Positions 1 through 64,000 of a DNA stretch of 64,000 nucleotides are shown one piece after another. Position numbers and translations under genes: made by a program. The notes under the pieces are model-generated. The model had not been told where the DNA came from. It saw only the letters and a list, made by a program, of their open reading frames with translations, and did no database searches. Position 1 is the stretch's first letter. Every line of letters starts with the position of its first letter. The DNA lies in contig JASKOT010000001.1 in assembly GCA_032158125.1 (NCBI GenBank), positions 1,420,124-1,484,123 on the forward strand, given 5' to 3'. This DNA is from Papiliotrema nemorosa (lineage: Eukaryota; Basidiomycota; Tremellomycetes; Tremellales; Rhynchogastremaceae).

Positions 1-634
1 AGCATGGACAAAAGTGATGTCCCTGGCAGAAGGATTTTCTTATGCTCATCTTGTGCATGCAACGCTATCGCAGACCTGGGCAGGGGATGGTGACTCGATC
101 ACTCAAGGAGGATATACTCGTGGGCCTTCCTCTGTAGCTCATTGACATTAGAACTCTCAACAAGCGATTCTTCTAAGTCACACGAGGGTGTCCTCGTGTC
201 TCATACTGTGCATGCGCAAGAACAATGGCTTGATACACACAGAGCTTAGCGGGGAGAAGTAGCAGAGAGAGACCAGATTGGAGACGATAAAGCAGGATAG
301 AGAAACTCGTCCTTTTATAGCTCTCACCTGAGCTCGCACCCATGAGTGTCGTGCTTTGTATGCGCTCGCATCACAGCCAGCGGCACGGATAGCTTGTACA
401 TCATTGCCTTGTTCTCGTCTGAAGTCCCAATCAAAGTAAAAGAAGAAGGACAAGAGGAACACCCGCTGAAGGTCTTATCGTCGCTTGACGTTACCTCGGT
501 CGACCTCGGCGCGTTGATTCTGCTAAGCGCTCACTGGAGACATACGACCTTTTGATTCTTCTCTTCGAGCCAAAAGATATGTATCGCTCGTGCGAGCTTG
601 ACAAGGATACCCTCTCAGGAAGATACAGCTCGAG
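1..634. other. Intergenic stretch, no gene seen
   Basis: Open frames here are short and have no recognisable protein features. The stretch presumably holds the promoter and 5' leader of the oxidase gene that starts at 635. No RNA gene was recognised. Confidence 0.5.
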
Positions 635-2027
635 ATGTCACAGCTCGAATCGGTACTGATCGTTGGAGGAGGGGCGTTTGGCTTGTCGACAGCTTGGGAA
701 CTCGTCAAGGGGAAATACAAAGGACATGGGGGATTGATCACTGTTCTCGATCGATGTGACAGTCCCCCTGCCGCCGATGCCGCTTCGTCAGATTACAACA
801 AGGTGCGCACCACCACGAGCAGGATCGATCGTGCATGTGCGTACGCTCATACATACAGATTGTGAGGCAAGACTATTGCGATGCGTTGTGGGCCAAACTC
901 GCATTTAAAGCCATCCAAACTTGGTCTACACCCGATTGGGCACCTTATTTCGAACAATCCGGATGTCTAGTCTTAGCGCACGAATCACACCAAGCGGCCA
1001 GCGCTTACGTCCGGAATGCGTTTGAAGTGCAGTGCGATCCGAGCATGGCCTCTGACGGACGGTTGGCCATTGCTCTACCTACTCCGAAAGAGATCAAGGG
1101 GGTCTTCGGGAATGATCAATTGCGTCTTGGAGATTTCGAGGATGAAGTGGCGTACATCAACCCTCAATCTGGATGGGCTCACGCGAGGCGCGCGATGGAT
1201 ATGATCTGTGAGAAAGTCAGAGCGGCAGGGGTGAATGTGAGAAGTGGAGAGGTGGATCAGTTGGTCTACGGGATGAAGGGGGGTAAGAGGGATGTGTTGG
1301 GCGTGAGGCTGGTCGATGGGAGGAGGTTATCCGCGGGGAAAGTGATCGTCGCTGCGGGCAGCTGGACGGCCAAGTTTGTGCCCGAGTTGGGCAAGGAATT
1401 GCTGGCGAGCGGACAGTGCGTGGCGCATATCCAATTGAGTCCAGAAGAAGCCAAGCGGTATGCCAAAGTGCCAGTGGTGTTTAGGATGGACACTGGGTTG
1501 TGAGTCGGCCTTGTACCTTTGAGTACTCCACTCACTCTAGCTACATCTTCCCACCGACCCCCGAGGGAATTGTCAAATTCGCCATTCACGGTCCAGGATG
1601 GGTGAACCCCACTGTGCACAACGATCACCCACTCCCTAGTATCCCTCGAGCCGACTACCACAAGATCCCACGTGAAGGAATCCAAGCCCTCAAGTTGGGT
1701 CTCCTCGATACCTACCCGGAGCTAGCCCAAAAGGAATGGTGCGAAACTAGAATGTGTTGGTATTGCGAATCACCCTCGTCAGACTGGTTGTTGGATTATC
1801 ATCCAGAATACCCGTCTCTCTTCCTCGCCGCAGGAGACTCGGGCCACGCGTTCAAGTTTCTCCCGACATTGGGTGGACTCATCGTGGCTGCGTTAGAGAG
1901 GAGGTTACCTGAAAACGTCAAGCATCTGTTTTCGTGGTCGAATTTGCTCAGTGCAAAGGGGGATCCTTCGAGAGGTGGAGTGGCCAGTTTTGAGCGAAAG
2001 ACCTTGATACCGCAGTCCAAGTTGTAG
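635..2027 (+). CDS. FAD-dependent amine oxidase (sarcosine / fructosyl-amino-acid oxidase family), peroxisomal
   Basis: Three exons (635-802, 859-1499, 1541-2027) give about 431 residues; both introns are GT-AG (56 and 41 nt) and restore the frame exactly. The N-terminus carries the dinucleotide-binding motif VLIVGGGAFGLSTAWEL. The C-terminal part has RMCWYCESPSSDWLLDYHP followed by FLAAGDSGHAFKFLPTLGG, the signature of monomeric sarcosine and fructosyl-amino-acid oxidases; the Cys in MCWY aligns with the residue that covalently holds FAD in that family. The protein ends in SKL, a type 1 peroxisomal targeting signal. By family it oxidises a secondary or N-substituted amino acid, giving H2O2 and an aldehyde or ketone. 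Substrate cannot be told from sequence: sarcosine, a fructosyl amino acid or pipecolate are all possible. The next gene, on the same strand, is a DUF1338 enzyme that also acts in amino-acid breakdown. Confidence 0.88.
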
Positions 2028-2563
2028 CCCGTGTAAGTTATTCATCATGCATTGTTTTCATTCCACACGACGATGCTGCTATTATTCCTTTCTGCGCTAC
2101 CTCCTGCTCGGATGGTCAAGACTGCTCGGTGTTATGCGAGAGCAAGTGATCCTTCAGTTCCAAAAGATGCCTCGGGAAAGGTCCGGCCGGACATGTCCAC
2201 ACCCGACGACAACAGTGGGCGTTTAGCTACCAGGAGCACATTGGTGCAAGATCTCATATCGACCCGCTTCCAAGCGCCATGCTATGCAGTCAGCGCACTT
2301 TCCACGTAGGACAGCGCATGCAATACGTCTCCCCATGCATCGGTTAAACGCGGTGGGCGGGTTGTTCTCAGGCTGATCAGGTCTCATCGCGCTTGTCCCC
2401 GATAAGTCGATATATTTCGACGTGACGATCATAATCTTGTGAGGATTCATCGTCTATACGACTTTAATCTGTTCTCGAGGACAATTGTTTGTCTACACGC
2501 AATAACCCGGCCCGCAAATCGCACATTGCCTAGTCAGTGATCCGTAGTCATTATACGCCCAAG

Positions 2564-4061
2564 ATGCCCTACGACAGCGTCCCTTCGTCGTTTGTACACC
2601 CCGATGTCATCCGTGCGAGGTTCTGTTCCGCCTTGTCGGCCATGTACAGAAAAGAAGTACCTCTCTACGGCGATCTGGTAGAACTCGTGGACGAGGTGAA
2701 TAATGAAGTCAGATCAAGGGGCGGTTCGTGGGAAGTTGCCCGTGAGTGGGTGTCTCATCTCCTGGCTGATCATAGAACGTCTCTCCGTTGAAAGACACGG
2801 TGCGATACGTCTAGGTAAACCGTCCGAATTGTCCTTTATCGCTCGATTGTTCCGAGTGATGGGGATGCATCCCGTGGGGTACTACGATCTATCGACTTCT
2901 GGAGTTCCCGTCCACGCTACTGCTTTCAGACCCATCACCCCTTCTGCCCTCGCCGCGAACCCATTCAGAGTCTTCACTTCTCTGCTCCGCCCCGAACTCA
3001 TCGCGGATGAAAAACTCCGGAAACAAGCGGTGGGAGTATTGGAGAGAAGGGACATATTCCACCCGATCGTACGAGTCCTCGTGGCCAAGGCGGAGGAAGA
3101 GGGCGGATTGGAAGAATCAGAAGCCGACCAACTGGTTTCGTATGGTCTGGAGACGTTTAGGTGGCACGAGACGGCACTGGTCGAGGAGGGAGTGTATCAA
3201 AAGTTGAAAGCTGCTCATCCACTATTGGCGGATATCACGGGGTTTCAAGGTCCTCATATCAACCACCTCACCCCTAGAGTTCTGGACATTGACGAGGCGC
3301 AAGCGGGCATGTCAAAGCGAGGGTGAGTGGTCTCTCTTATGAGCTTTACAGGCTACAAGCTGAGAATAGCATCCCGCCAAAACAGATCATTGAGGGCCCA
3401 CCAAAACGGGCTTGTCCTATTCTCCTAAGGCAGACCTCGTTCCAGGCGTTATCGGAACCTATCAAATTCCCAGGTGGTCAGACGGATGGTTCGCATCGAG
3501 CTCGATTTGGAGAGATAGAGTCTCGGGGTGTGGCTCTTACGCGAAAGGGTGAGTGGTGGTTCACGCCGGGTATGGTCGGGTGGTGCTGACTAGCCAGGAC
3601 ACCAGCTCTACCTCGATCTGCAGGAACAGAACCGCCGCGCAGCGGGCAAAGCTACGCCGACCGATGACAATGAGAAACATCAAGCTCGACTTGCCCAGAC
3701 TTTCGAGGCATTCCCAGATGGATGGACAAAACTGCGGAAACAAAACTTGGCCTATTTCACCTATTCCTTAGCCTTCAACTCGGTCACTCCTAAATCTACG
3801 AAAACGCTAGAAGAGCTGATAGAGGATGGGCTGGTGATTACCACGCCGTTGGTTTACGAGGACTTTTTACCCGCCAGCGCGGCGGGTATATTCCAGAGCA
3901 ACTTGGGTGAACATCAACATAGCACTACGGCTGGACCTTCGGCTCAGGACGCGTTTGAGGAGTGTCTCGGGGGCAAGGTGAATGACTATTTCGACATGTA
4001 TGAGAAGATGCAGAGGGATAGTATAGACGAGATTATCCGGATGACGGGGTGCAAGGAGTAA
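2564..4061 (+). CDS. DUF1338 protein, 2-oxoadipate dioxygenase/decarboxylase-like (HglS/YdcJ family)
   Basis: Four exons (2564-2741, 2776-3322, 3370-3548, 3598-4061) give about 455 residues, close to bacterial HglS length. An in-frame GTG lies upstream at 2537, but the ATG at 2564 is the better start. Diagnostic blocks are YRKEVPLYGDLVELVDEVN at the N-terminus, VERHGAIRLG, HINHLTPR, IEGPPKRACPILLRQTSF and RFGEIESRGVALT. The His of ERHGAIR, the His of HINHLTPR and the Glu of GEIESRG match the metal ligands known for HglS. Family knowledge: these Fe(II) enzymes convert 2-oxoadipate to 2-hydroxyglutarate in lysine (D-lysine in Pseudomonas) breakdown. The first intron (34 nt) is very short, so its borders are the least certain part. 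The neighbouring peroxisomal amine oxidase may belong to the same catabolic theme, which is inference. Confidence 0.88.
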
Positions 4062-4175
4062 GTAGACCGGCTGATGACGACCTTGTTGTTGGATGTAACG
4101 TGTTTTGCACGGGTCCACAACGCCATGCATGGTTGTCTTTCTCGAGAGGATTTCCCAAAGAGAGATGCTGGCCCT

Positions 4176-5096
4176 CTACACCCACCCAATCTCGACCAGT
4201 AGAGCAACCAGGGTGTCTGCAACAAAAGTTGGATTGTCGACCTGTACAAAGTGCCCCGCTCCCGGTGCGATCTGAACTCCCTCTTTACACTGCCCAATCT
4301 TGGTCAAACCTTCGTTGTATTCCTCCCAGACGCTCTGTACGTACCCCACGCTCCCTTCTGGCATGCTTTGCCTGGTGATCGAATCCTGGGCAAATTTCTC
4401 CGGATCATGGCCGACCACCACCATCTTGGGTGGCTTGCCTTGAACGCCGACCAACGTCGGCCCGTCCGCTCGAGGAAGGTGTTGCTTCATATTTCGTCGA
4501 TCGAAGCCTTGTGGGTTGGGGAGGGTAGGCGAGAACATTTTGTACGCCAATTGTCGAGCTTTGTGTAAATCGTCTACCGACAGGTTGGCCGGAAGCTTAT
4601 CCGCGTCAAAGGTCGGATCAGAGGGGTCGGGGAAGATATCGTCATGGAAATCGCTATTGGCAAGTATAGAGTCGAGCAGTACGATACCTGCCACTCGACC
4701 CGGGAAAGTCGCCGTGTATTGTCGGGCTACAGCGCACCCTATAGATTTGCCGACGAGTACCAAGTCCGTCGTATCCGATCCTACTTGGGTGAGTAACGAT
4801 TGAAGATCGGCTACGACCGAATTGAGATCGTTCCCAAAGACTGGATCGGCAGGTGAAGGGTCTTTACCCGTCGTAAGACCTGATCCGTATCGGTCAGTAG
4901 TGAAGTAGGTGATGGGAGAATCGGCGTACTTGTCCCGGACGAGCTGAATCACCGGATGCCAAGCGAGTTGAGGGGCCATCATGCCGTTGAGAAAGACTAC
5001 CAGGCGTTTAACCGGCGTGTCGGATTTTGGTCGGAAAAGATGTGCTTGGATGGGCACTGATGCCTTGTTGAGCACCGAAAGAGCGATCTGTGCCAT
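4176..5096 (-). CDS. Alpha/beta hydrolase
   Basis: A single uninterrupted frame of 306 residues, unusual here because most neighbours have introns. The core fold is visible: RLVVFLNGMMAPQLAWHPV (oxyanion-loop region), TDRYGSGLT, the nucleophile elbow LVGKSIGCAVARQY with Ser118, an acidic loop MVVVGHDPEKF with Asp231 as the likely acid, and GAGHFVQVDNP with His282. No signal peptide or membrane segment is seen, so it is probably cytosolic. The elbow is G-K-S-I-G. Such proteins hydrolyse esters, epoxides or C-C bonds and the substrate cannot be named. Its stop is 114 bp from the stop of the convergent DUF1338 gene. Confidence 0.85.
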   Translation of the reverse strand: MAQIALSVLNKASVPIQAHLFRPKSDTPVKRLVVFLNGMMAPQLAWHPVIQLVRDKYADSPITYFTTDRYGSGLTTGKDPSPADPVFGNDLNSVVADLQSLLTQVGSDTTDLVLVGKSIGCAVARQYTATFPGRVAGIVLLDSILANSDFHDDIFPDPSDPTFDADKLPANLSVDDLHKARQLAYKMFSPTLPNPQGFDRRNMKQHLPRADGPTLVGVQGKPPKMVVVGHDPEKFAQDSITRQSMPEGSVGYVQSVWEEYNEGLTKIGQCKEGVQIAPGAGHFVQVDNPTFVADTLVALLVEIGWV

Positions 5097-5553
5097 GTTG
5101 AATGGTAAGGAGGAGGAGATTGGAAGGATAGGTAGGAGCTTTATTATACCTCATCAGCCAGTCGGTGCCCGATGTCACCTCATGGTCGGTTCGGAGACGA
5201 AGCTCGTCGACTCCCGGATCCCCGAGTGTTTCGATCTCGAGTTCCAGAAAGCTGTCGACGATGGGTTCCAGCGCTGAATATCGCTGAATATCGCTCACCG
5301 ATGCAGTACCAAGCACGACAAGCCAGACGGAAGGACAGATCGTGATCGACGCTTGATTGCGCGGACGCACAGCGAAAGGTGCGTACTGGTACATGGCCGG
5401 CGACGTGTCTTCCACCCAAAGACACATGGCGACGCTACTCTACTGTCGACCGAGTTGTTTCGTGACGACTGATTTCTATCACAGACGCAATTTGCACATG
5501 TACATTATAACATTCAGTTACTTCTGAGCTCAGATATCCCCTAGTCATTCCCC
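5097..5553. other. Intergenic, no convincing gene
   Basis: A minus-strand frame from 5427 extends into the 5' end of the hydrolase gene, but it has no recognisable motif, no partner exon and overlaps the hydrolase start. I read this as the hydrolase promoter plus the 3' end region of the charged protein gene. Confidence 0.4.
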
Positions 5554-6348
5554 TCACTCGGCCTTCTTCTTCTTCCCACTCTTATCCTCCTTCTTCCCAT
5601 CCACAGGCTCCTTTCGCTTAGACCCAGCCTCTTTAGCCTTATCATCCTTCTTCTCGGCCTTACTGGCGGGTTTCTTGGTACTGGCCGGTTTGCCCGACTT
5701 GTCGCTCTCCTTGGCTTTGTCGGATTTGATGCTGGCCGGCTTGCCCTTTGACGCGGGTTTACCCTTTGATTCGGGTTTCTTGGACTCGGTTTTACCCTTT
5801 GATGCTGGTTTCTTGGAATCGGCCTTGGTCGAAGCTGGTTTACCCTTGCTAGCGGGTTTGGATTTCTTCTTTGGCGGTTCTTCTCCCTCGTCCTCGTCCT
5901 CTTCCTCGTCATCCTCCTCTACCTCCTCGTCGTCATCCTCTTCCTCCTCGGTTTTCTTGGTACTCTTTGATCCTTTCTTACTCTTTGACTTCTCCTCCTT
6001 GTCACCCTCCTCAGCCCCCTTGGTCTCCTTTGCCTTTTTGTTGTCTGATTTAGGCTGAGGAGCTCCCTTTTTGGGCTCATTCTTCGATCCAGCCTCATTC
6101 TCGTATGATCCACCTTTCGCCTCGTACTCTTTGCTCAACTTGGCCGCCTATTGTCAGTGGAGTCGAAACTCGTGTGGCCCACCTTCCACGCGGACCATTG
6201 ACCTTTACCCGATCCATCCTTGTTCGTCTCGTTCTTGACCTCTGACGCGTCAGATCGAGTGTAGTGACGTTGATGAGTGTACAGTCATACCTTCTTTCAC
6301 CTCCTCTCGGAGTTCTGGATCGGTCGGCTTTCCTTTGGATGATGGCAT
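5554..6348 (-). CDS. Lysine- and acid-rich low-complexity protein
   Basis: Three exons on the minus strand (6348-6291, 6241-6183, 6147-5554) give about 236 residues. The first two exons encode MPSSKGKPTDPELREEVKE and a short ordered-looking module, GKGQWSAWKAAKLSKEYEAK, which resembles a small motif seen in fungal hypothetical proteins. The rest is disordered: an acidic run of Glu and Asp, then many repeats of the form KPASKGK / KKPASKG, ending in a basic GKKKKAE tail. The composition suggests a nucleic-acid- or chromatin-associated protein, but no catalytic domain is visible. Runs of Lys may act as nuclear localisation signals. The splice sites fit because each junction restores the frame (total 711 coding nt). 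Function unknown. Confidence 0.75.
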
Positions 6349-7545
6349 GTTGGAGCAGAGAGTGTGAGTGGTGATGCTTGGGGTGTATGCATCGGGATAG
6401 GCTTGTTTATATATCTCCAAGTGAGGGGACTGTCTTGTGATTCGAATCTCATGTATGACGACATTTGCACTTTGAGACACCTCAACTCACTCAATTCTCG
6501 ATCTCGATCCGGCATTGGGATCGTGGGGTCATCGTGCACTCGTTGCGACTGCAACAGGAGGGCACCTTTTTGGACCCAATGCATGGACTGGCGGTACTCA
6601 CTCACTCGTGTCCGGTACTCGACATGATGAGATCACCGAGCATGGCTTCGTCAGATGCATCCATGATGCGGCCGATGACAAGTGACCCACAGGATGTATC
6701 GACGGCCGAATCCGGACAACCACGAGCGAGATCGCTGGAATCTTCTCCTTGTTGATCTCGCGGGTACCTTGCTGATCCCGATGTCGCACACACTCTTTAT
6801 GCATCCATCCCAGTCGGCTGCGGGATCATCATCTACACGCTCCTCGTCGGAGCACATTCCAAGCATACAGATAACTGGCTACATGTACGCGTCATTCGGC
6901 AGTCTCAATTCAGTGGTTTCCGGCGGGACCTGGAGGTACCCGAGACCTCCCCTTCTCCCCCACCCACGCCCACAAAAAAACGTGTCGGCCATGTCTTGGA
7001 TAGCCGGCACAAGTCAACCCTCTCCCACTCATCCAGGACACGACTTATTCAAAACAATTTCGACATTCGTGTCCTCCCTGGCACGCTGAGCGCACGCCCT
7101 TACGCCTTCCTCCCGGCATCTCATTCATCTCATATGGTCAGGAGGAACATGATGGGCGGTCGTACAGAGCAGCACGTGTAGTAGATGCAGGAGATTAAGT
7201 TTCGGCGCCGCCATGTGGGATAGGCGTATCACTTCATGACGTCCCGAACACATTTTCTACGACATTTCTTTGCAACATTTCCTGTACTCTCCTACCCGTT
7301 CCACCATGCTTGTTGTGTATGTGCATGTGTACGGTACTTGTCAGAGACATCCATTCACTTGGGTCCTTTTTCATCCGACGTCTCCCATGCAGACGGTCAG
7401 GGCGGACAGACTTGTCGTCAAGATCTTGAATGATCAAGGAGCAGACGCCCATGCCACTGATGAGGACTTTGAGGGTGCTCTGACATGTATATATGGGGCA
7501 GGTAAGGAATGACAGCTATCTAATCCTCCTCTCAAACCCCTCAAC
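6349..7545. promoter_or_regulatory. Long divergent intergenic region
   Basis: About 1.2 kb lies between the divergent charged-protein gene and the CPL1-like gene. No frame here shows protein-like features. A TATA-like run TGTATATATGG near 7485-7496, about 55 bp before the ATG at 7546, is a reasonable core promoter for the plus-strand gene. Confidence 0.4.
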
Positions 7546-9133
7546 ATGATCTCGCTCGCTGGTTTGGTCACCACACTCAGCTTGACAGCTGGGGTCCTGG
7601 GTGCCCCTAGCACCCCTTTAGGGACCTCACTCACTCATTCGAGCAGTACACGTCCACTCGGGGGACACCTCGAGCTAGAGGGAACCAACGAGACGCAAGC
7701 GCTGTCCAAGCGTGCTCTATGTCTCTTCACGGGGTGCAATGATAATCAATACTGCGGATTCCTAGGTTGTGTGACATGTCCGACCAACACCTACCCAGCC
7801 GAATATAGCAGTCTAATCTGCATCCCCGGTCTGCTTTCCTGCGGTTACTGCGCGGCATGTCCTCAAGGGACTTACTCTCCAAACGGGGGGCCGTGCAAAT
7901 CCTGCGACGCGGCAGGGAGTGGCTATTCGACTTGCCCCACTTGCTCTGGAGGTTCAACATACGATTGGCACAAGAAAACATGCGTGTGTCCAACAGGCCA
8001 ACAATACACAAATGGGAAATGTTCCGCCTGTCCCGCGGGTCAAAGTTCGTCAGACGGTATTACCTGTGTCAACTGCAACCAAAATCAGTACTCGAGCGCC
8101 GGAGCCTCAACATGTAGTTCTTGTCCGAGCGGCTCGACTAGTTCTGCGGGATCTTCGACTTGCACATGTACAGCTACAGGACTCTATACCGTCAATGGTG
8201 CTTGCCCGCAACCTTGTGCTGGTGGTCAACAAGCCCAAGGTGGAGTCTGCGTCAAATGCCCCGCCAACACATACTCGATCACCGGTGGTTCCTGCCAGGC
8301 TTGTCCAGGGGGCTCAACCTCTACCACTGGTTCTGCTCAATGTTCATGCTCCAACACTGGTAAAGCGCCGGTGAGCGGCTTGTGCTGTGCGGCAAATCAA
8401 CAAGTCTCCAACGGCAAATGCGCCTGCGCAGGGTCAAACACCATCCTCGGCTCTTCGGGGACCTGTCAGTGTCAACCAGGGTACTCCCAGGGCGCAGGAT
8501 CAGACATCAACTGCTACCAATGTGCCGCGGGGTGGTACTCGTCAGGTGGTCCATCATGTCAGCTCTGTCCGCCTGGAACATTCTCGTCTGCCGGCGCAGC
8601 GGGATGCTCGACATGTCCCGATGGGAGCGTAACCCCCACGTCGGGATCTATCCAATGCTCCACTTGTCCCAAAGGTCAAACCAACAACAACGCCCATACT
8701 TCCTGCATCGCCCTAGCGTCCAAAGGTCTCGCCAAGAAACGCTCAACCTACACTTGCCCGGAGCAATTCTCGGCGTGCCCGCTGAACGATCGGAAAGGAG
8801 GATGGGAATGCGTGAACACCAAGGAAGACGTGCAGAGTTGCGGAGGGTGTTGGAGCACAGGCAAAGGAGTGGATTGCACCTCATTCGACTCGTATGCTTC
8901 TGCACGTTGCGTCAAGGGGGTATGTCAGTGTAGGTCAATTTCTGATTGGGGTAGACGGTGCTTCTTGCTGATGAGAAGATACTTGTCCCAAGGGCTATCG
9001 ACTCAAGACTACGGGTTGTGAAAAGATTGTCAAAAATGTGTACAAGATACACACACCGTCTGAAAAGGCTCAGATGAAGAAACAAAGGAAACAGCAGATT
9101 TCGTTGCATATTCGGAAAAGAAGTGATTTTTAG
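7546..9133 (+). CDS. Secreted cysteine-rich protein with GCC2/GCC3-type repeats and a CPL1-like C-terminal domain
   Basis: Two exons (7546-8929, 8979-9133) give about 512 residues. It begins with a signal peptide (MISLAGLVTTLSLTAGVLGA) and has a KR site near residue 55, possibly for Kex2. Residues about 60-380 hold repeated modules of the type C-P-x-G-T/Q-x(n)-C-x-x-C, as in ephrin-receptor-like GCC2/GCC3 repeats. The C-terminal block CPEQFSACPLNDRKGGWECV, then QSCGGCWS, DCTSF and CVKGVCQ, matches the CPL1-like domain of secreted basidiomycete proteins. The intron at 8930-8978 (GTAGGT donor) was chosen because splicing joins GVCQ to YTCPKGYRLKTTGCEK and completes the expected cysteine pattern; without it the frame runs into an unrelated tail. 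The mature tail is strongly basic. Probably exported to the cell surface or medium; role unknown. Confidence 0.85.
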
Positions 9134-9316
9134 GTCTTGTATCACTTATATAGATTATAGAGATAGATGGTGCGGGTATCAGAGCGACCACGGTTGTATT
9201 CTCCTCGTTCAAGATGTATCTTAGGGTTGATTGGCCCAAGTCTAGGCTCATCTTCTATACTTCTATCTTGCCCTTGCGTGCGCCCCTCTGCCTTGGCCTT
9301 TGTGCCTGTTGTCCAC

Positions 9317-11447
9317 CTAGTGCTCCCGGTATAGCCAAAACTCGTCGACGACCGACCCGTTTCTCGCTGCGATAAACTCTTGTCGGACATGAGTCGTATT
9401 CGCAAACGTCAACCGAGACCAGCCATAGACCTTTTCCACGCCAAACGCGATGTTCTCAGGGAGAGGATCATCAATGACGTCTTGTCCGTCGTAGTGACCC
9501 CCAAGGCCGTTGGTGATGTACGTAGGGAATCGGGGGTTATTGTAGCCGTTGGGATCGGCGGTATCTGGGGTCAGGGTGACTACGATACAAAGGGGCGAGA
9601 CTCACTGTTGTAGACTGGTACACTTCGGGAATAGACGTGGTCTGGCGTGAGCAGATTGTCTCAAATGGTTCACCTCACCATGACCATTCATCATCATGTC
9701 GACGTTGCCCTCGTACAAGATGGTCTCGAACGCTTCTTGACATTCCTCACATCGAGCGTCTAATTTCAGCCACGTCCAGCCAGGAAATCTTACCTCCAAT
9801 GGCGACATAGTACGGTCGATGTGCGAAGGTTATCACCCAAGGAGTCTTGGATCGGTCCACATTTTTCAAATCCGATTTGAGCCAATCAATCTGCTCATTC
9901 ATCTTTCCTCGAGTTCCAGACATCTGCTTGCCTGTTCCGCCCTACTCATCAGCCGAGCCGCCACAGAGCAACCGCACCACTTCGTCTGGACCGTATAGCC
10001 CTTCTCCGAAATCTGTCTCAAAATCGAGGATTATATAATGGACCATCCCGTCGTTCTGGAGTGAGCATGGGCATAGAGAGTATCTTGACTCACGTAGGAG
10101 TACCAGAAGTTCTGGGTAGGTCCAGGTGTTCCGGGCATGTTCCAGTGTTCACTGCTATGAGCGAACAGCCCACTGTCATTAGATGCGCACGCGTATGCAG
10201 TGAAGTTGGTCTGACCAGGCCTGTGTGTCAGCCACGCTTGAAGGTTCAGGCGCAAAGCCTCTACTCACATGCAAATGTCTGCGGTGTATGTAATATTGTT
10301 CCTATCGTTCAGCTCGATCGTTGCATCGCCTTACACTTTGTCCTTGACTCCACCGTTATCGCAGTTCTACACGTCAGCCTATCATCAAAGGGGCATTGGG
10401 GGACTCACCGACTCGTGATTACCCACAGCCACCATGTAGGCCTTGGTCGATGTCAAAGGTGTAATCTGATCGTAGAATGCCTCGTTCAGTCGCTCATAGT
10501 TCTCCACGATGGACGATGCGTTTTGAATCAGTGAGTCGTTGCCGAAGAACCCTTGTGTCGCTTCTTTCCTGATCGTGAGTAATGAGTAGAACCCGAAATG
10601 AGATGAACTGACAGGAAATAGTCGGCGTATCTGATCGTCAGCTAGCCCTTCGTTTGCTAAGACTCACGCAAGGTCACCAATGTGAACTGGACTATCAGCA
10701 AGAGTACAAGGCACACATCCATGTGCTTACTGATATGATCATACGAGTCCAAGAACTCAGTCATGGATTGGATGCAGTTCCTGCCAGTCAGAGGCTATTC
10801 TCACCCGTCACACTCACTCCTCCCCAGGCAGCAATGCTCCAGCGGCTCCTTTGCCAGTCACATCGGTCAACCCATCCGGTCCCATCAATCCCATGTCGGC
10901 AACGACAGCGATCGACTATAAAGTCAGTGTTTCCCTGATACCCACATACGTATGGCTCTTGACATCCCGGTTCCCGAGGAGTAGTGAAGGTGTAAGTCGG
11001 CCTGACCTTCAGCCGGATCACCTGGTGGAACAGTCCACTTACAAGGTGTTACACTTGAAGCAGTTGGTATATGCAACTCTATAGTGATACTCCGTTTTCG
11101 GCTGCAATCCATCCAGTACAGCATGATGGGACCAAGTTCTAGAAGTCTCAAAAGTCGTCTGGTTGGAATACGCAATTCGATCCAGTTCAAACGGATCTGT
11201 ACCATACTCCACTATCGCTTCACTGTCGTTCAAAGGAGAGTATGTGTTCCATGATACAGCCATAGACCAGGCATCTCGGATCGCGACACGCTGTTGGAGA
11301 GGTTCGAGAAGGTTGGCAGGGGTTTCACCAGGGACAGTCCACAGGGGATAAGATTGGTTAGGGAATGGCTGGGATTCAGCGTTGATCGTATGGTGGACTC
11401 ACCACTGCGGTAGCGACACTCGCCAATAGCGAAATCAACAGGAGCAT
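9317..11447 (-). CDS. Purple acid phosphatase, secreted
   Basis: A minus-strand gene with about a dozen short introns. The ATG at 11447 opens a signal peptide (MLLLISLLASVATAV). Exon 2 gives the fibronectin-like N-terminal domain (QQRVAIRDAWSMAVSWNTYS, then TEYHYRV). All five metal-ligand blocks of purple acid phosphatases can be read across exons: VVADMG, GDLAYADY (its second Tyr is the Fe-binding charge-transfer residue), GNHE, FAHRPYY and GHDHVYSR. The C-terminus YITNGLGGHYDG, DPLPENIAFG and YGWSRLTF ends at TAG 9319-9317. The enzyme hydrolyses phosphomonoesters with a binuclear Fe-metal centre outside the cell. Exact borders of the smallest middle exons (about 10.3-10.7 kb) are approximate. 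Confidence 0.9.
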
Positions 11448-11905
11448 AACTCTCAGTACTCGTGGAATTTCTCGACAGATCGTCTGCGAACGACATATTT
11501 GACTTTTATATCGCTGCAATGTCTGGCCGCCGTTACGCACGTTCTATATGTGGTCTCTCGGGTCAGTCCTCCGTCTCTGACTCTCCGAAGCATCCCTGTT
11601 CGGGTGAGGCCATGACGGAAAGTCGTGAGCACAGTGAGTTCTTGGCGGTATCACTGTATTTCTATATTCAGCTTTAGCGTCGTAGCTGATCAATTGAGGG
11701 CAGTTGATTTGTCGAGCAGAGAAGAACGTGTAATGCACCACCTCGGCATATTGTTCTGTCAAGACCCGGGCTTGCCAGGAAGCCGGCAATGCATAGCTGA
11801 GCATGTCTGCTTGTGCGACCTTGGTACGGTGAGTGTATGTATGCATTTGGCGAAGAAGTCAATGGGTGGAAGAGTGTGTATGAAGGATAAATGGTATCAG
11901 ACGCG
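11448..11905. other. Intergenic between phosphatase start and fucosidase end
   Basis: Two minus-strand genes lie head to tail here, so this 458-bp stretch should contain the phosphatase promoter and the fucosidase 3' region. No further gene or repeat is evident. Confidence 0.4.
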
Positions 11906-13598
11906 CTACAGCAGATCAAACTGGATGCAGCAGGGCTTGGGGCCCGATAGCGACCCAAGATCGACTGAGCCGTCCCCATGCACCTCCACGGCCTTCCCCA
12001 AGGACCGAGCGGAAGCCCGAGCAACCTTCGACCAGTCTACAGGCAGCCGCACTGTACCAGCGGGATCCCTCGAATCGACATAGGCGAACAGATGGTTTCC
12101 CCGTCGAAGCCATCGAACCCATTCTTTTTCTACCTCTTCACCATCACCGCCGACTGGCGCACACACCGACTTGTCAACCCTCCGAGTACCATCGATACTC
12201 CCATAGACGCTGATCCATCGAGCCATATCCTCCAGGCATCTCTGCTGTACGGGTGGAATGTTGCCCGCAGCGTCTGGCCCGACATTCAACAAGACGTTCC
12301 CACCTCGAGAAGCCACTTGTATAATAAACCGGACAGCCTGTCGACCCGTCATGGACTGCGATTCGCCCTCGTTCTGATTGTATCCGAACGAAAGTCCGAC
12401 TAAGGTCAGTGCCCGCACTCACACAGACTCACTTCCCCGAGTTGCTTGCCATGGGGTATCAATCTTGTCTGGATCCACTCCCATCCCGTATTCTTCCGTC
12501 TTGAAATCCCAATGAGTGTGACCAAATCGGTCTACTGTTAGGCTTACCATACGTGTTCTCGACTCACCGTTGACCAAAGCATCAGGGTTGGCTTCATACA
12601 GTGTATCCAGGAGCTTTTCAACGCTATACGGTCCCGGTGCAACACCTCTGCCTATCAGGCTTGACGACCACCTTGAAGGAACTCACGCTTCGGGCCAGGC
12701 GACATCGCCCCATAAGAAATACGGTCGATGACGACGTATCAAATCTTGACATTGCTTCCATGCATATTCGTTGTATTCTGTATCGTTGATTCCTGGTCGA
12801 GATCGCTGATGAGTGTCCCACGGCTCCTCGGTCGGCCAGAAGTGCCAATCTATACCACTAAACTTCAGCTCCTTCAATAATGGTGCCAATGCGTATATGA
12901 TCTACGTCGAGTAGTATACCCCCAGCTTGACATCTGATTCCTTGCAAGCTTGATCAAACTCCTCCATGATATCGCGATGAGGTCCCCGTTTGACTGTATT
13001 CCGATCGCCTGTACCCGGTGCATCCCAAAGTGTGATCCCATCCTACGTGTCAGGACCGTTAGACAAACGGATCACACAACTCACATGGTGCTTACTTGTG
13101 GGGATGACAAACGAAGCGCCGGCAGCTTTGAAGAGCTGGACCATCCTTTTCGCGTCAAACGACTCGGCTTTCCAGGCGTCTAAAAAGTCATCGTATGGTG
13201 CATTCCCGTACACTTCTTGGTGGTGCTTTGCGGCTGCTGAATCGGGGAATCTTATCGTGTTGAAGTACCATTCAGAGTATGGCGTTCGTCGGTAACTGTA
13301 GTCAGTCTCTATGCATCGAACAGTTTGACTCCTCACTGGTCTGCAGGAGGAAGATCTCCCGACTTGCCGATTGTCTCGCCCCACGCTGGCACGGCGTAAG
13401 CTCTGCAAGTCAGTGACATCCCACCAGAGGAACCGCGACGTACCCCCAGTGAATAAATATCCCCAGTTTCGCATCACTGAACCACTCAGGTGTAGCCCTC
13501 GATGCGAATCGCTCGTAGTTGGGCGCTCTGGAATAGTCGAGCATCCCATGGGGGTCTTCCCAGACTCCCACCGCCGCTTTCGCTTTGTCGCTGGCCAT
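11906..13598 (-). CDS. GH29 alpha-L-fucosidase
   Basis: A minus-strand gene with several short introns. From the ATG at 13598 the frame gives WFSDAKLGIFIHWGYVAVP, the hallmark N-terminal block of GH29 fucosidases. Further exons give EWYFNTIRFPDSAAAKHHQE, FDAKRMVQLFKAAGASFVIP with KHH, GIDWHFWPTEEPW, and the late block RGGNVLLNVGPDAAGNIPP before a C-terminal beta-domain ending at 11906. The enzyme releases terminal L-fucose from glycans. The start is uncertain: the ATG at 13598 sits just after an acceptor-like CCATAG, and the minus-strand frame around 13850-13780 has a hydrophobic stretch (IPVLALLFGTCAWS) that could be a signal-peptide exon, as expected for a secreted glycosidase. Confidence 0.85.
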
Positions 13599-14264
13599 CG
13601 CTATGGGTGTGTCAACGCCTTGGAGGGAGTCGAATCGCTCGAAAACAACGAGAGCTTATCGTATAGGACAATCGATGTAAAGACGGGACCGACCTTTGCA
13701 TCCATAGATAGCATGATCGCAGTCGGGCCGTTCCCCACTCCGATCTCGTTCACCCTGTCTCAAGGTCTGTACAAGGATTCTAGGGGAACGCAACTCGAGG
13801 CTCCACGCACAGGTGCCAAAGAGCAGAGCGAGCACCGGAATGTGTGACTGCCCGATCGTTTGCCGGAATCCACGGCGGAAATAGACACGGCTAATATTCA
13901 CGGTCGCTCAAGCTTGCGCTCAGCGGCGTTCTACCCTAGCGCCCTTTTCCTTAGCGTCATTATTGCGTGGCGCACCGGTATTTTGACCGAATCGCCAGAT
14001 TCAGCCAGCTCCTGCAGATACCTAAAGGTCTGGCGACAGTTCAGACATGATAACACAGAGTGGGGGAGCTTAGTGGTGTCTATTCTCACTCGCGGGGTTC
14101 GGAAAGAAAGATATGCCTATTTTGATAGGGAAGCATGTGATGGGTCAAACCCCACTTGACTCGAGAGTATCGGCAGATTGGCAGGTGGTTCGGTGTATAT
14201 ATAAGTTAGAGAGTACTAGAGCACTACCCTTAACCCTTTGTCGAACGCCTGAGCAAGATACACA
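13599..14264. promoter_or_regulatory. Divergent region between fucosidase and UNC93-like gene
   Basis: This holds possible 5' exons of the fucosidase on the minus strand (13600-13900) and the promoter of the transporter on the plus strand. Nothing else was recognised. Confidence 0.4.
14196..14205 (+). promoter_or_regulatory. TATA element
   Basis: TATATATAAG lies 60 bp before the ATG at 14265. The same ten bases, in the same context GTGTATATATAAGTT, occur before the NCS1 permease gene (45284-45293), which supports a core-promoter role. Confidence 0.5.
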
Positions 14265-16156
14265 ATGGTAAGCGATTCAGGGCATCAAGTGACTTCACTT
14301 ATGCTCGAGCAGTCGAACATGCAAGAAACCAAGACGGGCGACATGAAAGATGTGGTAGTAGTCGATGATGTGGAACGACTACCTGAAGATGATGATCGGG
14401 CCAGTAGATCTTGGGCTTATCGCACCTGGACAAACTCGTGGTTCCAGATCTTCCAAATTGCCATAGCTGCATTTTGCATGCCGGGGATGTACAACGCCAT
14501 GTCGGGCACAGGTGGGGGTGGAAACGTCGATCGTGAGTCAACGCCACAGACCATCATATCACTGTACAATCCCGCTTTGTGCTAAGTATTAGCGCACATT
14601 GCTGCTCAGGCTTCGGTGGCTTTGACTGCAGTAGGTGCAGGGTCATACCTGATCATCTGTGTCCCTGTCTTTGAGATACTCGGCGTCCGAACGATGGGTC
14701 TCGGAGGTGGGTTGAACGCTTGCCAGCCGGTGTGGTCCAAGGTTGATGTTAGGCTGGACTTACGCTTTGTACGCTGGAGCACTCCTCAACTACGCCAAGA
14801 CTGGTAACGGACCTTTCGTCGTCGCGGCTGGTACCCTGCTCGGTCTCGGCAGTGCGTTCTTCTGGCTCGTACAGGGTGCGGTGATGATCTCCTAGTACGT
14901 CAAAATGCGTAAAGCGTATTATTGAGGAGGACTAACGGTCAGTCCCATGCCGCATCAAAAGGGCAGAGCAATCGCTTTATTCTGGATCATCTTCAACATG
15001 GGCGGCACGATCGGAGCCTTCATTGCTTTTGCTACCACCTACGGCAAAGATATCCAAGGGACGCTCTCCCACTCGACTTATTACAGTTTGTTCCCTCGTT
15101 CCTGGCTGGTACGTTGCTTATAGCAGTCTTCGTGGCCATTATGATTGTGGGAGCGATCATTGCCGCTTGCCTTGCCCCGCCATGGCTTGTTGTCCGCTCT
15201 GATGGATCTCGTGCAGGTCACAACCCCCGCCTGACCGACCGAAACGAGACCTTTCAGCACAAGTTTTTACGAATTATCAAACGAGAATTCTTCTCGGTCC
15301 TCGCTATTCGACATGAGAAGAGGTTGGCCACTGCGACGACAAAGACTGATAAACAGGTTGCTCTTTTTGCTTCCTATGTTCGCCGCAGCAAACTGGTTCT
15401 ACTCGTATCAGCAGAATATCATGAATGGCGAGTCGTTCGATCTGGATGGCCGTACGCTGTAGGTCTCTACCGAGCACAATCGAACTCTCACTTATCAAAC
15501 AGCAACTCGGCGCTTTACTGGCTCGCGCAGATGTTCGGCGGCTTCATCATGGGTTGGACGTGTGACCTTCCCTGGTTCAGTCGACCCAAACGAGCTCTCA
15601 TCGCTTGGTCCATCTTGTTCATCTACGGCAACGGGGTGATGGGCGGCGGGTGGGTTTTTGAGAGATTGCGAGAAAATAACCCTCGGGCGTTTGTGCATTT
15701 CCATTCGAGCTTGTATCCCGGCGGTGCCATGTTGTACTTTTTCTACGGCATGTTGGATTCTCTCTGGCAAAGCGTGAGCAGCAACAGTGTCCCATAAGAC
15801 CCGGACTGATGCATGCAGTATGTGTTCTGGTTGCTTGGCGCAATGTGTTCTGTGCCTGAATCGGCGGGGAAACTCGTCGCTGTCTTTCGAGTCGCGCAGT
15901 CGATTGGAGCCGCAGTGGCGTATCAGCTCACTGCGGATAATGTCTCCGCCAAAGCTCAATTCATCAGCAACTGGGTAATGGTCGTGGGGACTCTGATCGT
16001 TGCCCGTGAGTTGTTCTTCAAATTTGCCACTCCCATGTTGACATTCAAGTCCCTGCTGTGCTGATGATTACTGAGCCAACGGAGGAAGAAGCCAAGGGCG
16101 GTATGACCGAGGGCGAGAAGAACAAGTTCATCTCCGATGACTTCAAGAAGACGTAG
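14265..16156 (+). CDS. UNC93-like major facilitator transporter
   Basis: About seven exons. The N-terminal 60 residues are polar and acidic (cytosolic). Membrane segments follow, with motifs typical of fungal UNC93-like proteins: FQIFQIAIAAFCMPGMYNAM, YALYAGALLNYAKTGNGPFV, YPMPHQKGRAIALFWIIFN, MGGTIGAFIAFA, YWLAQMFGGFIMGW and the C-terminal SNWVMVVGTLIVA. The splice TA|gtacgt...cag|T gives Y-PMPHQKGRA, and the splice A|gtttgt...tatag|CA at about 15088-15122 gives TYYTVFVAIMIVGAI, both restoring the family sequence. The tail ITEPTEEEAKGGMTEGEKNK is cytosolic. Located in a membrane; substrate not predictable. Confidence 0.85.
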
Positions 16157-17414
16157 ACTTTTACACCGTCCGAGGCTGGATATCCGATTACTCGAGGCCT
16201 TGGTTGTGCAATTTTGCACGAAGGTTGAATCGATGTACAATTATAGGAGAGGTATTCCATATCACTGAGGAAAGACAATGGGATGGTGTCGGATCACCAA
16301 TAAGAATCCACATATAGGTACACGGGAATGGGATGTGTGTGAATATCGTCTCACGCTGAGGACACGGGTGTACGATAGCGACTTGCACTAGGCATTTTAC
16401 CTCTCCGGGGGTTCACGATGAGTCATGAGTCACAAACACGTCGTGTGTTCTCGTGGAGCATCGCCTAGTTACGGAGCGACCTCATTTCTCGCACCGAATT
16501 CCGGTCATCAAAAGCCTTTGCCATGTATGAGCCTCCAGACCTAGGTCTCCTAGCGTCTCGCCAAGACGATGCATGTGGTGCGGGACATGTGGTGGCGTTG
16601 GGGTTATGTCTATCTGGGTTAGGCACGCGGTATTGTCAAGACTTCTCCATGTTAGGCGTGCCAATTCCCACTATCTTTCGATTTTTCTTGGCGAAAACCA
16701 AAAACGACTACATGGTCATTATTCGTCTACTAATCATCCAAGCGAGGATGTCTTGCCCCTAGCGAATCCCATCACTATCGCCTCGGCAGTTGCTCGCTCC
16801 GAGCGAGTGGTCCTCATGGTGCTCTGATTCACTAGCACCGACTTGGCTATGTTCAACTACGCCCCACCATGGCATTCGCGTTCTGCCCAAGTCCTCGTCT
16901 CGATTCTACCCCGCAAATTCGCCGAAGGTCCATATGGGTCCAGATATACTCACATCGTGTCCTGAGTCTATCTGGTGGAGCTGACTACATATCTCACGGA
17001 GCTGCATAAACCCTCCGTTTCGGCCGCAAGCATCATCTCGTGTCAAAACGACAGGACCCCGCAAGTTTCGGCATCATTCGGTGACACACCTCGGTGCTGC
17101 AGCCGCAGTTCCCGGCAAGCCAGCAAAGGACAACTTAAAGTTTGATCAACTGGAATTCCTGAAACGACCCATGTTGACGAGCGTTTTAGCGCAAAGTCAT
17201 GTACCAGAATAGTTCAACTCCATACTGGACGCGCTCTTGGCGAGACGACGTCCGCGAGCACTGTACTGATAAGGACACTATGTTCTCGGTAGACATAGAC
17301 AACAACCGAGCAACCACACATGGTGCCATTCTGATCACGAGATAAGCACGACCGCAACTCGCATATAATGCGATCTGGGTCCACTAGCTGCAAGGTGTGC
17401 CCACCACTTTTGAG
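16157..17414. promoter_or_regulatory. Long intergenic region upstream of the OPT transporter, with GATA sites
   Basis: No gene is evident in these 1.26 kb. Two GATA-type motifs, CTGATAAGG near 17266 and GAGATAAGC near 17340, lie 75-150 bp before the OPT start. Such HGATAR sites bind nitrogen-regulatory GATA factors in fungi, and a nitrogen-controlled peptide transporter would fit. The function of the sites is inferred. Confidence 0.45.
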
Positions 17415-20342
17415 ATGGAAAAGTACAGCGACATCACCCCTACTCTGGCTCGCGGGGAGCCAGTTGAGTCGACTGGATACAATGAGAAGGATGAGAAGAA
17501 CCTCTCGAGGGACAGTGACGATGTTGTGATCACGAGCGCGGAAGAGGCCCATGCCGAGGCGTGAGTGAGATGGGGGGGGGGGGGTTCCCGCTGATCTTCA
17601 GCGATCTCGATATCACGGGCGATGATCTACTACGTGCACAAGAGGGTCTCAGCCGAATGTCTCTGGAACGGACCAGAAAAGTGAGTCATCAATGTGGACC
17701 TCGACTCATTTGCAGATTGCAGAGCAATTGTACGAAATGCATCAGCACGACCAAAACTTCCCCCATACTGTCCTAGAACGGATCGAGGAGTTCCTCGGCA
17801 ACCCAGACATCTTTGCCAACCCTTCGAAACATCACGAGATTATCAATGAAATGAAGGTGGAAGCGATTCTTGTCACGGAAAACTCTCCTTACGCCGAGGT
17901 GCGAGCGGTGGTCGATAACACGGATGACCCGACCATGCCTTCGTTTACGCTGCGAGTGTGGTTGATCGGTATCATCTTTTCGGGTATTGGAGCAGTCGTC
18001 AATCAGCTATTCACTCTGCGACAACCTCCCATTACCATCACATCCGAGGTCGCCCAGCTGTTGGCTTGTGAGTTGCTTGTCTCCCCTCGTGCTGATAACA
18101 GATCCGGCTGGTCGACTGTGCGATCGGGTATTGCCTGACTGGGGTTTCCACTTGTTTGGCACGGTGAGTACTGTGTCTCTCCTTGACATGAGCTAATCCC
18201 AGCGACACTCGCTCAACCCGGGACGATTCAACAAGAAGGAACACATGCTCATCACCATCATGACGACTGTCGCTTTCAACACCCCGTACACCACCGACAT
18301 TATCGTTTCGCAATATCTTCCTCAGTACTTTAACCAGTCTTACGCCGCTGGATTCGGCTACCAAATCTTGACTACCATCAGTACCAACTTTTGCGGCTAC
18401 GGTCTTGCTGGACTGGTCCGACGATTTTTGATCTACCCCTCGTACTGTGTCTGGCCCGCGTCGTTGGTCACCATTGCGCTCAATCAAGCATTCCACTCGG
18501 AAGGTGGTGATGCACCTGTCAACGGACCTTTCAAGCGAGTCTACACCTGGTCTCGAATGAAGCTATTCACTGTTGCTTTCCTGGCCATGTTTGTCTACTT
18601 TTTCTTCCCTGGTTTCATCTTCACCGCCTTGTCGACCTTTAACTGGATCAGCTGGATCGCGCCGAACCATCAAGTGCTCAACAACATTGTCGGTATGAAC
18701 AATGGTCTCGGTATCAACCCCTGGTCTACCTTCGATTTCAACGTGATCATCAGTTGGATCCAAACGAGTTACAACCCGCTTGTCATTCCCGCATTCACCA
18801 CTTTCAACCTTTGGATCGGAATGTTTGTCGGCTTCCTCTTCACCGTCGGATTCTACTGGAGCAACACTTGGAACACTGGATACCTCCCCATCAACTCGAA
18901 TCACATTTTCGACCACACCGGATCGGCTTATAACATTTCGCGGGTTATCGACAGCCGAGGTATCTTTGACAATGACAAGTATCAGACATACTCTCAACCT
19001 TACATGACCGCTGGTAACCTGTCGGTCTACTTTTGGTTCTTTGCAAACTACACTGCCAGTGAGCGCCCCGCATTCATCTTATCTACCTCTGAGACTTACA
19101 ATAGCCATTTCGTATACCTTCCTGTTCCACCGAAAGGAGATTGCCATTGGCTTCAAGCGAGCTTTCAAGCATTTTTCCTGGCGCAGACAGGTCGTCACCG
19201 AGGACGAAGACGACGATCTGACGGAAGACATCCACGCCAAATTGATGAAGAGTTACAAAGAGGTACCCGAGTGGTGGTATTTGATCGTCCTGGCTGTCGC
19301 CATCGTTACCGGAATGGTCGGTATCGGATGCTATCAGACCTACACCACTCCCGCCGTGGTATTGTTCGGTATCGGCATGGCTTTGATCTTTATCATTCCC
19401 GTGAGTCAAGCTCCACTGCCACGCTGACCGCAGGTTGGTCTTGTCAACGCCATCACCGGAATGCAGGTCACCATGAACGTCTTGGCCGAGTTGATTGGAT
19501 CTCAAGTCGCCCCTGGAAATGCTCTCTCGATGAACTACTTCAAAGCCTACGGATACATCACCACGGCTCAAGCAGTCTACTTTTCCAACGATCTCAAGTT
19601 GGCCCACTATGTCAAGATCCCTCCTCGTCACACTTTCGTCGCTCAGATTGTCGCTACGCTGGTATCGACCTTTGTCTGCACGGGTATTCTCAACTTCCAA
19701 CTCAACGGCATCCCTAACGTCTGCACGAGCATGGCCTCGTTTGGTATGAGCTGTCCCGGTATCAACACCTTCTTCACCGCTGCGTAGGTCAATTACCTCA
19801 AACTGTGCTGACTGCAGTGTGTTCTGGGGTACTATCGGTCCTCAGAAGAACTTTGGTAATGGTGGTCCATACAAGGCTCTTCTCGTCGGCTTCCCCGTCG
19901 GTCTCGCTGTCCCATTCTGTGAGTGCCGCATCCAGGTCACAGGCTAATCCCAGTGTTCTACTACCTCAAAAAGCGATTCCCCAAGAGTCGAGCCATGCGA
20001 CAAGCCCATCCGGTCATCATGACCTTTGGAGCGCTATCTGGAGCTCCATACAACTTGTCATACATGACTCCAGCCGTCTACATGGCTGCATTCTCCTGGA
20101 TCTACATTAAAAAGCGATACCTCGCCTTTTGGTCGAAATACAACTTTGTCCTCGCTGCTGCTTGGACGAGCGGTATTGCCATTGCTGCCATTGTCATCTT
20201 TTTCGCTCTCGAGATGCCCAAGGTTGAGCTGCAATGGTGGGGCAACACGGTCAGCTACCAAGGATGCGAGGATACAGCTTGTGTCCGCCTGGAGCTGCCC
20301 GACAAGGGCTACTTTGGTCCCGAACCAGGCACCTATCCTTAG
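17415..20342 (+). CDS. OPT-family oligopeptide transporter
   Basis: Multi-exon gene starting MEKYSDITPTLARGEPVEST and ending at TAG 20340-20342. The early soluble part (IAEQLYEMHQHDQNFPHTVL, FLGNPDIFANP) is followed by many membrane segments. The two classical OPT motifs are present: SLNPGRFNKKEH (NPG motif) near 18.2 kb and YVKIPPRHTF (KIPPR motif) near 19.6 kb. Late blocks SFGMSCPGINTFFTAA, then GPQKNFGNGGPYKALL and FYYLKKRFPKSRAMRQAHP, are also typical. These proteins import tetra- and pentapeptides or related compounds with protons across the plasma membrane. The first intron (17561-17601) contains a run of 13 G. GATA sites upstream suggest nitrogen control. Confidence 0.93.
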
Positions 20343-20499
20343 ACCAAGCTGAACCTCAAGTTGAGCGTAGCCGAGTATAGTATACAAGTAGTATAGTTGT
20401 TGGTCCTGCAGTCGAGTTGCATGCATGCATACTGCCTGTTGAGGCGTTGACCCGTTCGAGATTCGGTATAGGGATAGTTGATAATGCGTCATAAGGAAA

Positions 20500-22897
20500 G
20501 TGCACTGCGACGGTTCTATTCCTATCATCCCTTGTCGACCATCCTCGACGCATCCTATGCTCAATCCTCGCATACCGCCTCGGACTCATCTATCCCTACC
20601 CTGGCAAAGATCAACCTCCCTCGTCCTTGTAGATCGACGCTCCGCGTCTAGGACTCTGTTTCCCGGAGTCTCGGCGACTTCTGTAATCACCCTTCGACAA
20701 CCGGCCAATTGTCCAGTATCTTTGAATTGTCACACCTCCACCAGCTCTCGTTCTTATCATCCATCCGCCCCGGTCTCGCGCTCGCTAATCGGCCGATGGC
20801 TACGTCGAGGTAGAGGCATGCGGAGACGTCTTGGAGCTTGGGCGGAGAGTGTGGGTCTGGTGGACCACGCGAGAGATCCAGGTCAACAAGATGTCGCAGA
20901 TGCTCTGGGAGCAGAGGAGCTATATGTGATGCCAGGATGGGCTGTCGCTCGGCACGTCAATGGGCAGGAGAAAGGTGCGAATGAGGCTGATGGAAATGGA
21001 CGATGCTGATCAAAGGCCCTTATGACATCTCCTTCTCCATCTCTGGGTTCTGTTCGCGATCTAGACCGCCCAGTCGGGTGACTAGAACAGAGAGGGTCAT
21101 GGTATCTGCCATCAAGAGTGAGTTTGCTCTAGTCTCACCCCTACTGACAGATAGAATTCGCTGCTTTACCCAATCTCCCCGGTAACAATCCCGACAATCA
21201 ACCCATGGGACCACTCGCTACAGCAGTGGGAATGGCTTTCATGGAGCAAGCAGCAGAGGATGAAGCCGGAAAAGAGCAAGCTCCGGCATATGAGACGTAC
21301 CAGAGTCGTCGACGCCGAAATACCGCCATGTCAGCGAACAGTCTAGGCAGTACGACCGGCTCGTCACGTCAGACCACACACCCTTCCCGCCAGTCGTCGA
21401 TCGCATCCTCCATTTCGTCCCAAAACACCGTCTTCATCGGAGATGAAGCGGTCACGTCTGCCCATCGGACCCTCCAGCAACGGCTAGCTCCCTTCTGGTC
21501 CACTGTGCTTCCCAGCCGGCGGGTCCTCTTTGACATTTACATTCTTCCCGACGAAGGGGGTACGATCTCGCCTGAAGCCCGTGTTGAAGAACGACGACGC
21601 TTGTTTGAGCAGCAAGATCCTTTACACTCTTTCGAAGTGTTTACAGATAAGAATGGACACTTTTCGCAGACTGCTCAGATACCCTGGGAGGTAGTTCAAA
21701 AATTCGCCGATTCAGATTCCAAGCCGAAACGTCTGGAAGTACGCGCAAGATTGGACTACGAGGTGATCCCGCCCACGGACGACTCCAACTCTTATCGTGC
21801 TCGTGCCCAGAGAGCCATCTCAACTTATGGCCGGAATGCGACCGATCGATCCTTGAATGTCCCCTCTCTGGAGTCTCTCTCGCTCAACACACCAGGAGAA
21901 CCGCAAGTAGTGGAATGGGCAGAGATGAGGGTCTCCCGAGCAGGCGGAGTGCACATTATTTCTGATCTGGTGGGTCGGCGATGATACAGCGCTGACTCGC
22001 AGGACGATACAGTCAAGCATAGTGATATCCTTGCTGGACCCAGGGAGGTCTGTCGGTGAGTCGTACCGAGTTCATCTGCGCTAAATGTAGAAACGTCTTT
22101 TGCCGACCCTTGGATCAGCTATGCGTACCCGGCATGAACGAGATGTACCAGCGCCTAGACAAACGAGGAGTTTCGGGCTTCCATTATGTCGTGCGTGATC
22201 ATAGCCTTTGGATACTGACACTAGTCAAACTCTCCCTCCCAGCTCTTCCCTAGTATACGAAAGTTTCTCGAGGTCAACGCTTTTCCAACTCGTCATTCAT
22301 TAAAGGTGGGTCGTCAGGGTGGATTGTGCTCACTACCAGTTGAAATATTATGGCGGCAGAAACATCTTCTCCTCCTTATACGAATCGCCCGCCGAACGGA
22401 AGCGCACGTCGCTCCACAATCTCTTTGACGGTCTTCCTCTCGCCTCTTTCATCCTATTTGGGGATTCTGCCGAACAGGACCTCGAATTATACGTCGAGTT
22501 TGCCAAACTACACCCTGATCGAGTCGTGGCCATCGCAATACGTGACGTGACGAGCGATAGAGCTCTGATCCTCCAGCAAGAGCTACGAGATCTGAGTCAA
22601 GGGAACATGCGCTTGACCGAAGAGCCGGAAACACTCGATCCTTCCACGCCTGTAACTCAATTGCCGAATCAGCCCTTGGGTCGAAGTACACCGAGCACAT
22701 CGCTGCTTACGGAAGACGAAGCTGTGACCCTCACGTCGGCTCAGCAAAAGATACTCCAAAGAGCGGCAGAATGGGAGCAGAGAAAGGAGAGAGCCAGGAA
22801 TGGGGTGTCGAGCAAGACAATGTTGCTGTTTTACAAAGAGCCAGAGGAGATTGAGGATGTCGTAGGGGCTCTTGTAGATGTTAGATCTGCACAATGA
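20500..22897 (+). CDS. APP1: APP1-type phosphatidate phosphatase (DUF2183)
   Basis: Several exons. Recognisable parts are DISFSISGFCSRSRPPSRVTRT and VFIGDEAV, then RRVLFDIYILP, FSQTAQIPW and, across an intron at about 21970-22002, ISDLDDTVKHSD. The last is the DxDxT motif of Mg-dependent phosphatases (haloacid dehalogenase type). LKYYGGRNIF and FILFGDSAEQDLELY close the catalytic domain; the protein ends GALVDVRSAQ. By similarity to yeast App1 it dephosphorylates phosphatidate to diacylglycerol, at actin patches in yeast. A Ser-rich insert (about 21340-21430) is probably disordered. The start is uncertain: the frame is open from the ATG at 20500, but the ATG at 20818 (MRRRLGAWAES) is an equally credible start and the part before it shows no clear protein character. 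Confidence 0.85.
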
Positions 22898-23163
22898 GAA
22901 TGCTGCCTGTGCAATGTACACATCATACCTCCCGATACGACAGATTATGCCGACCAGCTATGAGATCTGGTTCCGAAGTGCGATCGACGTCGTCGTCGTT
23001 ATTGACAACAGCGACGCCCATTTCTTGATATCGCTTTGTCTTCTCCATGCATCATTCCTTCAAACGACTGTGACAAGATTGAGAAGGCGTTCCGGATCAT
23101 CCCTCTCAGCAGTCTCCCCAGCGGGCCAGCGATACGGTCCCAATCAGGGTAGTCGAGGGTACC

Positions 23164-23913
23164 ATGTCGACACCACCACCATTCTACACCACCGTCAAGC
23201 GCGTGAGTCTTTTTCGCAAAGCAGGCTGACGACAGCGGTTCCAAGATGTCCAGATGGAGCCTGAGATAGACGCAGCCGAGTTTTGCGAAGCATGCGATGC
23301 AGTTATCGCCTTCTTTGGTGGGTATCAACCCCCGTGACAAGCTGATCGTTAGACCTATTCACCAATGCCCCTTTTGCGATTGTCCGTTCTGACCTCGCGT
23401 CCAAAATTGCCAAAGTCAGGCAGCGGCTGGAATTCACCCCTGGGGTGACTCTCGAAGGGATGTTGGCGGAAGAGCGGGCTAGGAAGGGTACCAAGGATCC
23501 AGATGCAGTCACCGGGGCTATGACTTGGCTGCTCAGGTGGGTTCACTGTACCCTACCATGCTGATAATAGGAGTCTCAATTTCACTTCGAAAGGTCTACG
23601 TCGAAACATGTCCACTCCACATGAAGAAGTGTCGACCAGCATGACATGGGCTTATGGACAATCGCTCAAACCGTACCATGGCTGGGCCGTTAGACCCATC
23701 TTTCAGGTGAGGTAGTAGCACAACTGTTGCTCATTATAGCTCGCCATGAAGGCGGTACCATACCGTTCAAACTTCTACCTCGTGCTAGGAGAACCCGTCG
23801 ATGTCGTCATGGTGGAACTAGATCTCTGGCTAGGAGGATTGGAGAGGTTGCTGGCGCAGATGGACACTGTGTATCGGGTGGAAAGGTATGGGAGTATAGA
23901 TGGAAAGCCGTGA
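23164..23913 (+). CDS. Glycolipid transfer protein (GLTP fold)
   Basis: Five exons (23164-23202, 23236-23317, 23353-23536, 23571-23706, 23740-23913) give 204 residues, the usual length of a single-domain GLTP. Key blocks are DAAEFCEACDAVIAFFDLF, FAIVRSDLASKIAKVRQ, then ATGAMTWLLR-equivalent helix AMTWLLR, and KPYHGWAVRPIFQLAMKAVP. The Asp and Lys of RSDLASKIAK, the Trp of MTWLLR and the His of YHGW match the glycolipid headgroup-binding residues of human GLTP and fungal HET-C2. It would carry glycosylceramide between membranes in the cytosol. All introns are 33-35 nt and every junction keeps the frame. It converges on the large minus-strand gene, with only 56 bp between the stops. Confidence 0.9.
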
Positions 23914-23969
23914 TTCACTCGGTATCGTACACATGCATCAGAACTACTAGACTTACCATACTCACCCCT

Positions 23970-26900
23970 TTAGAACCCAAAAAAGTCTCCAATGGTATTC
24001 CCGACCGATTCGAAAGCTTCCCCAACATCCTCTGCGACTGACACAATCTCGCCTCCAACTTCCTCGAATCCCCGACCGACATCCTCCACCACATCGTTCA
24101 CTTCACTGCCAAATTCGCTCAAGGCATCTTCAACATCATTCGCAAAGTCTTCTGCACCTTGTGCAATCTCGTCGACCACTTCCTCTACTCCCTCGGCAAA
24201 CTCCTCGACCGCTTCCTCCACGGCCTCGGCGACGACCTCTGCTGCTTTGTCCAATTCCTCTCCCAATTCCTCGACCGCTTCGCCGATCTCTTCAGCCACC
24301 TCAATCACTGCTTCGGCGACCTCTTCCACAACCTTGCCTAATTTTGCGAACACCTCCTCTGCCAACTTGCCAATTTTATCGGCCAGTTCGCCTGTAATCT
24401 TCTCGATGATACCCTCTACAAGGTGGACAAACTTGTCCTTCAACCTATCTCGGTCAGCGGGTCTGACGACATTTACTCACTTTTTGATGCAGCTCATGAT
24501 CATCTGATCGATGTCTTTGAGCTCAAAATCGATCCAGAAGGCAAACTCTTCGCCGAGGACCGCTCCTGCAACCTCCGCTTGGAAGGTAAATCCCGTCATA
24601 CCGGGATGAATGTCGGTTCTCACGTGTATCTTGCTGAGGTAAAAGGCACTTAGAATGTCCTCAATAAGAGGCGCGATGAGATCCGCAGCCAATCCCTCTA
24701 CCTCGCCGATCATCCCATCCCAGAGATTTTCAAAGTCGATCTCTCCTCGATCGAGATCCTCGGCAATCTTCTTGGCCGCTCGATCTCGACGCTCTTCGCA
24801 ATCCGCCTGCAAAGCCTTTCGCCATTCTCTCACTAGGTGTGCCAGGAATCCGCCCATATGAGTATCCTGGTACAGTGCTTCGAATCTCATTCCCGAATCC
24901 AACAAGGAAGCAGCAGGTTTGGCGACCGTGCCTGGTGTCGGCGGAAGAGGGCCCAAGGCCGCTTTGATGGCGAAGAGGCTGAAGAAGTCGAGGTCGAATC
25001 GGAAAGCGATCATTAGAGGATCAAAGGTGAACGCCCCGATCACCGAACAATCGAGACCCGCACCCGATATCCGCCCGCTCAAACTTCCGGATTTCTTGCT
25101 CGCAGTCAGAAAGAGGTCTCCTCTCAACTTGGCATTGGGCCCTTCAGCACCACTGATTCGGAAGGGACCTATGTCGAAAGCGTCGACCTGCGCAAACATG
25201 GTAAACCCGTCGTTGGCGATCTTCACATTGACCCAAGCTTCTTTGTCAAAAAAGAGAGCGTTGCAGTTGAACATGAAACCTCGAGGATATTCCTCCGTCC
25301 CGAAAGGGCAGATGTAGATCGACAGATCGCGAAACGTCACTATGTTGTCGGGCTAATACAGTATTAGCACCGGTACGGACAATAGCTTAGCTAACCTACC
25401 GGTGTCGCGGGACTTGACTCGCCATCAAGCAACATAAACACATCGGTGAGTTCGAGATTCTTACATGCGACCGAAACCAACTGTTCTTCTCGTCAGGCGC
25501 GTAGCCGATGCAGACTCACTATGGGGATCTTTCGATGCCTTGACTGCTACATCACCCCGAACCTTGCCGATTGTCATTCCGCCGACGAACCCAAACTCGG
25601 TCGGTGTGAGAGCGTACGACACCCCCAAGGTGAGCTCGAGCTTAGGACCGATTGTTAAGGACTGGCACAGATCAAAAAGATTATGCCAGTTACCCTCCAT
25701 GATTCCGGTGATCGTCACACCGATGGTATCTAGCACACCAACTATCTTGAACTTTAGATTGTCCTTGTTACCATGGAGCTGAAGTGTCGCCGTCGCTGCC
25801 AAGGACAACTGTGGGCCGAGAGTCGTCATACCCAGAATCAACTCGACATCACCGGTCTCAAATTCGTCTCCAATCCTCAATTTTGGGAGATTGGTCGTCT
25901 TCAATAACGCTTGCACGCCACACGGCAGGTCCGGATTCCAGCTGACCGCCATGAGCAAGCCAAGTTCGGGCTCGTCAAACAGGGCGGCAAGAGTGTCACA
26001 AGCACCGATATCGACACAGAGTTGCAAACCTGGTGTTAACTGCAGCTTTGGACCGTGGCTCACCTTTTTTGACCACATACCCCGGAGGCAAGTTCAGGGA
26101 CGGGTGATTGTCTGAACGAGACGCGATGAGTAGCATCACTTTACGAATCACAATATCGGCCAATGGCGTCTTGTCGATCCCCGGAATATGGTCCCCAAGG
26201 TGGAATCCGCCCTCTGCATCTGATAAATCACCATAGATGGTGTATTGAAGTCCGTCAGTACCCGCCATCTTGTACAATCTCGCTCCGACAGCAATGTGAA
26301 GCGATTTCCATTGCGCTTTTCCGGAGACGGTCAAACTGTATTGTTTGTCGCTCCCCGCCACCGCCTCGGGCGACTTTTCACCAAGGTCGATCTCGACGTT
26401 CAGCCTGGCTTGAGTGATTTTAAAGTCTCCCAGTTCTAATATACCCCCCGCCACCTCGATATCGAAAAGTCCTCCGCGTTTTCCAATGGCAAGAGTCGCT
26501 GATGCGCCAAGATAGTCGCCAATCTTCAGACCGCCGACGTGGAAGATCAAGCCATCCCGGCTACATAGCCGAATTTGGGCGTGGTCAATGTGTAGGGCAA
26601 TGTCGGGTGTATCCAGCGGAGAATCATCCGGGAACAGCTGTTGATGAATCACTTTGATTGTATCCCAACTGAAATTGCTCATGGCAAATGAGATCTCAAA
26701 GTCCCCCTGAAATGAGAATTGCCCGCCGGCCTCGACGATTGTATCTGCAATCATGAGTTGACATCCGAGCCCGAACGACGCAGACTTCCATCCCATCTTC
26801 GTGTCGATCTGTGCGGTGACGCCCACACCTTGGAGCTATTCATGAGCTTTATTGAATGGACAACTTACGTTCAAACCTGCGAAACCAAATGCATCCTGCC

Positions 26901-27977
26901 AGTCCATGGCAAAGGAAGCAGCAAAACGGTAGACCGATTCCGACTTGGTCAAAGAGAAGTGTGTCTCCACCGACTTTTCGCTCAACGGAAGCTTGATGTC
27001 CATAGATCCTCGTACAGTGTACGTGTACATGCTCTTGGGCAACATTTGCCCATCTTTGTCGGGAGCGAAGCCGGTATAACAGTGTATGGATAACGCGAGA
27101 GAGGTTATCGTCAACGCCTCGAACGGCCTGATGGCGATGGGATCGAGAGAAGCGGTAAATGTGAACGAACCTGGCGAGAGGGGTGTCTTCCAGTCGGGGA
27201 GCTTGGGAATGTTGCAGTAGAGCGCCAACTCAGGTTTGTCCACGCCTAGCAGTCCTATTAAAAGGTCGTGAAGCTCTTGATGAGAGTCGTTCACAGAGAT
27301 GGTAGCTGAAATGGATAGACCCATCTCTGAGGTTAGATCAATGGGGAGGTTCTGCGATTAGCGGATCCTTGGGAAGGCAAACTCACTTGATACAATAGTC
27401 TAGCACGGTTCAGCTGTATCGCTCCGATGGGAGTCCCAGTAGTGACCGGGATCAAGTCTCCCACCACAATGCTCTTGTCGGCCTTTAGAGAACAGAAGAT
27501 AGGTACCTTGTCAAAAATGTCGTAGTATACCTCGGCGTCTTGGAGATGAAGCGTTTCAACCGAAAGTGGACATGATTCGAAGCCAAAGAGGTTGAAGCGG
27601 CCCAGCGACACGATCCGAGGGAAGACGTTGGCCTCGTGATCGGGAGCGAAAGAGGTCAAATTGAGCAGTTTCTGCAGAGCATCTGACTCCAAGAAATCTA
27701 GCTGCTTGGCAATCCCGTCAAAGGTCGCCGAGGCTTTGAGAGGGTTACGCGGGACATGGTCCACCCGGTCGGCATCGGAGTGATCCTCCGAGTCCTCACT
27801 GTCACTGTCGACCAGAGAGGGGAAGAATTGATTGTTCAAATCTCCCAGCCTAGCCTTCTTGAGGTGTCGTGTAGGACTTGTCTTGACGCTGTCAAGCTCA
27901 TCCTCGTCCCATGGCCCAGCACGCTTGATACGAATGATAGGGGCATGCTCGTCGGTGGGCGTTACAAGCAGGGACAT
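23970..27977 (-). CDS. Large protein of unknown function: beta-rich body and amphipathic helical tail
   Basis: About seven exons give roughly 1,250 residues. The N-terminus (MSLLVTPTDEHAPIIRIKRAG) leads to an acidic linker and then a long body of alternating hydrophobic strands with recurring themes such as LGCQLMIADTIVEAGGQFSF, GGLKIGDYLGASATLAIGKR, KLELTLGVSYALTPTEFGFV and CSVIGAFTFDPLMIAFRF. This pattern resembles large uncharacterised fungal/bacterial proteins such as DUF6603, but I cannot confirm the family. The last 150 residues (24443-23970) are almost only Glu, Val, Ala, Gly, Asp and Ile in short-period helical repeats (EEVAEAVIEVAEEIGEAVEE), ending VGNTIGDFFGF. This looks like a membrane- or lipid-associating amphipathic helix. 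No signal peptide. Introns lie near 27.37, 26.85, 26.05, 25.5, 25.38 and 24.46 kb. It is divergent from the next gene. Confidence 0.8.
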
Positions 27978-28487
27978 GCTGAACGCAAAGTGCAGGGCAT
28001 TTTGTTCCCGACCATGCTGCTATATATTGAGCACGGTAGGAAGTCAGGCTGCTGGTCTCCGCAAGAAGCGGCGTGTCGCACATAGCTTACAGTGAGCATG
28101 TTCCGTGTTCGGGTACCTGACGTTTCACTCGTGATCATGTTCTGACGGTTTGGTCTTGTCTAGGTTCTGTTCGGCAGTGAGATAGGTCGGCGACCTTCCT
28201 GATCAAGGAATGTCGCAGCGAGAGTGGCTGCAATTTTATCGGATAAGCCATCCGAATTGGCGGGTCTTGTTGCAGCCGGTTCCTGATTGATAACGGGATC
28301 TGAGCATGAATAGAGTATCAGTGTCCCTCCTGGACATCAAGCCCCTAGCCCCCAAACAGATGAAAATGTACCCGAACATCTCGTCGTCCCGATTCGATCT
28401 GTTTTCCGCAAGGGTATAGTCACGCATGTGTGTATAAAGTCAGCCGCACATTGTCGGGTTTTCGTTTCCTCAATCCCCTTCTTCAAG
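27978..28487. promoter_or_regulatory. Shared promoter region of two divergent unknown genes
   Basis: This 510-bp stretch separates the start codons of the two large unknown genes. No coding signal or repeat was recognised in it. Confidence 0.4.
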
Positions 28488-31400
28488 ATGAATTTTCATT
28501 CTTTCGGCCAGTATACCGGACGGGCCGGTCCCAACAACAGCCAATATTTCAATCCGATGATGATGGCACCACTATTCGTGCCCAACCCCCTCGCCCTGCA
28601 GCAGCATCTTTCTCTACAACATAACATTCTCTCCCAGCAGATACTATTCCAGCAGATGATGATGATGCGCGACGACATCCTGTGGCGTGGACTGCCTCAC
28701 CCTTCATCCTCTGCGCTATCCCAGCATGACAATGACAATCGGCTTGACACCAACGATGCATCAGGCTTGCTCGTGATCCAATCATCTGCACCCAAAGTGA
28801 GCGTTTTCTTCCAGTTTCAACTGACACGAAGCAAGACGAGAGGTGTGCCCGAGGCAAAAGAACGCTTATCAAGGCTACCCAACAGCAACCCCTTCCTTCG
28901 GGCGACGAGCAAGCCTTTGTTCCTATATTGAATCCAAAAATGGGGCACAAGACGGTCAAATTTGCCTCTCGGAACTCCAAAGGAGTAAGCAAAAACCCCC
29001 AAGTACTGACTGACCATGGCAGAAGGCCCAAAACAGGCAATTGTCTCTGTGGTCTCGCCCCGGTTCGGTGATCGGGAAGGACAATCAATACGTACGAGTG
29101 GGCGCGAAAGCGGACGACATGTACTTTGTGTCTGTTGCCGATATGGAGGCGCGTCTGCAAGAGATACCGCCGGAGGCAGAAAACGATTCGGCCAAAGCCA
29201 TATTGCAGAGCAGACTCGCGGGTCTGTATCACGCCGATCTCCAGGTCTTCAAAGCCCAGCAAACCTACATTGTCCCAGCGTCCTTCGTAACGTCGACACC
29301 CATGACCATCTATGACGAATCCGGGAGGGTCACTACGGAGCTTCCGGCATGGTTCACTCGTCTGGGAACCGTATATGACCAACAATTCAAGAATCAGCTC
29401 AAGTGGTACCGCAGTGAGTCGAGTGCTATTAGCCCGAGGCGCTGATCCTAGGATTGATTTCGCCCAAATCTGGTGGCGGATTCAAACCGATACTGTCTCG
29501 TTATGTACAAATGTCCGATATACACCCAGCGACGACGCTTTATATCGCCTTTAACAGCGACATCAAGGAGTATTTGAAGGTCAAGGTCAAAGGAAGGACT
29601 CAGGCAGATCCCGAGCGATGGTTGAAGAAGTTTGGAGATACCCTCAAAACCACATCGGTCAAAGATGATATGGATTCCGATGACGAGGAAGAGCAAGGTA
29701 CCAACACTTCTCTCGTGTTTGCCGGATACTATAGCGGCAAATTGACAGACAATCTCAAAAGAACCAAGATCGGAAACTCGCCAGGGATCCAGGTTCAGTT
29801 CTGGGATGCTCATCCCATGGATTTGTACCGAGTATACATGACCCCAAACGCGATCGACCATATCAAGAATGCGAAACGACCCGACAATTTCGTCCCGCCC
29901 AATACCTCCCCATCTCACGAGGTCATTCTGAAGATAGTCGCCGATAGTGTCAATGGGTTCGGCCTGTATGATGGAATCATACCAGCTACATCCGATTTGA
30001 TCATCAAATCCCCTGTTACCGATACTTGCGTGACCACCACCAAGTACCTTGCGGCTAGTGGACAGGCTCGTAAAGTCAGTCAAAATGCAGTCATGGATGA
30101 TACCAGCGCAAACTCGGTGGGTAGAGGCACAGTCCGAACGTTTATTTTAGGTTGCTGCAGCTCTCTGGGGCTACGAGGGAAAACTTGTAGATCGAGCGGA
30201 GGTAGGCTGTCATGAAGTGTAAGAAGACTGATCGGCAAAGTGGGCACATCGTTCAGGCTTCAAGATGGGCGGCCTTGGGTCTCTTGCAGAATTCAACATT
30301 CAAAACTCTCAGGTCAAGGAAAATCTGATCTTTGGAACCAAAGAGATAAATACTCGAATGATCAGGTCGGTGATGACACCGAATGCACTGACAAGCAGGT
30401 TCGAGGACTGTGCGCACCGCTTCACTGAGAGATGGGATCTACGCAAATGGGAAGTGGACAACAAGGAAAGTTCAGCGCAAGAGTTGAAGCGCGTTTACGA
30501 GGACGCCGTGACCAAGATTCGAGCCAGTACCGAGGTGTGTCCTCTGGAGGATCCTGGTTGACGCTTCAGAAGGCAAGCGGGAAGAGAAGTGCTCCACCAG
30601 AAGACAAGATTCCCCTTCCTACGAATACTACAAAGACCACCAATCCGGGGGTGAAAGACGCGAAAAGCTCAGAGACGGCCCCGAAAAAGAATGCCAGCAA
30701 TCTGAACTATGCTTGGTCTCACCCACATTTGCAAACGCAGCCAACGAAAAAGTCGCTCAATTTCGTCGCCCAGCTATGGACCGAGTACAAGGGGCGACTG
30801 AGTAAATGTCATAACACACGGCACATATCAACTGGTTCATGGGATAGTACCACAAAGTACTAAGCAAGAGAACCTACGGATATAAGAGTAGTTACCGTAG
30901 TATCTAGACCCCCCAGAGATTGTATCTCTTAAGTGACTTCCATCTACATCGTCTACCAGAGTCGCAGGCACTAGTAACCCAGTTCACTCGGAAACCTGCC
31001 TAGATCGAATACACCATCACAGTAAAGACACTCGTCACAAGAAGAGCAAAATTCTTGGAAAGGACAAGGTCGATGTCGAACTCGGATCATTGGCAACGAA
31101 TGTCGAGTCGGCGGAGGTTACGTGGGAAGATAGTCTAACGGAGGGTGAACGAACCCAAGCTCTTTCGAGGTTCTTATGGGTTATTCCTGAACTGGAATGG
31201 GAATACGAGCTCAGTGGGCATTCGAACGGCTTTCAGCCCATCTCTATAAAGACCGCCTTCAATATGTGGGATCTGCACGTACCGTTGGTCCTGGAAGCCA
31301 AGCTCGACATGGCACTTGATACCGAGCTATGGGACAACGGGTACTGGAACAATCCGCGTTCACCCGACGTCTCGATCAATGTTGCAGCCCTGGAGAAATT

Positions 31401-31581
31401 CGTGACAAAGCAGAAGAAGGCAAATGGTACGTCAACCATTGATACATTTCCACTTTTAGCGCGTTCGCTGACTGAGCAAGATGATTCGTTGAATCAGAGT
31501 GAAGAGGATCAACGAAAGAAGTTGAAAACAGAAGAGAGCGGAGATTCAGCAGTCGATCCCTCGAACACCTATGTACTGTAG
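28488..31581 (+). CDS. Large uncharacterised fungal protein
   Basis: Multi-exon gene, about 900 residues. The N-terminus (MNFHSFGQYTGRAGPNNSQY) is rich in Gln, Asn and Met (LQQHLSLQHNILSQQILFQQ) and probably disordered. Next come ordered segments: VGAKADDMYFVSVADMEARL, QQTYIVPASFVTSTPM, TLYIAFNSDIKEYLKVKVKG, VFAGYYSGKLTDNLKRTKIG, VQFWDAHPMDLYRVYMTPNA and LKIVADSVNGFGLYDGIIPA. A later exon has NLIFGTKEINTRMIR, a motif I associate with uncharacterised fungal proteins of nuclease-like character; this is a weak recollection. The C-terminal domain includes LWVIPELEWEYELSGHSNGF and NMWDLHVPLVLEAKLDM. Early splices at 28799 and 28983 restore the frame. Exon borders at 30.1-31.1 kb are approximate. 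It may work with the divergent large gene, which is inference from position only. Confidence 0.7.
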
Positions 31582-31769
31582 GTCCTGGTTCAGGACCGCT
31601 GCAAGTCTCTGTGAAAGGCAGTGCGCCCGGCAGTCCATGCCGTTCTGGTTATATATAGTATAGTCCTTGATACGTGATGCAGCTTCATTTCCTCTTCTCA
31701 TACAATAAGATGCCATCACACGTACACACAAATACGACTGTTGTAGAGATGATCAACCTGAGCCAAGGA

Positions 31770-34700
31770 TCAACTGGTACTTTGGGTCGTGTAATAAGAC
31801 GCGACCGAGCCTGAAGCTCTCGGCAGAGGTACCTCGTCGACATGAGCAATCTCAGTCATACCATTCGTTTCGCCTGGGGGACCGTAACCACCACCACCGG
31901 CGGTATCTGAATTATTAGCTCCGTTAGGACGGACCGTATAAAGACGTACGAATAATGATATGGTCTCCCTTCTTCATGACACATTCATTGTTCCCTCCCA
32001 AGCTGATGAGCCGGAACGATCCGTCCGGCATTCCCCTTCTCCAGTAATTTTTGGCCTTCTCTCCAGCGTGTCCTCCAGCCATACCGTATGGTGCGACAGC
32101 GCGACGTTGAGAGAGGATCTGGAGCTCCACCTCGCGTGTAAACTCGATATCACGTATGCAGCCATCTCCTCCTCGGTATTGTCCCGCGCCACCACTGCCG
32201 TGACGTTGAGAGAACTCGTGGATGATGACGGGGTATTGTCGCTCGATAAGCTCTGGATCACCAATAGCCGTCTGAGACGTCAGCTGTGGATCCAGTGGAT
32301 CGAGGCGATACTCACGTTGGTCATGTGCGTATGCACGCAATCTTGTCCTTGCCATGTAGGTCCGGCTCCAGCGCCACCGGCGATAGTTTCATACTGACAA
32401 CGTCGGCGGGGTCTCTTTCTAGAATTAACAATAGTATAACTCACGTATCCGAAGCCTTTGCCTGAATCACCTCCATAACCGAATGTCAGGTTGTTCATCG
32501 AACCCTGCGAGGCACCACACGCTTGGAAAGCCCGCAATAGGGTGTCAGTAACCCGCTGTGACGTCTCGACATTACCGCTATGTGGAGTCAGCATGATATA
32601 ACGCACAGATGGATGCTAAACTCTACGTACCCCACAGTAGCAGCGTCTTCTGTGGGAGACAAAAAGGTTCCTTCGGGAATGACAATGTCGATAGGAGCGA
32701 GACAGCCCATGTTGAGCGGAATATCGATGTTGATGAGACATCGTAGGACGTAGATCACCGCGCTATAGAGTAAAGCGGTAGGCGCGTTGAGGTTATTGTA
32801 ACTGACATATCAGCATGAAATACTCAATCAGAAGGTAGGACAAACGATTGTGGAGAAGTGCCCGTAAAGTCAAACACAGCTCCACCCGTCTTGGGGTCGA
32901 TATCGATTTTAAGGTGGATCTCCGTCCCATCGTCCATCTGGTCGACTGCTTCTAGAGCTTGGCCTTTGAAACGCTGATGTACCTTAAGCAGCATGTCCCG
33001 GACGGCGGCTTCCGCAGTGCGTTGGATCGCGTGCATGTAAAATTGGACGCTCTCGATGGAGCTTTCAGCGATCAGACGTTGAATGAGCTGAGCTCCGCGA
33101 TGACTGCCGTCAGCAGGAGAGAGCATTCCGGTGGTAGCAGCTCACCAGGAAGCAACCTGTGCCTTCAGATCAGATATGTTATCCTTGAGAGTTCTCGTCC
33201 CGCTACAGCCAGGGTATCGAGCAGGTTCTTCGGAGAAGATGCGTATAACGCCTGCTTCATCGAACACCCCATTATTAACCAGCTTGAACGACTTGACCTG
33301 CGCGCCTTCTTGCCACAGCTCTTTGGAGAACGGAGGCATGCTGCCCGCTGCGATACCACCGATATCCGCATGATGAGCTCGGGCGGCCGTCCAAAAGACA
33401 ATCTTGCCCTTGTGGAAAGTGGGTACGAGGACCGTGACGTCGGGCAAATGCGACCCTCCAGCAGCTGGATGATTCGAGACAATCACATCTCCCTCGACAA
33501 GTCCTCCTTCCCGTGCATAGTAATCCGACTGCCATTTGACGGCAAATGACATGGCGCCCAGATGAGCTGGAATATGGGGGGCATTGGCGACCAGACCGCC
33601 ATCGGGAGCGAAGAGAGCGCAACTGAAGTCCAAGCGTTCTTTGATGTTGATTGAGATTGCAGTCTGACGTAATACATTGCCCATTTGCTCGGCGATGGAC
33701 ATGAAGCGGTGGCCCATAACCGATAAATGGACGGGATCGACGTGTTCCGCATCCAAAACGGCTTTGACAACCTTCTTCTCGGCGAGGTCGATCAACACGT
33801 GCTCAGGCAAGGCGGTCGCTACCCAGTCTGGTTCCACAAGAATCGTTTGCGTCTCGTCGAACAGGATGGCGGGACCTGTGACTTGCTCTCCCGCCGCTAG
33901 CTTGTTGAGGGGAATGGTCGCCGTGCTTCGGTAGCCGGAGTTTTCAAAGTAGACCTGTTTGGAGGAGAATGGCTTGGTGTCGCATTGGCGGAGGTTTGCG
34001 TTGGTGTAAGCAGCATGCGGTGTCTGGACAGCTGATCCGGTGCTGCGTCCGGTGGCTCGAATCCGAATATCTTCGGCAAGAATGTCCCGGTTCTCAAGGA
34101 CGAATCCGAATTGCTTTTGATGCTCGATAGCGAATGCTCCCGCAAAATCGTGATCGGCGGGCTCTTCGATCATGAGTTGTGTCGAGCTGCCCTTGTAGCG
34201 ACAGTTGAGGTATCGTTCGCTGTATATGCTGCTCTCGTCGAATCCCTGTTTGCTGAGGTTTTCGGCCCCTTGACCTTCCAATAAAGCGAATTGATCCTCC
34301 AGATGCGAAGCGATCTCGGGCCCAAGCGTGAGAGCAGCAGGTCGTTGCACCTCGGAAACAACGTCGGCAAGGGACATACCATAGGCAGAGAGGATGGATG
34401 AGAAGCGGGGAAGGATGACTCGGGGAATGTCCAGCGCCGCTGCGATACCAGTACCCATTTGACCACCAGCGCCACCAAACATAACCAGGTGGTGAGCAGA
34501 AGCGATATGTCCTCTCGCTTCAGTCAGTCTAGTCATCAGCGTTCACCTCATTACACCTATCCTCTAATGACTGACGTTCGAATTGGGCGGCAGATGGCTT
34601 CGTTGGCAACCCTCAGGAAGCCTGCAGCAATTTCCTCAATAGTTACAGGCGCTAGCGAGGCATCTCGCTCATTGTTAATCTGGATTCTCAACTCCTCAAA

Positions 34701-36191
34701 AAGTCGAAGACTGGCTTTCACATCCAGCGGTTCGTCCTCGTTTGGCCCAAAGATTGCGGGGCTAGGATTAGCAACACCACTGCCACGATGCGCAGCACCA
34801 CTCACAAATGCTCTGGTAATAATCGGCCGAGAACCAGATTCGCATCCGTGATAGCCAGTGGCCCGCCTTTTTTGTAACACGCAGGTCCAGGGTGTGCTCC
34901 GGCAGACTCTGGGCCGACGACAAACAGCCCGTTCCGATAGAAAAGACGAGATCCTCCTCCCGCGGCAACGGTGTTGATATCGAGCTGTGGTGCTTGAATG
35001 ATCACTTGAGCCACGGCAGTCTCGAAGACGTGCTCGAGCTTGCCGCTGTACCTCGACACGTCCGTACTTGTTCCACCAATGTCGCATCCGATAAGAGGGA
35101 CCGCTTCGTCCTCGTCGAAGCATGTCCTGCTGAAACCGATTACACCACCCGCCGGTCCGGAGAGAATAGCTCGAAGACCGCTGAAATTGTTCCAGGTGCA
35201 GAGACCGCCGTCAGACTGCATGAACAACAGCTTGTTGCCAAATGCTGCAAGTCCGCCCTCGAACCCTTCGCCAAACGACTCGAGATACCGACGAGTGACA
35301 GGGGTGAGGTAAGCGTCCGCAGTGGCAGAGTTGGCACGCGCGACGATTTTGATCTATAATATCAGCCAAAGTTCATCAGGATAAATTCGATGACACGCAC
35401 CATCGGCTGTAGTTGGTGTGATACCGATACAGAGAACCCCTTGGCGAGCGCTAGATCCGCGACAAGCTGCTCGTGGTCTGTGAAAGTGTATGAGTGCAGC
35501 AGAGCAATGGCCAGGGAGTGAATACCCTTGCTCCAGAGCTCATCGAGCTGCCTCGAGACAACCTCAGGATCCGGTCGACGCAGGATACGGATAATCTCGC
35601 CTGTCTTTCCAATCTTGAGCGCCGGATCACTTTGCACGTCGATGGTCCCCGTCTCCTCCACCTGGGCCGACGTCTCGATGGTCACCCGCTCATCTATCTG
35701 TACAACCTCGTCGTACAGATAAGCCAGCTTCTTGACGCTCAGATCAAAGATGTTTGGTCGAGCTTGCATCCCAATCTTCATGACGTCCTGGTACCCCCTT
35801 GTCGTCACCAATGCACTCCTTTCTCCCTTTCTTTCCAGGAGAGCATTGGTGGAGACCGTCGTACCCATCCGAATCGATTCTACAGCGTCCAGCTTCAGCT
35901 TTTGGCCCTTGGGTATCGTCTCGCCAGTGACAGTCTGGAGTATTCGGCGGATGCTAGTAGTCAGTCTCAGGGTTCCATGTGGGTTCCGCACCATTCTGTA
36001 GGTGCATCATCATAGTTTGCCGGGTCAACGGAGAGTAGCTATATCATCAGTCTGTATTCAAGCGACCGTTCATAGAGAACACCTACTTTCACGACAAAGT
36101 CCTCATAGCCAGGACCTCGAGAGCAGATCGAGTCGGTGAAAGTACCTCCCCTGTCGATTGAGATTCTGGCTTTGGCTGGGATGGAAGGCAT
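31770..36191 (-). CDS. 5-oxoprolinase / ATP-dependent hydantoinase (fused HyuA-HyuB)
   Basis: About nine exons give a fused two-domain protein near 1,280 residues, as in eukaryotic 5-oxoprolinases. The ATG at 36191 ([20 protein letters not shown]) is used; an upstream in-frame TTG is ignored. HyuA-type blocks are [65 protein letters not shown] and [24 protein letters not shown]. HyuB-type blocks are [65 protein letters not shown], and the C-terminal GGGGYGPPG reached through an intron with a GTACGT donor near 31930. The enzyme opens a cyclic amide with ATP: 5-oxoproline to glutamate, or an N-methylhydantoin/hydantoin to the carbamoyl amino acid. Its position beside hydantoin-pathway genes makes the second option worth considering. 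It shares a divergent promoter with a Zn2Cys6 regulator. Confidence 0.93.
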
Positions 36192-36401
36192 ATCGTTGAG
36201 GGTGGTGATAGATTGATCAGGCCAGACGAAAGCCTCGGGCAATTATATACATGAGTATCATATGCAGCCAAGGCTGCACGCGATGAGCGCAGAGCGCTGC
36301 AGTATCCGCATCGGATCATCTTGTGGTGGAATTCGAGGGGTCCCTACGATTTCCGAGCAAGAGATGAACTGGTATCACCAGGATCATGGTGGAAAGAACA
36401 G

Positions 36402-36420
36402 TCTCCGGTCGACTTCCGGC
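36402..36420 (+). promoter_or_regulatory. Candidate Zn2Cys6 operator, CGG-N7-CCG
   Basis: CTCCGGTCGACTTCCGGCC lies in the 581-bp divergent region (36192-36772) between the oxoprolinase and the regulator. A near copy (17 of 19 bases) occurs at 41365-41383 before the MFS permease. The paired CGG triplets match what dimeric Zn2Cys6 factors bind. Otherwise this intergenic region holds no recognisable gene. Confidence 0.5.
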
Positions 36421-36772
36421 CTGCTAGCTGCGCGGAGGCGAGGAGTCGTCAGAACGGCCGCCCAAGCGACTCCCCGGGTACGAACATACCAAGATGCGAT
36501 CCAATGTATGCACGACAGCAATCAGATGACGGTCCCCATGCATGCAGCAGGTGATACAGCAGCACGAAAACTGGGAAAAGAGACCCATGTAGCATTAGGC
36601 CTGCGTAAGCTTGTGACGTTAGGGGTGAATCGCGCGCCTATCTCGCTATCTATCTCCCCTTTGTCCGTATACTGGTGCAGAACGACATACACTGTTCGTC
36701 CAATGCGTGATCGCAAGCTCGCTTCGAGGAGCAAGCTGCAGTGTTGTAGCCCCTGAGTTGACTCCGAGCGCA

Positions 36773-39693
36773 ATGGAAAGCCCTCTGGACGCTGCGTCTC
36801 AGCCCGCAAAGAAGCGGACGCGTAGTAATGTCACTAAAGCCTGTCTGAATTGTCGGAGAAGGTATGCCTCATGATTCAAAACAAGTGTACACTCATTTGG
36901 CAGAAAGGCGAAATGCGATGGGCAGCAACCGTCGTGCCGTACATGTGTGTCCTACAATGTCAGTTTTCTCACTCGAATTCCCTACACCGAGAGTTGAGCT
37001 CTAGGATGTATGCGCTTGGGCCGGTGACGGAGAGGACGGTCGCAAACCTGCATCCCGCCAGTATGTGGTGACACTCGAGAATCGGATCAAAGCTCTGGAG
37101 GCATTGTTACGGAAATCCGGCCACGCTGCTCTACCGGATGAGGAGGATACAGGCTCACGATCCGAGTCGGACGAGGATATACCTGCTGCAAGGAGTGTGG
37201 ACCAAGCCACTCAGAGCATGCTTCACTTATATGTGCGTGAAGTCTTGTCTGCAAGAGATCGTCTGTTCTTAGACTAGATGGGTAACGCAGGCGAAGAAGT
37301 TCACTTTCACGGTCCCACAAGCGCCTTTGCCCACTCATCGACCGCTCGTCGAGCGACCGTATCGGCCATCGACTCGGTACCCGATTTCCCCCTGGATGCA
37401 CCACACGACTATCGACGACATCTGCCCTCGACTGTGGCTCTTTCTGCCACCGAGCACAATCGAGTCTTAGATCGGTTCTTCCGGTTCTATGCCTCGTGGG
37501 GGATGCGAGCAACAGCCAAAAGTTTCCACGCCGATCTCATCCGCTCGGTAACGTTACCGCCCAATACTCCTCGTGTGCGGTTCTCCTATTACAGTCCATT
37601 TCTGCACAATATCATCCTAGCCATTGGGCTGCGCTTTGCAGACAGTGCCAACTTGCGGACTCACGCGACAAGGAGCTTGTTTGCAGACGAGGCGAATAAG
37701 TACATGAGAATTGAGATGTCTAGACCAGTACTGGCAACTGTTCAGGCCCTAGGTCTCATGTCAAGTTGGTACTCGCTGTCCGGTCAGCATTCGACCGGCT
37801 GGGTATACTTTGGACTTGCGGAGAGACTGTCGCAATCCAGTGAGCACGCTCCAGGAGCATCGAGAACCGGGGCTGAAGCCGCAGTGGGTCTTCACCTAGA
37901 CTGCGCTCATTTGGTCGAGCAAGGGAGAATGAGCGATACGGAGATGATCCTGGTGAGTAGGTCTCTGTCCATCGTAATTCTTGAAGACTGATGTTTAGCG
38001 CCGCGATACCTTTTGGAACATATTTTGCCAAGAGCAGTGTTGGTCGGTCTATATCGGAAGGTGTCACAGCGTGCAAGAGTACAAGTGAGTTGTTCGATTC
38101 CACTGCCGCTGATTAAACTCGCCGTTAATTGCAGTACGCCGCTACCGCAAATCGACGAGACCATGGACCAGCTTCCTTGGCGTTGGGACGATATCGAAAC
38201 GTCCACTGCCAATAATCTACCCCCGCAGCCCAGCATGTACAGCTCAACATTCCTAGAATCGGCCAAGCTCAGCCGCATCATGCAAAGAGTCATGGCGACC
38301 CTGTGAGCACATCTTCAAAACCACTATTTCCGAAAGACGTCTCATGTCCAGTTATTCTCTGTCTGCGGATATGAAGAAGATCGAACGACAGAATGCAATC
38401 ACAAAGCTCGGGTGAGTCTCCCTCCTTTTGACCTGTAACGGAAGTCTGACTCCAGCTTGGCTATCGATGCGTGGAGCGAACAGCTTCCCCCTAGCCTCGT
38501 TATATCAAGTCACTCTGAGAAGAATGCCCTTCCGCACATCATAATGCTTCAGCTCGCAAAAGAATGGACGATAATCTTGACGTATCGACCGCATTATCGA
38601 CCAATCATAGGAGCACACCATGAAAGCCCAGAGAACAGCACCACTGACAAGCGCGATGTTCACACTGTCGCTGTTCAGGTGAGCTCATCGCGATATGGCA
38701 CCTGCGCTTACAGTTCAGCGTTGCGATCGCTCGGCATCCCGGATTAACACACTGTTGCGTATCTATGAAGACCGCATCGGTCTTCGTTTCTCGCCCCCAA
38801 CGCTCACGCACATTGCCTTCACGGCCGGGACGACTCATCTACTCGCCGCAGTACACACCCGGTCGGTCAAGGCAAAGGCGGAAGCTCTGCAACGCGCGAA
38901 GCACTGCACGCAATACCTTCGCCTCGTTGCGGTCTCCTGGGATTCAGCCGATTCGAAAGCGAGCATCCTCGACAGTCTGATCAATGATTACGCTCCGCCG
39001 TCAAATGACCAAAGGGATACACCAGAAGAAACGAGCTCTCACTTGCAGCCTGATGCGAATGATTCGACAGGTGGTCTGCCCAGACAGATGGCCTCCACAT
39101 CATCATTGCCCATTCTCGATCACCCTCAGCATGCCGAGCTGCCAACGGCACCGAGTTCCGACTTAAGTACACTCTCTTCCTCTTCCGATCCTGCTCAGTC
39201 ATCGCATGACGCTCTGCAAGCGATGTTGGAGAGATTCCAGCGCAATGGCACCTTTAATTCCGGAATTCACCAAGTGCCTTCCGGAAATCAGCAGGCAATT
39301 GCACCTCAGTCAGCGCTGCCAGCTAGCTTTTCGCCTAGCGAATTGTTCCGAGGGGCACCGACATCGATGACTGTCGATGACCCGTACTACTTCACTCAAT
39401 CCGTTACAGGTCTTCGAGACAACATGTTTCAAGGCGCAATCTCCGCCGGTAACTCACTGCCTCAACACACATCGACGATCGATCCATTTCTACAGTCACT
39501 TTTCGCTCATATTAGCTATCCTCCCCTCCAACAATCTGAGCGGTCAGAGTATATGTCTGCGCGAGCGCCCCAATCGGTTCCTCTGCCCGACAGCCTTGGC
39601 CAGACTGGCTCGATATCTCCTACATTCTGGGACAGTGCCACAATCAATGGCTTGTTCGGTCTCAGTCCGTCGACTGGGTCTTTTCCGCATTGA
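36773..39693 (+). CDS. Zn2Cys6 transcription factor with fungal MHR domain
   Basis: Multi-exon gene starting MESPLDAASQPAKKRTRSNV. The binuclear zinc cluster is split by two introns: TKACLNCRRR, KAKCDGQQPSCRTCVSYN, then DVCAWAGDGEDGRKPASRQY, giving six Cys. A dimerisation coiled coil follows (YVVTLENRIKALEALLRKSG). The fungal middle homology domain starts near ATEHNRVLDRFFRFYASWG and runs through YYSPFLHNIILAIGLRFAD, ALGLMSSWYSLSGQHSTGWV and RRDTFWNIFCQEQCWSVYIG. The last 250 residues are rich in Ser, Pro and Gln (activation region), ending PSTGSFPH. By position it probably controls the hydantoin/D-amino-acid cluster, especially the divergent oxoprolinase; that is inference. Intron borders between 38.0 and 38.8 kb are approximate. 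Confidence 0.9.
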
Positions 39694-40013
39694 GAGCCAT
39701 CCGTCTTCCGGCGATTACCAGGAATCTTGTTGTCCGTTCGCCTGTAAGTTATGCATGGTTGTACTCTATGTCGGACATACGCGCTATATGCATTCACTGG
39801 TTGGATTCTGAACCGAGGGCCCTGTTCGTGTGCCCGAATCAAGCCGAGACGGCACAGTCAGGGGGGAGCCCAAAGAACCGGAACTGTCCCCCGGCCGCAC
39901 GATTTCCGGAAAAGTCAGACTTGGTCCTCCTTGAGCTGGTGTAACTGCCTTGCAAGCTTGAAGATAACAAGGATAGAGATGCAAGAGCAGTTGTAACCTC
40001 CCTCTCCATCGAT

Positions 40014-41012
40014 ATGGCGATCGATAGCAAGGCTCTGACGACCGCGCAAGACGTCCGAAAAGCGTGTCGAAGTAGGGGGTTCCGAGGTGTGACGACGGGA
40101 CTCGCTCCGCACCAAGTCCAAGCAAATCTCATCGTTGTGCCTCAAAATTACGCGTCAGATTTCCGCAATCTGTGCAGGCGGAACCCAGTCTCATGCTGCC
40201 TGCTTGGAGAGAATATCGCACCTGGAGACTGGCGATTGTCCAAGCGACTCACACCGACCGGGGACAGTGACGTCCGGAAAGATTGCCCCGGATACAACAT
40301 GTGAGCTGAATGAGAGTTGCATCTGACTAATGATGAAGCTACGAGAATGGTAGATTGGTAGCTCAGGACATCCCAGATATCGATCAATACTGGTCCGAGG
40401 ATTCTGTTGCGTTTCTCAGTAAGTTGACCCCAGGTCGATCTTATATGGCCGTTTCTTAACTCGTTCAGTTGGGTGCTCGTTCACCTTCGAGCAGGCCTTG
40501 GTTGCCAATGACCTGGTCCCACGTCATCAAGAGACAGGTCGAAATGTACCAATGTACAAGACTACCTATCCACTCTTACCTTCCGGAGGTGCGTTGATGG
40601 CAGCGCATCGTGGAGTTTTGACTGACTCGAACAGTGTTTTCGGGCAATATGGTCGTATCGATGAGACCATACAAGGCAGAAAACATAGACAGAGTGCGTG
40701 AAATCACCCGTCCGTACGTCGAGACGCATGGAGAGCCAGTCGCATGGGTGAGCACATGTCAGTTAGACCGCACACAAGCGACTAATAACGCAGGGGGATG
40801 AAGGTGTCAAAATGCTGGGTATCGCCGACATCCTCAAGCCAGAGTTTGGTGACCCACCGGTGTTCAAAGAAGGAGAAATCCCTGTCTTCTGGGGCTGTGG
40901 GGTGACTCCTCAATTGGTGCTCATGGCCAGCAAGGTCGACGGGGTCTGTATCGGTCACGCACCGGGCAAGATGCTTTGTTTAGACCTGGCAATCAAGGAC
41001 ACTCTGGGGTGA
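40014..41012 (+). CDS. DUF1445 protein (YcsI / D-glutamate cyclase-like hydro-lyase)
   Basis: About five exons give a single-domain protein of some 270 residues, the usual DUF1445 length. Family blocks read in order are RGVTTGLAPHQVQANLIVVP, FRNLCRRNPVSCCLLG, IPDIDQYWSEDSVAFLIGCS, FTFEQALVANDLVPRHQE, FSGNMVVSMRPYKAENIDR, GDEGVKMLGIADILKPEFG, PVFWGCGVTPQLVLMASKV and IGHAPGKMLCLDL. In animals a DUF1445 protein (DGLUCY) converts D-glutamate to 5-oxo-D-proline, and bacterial homologues often sit near 5-oxoprolinase genes. Here it lies one gene from the oxoprolinase, so a role in D-glutamate/5-oxoproline metabolism is plausible but not proved. No transit peptide is evident. Confidence 0.85.
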
Positions 41013-41364
41013 CCACTCGATAGTTTCGCTTTAACACTCGTTGTAGATCGCGCCTGTACCGTGCATGTATTGTCGCAAACTTCTTTGGTGCATGCAAAGT
41101 AGAAGAAGAGGATCACGACCACTGACGGGAAGCATCTGGTGGTGGCAGGGTGACTCGAAGAGGACCTCTTGCGACATCTCCATTCGAGGCCTTGACATTC
41201 GACTTGATCTCGCCAACTCATCCCACCGTCCTCCAGAGATCGTTAAGCTCATTGAGGATCTCGACATAAACGTCCTGGACCGTACATGCATGACCTGCAC
41301 CAGTCCTGGGGAGTTCCGTGACCCGGGAGTCGACAGGAGCCACGTGAATTCATCCGTTGCGACC

Positions 41365-41383
41365 CTCCGGTTGACTTCCGCCC
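41365..41383 (+). promoter_or_regulatory. Candidate Zn2Cys6 operator, near copy of the 36402 site
   Basis: CTCCGGTTGACTTCCGCCC lies 245 bp before the MFS permease start, inside the 615-bp gap 41013-41627. It differs from the 36402 site at two of 19 positions and keeps the CGG-N7-CCG geometry. A long open frame also crosses this gap (41065-41556), but it has no protein-like features and I do not call it a gene. Confidence 0.5.
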
Positions 41384-41627
41384 AAAGTGCCCCCTCTTGG
41401 AATCACCACGATGGCCTCGCTCCGTTTGACATCCATCAGCGATCTGCTGATAAGCTCACCTCTGTCGCCTGGATGGGAGATCCGATACATATATCGCAGC
41501 TGGTTCTAGCGACAAACTCCACCTACATCGTGGTTTTCAGCGACCAATACGGCTGATTAAGCCTCGCTTTTCTTCGCATCGCATTACTCCTAGCTCCCTT
41601 TCGCCGGAAGCCTATCTTCTGACAGTC

Positions 41628-43846
41628 ATGATGGCTCCTGTAGATGTAAGCATATCTGCTCAATATACAGCTGACCATACAGCATGAGAAGAACGATGTG
41701 GGAGCGGATGCTGTCATCCACACCGACGATGATATCCAAATCGACGCTGTTCAAGAGAACAAGCTGCTCAGAAGAATGGACGGATTCATCATGCCCATTC
41801 TAGGTGTATGTATCGCTCTTCAGTTGACTTCGTATGAAGCCCTGACCTGTCAAGGGCTTGTATCTGATGTGCTTCTTGGACCGAGGAAACATGTGAGTGG
41901 TAGAACATCTACCCATTTATCTGCCTGCTGACAGATAAGCGGCTCTGCGAACGTCGCTACACCTTCGATATCTCAAGCATGCGGTTTGACATGTGAGCTA
42001 GCCTTACTGCAGCTGCTCTACACACCTCTGATGAATCAGCGGAGCAATATGGGGCGGTAGTGTCAATCGTCTATGCAACGTGAGTAATCCATACGTCCGC
42101 CGGTACAGGCTGATTCTCAGATACGTTGTTTTTGAGCCTTTTTGGGCCAACCTGCTCAAGATCGCCTCTCCAAGGATTCTGCGTACGTTTCAAACCATCC
42201 ATTTTGTGGTCTCCTGACCGTACAGTCGGGAGTACCACCCTATGCTGGGCTGCACTCACGCTCGGTACCGCTTGGGCCGGCGACTACAAGCATCTTGTCG
42301 CTATTCGACTCTTGCTGGGCGTCTTTGAAGGTCTGTCACAAAAATTGTCTATCCGGCTGTGGTCTGATGTAGTAGCTGCGCTCTTCCCTTGTATCACTGT
42401 GTACGTGATGATGCACTACCGACGGGAGGAAACGGGGCGAAGAATGTCCTACATCTTCTCTTGCGCTGCTTTATCCGGAGCAGTAGGTGGTCTGATCGCT
42501 GGTGGATTGGTCAAAATTGAGACTGGTAACATTGTCGGTTGGCAATACCTCTTCATCGTGAGACCACAAAACGTTGACAATTGTGCATTGCTGAGATTCA
42601 GGTCGAAGGCGCAATCTCATTTGCTCTTGCCCCTATTGCCTTCTTTGCTATACCCACCCGCATGGAAAAAGCCTGGTTCTTGAATTCGTCCCAGCGCGAG
42701 CTCGCAGCTCAGCGATACGAGATCAACAAGCGCAATTACAGCCACGATGAGCCGTTCTCGTGGGTCGAAGTGCGAAGTGCATTGACGGATTGGACGGTAC
42801 GCTCATTGGCTGCTCTGTTCTGTGACGCTCATCCTCAGGTCTACGCCTCAGGAACCATTCAATTCTGTGCCGACATTACATTATATGGTATATCGACGTT
42901 CATGTGGGTAAAATCTCGCTTATGATGCAAGTATGGCTGAGCGTCTAGGCCCCAAATCATCCGCGCTATGGGTTTCAGCAACGTCAAGGCGAATCTCATG
43001 ACCGTTCCAGGCGAGTTGTAACAATACGAGTTGCTTTGGTCACTGACAGGCAGTGTACTTTGTCGGTGCTTGCAGCTTCGTCCTCGTGGCCTACTTCAGC
43101 GACAAGCATGGTATTCGAAGCCCATTCATCGTCCTTGGTCTCAGCTTGAATGTCTTGGGTCAGCGCGGATACATCTGATGGCGAACGTCACTGATTCATA
43201 GGTTTCATTATTCTCATTGCGGTCGAGAATATTGGCGGTAGATATTTTGGTCTTTTCGTTGTGGCTGCGGGTATGTCCCCTTACCATTTGAAGTTCATGT
43301 CTCTAATCTTCAAGGCTTGTACATTACACCCGGGCTCAACTGCACATGGATCGGAGGCAACATGGGCTCTCACTTCAAACGAGCGACTGCTGTCGGTATG
43401 AATCAGCTGATCGGTAATTCGTCGGGTGCAGCGTAAGTCTCGTATGGTCGGTTGATGGCACGTCTGACTGGAGCAGCATTGGCAGCATCTTCTACAAGAC
43501 GCTCGCTCCTCGATATCTCCGGTCCATGTATATCTCTCTCGGACTCACCGTGCTAGGTCTACTCCTTGCGATTATTCTCGTTCGTGATGTTTTACCCCTA
43601 CAATTTAAATACTGATGATTAGGCACTTCATTACAAGCGTGAAAACGCTCGACGAGACAAACTTGTCGCAGCCGGAGCTTTAGATCAACCCGAACTAGGA
43701 GATAAGAACCCCCATTTCAGGTACGTCTTCCCACATAACGAAGTGCTACAGCTCACAAGTGAGATATTGGCTCTAGAACCGCAAGCGGTCTCGATTGGTT
43801 GGTTTTTTTTTCCCTCAAGCCGCTATGTTGCGCTTTGATACCATGA
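41628..43846 (+). CDS. MFS anion permease, Dal5/allantoate-permease type
   Basis: A gene with about twelve short introns. Exon 1 encodes only MMAPVD; exon 2 continues HEKNDVGADAVIHTDDD. Diagnostic text is LLRRMDGFIMPILG then LYLMCFLDRGNI, GLTSEQYGAVVSIVYATYVV, FEPFWANLLK, CWAALTLGTAWAGDYKHL, RLLLGVFEGL, HYRREETGRRMSYIFSCAAL, GWQYLFIVEG, GISTFMPQIIRAMGF, and FKRATAVGMNQLIGNSSGA near the end. These are typical of the anion:cation symporter group that imports allantoate, ureidosuccinate, nicotinate or dipeptides. Within this cluster, uptake of an N-carbamoyl amino acid is an attractive guess. The 3' end is uncertain: the stop is at 43844-43846 if the last intron (43720-43776) is spliced, and at about 43836-43838 if it is not. 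Confidence 0.88.
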
Positions 43847-43953
43847 CGCACTTTTTGCTAGGATCCATGCTTCCTGACTTGTACTTGGTGTTATGGTAGA
43901 ACGAAATGCATTGGGTAGACCAGATTTGATGTACAACGTCACCTCGATCATAA

Positions 43954-45020
43954 CTACAACAGACATTCGGGATACTGGTAGCGGATCAACTCGACTTCAG
44001 GATGCAGATTGTAGTACACGTTCTCGTGGCTGCAGATTCAGTGCGCGCTCCTTCTCACACTCACTATTGAATCGTGTTTGCGGTAAACCGGGCATCCTCG
44101 TCATCGATTATAGTCTTCTTCAATCCGTTGGCTGCGGCAGCCTCGATCAGCAATTGCACTCTGCACTGCTTGTCCAGGGCCGAGAAAAGGTAAGCAGCCT
44201 CATCTACGGTATTGCCCAAAGTCAGTAGACCGTGATTTTGTAGGATGCAACATTTGTTGTGCGGTCCGAGTGCTTTGGCAATGTTCGCTCCTTCTTCCGC
44301 CGCCAAAACCTGACCGTTAGCAGGTGATATGGCTATATTAGCCTCACGATTCCGCCAAAGTTGTGATATACTGCCAAATTATCATAGAACAAGCAGGAGT
44401 CCTGAGTCGTGATGTCGACAGGTTTGCCGAAAGCGGACCATGCTTTGCCGTGGAGGGAATGACAATGAGCTGCGGCTTCGACTTCTGGCCGAGCATGGTG
44501 GATAGCCGAGTGGATATAGAATCCTGCCATCTAGCGAAATGAGTTCAATCTACTGCAAATGGAGCTTGACCAACATTGATGGGGAGTTGAGCGCCAAGTT
44601 TGGGGTGTACGTAGCCCTCTGGAGTGACAAGGACAAGCTTGCTAACCGTCATGCTCGAGAAATGTACCCCAAACGGGTTCATCCAAAAGTGATCTCGAAG
44701 AATGGGATCCTGCATATAAGACAGAAACCATCGTTGGTGATATCTCTTACCCTGACCGTGATGTGTCCGCTGATCCCTTCACCGTATCCGAGCTTGCCCC
44801 AGAAACGGAACGCAATCGCCAAGTGCTCCTTGACCCATCTGCGTTTCTTCAACAAGCCCTCCTCATCGGTAGCATTCATGTAAGATGGGTAGCCGTCGAT
44901 ACGTAGCGTGTTGGCTTCGTCGCCCCGCCATGTTCGTTCAAGCGGATTCTTGGACAGGTCAGAAACGGATTGATGGAACCCGTGCGAGTCGTTGTCGTCG
45001 TGTATAGCAATCGGAGTCAT
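43954..45020 (-). CDS. Class II aldolase/adducin-domain protein
   Basis: About six exons; the ATG at 45020 (MTPIAIHDDND) is preferred to an upstream in-frame ATG at 45128. Domain blocks are KEHLAIAFRFWGKLGYGEGI, SGHITVRV, FWMNPFGVHFSSM, YIHSAIHHARPEVEAAAHCH, SLHGKAWSAFGKPVDI, YDNLAVYHNFGGIV, NKCCILQNHGLLTLGNTVDE and AAYLFSALDKQCRVQLLIE. The two His of AAHCHS and the His of QNHGLLT match the zinc ligands of class II aldolases. The last intron near 44060 joins TIQY to HENVYYNLHPEVELIRYQY, stop at 43954-43956. Many fungal members with this layout have unknown substrates. It is divergent from the NCS1 permease, so co-regulation is likely. Confidence 0.88.
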
Positions 45021-45346
45021 GGTGGCAGTGAGTTGGATGCGATACGGGGGGCGATTATGGGGCGTGATCTTCAATTCACGACTCATATGGGATGCCATGC
45101 ATGCTTCGACTGGATGCCATCTGAACAAGACGGCAAAGCGTCGGCTTCATGCGAAGTCGAAGACATGGCCGTACGGCGAGCGACCGTGGGCGGTTTGGCC
45201 GGTCGCATCGCCGGCAGAGATAAGGAAATGCACCAATTAAATTATGTCTTATATCAAGCTTGTCGTGCGCTCCCTCTCCCGTGTATATATAAGTTGATTA
45301 AACGCGTTCATTAGGTAACTCATCTTTGGCGAAGACCCTCAACACC
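45021..45346. promoter_or_regulatory. Divergent promoter of aldolase-like and NCS1 permease genes
   Basis: This 326-bp region holds ACGG-N7-CCGT at 45173-45187, GCCGG-N8-CCGGC at 45198-45215, a GATA site AGATAAG at 45218-45224 and a TATA element TATATATAAG at 45284-45293. The first two look like Zn2Cys6 targets; the GATA site suggests nitrogen control. All are sequence matches only. Confidence 0.5.
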
Positions 45347-47140
45347 ATGACAATCATGGACAAGATCCCCGGAGTCCAATTGCGGATTCCAAGGGAGACC
45401 GCAGTCACCACTGTCAGCGTCCCCGGCAGCACTGTCGGTGAGCAGATTGAGGCGGAACCTGATATGCTGCCCGTTCCTCCACTCTCCGAAGGTGGCAACC
45501 GACAATGGGGTATTCCTAGCATGTTGGGTTTCTGGATTGCCGAAGCGTTCGGTATATCACAATATCAAGTCGCCTCTTCTTCCGTCTCTGCGGGTCTCTC
45601 GCCTGGCGCAACCATCGGAGCGGTCCTTCTTGGACATTGTAAGTAGACCTTCGACTACGGCGAAGATGCTCCGCTTACGACAAGTCCTGGTCGCTTGTGC
45701 TAACGCTGCAAACGGCTGGGTAGGATGCGTGTACGGCATCAATTTTCCAGTCTTCGCTCGTTCGTCTTTCGGCCAACGGGGTGTTTTCCTTGCCTTGGTT
45801 TGTCGATCCGTGGCTGCCATCATCTGGGCAGGCACACAGACCTATCAGGGCGGACAATGCGTCGAAGTCATGCTACAAGCCATCTGGCCATCCTTCAAGC
45901 ACTTTCGAAACCACCTTCCAGCTAGCGCCCACGTCACCTCGTCTCAGCTACTGTGTTTCTTCATCTTTTACCTAATTCAGCTCCCCTTCCTTTACATTCC
46001 GTAAGTCGGACTATACCCGTATGCCTGGACACATACTGACGTTCAAGCATGCACAAGCTACGGTACCTGTTCATGACAAAGATCATCATTATGCCCATTT
46101 TCGGTATCGCTCTTTTCGGATGGGCTGTCGGCAAGGCGGACGGCTTTGGTCCCGTATTTGACAAGCCTACAAAGATTATTGATGGTCGCCCCGCTGCGGT
46201 GGTGTTTTTCACCGCCATGAGCAGTGCCATTGCCCCCAAAGCAACTCTTGCCATAAATAGTGAGTAGCACTGTCGCAGCTGATCTCGAGCTCATTGTTCA
46301 GTCGCCGATTTCACGCGATATGGAAAGAGTCCAAAGGTGGTCGCGTGGACCAACGTTATTTCTCTGACTTTGTGAGCTTCGACTTCTACAGAGTCCTCGA
46401 TCAAGGCTCATCACAGCCTCGTGACCCTCTGTGCGATCTTGGGAGTTGTCGTCACTTCTGCGGTCGAGGTCATTTATGGCGTAAAAACCTGGAATCCTCT
46501 CCAAGTCGCCGTTCTTATGGATCGGGCTCCGATGTTCTTCGTCGCCTTTTGCTTTGGATTCTCTGTCCTCTCGACCAACATTTCAGCGAACACCACTGCC
46601 GTTGCCAACGATCTCATGTTAGCGTTCCCTCGTTATGTCAACATCCGACGGGGCCAATTCATCTGCATCATCATCGCCTTGGCTACTACACCGTGGAACA
46701 TTCAAAATTCGGCAAAATCTTTCACCGCTTTCCTTTCGGGTTATTCGGTCTTTCTGGGCCCGGTTTGCGGTATCATGCTGGCAGACTATTGGTTTGTGCG
46801 CCGAAGACAGCTTGACCTACGCAAACTCTACAAGCTTGGTCCCGGCACCGACATGTTCTATTACAGCGGTTTCAACTTGCGCGCTATGGCGGCGTTCTTG
46901 TGTGCCATCGGACCGGTTTTGCCGGGTCTGGTGCGAAGTATTGGTGGAGCAAAAACAGGCGTTGCTGTCGGAGCTAGCTACATCTACTCCGTTGTTTGGC
47001 CGTTCACGATCGTTGTCTCGGCGAGCACCTACATCGCGTTCAATTTGATTGCACCTCATCAAGTCAAAGCAGAGTCTTCGGTGACATACGGGAGAGAGGA
47101 AACTGGCGAAATGGAAAACATAGAGGAGAAAAAGGAATAG
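45347..47140 (+). CDS. NCS1-family permease (allantoin/uracil/hydantoin transporter type)
   Basis: Four or five exons give about 540 residues. The ATG at 45347 (MTIMDKIPGVQLRIPRET) is chosen over an upstream TTG. Core blocks are RQWGIPSMLGFWIAEAFGIS, GATIGAVLLGH, NGWVGCVYGINFPVFARSSF, RSVAAIIWAGTQTYQGGQCV, GWAVGKADGFGPVF, AIAPKATLAIN, DFTRYGKSPKVVAW, NISANTTAVANDLMLAFPRY, and ADYWFVRRRQLDLRKLY. These fit fungal Fur/Dal4-type nucleobase and allantoin permeases; the bacterial hydantoin transporter Mhp1 belongs to the same family. It should sit in the plasma membrane with 12 helices. In this cluster it is the best candidate for hydantoin uptake. Confidence 0.92.
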
Positions 47141-47555
47141 TGTCCATGGCGTGTGCGTTTCGATTTACATTCGCACACTATGGGCCAGAAGCGGCTCTGC
47201 GTTAAAACTGGTTGTTTGCGTCAGTAGAGTAATGTAGAGTAGTAGGTAGTATGCAAGTGGGTTTATGACGCTTTGTATCCTGTCAGGAATAAACTCATAC
47301 GCGCGACCGTGGTCAGGGCTTACCGACTTACCCACTGATAACGTGCATAATGAGGCGGTTCATCCGCTTTTACAGCTTCACTACGGGGGTTATGCAAGGG
47401 CATCCAACTCAACAATACTTTGCCAGCTTTCCTCTTCACCACCAACATGGGCTGACCGTGTTCATGTTGTTCAAGTTCCCCCTTCAAGGAAGGCCTACCG
47501 CTGTAATATGATACCTTCGCTGAGCAGCGATCCCATAAATGCATATGCAGATGGT
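47141..47555. other. Convergent intergenic region
   Basis: The stop codons of the NCS1 permease and the carbamoylase face each other here. Frames crossing the gap lack protein-like features. I see no gene. Confidence 0.4.
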
Positions 47556-48747
47556 CTAAGGCTCTGGGGGAGGTTGTACGCCGCCTTCGGCAACCAGCCT
47601 GCCGTACATTTCGGGCCTTCGGTGCTTCCCTAGGTTAAAAGTCCGTTCTTTCCCTTGCTTGCATTCATCCAGATCAATTTCTGCACACACTAGCTCATCA
47701 TCCTCTGTCTTGGACTCGGCTACAATGTGCCCCTCAGGATCGACGATCATGCTGCCAGCAATGAGAGGGTGGATTCCATCATCGACTCCGGTCCTTGCTG
47801 CGGTTACACAAAACACTGCAAGTCAGCTCCATGGCTGACGACCAATCTCATGAGACCAACTCGAATTTGTATACGCATGGGCTTGCACGACGACTGCTCT
47901 TCAGCTACCTCTGCATTATATCCGCAACGGGCTCACGCTTATGATGGAACATGGCTTCTTGGTAGGCTTTTTCGCGAGAAATGTTCTGGTCCCCTCCCCA
48001 GAGCCTCGGCGCATACGCAGTAGTGTTGTAGCCGCAGCATAACAGCTCCACGCCTTGAAGGCCATAGCATCTCCATCCTTCCGCCCAGCGACGATCATTG
48101 CAGAGTAATTGGCCGACAATGGGGGACGAGCCGCCCGCAACTTTCTTGAGCGAGGTCGCTCGAAAGGCGTTGAAGCCCAAATCGCCAGGTAGGAAGTACC
48201 GCTTCTCCAACTGATTTGTGGTCGAAGGATCCAAGTCAAATGGCTCAGTGGTTCCTGGTAAGTGAATCTGCATAATGAGCTCCGAGGTCATGAACGCAAG
48301 ACTCGCCTTTCGGTACTTGTTGAGCACCTCGCCGGTGGTCCCGCTTACATATACAGCTGTATTGTAGCGTTTCCCCTCCTGCCCGGTGTCTTCTCCGTAT
48401 CCAATCTGCACATCGATGTCAAGTTCTCGTGCCCGGGAAAAGAACTCGACGACGTTTTGGCTACGAGTCACAGGTGTATCTTGTGTTTCGAGCTCATAAT
48501 AGCTAGCTAGCTCGGCGTCATCGGTGATATAGTATCGAGGGAAAAAAGTGGTGAAGGTAGTCTCCGCTTCGATTCAGTACGATCACCATGCATGTCATTA
48601 GCTGGACTCACGAAACACGACAAGTTTCACGCCTTGAGCCGCGGCGGCTTCGAGTAGTCGAATGAGCCTGCCCAGGACCTCCTGCCTGGAGCTTGACCGG
48701 TGTACTGCGCCGACTTGGGCTGCTGCTACTTTGATTATACGAGGCAT
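47556..48747 (-). CDS. N-carbamoyl-D-amino-acid hydrolase (nitrilase superfamily)
   Basis: About five exons. The ATG at 48747 opens MPRIIKVAAAQVGAVHRSSS. The three catalytic sites are all visible: Glu in VVFPETTFTTFFPR (joined over an intron near 48600), Lys in KYRKIHLPG (joined over a GC-AG intron, 48268-48306) and Cys in LLCNDRRWAEGWRCYG. Further DCase blocks are LEKRYFLPGDLGFNAF, GVELLCCGYNTTAY, VVVQAHAYTNSMFCVTAART (via an intron with a GTTGGT donor) and FNLGKHRRPEMYGRL. The match in order and spacing is to Agrobacterium D-carbamoylase rather than to beta-ureidopropionase. It would split N-carbamoyl-D-amino acids into D-amino acid, CO2 and ammonia in the cytosol. It is divergent from the hydantoin racemase. 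Confidence 0.92.
48268..48306 (-). other. GC-AG intron within the carbamoylase gene
   Basis: On the minus strand the sequence reads AAG, then GCGAGT..., then TATGCAG. The 39 nt have no stop and are a multiple of three, so they can be read through as 13 extra residues. Removing them gives KYRKIHLPG, exactly the family motif around the catalytic Lys. Confidence 0.75.
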
Positions 48748-48835
48748 AGACTTCCAATCGTTGGTGCAAGCTTGGAATCAAGGTGGAAGATTCAGAAACC
48801 ACTGACCTGGACTGCTTACATGCATGGCGTGAACG

Positions 48836-48878
48836 ACGGCCAAGGTTTGGGGCCGTAAGCGAGCACGGCGAAGGACGG
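48836..48878 (+). promoter_or_regulatory. CGG-rich elements in the carbamoylase/racemase divergent promoter
   Basis: ACGGCC-N9-GGCCGT spans 48836-48856, and a direct CGG-N7-CGG pair spans 48866-48878. Both lie within the 206 bp between the two start codons. They are candidate binding sites for a cluster regulator; no more than sequence resemblance supports this. Confidence 0.35.
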
Positions 48879-48953
48879 CAAACAAAAGACGCCGCTGGAA
48901 TCCCGCATAGTTCATTAACGAGACCGCCTATGCAGACAATCTTGTTGGCTGTC

Positions 48954-49673
48954 ATGTCGAGACCGCTCCGCATCCTCGTTGTCAATCCAAACTCCACAAG
49001 TGCAATCACTGAGGCTCTACGAGGTGTTCTCGGACAGACCTGCCCACCTGATATCGCCCTCACTTTTTTCAACCCTCCAACCGGACCCCCGGGCATCAAA
49101 GACGTCGAAACGGCCAACCAATCTTGCGCAGCCTGTCTGGCAGAATTCACCTCGACATCACCCCGAGTTGATCCATTGGATTATGACGGTGTAGTGATCG
49201 CTTGTTTCTCCACGCACCCTCTCATAGATGCTCTCCGTGGTATTTACGCAGCCAAAGCGCACCATGGACGGGTTCTAGGTATCTATCACGCCGGTGTAGC
49301 CTCAGCTCTCTTGTCTCCCGAGCCATTCGGAATCCTGGCTACCGGTACCGGAGAGAAGCCCAACCTCGTCACCGCTACAGCCGACTTTTTGGGCTCCGCG
49401 GCCTCCTCTCGTTTTGCCGGCGTCCTCACGACAGGCCTGCAGGTGGTCGAGCTTCAGGAAGGAGATCAGAAAAGGGTTGAAGCGGGGATGAAGGACACGA
49501 CAAGGCGACTAATCGCAAAGGGAGCTCGGACTCTGATTTTTGGGTGTGCCGGAATGAGCGGAATGGAGCCGTGGGTCAGATCAGCGGCAGAGGAGCAGGG
49601 CTGTCCTGTCAGAATAGTAGATGGAGCCAAGTCTGGAGTACATATGCTAGCGGCGATGATTCGTGCGGGCTAG
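48954..49673 (+). CDS. Asp/Glu/hydantoin racemase family protein (Dcg1-like)
   Basis: Single-exon gene of 239 residues from the ATG at 48954 (MSRPLRILVVNPNSTSAITE); an ATG at 48930 is also possible. The start motif LVVNPNSTSAITEALR, the first catalytic Cys in VVIACFSTHPLIDALR and the second in LIFGCAGMSGMEPW identify the hydantoin racemase branch of the two-cysteine racemases. GILATGTGEKPNLV and VDGAKSGVHMLAAM also fit. The enzyme would interconvert D- and L-5-substituted hydantoins so the D-specific enzymes can use both. S. cerevisiae DCG1, of the same family, sits in the DAL cluster. Intron-less, unlike its neighbours. Confidence 0.92.
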   Translation: MSRPLRILVVNPNSTSAITEALRGVLGQTCPPDIALTFFNPPTGPPGIKDVETANQSCAACLAEFTSTSPRVDPLDYDGVVIACFSTHPLIDALRGIYAAKAHHGRVLGIYHAGVASALLSPEPFGILATGTGEKPNLVTATADFLGSAASSRFAGVLTTGLQVVELQEGDQKRVEAGMKDTTRRLIAKGARTLIFGCAGMSGMEPWVRSAAEEQGCPVRIVDGAKSGVHMLAAMIRAG

Positions 49674-49687
49674 ATACATATGTAAAG

Positions 49688-52003
49688 TCAGGATGAGAAC
49701 ATGCCGGAAAGGTTCCCCAAGTCAAAGTCCATCATCCCGTTCCAATCCCAGACCATCTGCTGCTCCATGCCGCCCAAAGCTGTCGCTTGCAATGGCTCGG
49801 CTAAAAAGGCAGTGTCCAGTAACAGAGCAGTCGCATCTGTATTGGTACCGAGCAGTGCGTGGACAAGAGGCTGATGCTCGTTCATGGCTTTCAGCCGTCC
49901 CGCCATCAACTTGGCGCGAGACAAGCCGGGCGCAGCAATGTCCCAACCGTACTCGGAGTGAAGGCGACCAAGGGCTCCGACCAAACGAGACAGGAGACGC
50001 ATCGCCTCCTGATTGAGAGCACCCGCAGACGCCATCGATAACCTTATTAAAGAAGACACCGAAGATGACAGGATGTGACCAGCATCTATAGTCAGAGCAC
50101 ATTGACGGATGCCCCACTCACATATCAGCCAGTACCCATCGACGTCATCCGCGTCAAACCGTTCCACGAAATCAACCAAGTCGTGAAAGTATTTCAGATC
50201 CGACGAGTTGGGCTCGAAAGAGGAGGAAAGACCATGGTGTAACTCGAGGCATATGCGCGTGAGCATGCACCGAAAGCCAAGCAGATGAACGAGCATCGAG
50301 CCTGTTCATCAATGAGAGCTACCGTCGCAGAGAGAGATAGGCTTACTGACGCCGGTGGCTCGCAAAGCCATACCAGTCATGTGCGGGCGCCAACGATCCA
50401 TCAGTCCGGTGGAGCTCTTCAAAAGCTCCTTGACATCGGCCACCCGCGCAGTCGTCTCTCTTTTCATGCTACCAAGTGTACAGCATGTTCGCTGAAGCCG
50501 ATGGACCAGTGTGGACAGCTCGCACATGGTGAGAAAGGCGAAGGAAGAATCGCTAGAAGCTGATTCAAAGGTGCAAGCCGCATCGAGAAGGGCGCCTTTA
50601 TCGGGTAAAGGCACGGTTGTATTGTGTACCTGCATGTGTGACGGTCGAGAGTTCACTGGGTCGTCAACAAATACCCATAGATTGTACGCACAGAAGCTCA
50701 TCCATCCATCATGTATGCTTAGCATCCACCACAGGCGAATCCGCAGCTCCTGTTCCCACATCGGTATGACCCAGCTCTTTGGCGACATGTGCATACCGAG
50801 TACCTGGGCCAGCGCAATGGTCTATGCAATCAGTCGTCTGATGGCTTCAACGATGTCAGACTGACCTTCGCCAGCAACATGTAGCTGGCCCTACTGCTGT
50901 TCACGCCTCTCATACCCAAATCCAATACCGCTGCTGCAACGCCCGACAGATTGTTCTCCCCAAGTCCGGCATAGCTGATCTCCAACATACCAGCCACTGG
51001 TGCAGCTAATTCTCGAGTCCGCTTTGAATGGGAGAGTGCTGTCGCGACGATACTGCCAAGGAGCAGGGGGATGTGTGTATCGGTAGGGCCTTGGGGTAGT
51101 ATAGGGATTGCCGGGTGTACTTGCTTGTGGTAAAGGTTGTACAGCTCGGTAGGTGTAAGGTGTAGGGCATGGTTCCGGAGCAAAGCGTGTATATGTGTGA
51201 GGGCTACAGCTCCTGCGGTCGGATGTCGAAAGGCTGACGGTTTTAATACGGGTCTATGCCAGACTCACCCTCGGGTTTGGGGTCCATGACTACAAAGATC
51301 GGTCTCTTGGGATCTTGCGACTGCAATCAGCCAACTATCACGGCAGTGTACTTTACTATCTGTTTGACGTGGGGCCGTCCATCATCCTCGCTATCACCTC
51401 CCTCTCCGATGGGCAACAAGTCGTCCGTCAGGACCACGGTCAAGACTGCGTATCAGCTGCCATGATCCTAAGATGCTCACCATGTGCATCATATCTGTCT
51501 GACTTTGCAAGATTATCAAAAGAAGAGAGCTCGGTGGGGGAAAGTCTTCGGTGTCTTGTTGATTGGGCAGAAGATGGATTAGGCGAGGGATCACGACCGC
51601 GGTCTGGAGACTGCGAACGCCGGTCGTCCAGTACAGATTCGGATCGTGAGCTCCTACCTCGACGAGAAGCGCTCCCTCTGGGTGACGAGACTTCCTCATG
51701 AGGATCCTCCGACGGAGCATTGGTGGATGCACGGGGTTTGCGAGGGGGTGGGGCGGCATCGAATGTACACGGTCTCCCGCCTTCCGCACAAAGCAAGCAC
51801 GGTGGTCCACTTGCATCAATTGTGCAGCGAGCTTTGGCACGACGACAGCGGTCACATGGGCGACTGCGTCGGCTACGAGGAGGTCTACCGGCGCTTGTGG
51901 AGCTCTCGCGTACGAATGAGGTCGGTGGTGGGGGTATAGCGAACGACGTCCCAGCGGGGGCGATGACGGGTGATGCTGCGACTCGGGCATCTATGCTGTC
52001 CAT
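49688..52003 (-). CDS. Zn2Cys6 transcription factor (second regulator in the cluster)
   Basis: About seven exons. The first exon (ATG at 52003) has a full zinc cluster, RPCDRCRRAKARCT then GPPCLLCAEGGRPCTF, preceded by a basic stretch and followed by a long Ser/Arg/Pro-rich linker. Later exons form the fungal regulatory domain: HLTPTELYNLYHKQVHPAIP, LLLGSIVATALSHSKRTREL, LAQVLGMHMSPKSWVIPMWE, QELRIRLWWMLSIHDGW, and MTGMALRATGVS. The C-terminus MEQQMVWDWNGMMDFDLGNL is acidic and hydrophobic, like an activation domain. The regulatory-domain pattern resembles transcription factors of fungal nitrogen and xenobiotic catabolism. Its place between the racemase and D-amino-acid oxidase suggests it controls the cluster. 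The stop is 14 bp from the racemase stop. Confidence 0.9.
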
Positions 52004-52300
52004 CTTGCCATCGCAGAATGATGGTACAGAGCTCGATCAGTGTCGTGGTTCTGTTGACAGAAGTGCGATTGGGTATGCAAAGTGGAACAGAATGACGGAG
52101 AAGAAACAATTTGCTACCCGCGTTGTTGTACATGAGGGAATCTCACCCAGCCATGAATCGGGATCGCTGCGGCAGACGAAAAGATACCCAGTTATAACGG
52201 CTGTCAGATCGACAGGTCTCTGGTGCACATGCAATGCGAGATCCATAATGACATTGAAGTGTTAGAGCCAGAACCTAACCAGAACCGCATAAAGCCTCAC

Positions 52301-53510
52301 CTAAAGCCTCGCCAGATCCCCGTTCAACCCTTCCGCAATCAGTCCAGTCACATCTTCAGCGCAGCCCCAACAGCTCTGCCAGCCTGCGCCTCCGTGACCG
52401 TAATTGTACGCCACAGACACATTCTCACCTGCAAGCTGTATGCTTTGGCCCATCTCTAGTCTAACTCCTCCTCTCCTACTCGGACGAAATCCGACCAGGT
52501 GATCGATCACGATCGATTGAACATCACCCAGTGCTTTAGAATGTGCAGGTGGGAGCGATGGGCAGATCTCTACCGCGCGGCGGGCAATGTCCTTCTTGGT
52601 GGCCTCATCGGCGTACGGTGCCCAGCTGTCCACCTCGCGAGTCCCGCCAATGATCACCTCTCCGTTGGACCGAGGTATCACATATGTCCGCTCTCCACCT
52701 TCGGCTCCGTCCAGACTACCCACCTGCCGGGTGAATCCTTCACGGACCCAAGAGGCTTTGACTCTGATCACTTGGCCCCGAGTCGGATAAACCAGACTGT
52801 CCTCAACTCCTCCCAGTGTACGAGCTCCCAAGCCAGCGCAAACAACGACAGATCTAGGCGTGGTCCCGAGCATGGCGAGCAGAAGAGGAGACGCTAGATC
52901 GTCGAGACTATTGATTCGCGCGCGATGGATACGTCCGCCCAGAACCTCTATCCGCTTGACCAATCTTGCTAGGTAGGTTGATGGTGTCATGGTGAGAGAG
53001 GTGAAAGATATCGAGTGATCAGGTTTGAACGGCACATCGAGTCGGTTGACATCGTTGACAACAAACTGCCTTCAGCCGAAACGGCGATAGATGTCACTTA
53101 CGTTTGGATGGTCTTCGTATATCTTCAAGTGCTTGGTCTCCCCAACGTAATATTCTGTTTGTTTGATCATCATGAGACCGGTCTTCTCCCCATCGCGCTG
53201 CCATTCCTCCATCATGATGCGCAACGCTGAACATGAGCAATGCCTCAAATAGCGACTCACTGGAAAGATCCCATCGTCGCTGTCTGTGATCACCATCATC
53301 GGCAAAACTCAGATGGTGAGCGCCAGCGATGGTGGAAGCGTACATGGGATCAAGCGGATCCGAGGGAAGATGGTCTGCAACCACATGGATGGGTATACGT
53401 CGTCGTCTGATGGGCGCGGATTCGAGCAAGCGAATAGCCGTGCTCAGACCAATGATACCAGCGCCAATGACCACGATGGGTCGAGTCCATTGCTTAGTGG
53501 AAGCGGACAT
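52301..53510 (-). CDS. D-amino-acid oxidase, peroxisomal
   Basis: Three exons; ATG at 53510 ([18 protein letters not shown]). The FAD-binding motif [19 protein letters not shown] is at the N-terminus. Next come [31 protein letters not shown] and [27 protein letters not shown], then [32 protein letters not shown] (substrate-carboxylate Arg region) and [15 protein letters not shown], all classic DAAO blocks. The protein ends ARL, which fits the PTS1 peroxisomal consensus. It converts D-amino acids to 2-oxo acids, ammonia and H2O2. In this cluster it is the last step after the D-carbamoylase. It is divergent from the hydantoinase. Confidence 0.93.
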
Positions 53511-53798
53511 GAGGTCGGTGTTCGAGCACGATCTGGACAACGAACATGTTTCTGTCAATAACACTTTGCTACACAATATCTCCGTCCAGGGCAGGCTAGA
53601 GCCCCATAGGCTGCGCTCACGGTATCACGCCGTGGGAGCGGTTTATGCCCCGGCGGGGACCGGCATCGGTTTGACAACTTGGCCTTTTGCCGTTCGCCGG
53701 TTCCTCGCCGTACAAGCGACACTGTGACCTGTTAGAAGACTTCAACCATGCTTCAGCACATCCACTCTTCGTGTCGACCAGCACATCTGTTTACTTTG
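53511..53798. promoter_or_regulatory. Divergent promoter of D-amino-acid oxidase and hydantoinase
   Basis: Within 288 bp there are two CGG-N7-CCG elements: the palindrome CACGG-N7-CCGTG at 53618-53634 and CGGTTCCTCGCCG at 53698-53710. The spacing matches the sites at 36405, 41368 and 45174. This is consistent with common control by a Zn2Cys6 factor. Confidence 0.5.
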
Positions 53799-55544
53799 AT
53801 GAGCCCTTTCGAGTTTGACCTGATCGTGAAAAACGGCATCGTAGTCACCGCTTCGGTGAGTGTTTTGGAACCCCACGCCAGTCATGCATTGAGAAGCAGG
53901 ACGAGACCGCATGCGATATCGGAATCAAGGACGGGATCGTCACTTGTCTTGCGCGAGGGTTGGTTGGGGGTCCATCATGTCGTGTCATCGATGCTGAGGG
54001 AGGCTATGTGACAGTGAGTAGCCCCTATAGCGACAACCCTAGCGCTCACGCCATCTAGCCTGGCGGTGTGGATTCGCATGTTCACATTGGTCAATCTGCA
54101 TCTGGCGCTCGCTCCGCAGACGACTGGACGACAGGGACTCGAGGTGCCATCTCGGGAGGTACTACAACGGTGATAGCTTTTGCCGTTCAAGCCAAAGGTA
54201 AAAAAGTCATGCCCGCGGTGGAGGCGTACTACGAGCTGGCCAAGGACAAGACATACTGCGATTATTCGTACCATGCCATCATCACCGACCCCACAGAAGA
54301 GGTAGTCCGGAAAGAGGTCCCGGAAATGGTCAAGTTTGGCATCACGAGTATAAAGGTGAGCTGAAGCAAGTATCTAGCTAAAGCCAAGGTGTACATGACA
54401 TACCCCCTGATGAAGCTTGACGATCGCCAGATGCTCGATATCCTTGCGGCTGCTCGACAGCAAGGAGTCACCACCATGGTACACGCAGAGAATTCGGACA
54501 TTATCAACTGGATGACGGATCGTCTCATCGCTCAAGGCTTGGTCGATCCAGAACATCATGGCACCGCTCGTCCGCCTATCGTAGAGGATGAGGCTACCAA
54601 TCGGGCCATTTGCTTAGCAGAGGTGGTAGACGCTCCAATGTTGTTGGTCCATGTCAGTACCAAGGATAGTACTCGTGCTATCAGGCGGGCTCAAGGACGA
54701 GGATTGCCTCTGTATGGAGAAACATGTCCTCACTTCGCTCTTCTCACGGCGGAGAAGATGCGGGCGCCGGGCTTCGAAGGGTACGTCAAGGTGGTATCTG
54801 ACTGACTGACAGTGCAAAATGCATATGCGCACCACCCCTCCGATCAGATCCTATGGATCCAGCGGGCATCTGGGAAGGCCTGGCAAACGGTACCTACACG
54901 ACCTGGTCTTCGGATCACGCTCCGTACAACTACGACGACCCACAAGGCAAACAGCTCGGTCTTTCCGCCGCAAATAATCCTACAGGCAACAAACGGGGCA
55001 ATGCATTCAGGGTGCCAAATGGGCTACCGGGTGTCTGCACAAGGTCACCGCTGCTATGGAGTGAAGGAGTAATCAAGGGTCGTATCTCGCGTCAACGGTT
55101 TGTCGAACTCAACTCGTCCAACGCCGCCAAGCTTTACGGTGAGTCAATGGTTCAAGTAACTCAGCTCAAAGTCAGGCATGTATCCTCAAAAGGGGACAAT
55201 TCAGCCTGGTTCCGATGCTGATCTGGTCATATGGAGGCCAGATGCAGCTCGGAAACCGCTCATCATCACTCAGTCTATGATGCATCATGGAGCGGACTAT
55301 ACTCCATACGAGGGTATGGAAATTCAAGATTGGCCAAAGACAGTGATCCTTCGCGGCGTTGTCGCATACGACGGGGATACCAACACGGTGTTGAGTCAAG
55401 TGGGAGATGGGAGTTTCATCAAACGTGGCCTCAGCTCCCTTCCGTGAGTGCTTATTGCCGAGTAGACTGCACTAGCTGACCTTCAGCGGTCCCAAGGGAA
55501 GATCTGATCAATGGCTGAATGATTTCAACCCATATGCTGGGTAG
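53799..55544 (+). CDS. Dihydropyrimidinase / D-hydantoinase
   Basis: Seven exons; the ATG at 53799 (MSPFEFDLIVKNGIVVTAS) fits the family better than the upstream one at 53748. Metal and catalytic residues are visible: GGVDSHVHIGQ (HxH), the carboxylated Lys in FGITSIKVYMTYP (joined at an intron), VHAENSD, LLVHVSTKDS, YGETCPHFALL and WSSDHAPYNYDDPQGK with the conserved Asp. The second half has NGLPGVCTRSPLLWSEGVIK, SSNAAKLYGMYPQKGTIQPG and SDADLVIWRPD. It hydrolyses 5,6-dihydropyrimidines or 5-monosubstituted hydantoins to N-carbamoyl amino acids. The nearby racemase, D-carbamoylase and D-amino-acid oxidase make the D-hydantoinase role likely here. Confidence 0.93.
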
Positions 55545-55629
55545 GCATTGCACCGCTCAGCTGCAGTCGATACATTCTGTACTATTGCTACAATCAGATA
55601 TGACGGTGGTCGCAAACCTTAGCGGGCAT

Positions 55630-56174
55630 CTACCAGTTCAGTCCTGCCTTTTTGCCCGCTTCCTTGGCCACGTTGCCAGCTCCAGCATCCTGGCTGCCAC
55701 CGACAGGGCTGCCGGCATTGGCATTGTTGCCATTGGCACTCCCATTGCCGTTGTCTTTGGCATTACCATTGCCATTTGCGGACGGGTTACCGTTTCCATT
55801 CCCATTGCCCGTTGCAGATGGGTTGCCGTTGCCGTTGCCGTTGTCGCTGAATTCGGGTGAGCCATTGCCTGCCACATCAGCGGGTAGCCGAGCGAGAAAT
55901 TCATCACTCACCGTTGGCTGAGCCGTTACCCGAGTCATTCACTTGGCCATTGCCATTTCCGCTGTTCTCAATGTCTGGCGAGCCTGTCACCGATCAGTCT
56001 TGTGACGCGTATAAACGAAATGGACGTACCAACGGCGTTTCCGCTCAGGAGTCCTCCGCTGAGAATGTCGAGGTCGCCCCCTCGGATCTCGCAGCCTCGC
56101 TCAGTGATAGGAGCCGCCGATGCCCCCAGTGCAAGAGCGAGCATGAGAGCGGAGACCGATGCAGCGAAACGCAT
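55630..56174 (-). CDS. Small secreted Asn/Gly-repeat protein
   Basis: Three exons from the ATG at 56174. A signal peptide (MRFAASVSALMLALALGASA) is followed by APITERGCEIRGGDLDILSG. Splicing at about 56027-55982 and 55910-55868 gives a mature region made of NGNGN repeats mixed with PSATGN and PSANGN units, then an Ala/Gly tail ending GNVAKEAGKKAGLNW. Residues are almost all Asn, Gly, Ser, Ala and Pro, and one Cys remains in the mature part. Likely a cell-surface or extracellular structural peptide; no GPI signal is evident. Function unknown. Repeat copy number may vary between strains. Confidence 0.7.
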
Positions 56175-57040
56175 GGTGATTGTCGAGGTCGCGGCTTTAC
56201 AAATGGAAGACTGGAAGACTGGAAGTTGGCGATAAACAGCGGGTGGTTCGATTCTTGAATAGCAACAACGGCTTCTCTTATGCCTTTTCAACGCCGATTG
56301 CGTCTTATTGTCATGCTACTCCACCTACATGATATCATCATAGTCACACGACTCATCGAACAGTATCCCCGAATCTGCTAGTGCTAAGAGCTCCACTTGA
56401 TGATCATTGTTCGACATGTAATCCAAAAGCGCCGTTATTGGCTAAGAGCCTGGTCAATATTGTTGCCGCTAACAGATTATGATCGGAGTGAAGACCGTCA
56501 TTTGCAGCGAGATTAGTACCAGCTCGAACGTTTGATTGTTGACATCTTCAGGTAAACGATCGGTGGTGCGATTGATTGCTCGGATTGCTCGGGGAACGAG
56601 CAATCGCTGACAGGATGCGGGTTTCAGGGCAGTTCCACTTTGCTGGAATGAACTGCCGACGGAGAAGCGCTAAATCGATCTACGGAGTCGGGATTACCGT
56701 GACGGTCAATTTATCATGTCAGACATTTGCGGGAACGCTAAATGTCGCTGAGCAGGGTTCCCGTGTAACGCTCGTCCACCATTCCGGCGAGCATCTCGTT
56801 TCATCGCTAGGTTTTCTGCGACTCCGTGGTGCATGTGACGGTCAAGCTAGTCCATGCGTGACAACCACGTTGACTGCGTTAGCTAAGCACAGAATCGATC
56901 ACCGATCACTAACTGGACCGGGTATGACGGCTTGAGGTTGAGCTCAGCGTCATTCATGACTTTGCGGATCACTCAAAATCATTGGACTCACCCAGGAGCC
57001 CTCTTCCTCATCTCCCTCAGCCCGAGCGCGGCGAACCGCT
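56175..57040. other. Intergenic, no gene recognised
   Basis: This 866-bp stretch separates divergent genes for the repeat protein and the lipase. A 119-codon frame at 56576-56935 has no recognisable domain and no splice partners. Confidence 0.4.
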
Positions 57041-58271
57041 ATGGTCCAGCTGACAGTCGTCCTCCCAGCTCTCTGTGCATTGGCGGCAACGGTGCTGGCA
57101 CTGGTGAGTAGATGTCCTGCATTCGTGATCCTCGACCGTATTGCAATTGAGCTATGCAGCCTCTGCAGGAACGCGCAGCTTGTCCTTCGTTGGCACCTGG
57201 GGACCCGGCCTTTTCACTCGATTGCGGTGAGCTGGCGAGCCGAGTGGTCTTTCCCGATGGGAACCAGGGTAAAGCTGGAGGCGTGGTCTTTTTGGTACAT
57301 GGCACAGGGAGTACAGGAGACGAGACTTGGGGTCCGGGACCGTATCATACCATCCTACCATCCCAGGGGTAAGTTGGACGTCTTTCATCTCGATCTGCCC
57401 AAAGCTAATTGCAAGCCCGGGCTACGATATCGCCTGGTTCAATTCACCTACCCGCTCCTTGGGCGACGCTCAGATTACTGCCGAATACATCGCGTATAAC
57501 ATCAAAGCCCTCGCGCAAAAAAGCAAGACGGGCAAGGTGTTTATCATTGGTCACAGCCAAGGGAACATCAACGTGCAGTGGGCTCTGGCGTATTTCCCCA
57601 GCACGCGCCAATATGTCAGTGGGTTCTCCTCCCTCGCCGGAGATTTTCACGGTAAGTCTGGCTGTCTCCACTGGCATCACCCTACACCCCCAGAGCATAC
57701 TGACTTGAAGGAACTGCTGAGGGACCCTTGCTTTGTCTAGGCCAAGATCTCGTTCAAGGCGGATGCGAGCCTAGCGTCATCCAGCAATCGGTCGGATCAA
57801 ACTATCTCCGTGCCCAGAATGCAAGGGGTGGCTCTGCCCTCGTACCGACGACCAGTTTGTACACCATCACCGACGACATTATTCAGCCCGAGGTGGTCAA
57901 TCCAACAAGTAACCTCCCAGGGGCAACGGTTATCCCAGTGAATCTCGCTTGCCCTGGGTTTGTGACTGACCATTTCGGCATGACGATAGCAGCTCCAGCT
58001 TTCGCACTCACTCTGGACGCCTTGCAGCACGGCGGTAAAGCAAGCCTGTCTCGATTCGATCCCGCCAAGGCGTGCTCCCTGGAAAACCTGTTTGGAGTGG
58101 TGTGAGTCCTCGAACGAGGCGTAGAGCTCGACTGACAGTCTCAGAACTGGGAATGCCCTGCGAGAGGTACCCGGCGCAATCCGACAAGCGGCTCTCGATG
58201 CTATCGCTGTCGGGGTATATGAGCCTAAACAATTTGAAGAGCCTCCGCTCAAGTCATATGCAGCTAGCTGA
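57041..58271 (+). CDS. Secreted lipase, Candida antarctica lipase B-like
   Basis: About five or six exons. The start codes for a signal peptide (MVQLTVVLPALCALAATVLA). The body reads VVFLVHGTGSTGDETWGPGP (oxyanion-hole region), YDIAWFNSPTRSLGDAQITA, VFIIGHSQGNINVQWALAYF with the catalytic Ser in GHSQG, SLYTITDDIIQPEVVNP with the catalytic Asp in TDDIIQ, and VTDHFGMTIAAPAFALTLDA with the catalytic His. The order and motifs match CalB, which uses TWSQG where this protein has GHSQG. It ends PPLKSYAAS at 58269-58271. It would hydrolyse esters or triglycerides outside the cell. Cys residues near CPSLAPGDP, DCGELAS, GCEPSV and KACSLE could form disulfides. Confidence 0.9.
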
Positions 58272-58613
58272 GCTCGGTGATGGTCATTTGTATACTTTAC
58301 CGTAATCCGTTCTGTAGCATAGCGTACTGTTTGTCGGGATAGTGTTGACGTGAGGTATCGAATACCTGTTCTTGATCGAATGCAAAGTAAATAGCGCACG
58401 ATGACAAAGACTCGGGTAACTTAGCTGACATCTAGATCAGTGCTCTCGCCAGATCAGAGCGTATCAGATTCTGCCCTTTGACAATCGAGCAAGAGTCGCA
58501 CCAACTCTGAGAGGGCGAGGGAAGCCTTTAACAACGGCTGCACCCTTGCCCGACATTTCCGACTTGTAATCTCCTCTTTTTCCCGAGCCAGGTCGCCAAG
58601 TCGAGGTGCAGAT

Positions 58614-58792
58614 GAGGGAATATATATTTTCGAATGTCCATTCTGCACGATTCTTGCTTCTCTCTAACAAAGCTTACCGCCAAGCCGGCGCGAGGGAATA
58701 TATGTTTTCGAATACTCACCTTCGATTTGCCACATTGCCGCAATCTGATGCCAAGACCCCGTGCAAGTGGAGGTTTCATCATGTTTTCGAAT
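58614..58792 (+). repeat. Short repeats spaced by 78-79 bp
   Basis: A 22-bp element with core ATATTTTCGAAT / ATGTTTTCGAAT occurs at 58614-58635 and 58692-58713 (one mismatch), and its 12-bp right part recurs at 58781-58792. The spacing is regular. They lie 320-500 bp before the MFS gene. The rest of the 840-bp gap 58272-59111 shows no gene. Confidence 0.7.
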
Positions 58793-59111
58793 GCGGAGTC
58801 TGGCTTAATTCCCAGAACGGGTCATGAAGTTTCCAGATCTGCGATCGAGATCTCTTGGCTCAGCTCTGGGCACGGGTGACCATGGGGACCTCACGACGGG
58901 ATCTTGCGGAGCACCAGAAAGGCATGATAACACCATCGGAAATACTGTCTGCGAGCGTCATATGAACACTTGGCACGATAGTATCCCCTCAAGGATCGTA
59001 GGTATAAAGAGTGGGAGGCTTCTACCCTTGTCCCACATCCTGACTCCACGGGCCCCGCGCATCCCCACGACCTTCCCTTGCAGCCCTTTTGCTACAGTAT
59101 ATCAAGCAACG

Positions 59112-60812
59112 ATGAGTCACCCTAGTGCGGGAGTGGCACCTGCCACTACATACGAAGATGCAGAAAAAGGCGAAGACCAAGTCATCGAAGATGTCGATGC
59201 AGAGAAGTCTGCAGTCGGCGCCAAAGTCGACTACTCTGGATTTGCCCAAAAATCCGACCCCAAGGAAATTCGACTGGTCCGCAAGCTCGACATGTACATC
59301 ATGGTATGTGATGAGGACTGGGATTTCTCCAGAGACTGATTCCAAGACATCCCTTTGGGCCATGTACTGGTTCAACTACCTTGATCGTAACGCTATCGCG
59401 TTGGCCAAAAGTGGGTGTAAATTGCCTCGCTTTCACTGAACTCCAGTCTCCTCTATCACCACGGATCTCGGTCTATCCGATGTTCAGTATCAGACATGCG
59501 TATCGATCTTGTTTGTGGGTTACGTCCTTACCGGCATTCCGTCAAACATGCTTCTCACCCGAATCGATCCACCCAAGTTCATGTGCACACTCATGTTGTT
59601 GTGGGCCGTCTTGTCGATCTGTACTGCATTCTCTCGCAACTACATCGGCTTGCTTCTCGTACGATTCTTCCTTGGAGTGGTGGAAGCGCCTTACTACCCT
59701 GGCGCTCTCCTAATTATCTCCAACTTTTACACGAGGACAGAGATTGCCACTCGGATTGCCATCTTGTAAGCAGGACCTGGTGTCCGCTGTATTATGCTGA
59801 CTCGCAGGTACACTGGAAACATATTGAGCACATCGTTCGCCGGCCTGATTGCTGCTGGTGTGTTTCACCTCGACGGTCGACTGGGATACGCTGGCTGGCA
59901 ATGGCTTTTCATCATTCAAGGTGAATTAAATGGTGCCAGACTGCAGCTGACCCAAGGCACTGGAACCGGGATTGTCGCGCTCGCATGCTTCCCCTTCTTG
60001 CCATCTAGACCCCTTACTACCAAATGGCTCAAAGAGGAAGAGAGGCAGCTTGCTCACTCGCGGTTGTTCCGTGACCGAGTCGACCATGACGCCGAGCCAA
60101 GTTCCACGTTGAATGGACTTAAGCAAGCAGTCAAAGACCCTCGAGTTTGGCTCTTCTGCTTGGCTCAAAACCTACACCTTTCGGCAAACGGTTTCAAGAA
60201 TTTCTTCCCCTCTGTCATTTCAACACTAGGCTTCAGGTGGGTACCCTGTGTAGCCCGAGAGGTTTCTGATCATCAGTCGAACAATTGGGCTGGTTCTCAC
60301 CTGTCCCCCCTACTTGATTGCAGGCTTCGCAACACTCATTGTCTCCTGGAGCTCAGGTAAATGGAATGAACGAACTTGGCACATCACCGTGAGCAAGGCA
60401 GTCGCGATTGTTGGGTTCGCCTTGGCCCCAGCGACCATGAACACCGGTGTACGGTACTTTGCTATGTGTACGTGTAATTTGTTGGGTAAAACTGATAGTA
60501 TCAGGCGTCTTCACGATCGGGACCTACACCGTAAATAGTCTGCTCCTAGGCTGGGCCGCTACGATCTGCAATCAGACTCAGGAAAAGAAAGCCGTCACCA
60601 TCGCCATGATGACGTCCATCTCCAACGCTTCCTTCATCTACACGCCGTACCTCTTCCGGGACCAAGACCGCCCAAGATACACGCTGGCCATGGCAGCTAT
60701 GGCTGCATTCTCCCTTGGTTGCGCTCTTTGCGCGTGGGCCATGCGGATAATCTTGATTCGACAGAACAAGCAACTCCATCTCACTGGATCTCCGACTCGA
60801 TACCCTTATTAG
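59112..60812 (+). CDS. MFS transporter, Dal5-like anion:cation symporter
   Basis: About seven exons, starting MSHPSAGVAPATTYEDAEKG. Membrane blocks are WAMYWFNYLDRNAIALAK, LSDVQYQTCVSILFVGYVLT, GIPSNMLLTRIDPPKFMCTL, LLLVRFFLGVVEAPYYPGAL, YTRTEIATRIAILYTGNILS, GWQWLFIIQG, SANGFKNFFPSVISTLGF, FTIGTYTVNSLLLGWAATIC and SNASFIYTPYLFRDQDRPRY. This is the fungal anion:cation symporter group (allantoate, nicotinate, pantothenate type). It is a different subtype from the permease at 41.6 kb. A plasma-membrane location is expected. The substrate is unknown. It lies outside the cluster proper, beyond the lipase. Confidence 0.9.
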
Positions 60813-62376
60813 TTGGTTTGACGACCACCGAGGAGATTCCTACAAGAGGGGGCCAGAAGCGGAGGCCTGGATATGGACGAGGCTGAAGTGGATAAAGCAG
60901 AGCCAGAGGAAACGAGGAGCTCCGGTTGGGATCAGGAGAATTTGGCAAAAGAAAATGGCGTTGGTATCAAGAGGGGCCTGTTTTATTGTTTGTTCGCAAG
61001 TAGTTCGTATATGTCAACGTTTCGGAGGTTCCAATGTAAACAGTGATCGTGTAGCTCAACAAGTTGACGTGTTGGGTGGGCTCGCCTCAGGGTCTTTGGC
61101 GTCCATTCGAGCAAGGAGGATGTAGAGACCACAACGAGTCGCACTAATGATGGATACAAGGAAAACTCAATCTCAACCATGCATTTCGGTGTTGGGCACT
61201 CGAAACAAGGTACGTGACCGATCCATCGACAATACAGCCTTGCATCAGTTCCCCTATCCAATGGATGAGCTCCGTCCTCTGCAGCCTGTGTCGGCAATTC
61301 TTCCTGGAGCACCAGACCCGAAAGGATGACATTTGGTGCACTTGGTACCGATGTTGTTTCGATCATGTGCGGAGAGACTGGTGATTCTCGCTTCGTACCC
61401 TATCAGGGTAGCGTTGATACCGTACGCATAGACGGTATGCGGGGTAAGCGAATCTTCTGAACTTGTCAGAGACCTTTAGGCCTGGACTATAACAGAACTG
61501 CCGCTGTCATCAGCGCGAACTGTCGGGCTGGCCACAACGAGTAAGCCAAGTCAAGAGCTAAGCAGCATCCTTCTCTCAGTAGTCTGGAGTACCTCCTCGA
61601 GTAGAGGTTGGGGATGTCGGGCTAATAATGCCTACTGAGGGACTCCATAGTGGTCCCCAATCCAAGAACGCGGACAAGATCACCGCTGAATGACTGAAGA
61701 ATAATTCATCCGCCTGTATTCATTCCGCAGAGGCAGGTGGAAACGCACGAGTAGGGGATGACGGACGTTTGAAAAGAAGCTAGGACAGTTTTTCGAGCAT
61801 ATCGGTCGTTTGGGTCATTTGGTCACACTTCGCCATGACGAAGCTTTTGCGGCTCTTTTGAGGGCTCCATGTGGAGATCTGGGGGTCCATGTTTCGGACG
61901 ATAATCAAAAATCTTGCAATCTTGCCATTCTGGGTGTTCATGGGCGACTTGGGTGTTCGAGACAGCCTTTAAATAGAATATGAATGGGCACATTGAAGCA
62001 CGTCTCGATGGCATGTGACCAAATATCAGGGTATTCGAAGCCAATCCTGGATGACTCCACATCAAAGTTGCCGCGGATACAACTGCCCCACTTACCCGGG
62101 CCCACTATTGCTTTAAAAAGATGGTCTTCGAGGATACTTCGTATGACCCGTTATGTGCAAGGTATTGCGGGTTCATTAGCGCTTTGTTAGCGCGTCCGGC
62201 ACGGATATCGAGAACCTCGCTAATGTGACCGGTGATTGCCGTTGAGCCTAGATCCGTCGAGATCGATTTCGGAAGGGCAACATTTCGACGCACACGTTGG
62301 GAAAATGGTCCGTACCATCCCTCTATCACAGCTATAAGAACACGATCGTCGATGGCTTCTAAAACGTCAGTCAACC
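60813..62376. other. Gene-poor stretch near the chromosome end
   Basis: Over 1.5 kb without a convincing gene. A minus-strand frame at 61823-62065 (with HPEWQDCKIFDYRPKHGPPD) and an overlapping frame (GFEYPDIWSHAIETC) read like protein but have no intact start, partner exons or known domain. They may be remnants of a decayed gene. Confidence 0.4.
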
Positions 62377-63270
62377 ATGCTCCCTTTCCTCGCTCTTTGC
62401 ACTGTGCTCTGCAAGCTCGCTGCGGCCGGCCCCTGCGACATATACGCACAAGGCGGTACCCCCTGTGTGGCAGCTCACTCAACCGTTCGGAGCTTGTACG
62501 ATAGCTTCGGAGGCGCTCTATATCAAGTGTTCCGAAACTCGGACAACAGTACTAAGGACATTTATCCACTCTCCACGGGTGGTGTCGCCAATGCCGGCGC
62601 TCAAGACTACTTTTGTAACTCCGGCACTTGTTTGATCACGATCATTTACGATCAGTCGGGCAACGGTAATCACCTCACGGCCGCCCCGCCTGGAGGCGCC
62701 GCGTCTGGCGCTGGAAGCAACGGTTACGACTTCACTGCCGGAGCCACCGGTGCAGCGGTGACAGTCGGTGGCAACCGGGCGTATGGAGTCTTCTCTTCGC
62801 CTGGTACGGGGTACAGGAACGACAACACCAAGAACATTGCCACGGGAAATGAGCCAGAGGGCTTGTACGCCATATTTGACGGCACTCATTACAACGGCAA
62901 CTGCTGCTACGACTATGGAAACGCCGAAACCGACAACCATGATGACGGTTCCGGCACGATGGAATCTATCTACTTTGGAAACAACGGATGTTGCGGCGGA
63001 AACACGCTAGGCGAGGGCAACGGTCCTTGGATCATGGGTGATCTCGAAAACGGTCTTTGGGCAGGTGGTTCGACGAGCAACAATGTCAACGCAAACAACC
63101 CACCCATCGACTACCGATTCGTCACGGCCGTGGTCAAGGGAAACGACACTAACCAATGGGCTATCCGCGGAGGCAACTCTCAGACTGGACCGCTTTCCAC
63201 CTTCTGGTCTGGGCCGCGACCCAACGACTACTACCCAATGAGGAAACAGGGTGCAGGGTTAGGGGGTTAG
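62377..63270 (+). pseudogene. GH54 alpha-L-arabinofuranosidase, truncated by telomere-type repeats
   Basis: The intron-less frame encodes a signal peptide (MLPFLALCTVLCKLAAA) and then the GH54 catalytic domain: GPCDIYAQGGTPCVAAHSTV, CLITIIYDQSGNGNHLTAAP, GVFSSPGTGYRNDNTKN, YAIFDGTHYNGNCCYDYGNA, GPWIMGDLENGLWAGG and RFVTAVVKGNDTNQWAIRGG. The Glu of GDLEN matches the nucleophile (Glu221 in Aspergillus AbfB). The native sequence stops at RKQGA (codon ending 63255); the next codons are telomere repeat and give GLGG then a stop. So the acid/base Asp (Asp297, GGDNS motif) and the whole C-terminal arabinose-binding (CBM42) domain are missing. The intact part looks undamaged, so truncation is probably recent. 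It should be catalytically dead. Confidence 0.88.
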
Positions 63271-63302
63271 GGGGTTAAGAGGGTTAGGGGGTTAGGGGGT
63301 TA
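63256..63302 (+). repeat. Telomere-type repeat tract (TTAGGGGG)
   Basis: Four perfect TTAGGGGG units with one variant unit (TTAAGAGGG) in the middle, starting directly after GCA of the broken GH54 gene. The G-rich strand points to the right, the orientation of a right chromosome end. TTAGGGGG-type repeats are the telomere repeats of Cryptococcus relatives. Unique sequence follows, so in this assembly the tract is interstitial. Confidence 0.85.
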
Positions 63303-63313
63303 CATACCCATTT

Positions 63314-63326
63314 GGGGGGGGGGGGG
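63314..63326 (+). repeat. G13 homopolymer
   Basis: Thirteen G in a row, 12 bp after the telomere-type tract, which may mark an assembly or replication-slippage site. The segment between here and 63476 is otherwise unremarkable and ends in a partial copy of the tandem repeat edge. Confidence 0.6.
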
Positions 63327-63476
63327 TCGGAAATCGTCAACAGTCAAAGTTAAGAACCCGATAGGACTCGTTCTTCTGATTCAGAATATATCAGTCTAAC
63401 GTCAGTACATGCCCTGTGAGAGAAGTTATTCCAAGGTCTGGGTGGCAATTGTCTTCGACCGGGGGTGACCCCTTAC

Positions 63477-64000
63477 GCCACCCACCAAGATCGGTCTCGT
63501 CGATACCAATATGCATCGTGCATGGATTTCAAGGATATATCCTGGTAGAGAATTAATTGCTGAGTCAGGATCTATCATTAGTATCGTCCTAAGTGGGTCG
63601 TGGAAGAAGTGAGTTGAAAAGAGCACTTACCATGATGGCGATGGACTGACCCCTTAAGGGGATGGCTCTTGCCACCCACCAAGATCGGTCCCGTTGATAC
63701 CGATTTGCATCGTGCATGTACTGCAAGGATATGTTCTGGTAGAGAATGGAATTCCGAGTCAGAACCGATCATTAGTATTGTCCTAAGTGAGTGGTGGACG
63801 GGATAAGTGGAAAAAAGCACTTACCTCGATCGGTCAACCCCTAAGGGGATGGTTCTCGCCACCCACCAAGATTGGTCCCGTTGATACCGATTTGCATCGT
63901 GCATGTACTGCAAGGATATGTTCTGGTAGAGAATGGAATTCCGAGTCAGAACCGATCATTAGTATTGTCCTAAGTGAGTGGTGGACGGGATAAGTGGAAA
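63477..64000 (+). repeat. Subtelomeric tandem repeats, unit about 187-194 bp
   Basis: Units begin with GCCACCCACCAAGAT at 63477, 63671 and 63858; the third is cut by the window edge. Units two and three differ at only one position over the 143 bp that can be compared, whereas the first is clearly diverged. Unit borders carry CCCCTTAAGGGG-type palindromes (63646-63658 and, shortened, 63839-63848). The array probably continues outward. Short minus-strand frames inside the units are repeats of each other and are not taken as genes. Confidence 0.85.

Follow-up and report, generated by a model that had tools for sequence, protein, structure and literature searches.

The breakdown of hydantoins by way of D-amino acids is described chiefly in bacteria, and the pathway is used industrially. 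Allantoin is itself a substituted hydantoin, and the allantoin permease of the yeast DAL cluster belongs to the NCS1 class. The DAL cluster is subtelomeric and contains an allantoin permease, the racemase Dcg1 and a cyclic amidohydrolase (PMC3646786, PMC3419248). Asp/Glu/hydantoin racemases have been gained repeatedly by fungi, mostly from bacteria, and a null mutant of the C. glabrata racemase has no obvious phenotype, the enzyme probably not acting on D-amino acids (PMC5169069).

The locus described here, from Papiliotrema nemorosa, resembles the DAL cluster in its subtelomeric position and in combining a comparable permease, racemase and cyclic amidohydrolase. It differs in that no allantoinase-type hydrolase, allantoicase or malate synthase is present among the cluster proteins, and in that a D-carbamoylase and a D-aspartate oxidase are encoded. 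No eukaryotic cluster of such a kind was found in the literature searched.

Gene cluster and gene models

The cluster consists of eleven adjoining genes near a contig end, at positions 31770..55544 of the window (the whole 64,000-nt stretch of DNA that was analysed). All eleven are complete, as judged from gene models and Pfam matches, and were found where a sequence-only reading had placed them.

31770..36191, minus strand: OXP, 1306-aa ATP-dependent oxoprolinase/hydantoinase with fused A and B parts; 11 introns
36773..39693, plus strand: TF1, 852-aa Zn2Cys6 regulator, divergent from OXP; PF00172 and PF04082
40014..41012, plus strand: DGC, 267-aa DUF1445/D-glutamate-cyclase-like protein; PF07286, 204 bits
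41631..43838, plus strand: DAL, 513-aa MFS transporter; PF07690
44064..45020, minus strand: ALD, 277-aa class II aldolase/adducin-like protein; PF00596
45347..47140, plus strand: NCS1 permease, 537 aa; PF02133
47556..48747, minus strand: CAR, 339-aa N-carbamoyl-D-amino-acid hydrolase; 4 introns, one of them in-frame and GC-AG
48954..49673, plus strand: RAC, 239-aa member of the Asp/Glu/hydantoin racemase family; no intron; PF01177, 137 bits
49688..52003, minus strand: TF2, 699-aa Zn2Cys6 regulator; PF00172 and PF04082, barely over cut-offs
52301..53510, minus strand: DAO, 379-aa FAD oxidase of the D-aspartate-oxidase type
53799..55544, plus strand: HYD, 503-aa cyclic amidohydrolase of the dihydropyrimidinase/D-hydantoinase type

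Models were produced with a gene finder trained on the P. nemorosa genome itself, followed by correction of splice sites by hand; they superseded earlier models that allowed longer introns only and missed exons. Each model has an ATG and a single terminal stop, and the 62 introns, all of 32-56 nt, have GT-AG borders in 60 cases and GC-AG borders in two. Introns are present in every cluster gene except RAC, and certain internal splice choices in TF2 are uncertain. For the NCS1 permease, CAR, RAC, DAO and HYD the final coordinates equal those first proposed, the starts of RAC (48954) and HYD (53799) having been adopted from that proposal in preference to the in-frame upstream ATGs favored by the finder (48930 and 53748, respectively); one looser run of the finder lengthened the NCS1 permease and CAR too. 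The DUF1445 gene was given a different end, 41012, in our model. Pfam agreed with the family calls made for all cluster genes, TF2 passing narrowly. Five divergent pairs had been claimed and four were counted: OXP/TF1, ALD/NCS1, CAR/RAC and DAO/HYD.

Telomere-like repeats lie 7.7 kb from the cluster, which is best read as subtelomeric. The chance that six other families would each have a member at most 10 genes from the single carbamoylase is roughly 2e-12, a post hoc estimate that assumes random gene order, family sizes as seen in this genome and a total of about 6,900 genes, a figure scaled up from the 23 genes of the window.

Hydantoinase and carbamoylase

HYD scores 478 bits against TIGR02033 (cut-off 393) and 613 bits against the dihydropyrimidinase subfamily PRK13404, under that model's cut-off of 647. 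It keeps H64, H66, K156, H188, H244 and D321, which we take to be the HxH pair, carbamylated Lys, two His and Asp of dihydropyrimidinases and D-hydantoinases. Among solved proteins it matches the Lachancea kluyveri dihydropyrimidinase best (418 bits), and it falls inside the fungal dihydropyrimidinase group with support of 100/98 in a midpoint-rooted tree with long branches, where its join to the L. kluyveri enzyme is weak (89/37). The tree thus gives no support to a recent transfer of HYD from bacteria. The enzyme family expected of a D-hydantoinase is present, but in a fungal dihydropyrimidinase lineage, and because HYD is a diverged member of that lineage, we only infer its activity on hydantoins.

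This placement and the L. kluyveri match would also suit reductive catabolism of pyrimidines or other cyclic imides, with HYD as a second dihydropyrimidinase and CAR as a beta-ureido acid hydrolase. We consider that function unlikely. Another dihydropyrimidinase-like copy in the same genome (at C8) already has the SDHC motif of known dihydropyrimidinases, which would leave HYD free for another substrate, and the products of uracil are achiral, so that neither a racemase nor a D-aspartate oxidase would be needed. The carbamoylase also argues against it: 11 of the 27 matches of CAR among solved proteins are D-carbamoylases, at 201-217 bits (searched with a version carrying 13 extra residues), whereas the next protein scores 44 bits and one labelled beta-ureidopropionase 39 bits. 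CAR shares 44% identity with 6led across 305 columns and keeps E47, K132 and C188, presumably the catalytic Glu-Lys-Cys, in family context. Its identification as an N-carbamoyl-D-amino-acid hydrolase was thus borne out. The length of 339 aa follows from a 39-nt in-frame GC-AG intron (48268-48306) that probably lies within the gene, and no CAR paralogue was found in this genome.

The metal-binding and carbamylated-lysine residues and the overall sequence are common to HYD and the L. kluyveri enzyme (2fty), but HYD has SDHAPY where 2fty has SDHCSY, beside the catalytic Asp, and Tyr where 2fty has Phe, two residues past K156. SDHAPY occurs in HYD, in nine CAR-linked bacterial rows of the alignment, which form one clade, and in L088, which is without a CAR match; the remaining 70 bacterial rows have SDHC (42) or no SDH (28). 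Convergent residues were rejected as proof of a common substrate, since the 11 such positions do not exceed background (10 and 9 in two controls; 54 of 84 rows compared, Firmicutes-type rows having been dropped beforehand). The location of five of the 11 in active-site loops, compared with 3 of 10 and 1 of 9 in the controls, is suggestive only, the loops being self-defined after the 11 had been seen.

Racemase and transporters

RAC matched no NCBIfam family, and its sequence matches to solved relatives are weak (allantoin racemase 5lfd, 37 bits). It is 28-29% identical to five aligned bacterial racemases, across which C84 and C198 are invariant. In a predicted model (mean pLDDT 74.7) the five best fold matches are all allantoin racemases, and a hydantoin racemase comes next. 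RAC has, then, the two catalytic Cys and, in the model, the fold of hydantoin/allantoin racemases, and the earlier hydantoin racemase call holds at the level of the family.

The NCS1 permease scores 360 bits against TIGR00800 (cut-off 353), and among solved proteins it matches only entries of the hydantoin permease Mhp1, 2jln and 4d1a (58 bits). DAL is, we assume, Dal5-like.

These proteins could instead form a purine/allantoin-type cluster, in which RAC would be an allantoin racemase, NCS1 an allantoin permease and DAL an allantoate permease, with HYD acting on allantoin or a related ureide. The likeness to the yeast DAL cluster, the modelled proximity of RAC to allantoin racemases and the recurrence of RAC-NCS1 neighbor pairs at C8 and C43 of the same genome are consistent with such a role, which we nevertheless hold to be improbable. 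HYD reaches 217-220 bits with the two best allantoinase models (cut-offs 358 and 631), below its dihydropyrimidinase scores of 478 and 613, and the NCS1 permease reaches only 206 and 178 bits with allantoin permease models whose cut-offs are 620 and 800. In the Pfam scan, no cluster protein matched an allantoicase or ureidoglycolate family, and allantoin breakdown is not known to involve a D-carbamoylase or a D-aspartate oxidase.

Oxidase and proposed pathway

DAO had been called a D-amino-acid oxidase. A broad enzyme of that kind was rejected, since DAO scores 405 bits against the D-aspartate oxidase 9vpf and 116 against the best D-amino-acid oxidase; the human D-aspartate oxidase gives 88 bits only. 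The C-terminus, ARL, presumably fits the peroxisomal signal consensus. DAO is like 9vpf and the human enzyme (6rkf) in overall sequence, and in the alignment its H65, R238, R268 and R319 correspond to human H54, R216, R237 and the general R278, the residues that bind the acidic side chain and gate the site in the human enzyme, His and Arg, having been named previously (PMC8260693). Both the scores and the residues thus place DAO in the D-aspartate-oxidase type. In 9vpf a Met stands at the position of R268, and DAO differs from both known oxidases in being linked in the genome with a carbamoylase gene. Its type points towards D-amino acids with acidic side chains, unlike the industrial process, in which they are aromatic.

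A full bacterial-type hydantoinase route had been proposed for the locus. The permease, racemase, hydantoinase and D-carbamoylase families are indeed there, and the oxidase departs from the proposal in its type. We lean, with little more than even confidence, towards a co-regulated catabolic cluster that uses 5-substituted hydantoins as a nitrogen source. Hydantoins would be imported by the NCS1 permease and their two mirror forms interconverted by RAC; HYD would open the ring of the D-hydantoin to give an N-carbamoyl-D-amino acid, from which CAR would release the free D-amino acid, CO2 and ammonia, and the D-aspartate-type oxidase, probably peroxisomal, would yield a keto acid, ammonia and H2O2. 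The likeliest substrates would be hydantoin-5-propionate or hydantoin-5-acetate, giving D-Glu or D-Asp, an oxidase of this type suggesting an acidic side chain. HYD itself lends no support to the hydantoin-5-propionate guess, since it scores only 190 and 158 bits against the models of the hydantoin-5-propionate amidohydrolase ErtD (cut-offs 650 and 600).

More tentatively, this may be the first eukaryotic hydantoin-utilisation cluster, assembled convergently by recruitment of a fungal dihydropyrimidinase as hydantoinase alongside a racemase, a D-carbamoylase and a D-aspartate oxidase; its specialty would be acidic hydantoins leading to D-Glu or D-Asp. Such a cluster would show how a eukaryote arrived at this route with components that are in part different, and would provide a physiological substrate class for the many fungal racemases of the RAC family, a question that would become testable through the position of RAC beside enzymes that would use its product.

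Accessory genes and bacterial neighborhoods

OXP contains PF05378, PF01968, PF02538 and PF19278, and three more copies occur in the genome. Use of N-methylhydantoin or creatinine through OXP was considered because its best match among solved structures is the N-methylhydantoinase 7hk5 (345 bits). DGC scores 279 bits against PRK05463, under the cut-off of 324, and has the PDB relatives 2pif and 3db9. A second DUF1445 copy, at C21, adjoins an OXP copy; the pair may have a role with 5-oxoproline or D-glutamate, and in the proposed hydantoin pathway DGC and OXP would be a side branch that handles one or other of these compounds. ALD scores 279 bits against PRK06208, over the cut-off of 255. The Zn cluster of TF1, CLNCRRRKAKCDG...CRTCVSYNDVC, is split over three exons.

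Homologues of HYD and CAR are adjacent in 9 of 80 bacterial loci, and a RAC homologue lies upstream in all seven of these whose upstream DNA extends far enough. NCS1 matches were found in five of the 80 loci and OXP matches in two; DAO, DUF1445 and ALD had no match in any. Bacterial hydantoin-utilisation operons (e.g. L049, L053 and L058) thus have the racemase, D-hydantoinase and D-carbamoylase families that gene models, Pfam and solved matches place together in the fungal cluster, with hydantoinase and carbamoylase as neighbors in both. The fungal genes differ in being separate, mostly intron-containing and divergent, with a HYD of fungal lineage, and the fungal cluster adds a D-aspartate oxidase, oxoprolinase, DUF1445 protein, NCS1 and MFS transporters and two Zn2Cys6 regulators. 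By labels assigned by eye, the bacterial loci examined carry an ABC amino-acid-type transporter along with a LysR-like regulator and a DapA-like protein.

Promoter motif

Five CGG-N7-CCG sites (no strand assigned) were located in the cluster promoters.

36406..36418: between OXP and TF1
41368..41380: 5' of DAL, one base off the 36406 site
45174..45186: between ALD and NCS1
53620..53632: between DAO and HYD
53698..53710: second site between DAO and HYD

These five fall within 2.6 kb of cluster promoter DNA, whereas the other promoter DNA examined (28.4 kb) holds three, and none of 1000 simulated sets had as many. Four of the seven cluster intergenic regions contain the motif, and it is missing from the other three, CAR/RAC among them. 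One or both Zn2Cys6 regulators might act through these sites, and the common motif would fit the joint regulation that had been suggested.

The sharing also bears on whether at least two independent nitrogen-scavenging modules merely lie side by side, namely oxoprolinase/DUF1445 for 5-oxoproline or D-Glu, a D-aspartate oxidase that handles D-Asp, and amidases as a group of their own. DUF1445-OXP and RAC-NCS1 pairs do occur separately elsewhere in the genome, and no DAO match accompanies any bacterial HYD-CAR locus, but the motif is common to the OXP/TF1, DAL, ALD/NCS1 and DAO/HYD regions, and we regard separate modules as a doubtful explanation.

Triplet pairs at N13 spacing gave three sites (as many in 28 of 1000 simulated sets), the region count being not above chance. 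Seven promoter 8-mers were present in at least three regions, compared with a mean of 1.6 and a maximum of 5 in 200 null sets, in which one strand was counted per region, the canonical form covering both.

Gene models and predicted function

The genome of Papiliotrema nemorosa comprises 19.2 Mb in 68 contigs, and the window is the final 64 kb of contig C1; the GC content of the DNA is near 52%. Genes were modelled with a small gene finder trained on the same genome, and splice sites were then corrected by hand. The eleven genes reported by the sequence-only reading at 31770..55544 are all present as complete models, each with an ATG and a single stop, and the family call of each is backed by Pfam. 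Their 62 introns are 32-56 nt long, of which 60 are GT-AG and two GC-AG. The intron lengths, the GC content and a telomere-like array at 63256-63302 together suggest a basidiomycetous yeast. The five genes whose ends had been given are listed below, and those ends are the ones in the final models; for RAC and HYD the starts of that reading were retained over in-frame ATGs farther upstream at 48930 and 53748, the initial choice of the finder.

45347..47140, NCS1 permease (NCS1)
47556..48747, minus strand, N-carbamoyl-D-amino-acid hydrolase (CAR)
48954..49673, plus strand, racemase family protein (RAC)
52301..53510, minus strand, FAD oxidase (DAO)
53799..55544, plus strand, dihydropyrimidinase/D-hydantoinase-type protein (HYD)

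The other members are an oxoprolinase/hydantoinase (OXP), a DUF1445 protein, a Dal5-like transporter, a class II aldolase-like protein (ALD) and two Zn2Cys6 regulators (TF1, TF2). Five divergent pairs had been claimed, and four were counted in the models (OXP/TF1, ALD/NCS1, CAR/RAC and DAO/HYD). The observation of a hydantoin/D-amino-acid gene set was confirmed, and its interpretation was supported in part and made more specific: a predicted co-regulated catabolic cluster leading from hydantoin to a D-amino acid, biased to acidic side chains, is the most likely reading, slightly better than an even chance. A eukaryotic hydantoin-utilisation cluster was not found among the literature matches listed, judged by title and opening of the abstract, which is weak evidence of absence because most subscription journals lie outside the coverage; the closest papers among those listed deal with fungal racemases (PMC5169069) and Cryptococcus oxidases (PMC4489021).

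Hydantoinase, carbamoylase and racemase

HYD scored 478 bits against the dihydropyrimidinase model TIGR02033 (cut-off 393) and 613 bits against PRK13404, below its cut-off of 647. Scores were 217 and 220 bits for the two best allantoinase models, and 190 and 158 bits, far below the cut-offs, for the hydantoin-5-propionate amidohydrolase models. Among solved proteins, HYD scored highest with the dihydropyrimidinase of L. kluyveri (418 bits) and D-hydantoinase 1nfg (372 bits). In a tree of 84 rows, for which the program gave a long-branch warning, HYD, a second copy on contig C8 (C8:654804-656523) and the L. kluyveri enzyme form one group (100/98), with nine CAR-linked bacterial proteins in a separate one; on this placement HYD is of fungal lineage, as far as the 84 rows tell. 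The motif SDHAPY beside the catalytic Asp is common to HYD and the nine CAR-linked proteins, which are a single clade, and is also found in L088, a bacterial locus without a CAR hit; the C8 copy and the L. kluyveri enzyme have SDHC. Over the whole protein, HYD and the CAR-linked bacterial hydantoinases have 11 residues in common, not above the controls (10 and 9).

All 11 well-matched solved proteins of CAR are N-carbamoyl-D-amino-acid hydrolases (201-217 bits; the next of 27 matches scored 44 bits), and identity is 44% with 6led (305 columns) and 41% with the carbamoylase of bacterial locus L058 (310 columns). E47, K132 and C188 are retained. An in-frame GC-AG intron of 39 nt probably interrupts CAR at 48268-48306, and its excision brings back the KYRKIHLPG stretch found in solved D-carbamoylases. 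No CAR paralogue was found in a search of the same genome.

RAC matches PF01177 with both cysteines retained and no NCBIfam family, and its best solved match by sequence is an allantoin racemase at only 37 bits. The structure predicted from six sequences (mean pLDDT 74.7) is closest to allantoin racemases, next to hydantoin racemase and after that to glutamate and aspartate racemases. Solved relatives of NCS1 are limited to structure entries for Mhp1, the hydantoin permease (58 bits).

Bacterial neighbourhoods

HYD relatives were sought in one genome per prokaryote species, and the best 80 of 95 were retained as loci. A CAR homologue lies immediately downstream of HYD in nine of these 80 (L049, L053, L056, L058, L059, L060, L063, L067 and L074), running past the contig end in L060 and split between two frames in L067. 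Seven of the nine also have a RAC homologue (39-44 bits) roughly 2 kb upstream; for the remaining pair, L056 and L060, the contig stops about 1.5 kb upstream. By their labels, seven of the nine records belong to Alcaligenaceae or Burkholderiaceae; the rest are two metagenome bins labelled otherwise. The gene order in L058 and L053, from ORFs read directly and labelled by eye without a family search, is FAD oxidase, racemase, LysR-like regulator, DapA-like protein, HYD, CAR and an amino-acid-type ABC transporter. Across the best 80 of 95 relatives, matches numbered 10 for RAC, nine for CAR, five for NCS1 and two for OXP, with none for the remaining six queries, including DAO, DUF1445 and ALD; the top-scoring relatives, L044-L048, had no CAR match. 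Because bacterial loci hold HYD, CAR and RAC together, with rare or no matches for the other members, this trio is independently supported as a putative functional unit, and the rest of the fungal set is without such support. Near the HYD and CAR genes of L058, HyuA/HyuB-type genes matching OXP and a gene that by eye resembles part of dihydropyrimidine dehydrogenase were observed at 18-5232.

Oxidase and predicted end product

The gene at 52301-53510, read earlier as a D-amino-acid oxidase, does encode an FAD oxidase, but of the D-aspartate-oxidase type: it scored 405 bits against D-aspartate oxidase 9vpf, 116 against the best D-amino-acid oxidase and 88 against human D-aspartate oxidase. For the human enzyme, a review (PMC8260693) assigns the holding of acidic substrates and the gating of the site to Arg216, Arg237 and His54, and describes Arg278 as the Arg that amino acid oxidases share. 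The aligned equivalents in DAO are R238, R268, H65 and R319; counterparts of the first three are lacking in the D-amino-acid oxidases aligned (7ct4, 1c0i and 8hy5), and 9vpf, unlike DAO, has Met at the Arg237 position. Since DAO is of this type, the pathway endpoint is more likely to be D-Asp or D-Glu than aromatic D-amino acids. The C-terminal ARL fits the peroxisomal signal consensus. A second FAD oxidase of the DAO family (PF01266) lies at 635-2027, 30 kb from the cluster. Cryptococcus has three putative D-amino-acid oxidases, one active on D-Asp, according to PMC4489021.

Promoter motif

Zn2Cys6 regulators often bind pairs of CGG/CCG triplets. Sixteen spacings of inverted CGG/CCG triplets were tested in the seven cluster intergenic regions (2,636 bp), and N7 stood out, with five sites in four of the seven (simulated mean 0.69 sites); as many sites occurred in none of 1000 simulated sets, and as many regions in three. 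N13 gave three sites, a number reached in 28 of 1000 sets. N7 sites were absent from the CAR/RAC, TF2-upstream and TF1-DUF1445 regions. Outside the cluster, in intergenic regions of the same genome with borders set by the trained gene finder, N7 sites numbered three in 39 promoter-bearing regions (28,419 bp) and seven in all 52 (38,081 bp), and none of 5000 resamplings of seven outside promoter regions had four with a site.

Linked copies and chromosomal position

A second DUF1445 gene (C21:117096-117906) adjoins an OXP copy (C21:119941-123713), which suggests a standing functional pair. Two more RAC-family genes lie near NCS1 genes, one on C8 (RAC family 180129-180614, NCS1 184009-185087), with an oxygenase-like gene (labelled by eye) predicted between them, and one on C43 (17696-18133 and 18580-19729, in the same order). 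Because RAC-NCS1 and DUF1445-OXP neighbours recur at these loci, the cluster looks like a merger of the modules RAC-NCS1, DUF1445-OXP and HYD-CAR-DAO. According to PMC5169069, fungi have repeatedly received Asp/Glu/hydantoin racemases by transfer, and a C. glabrata mutant lacked an apparent phenotype. An MFS-like sequence, labelled by eye, lies close to the C43 pair.

A telomere-like (TTAGGGGG)n array is found at 63256-63302, 7.7 kb past HYD, followed by a poly-G run and 187-bp tandem repeats up to the contig end, and by its repeat content 63256-64000 is read as subtelomeric structure. The yeast DAL cluster is also subtelomeric, with the racemase DCG1 and a permease for allantoin among its members, and the C. 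neoformans DAL homologues are unclustered (PMC3419248 and PMC3646786). An arabinofuranosidase-type ORF at 62377-63270 (PF09206, profile positions 1-270 of 315) continues directly into the telomere-like array and is probably truncated. The predicted 1291-aa protein at 23970-28138 has no Pfam family above cut-off. Just outside the cluster, at 58824-60812, lies a second MFS transporter (PF07690), which we take to be Dal5-like and which could be a further member of the cluster.
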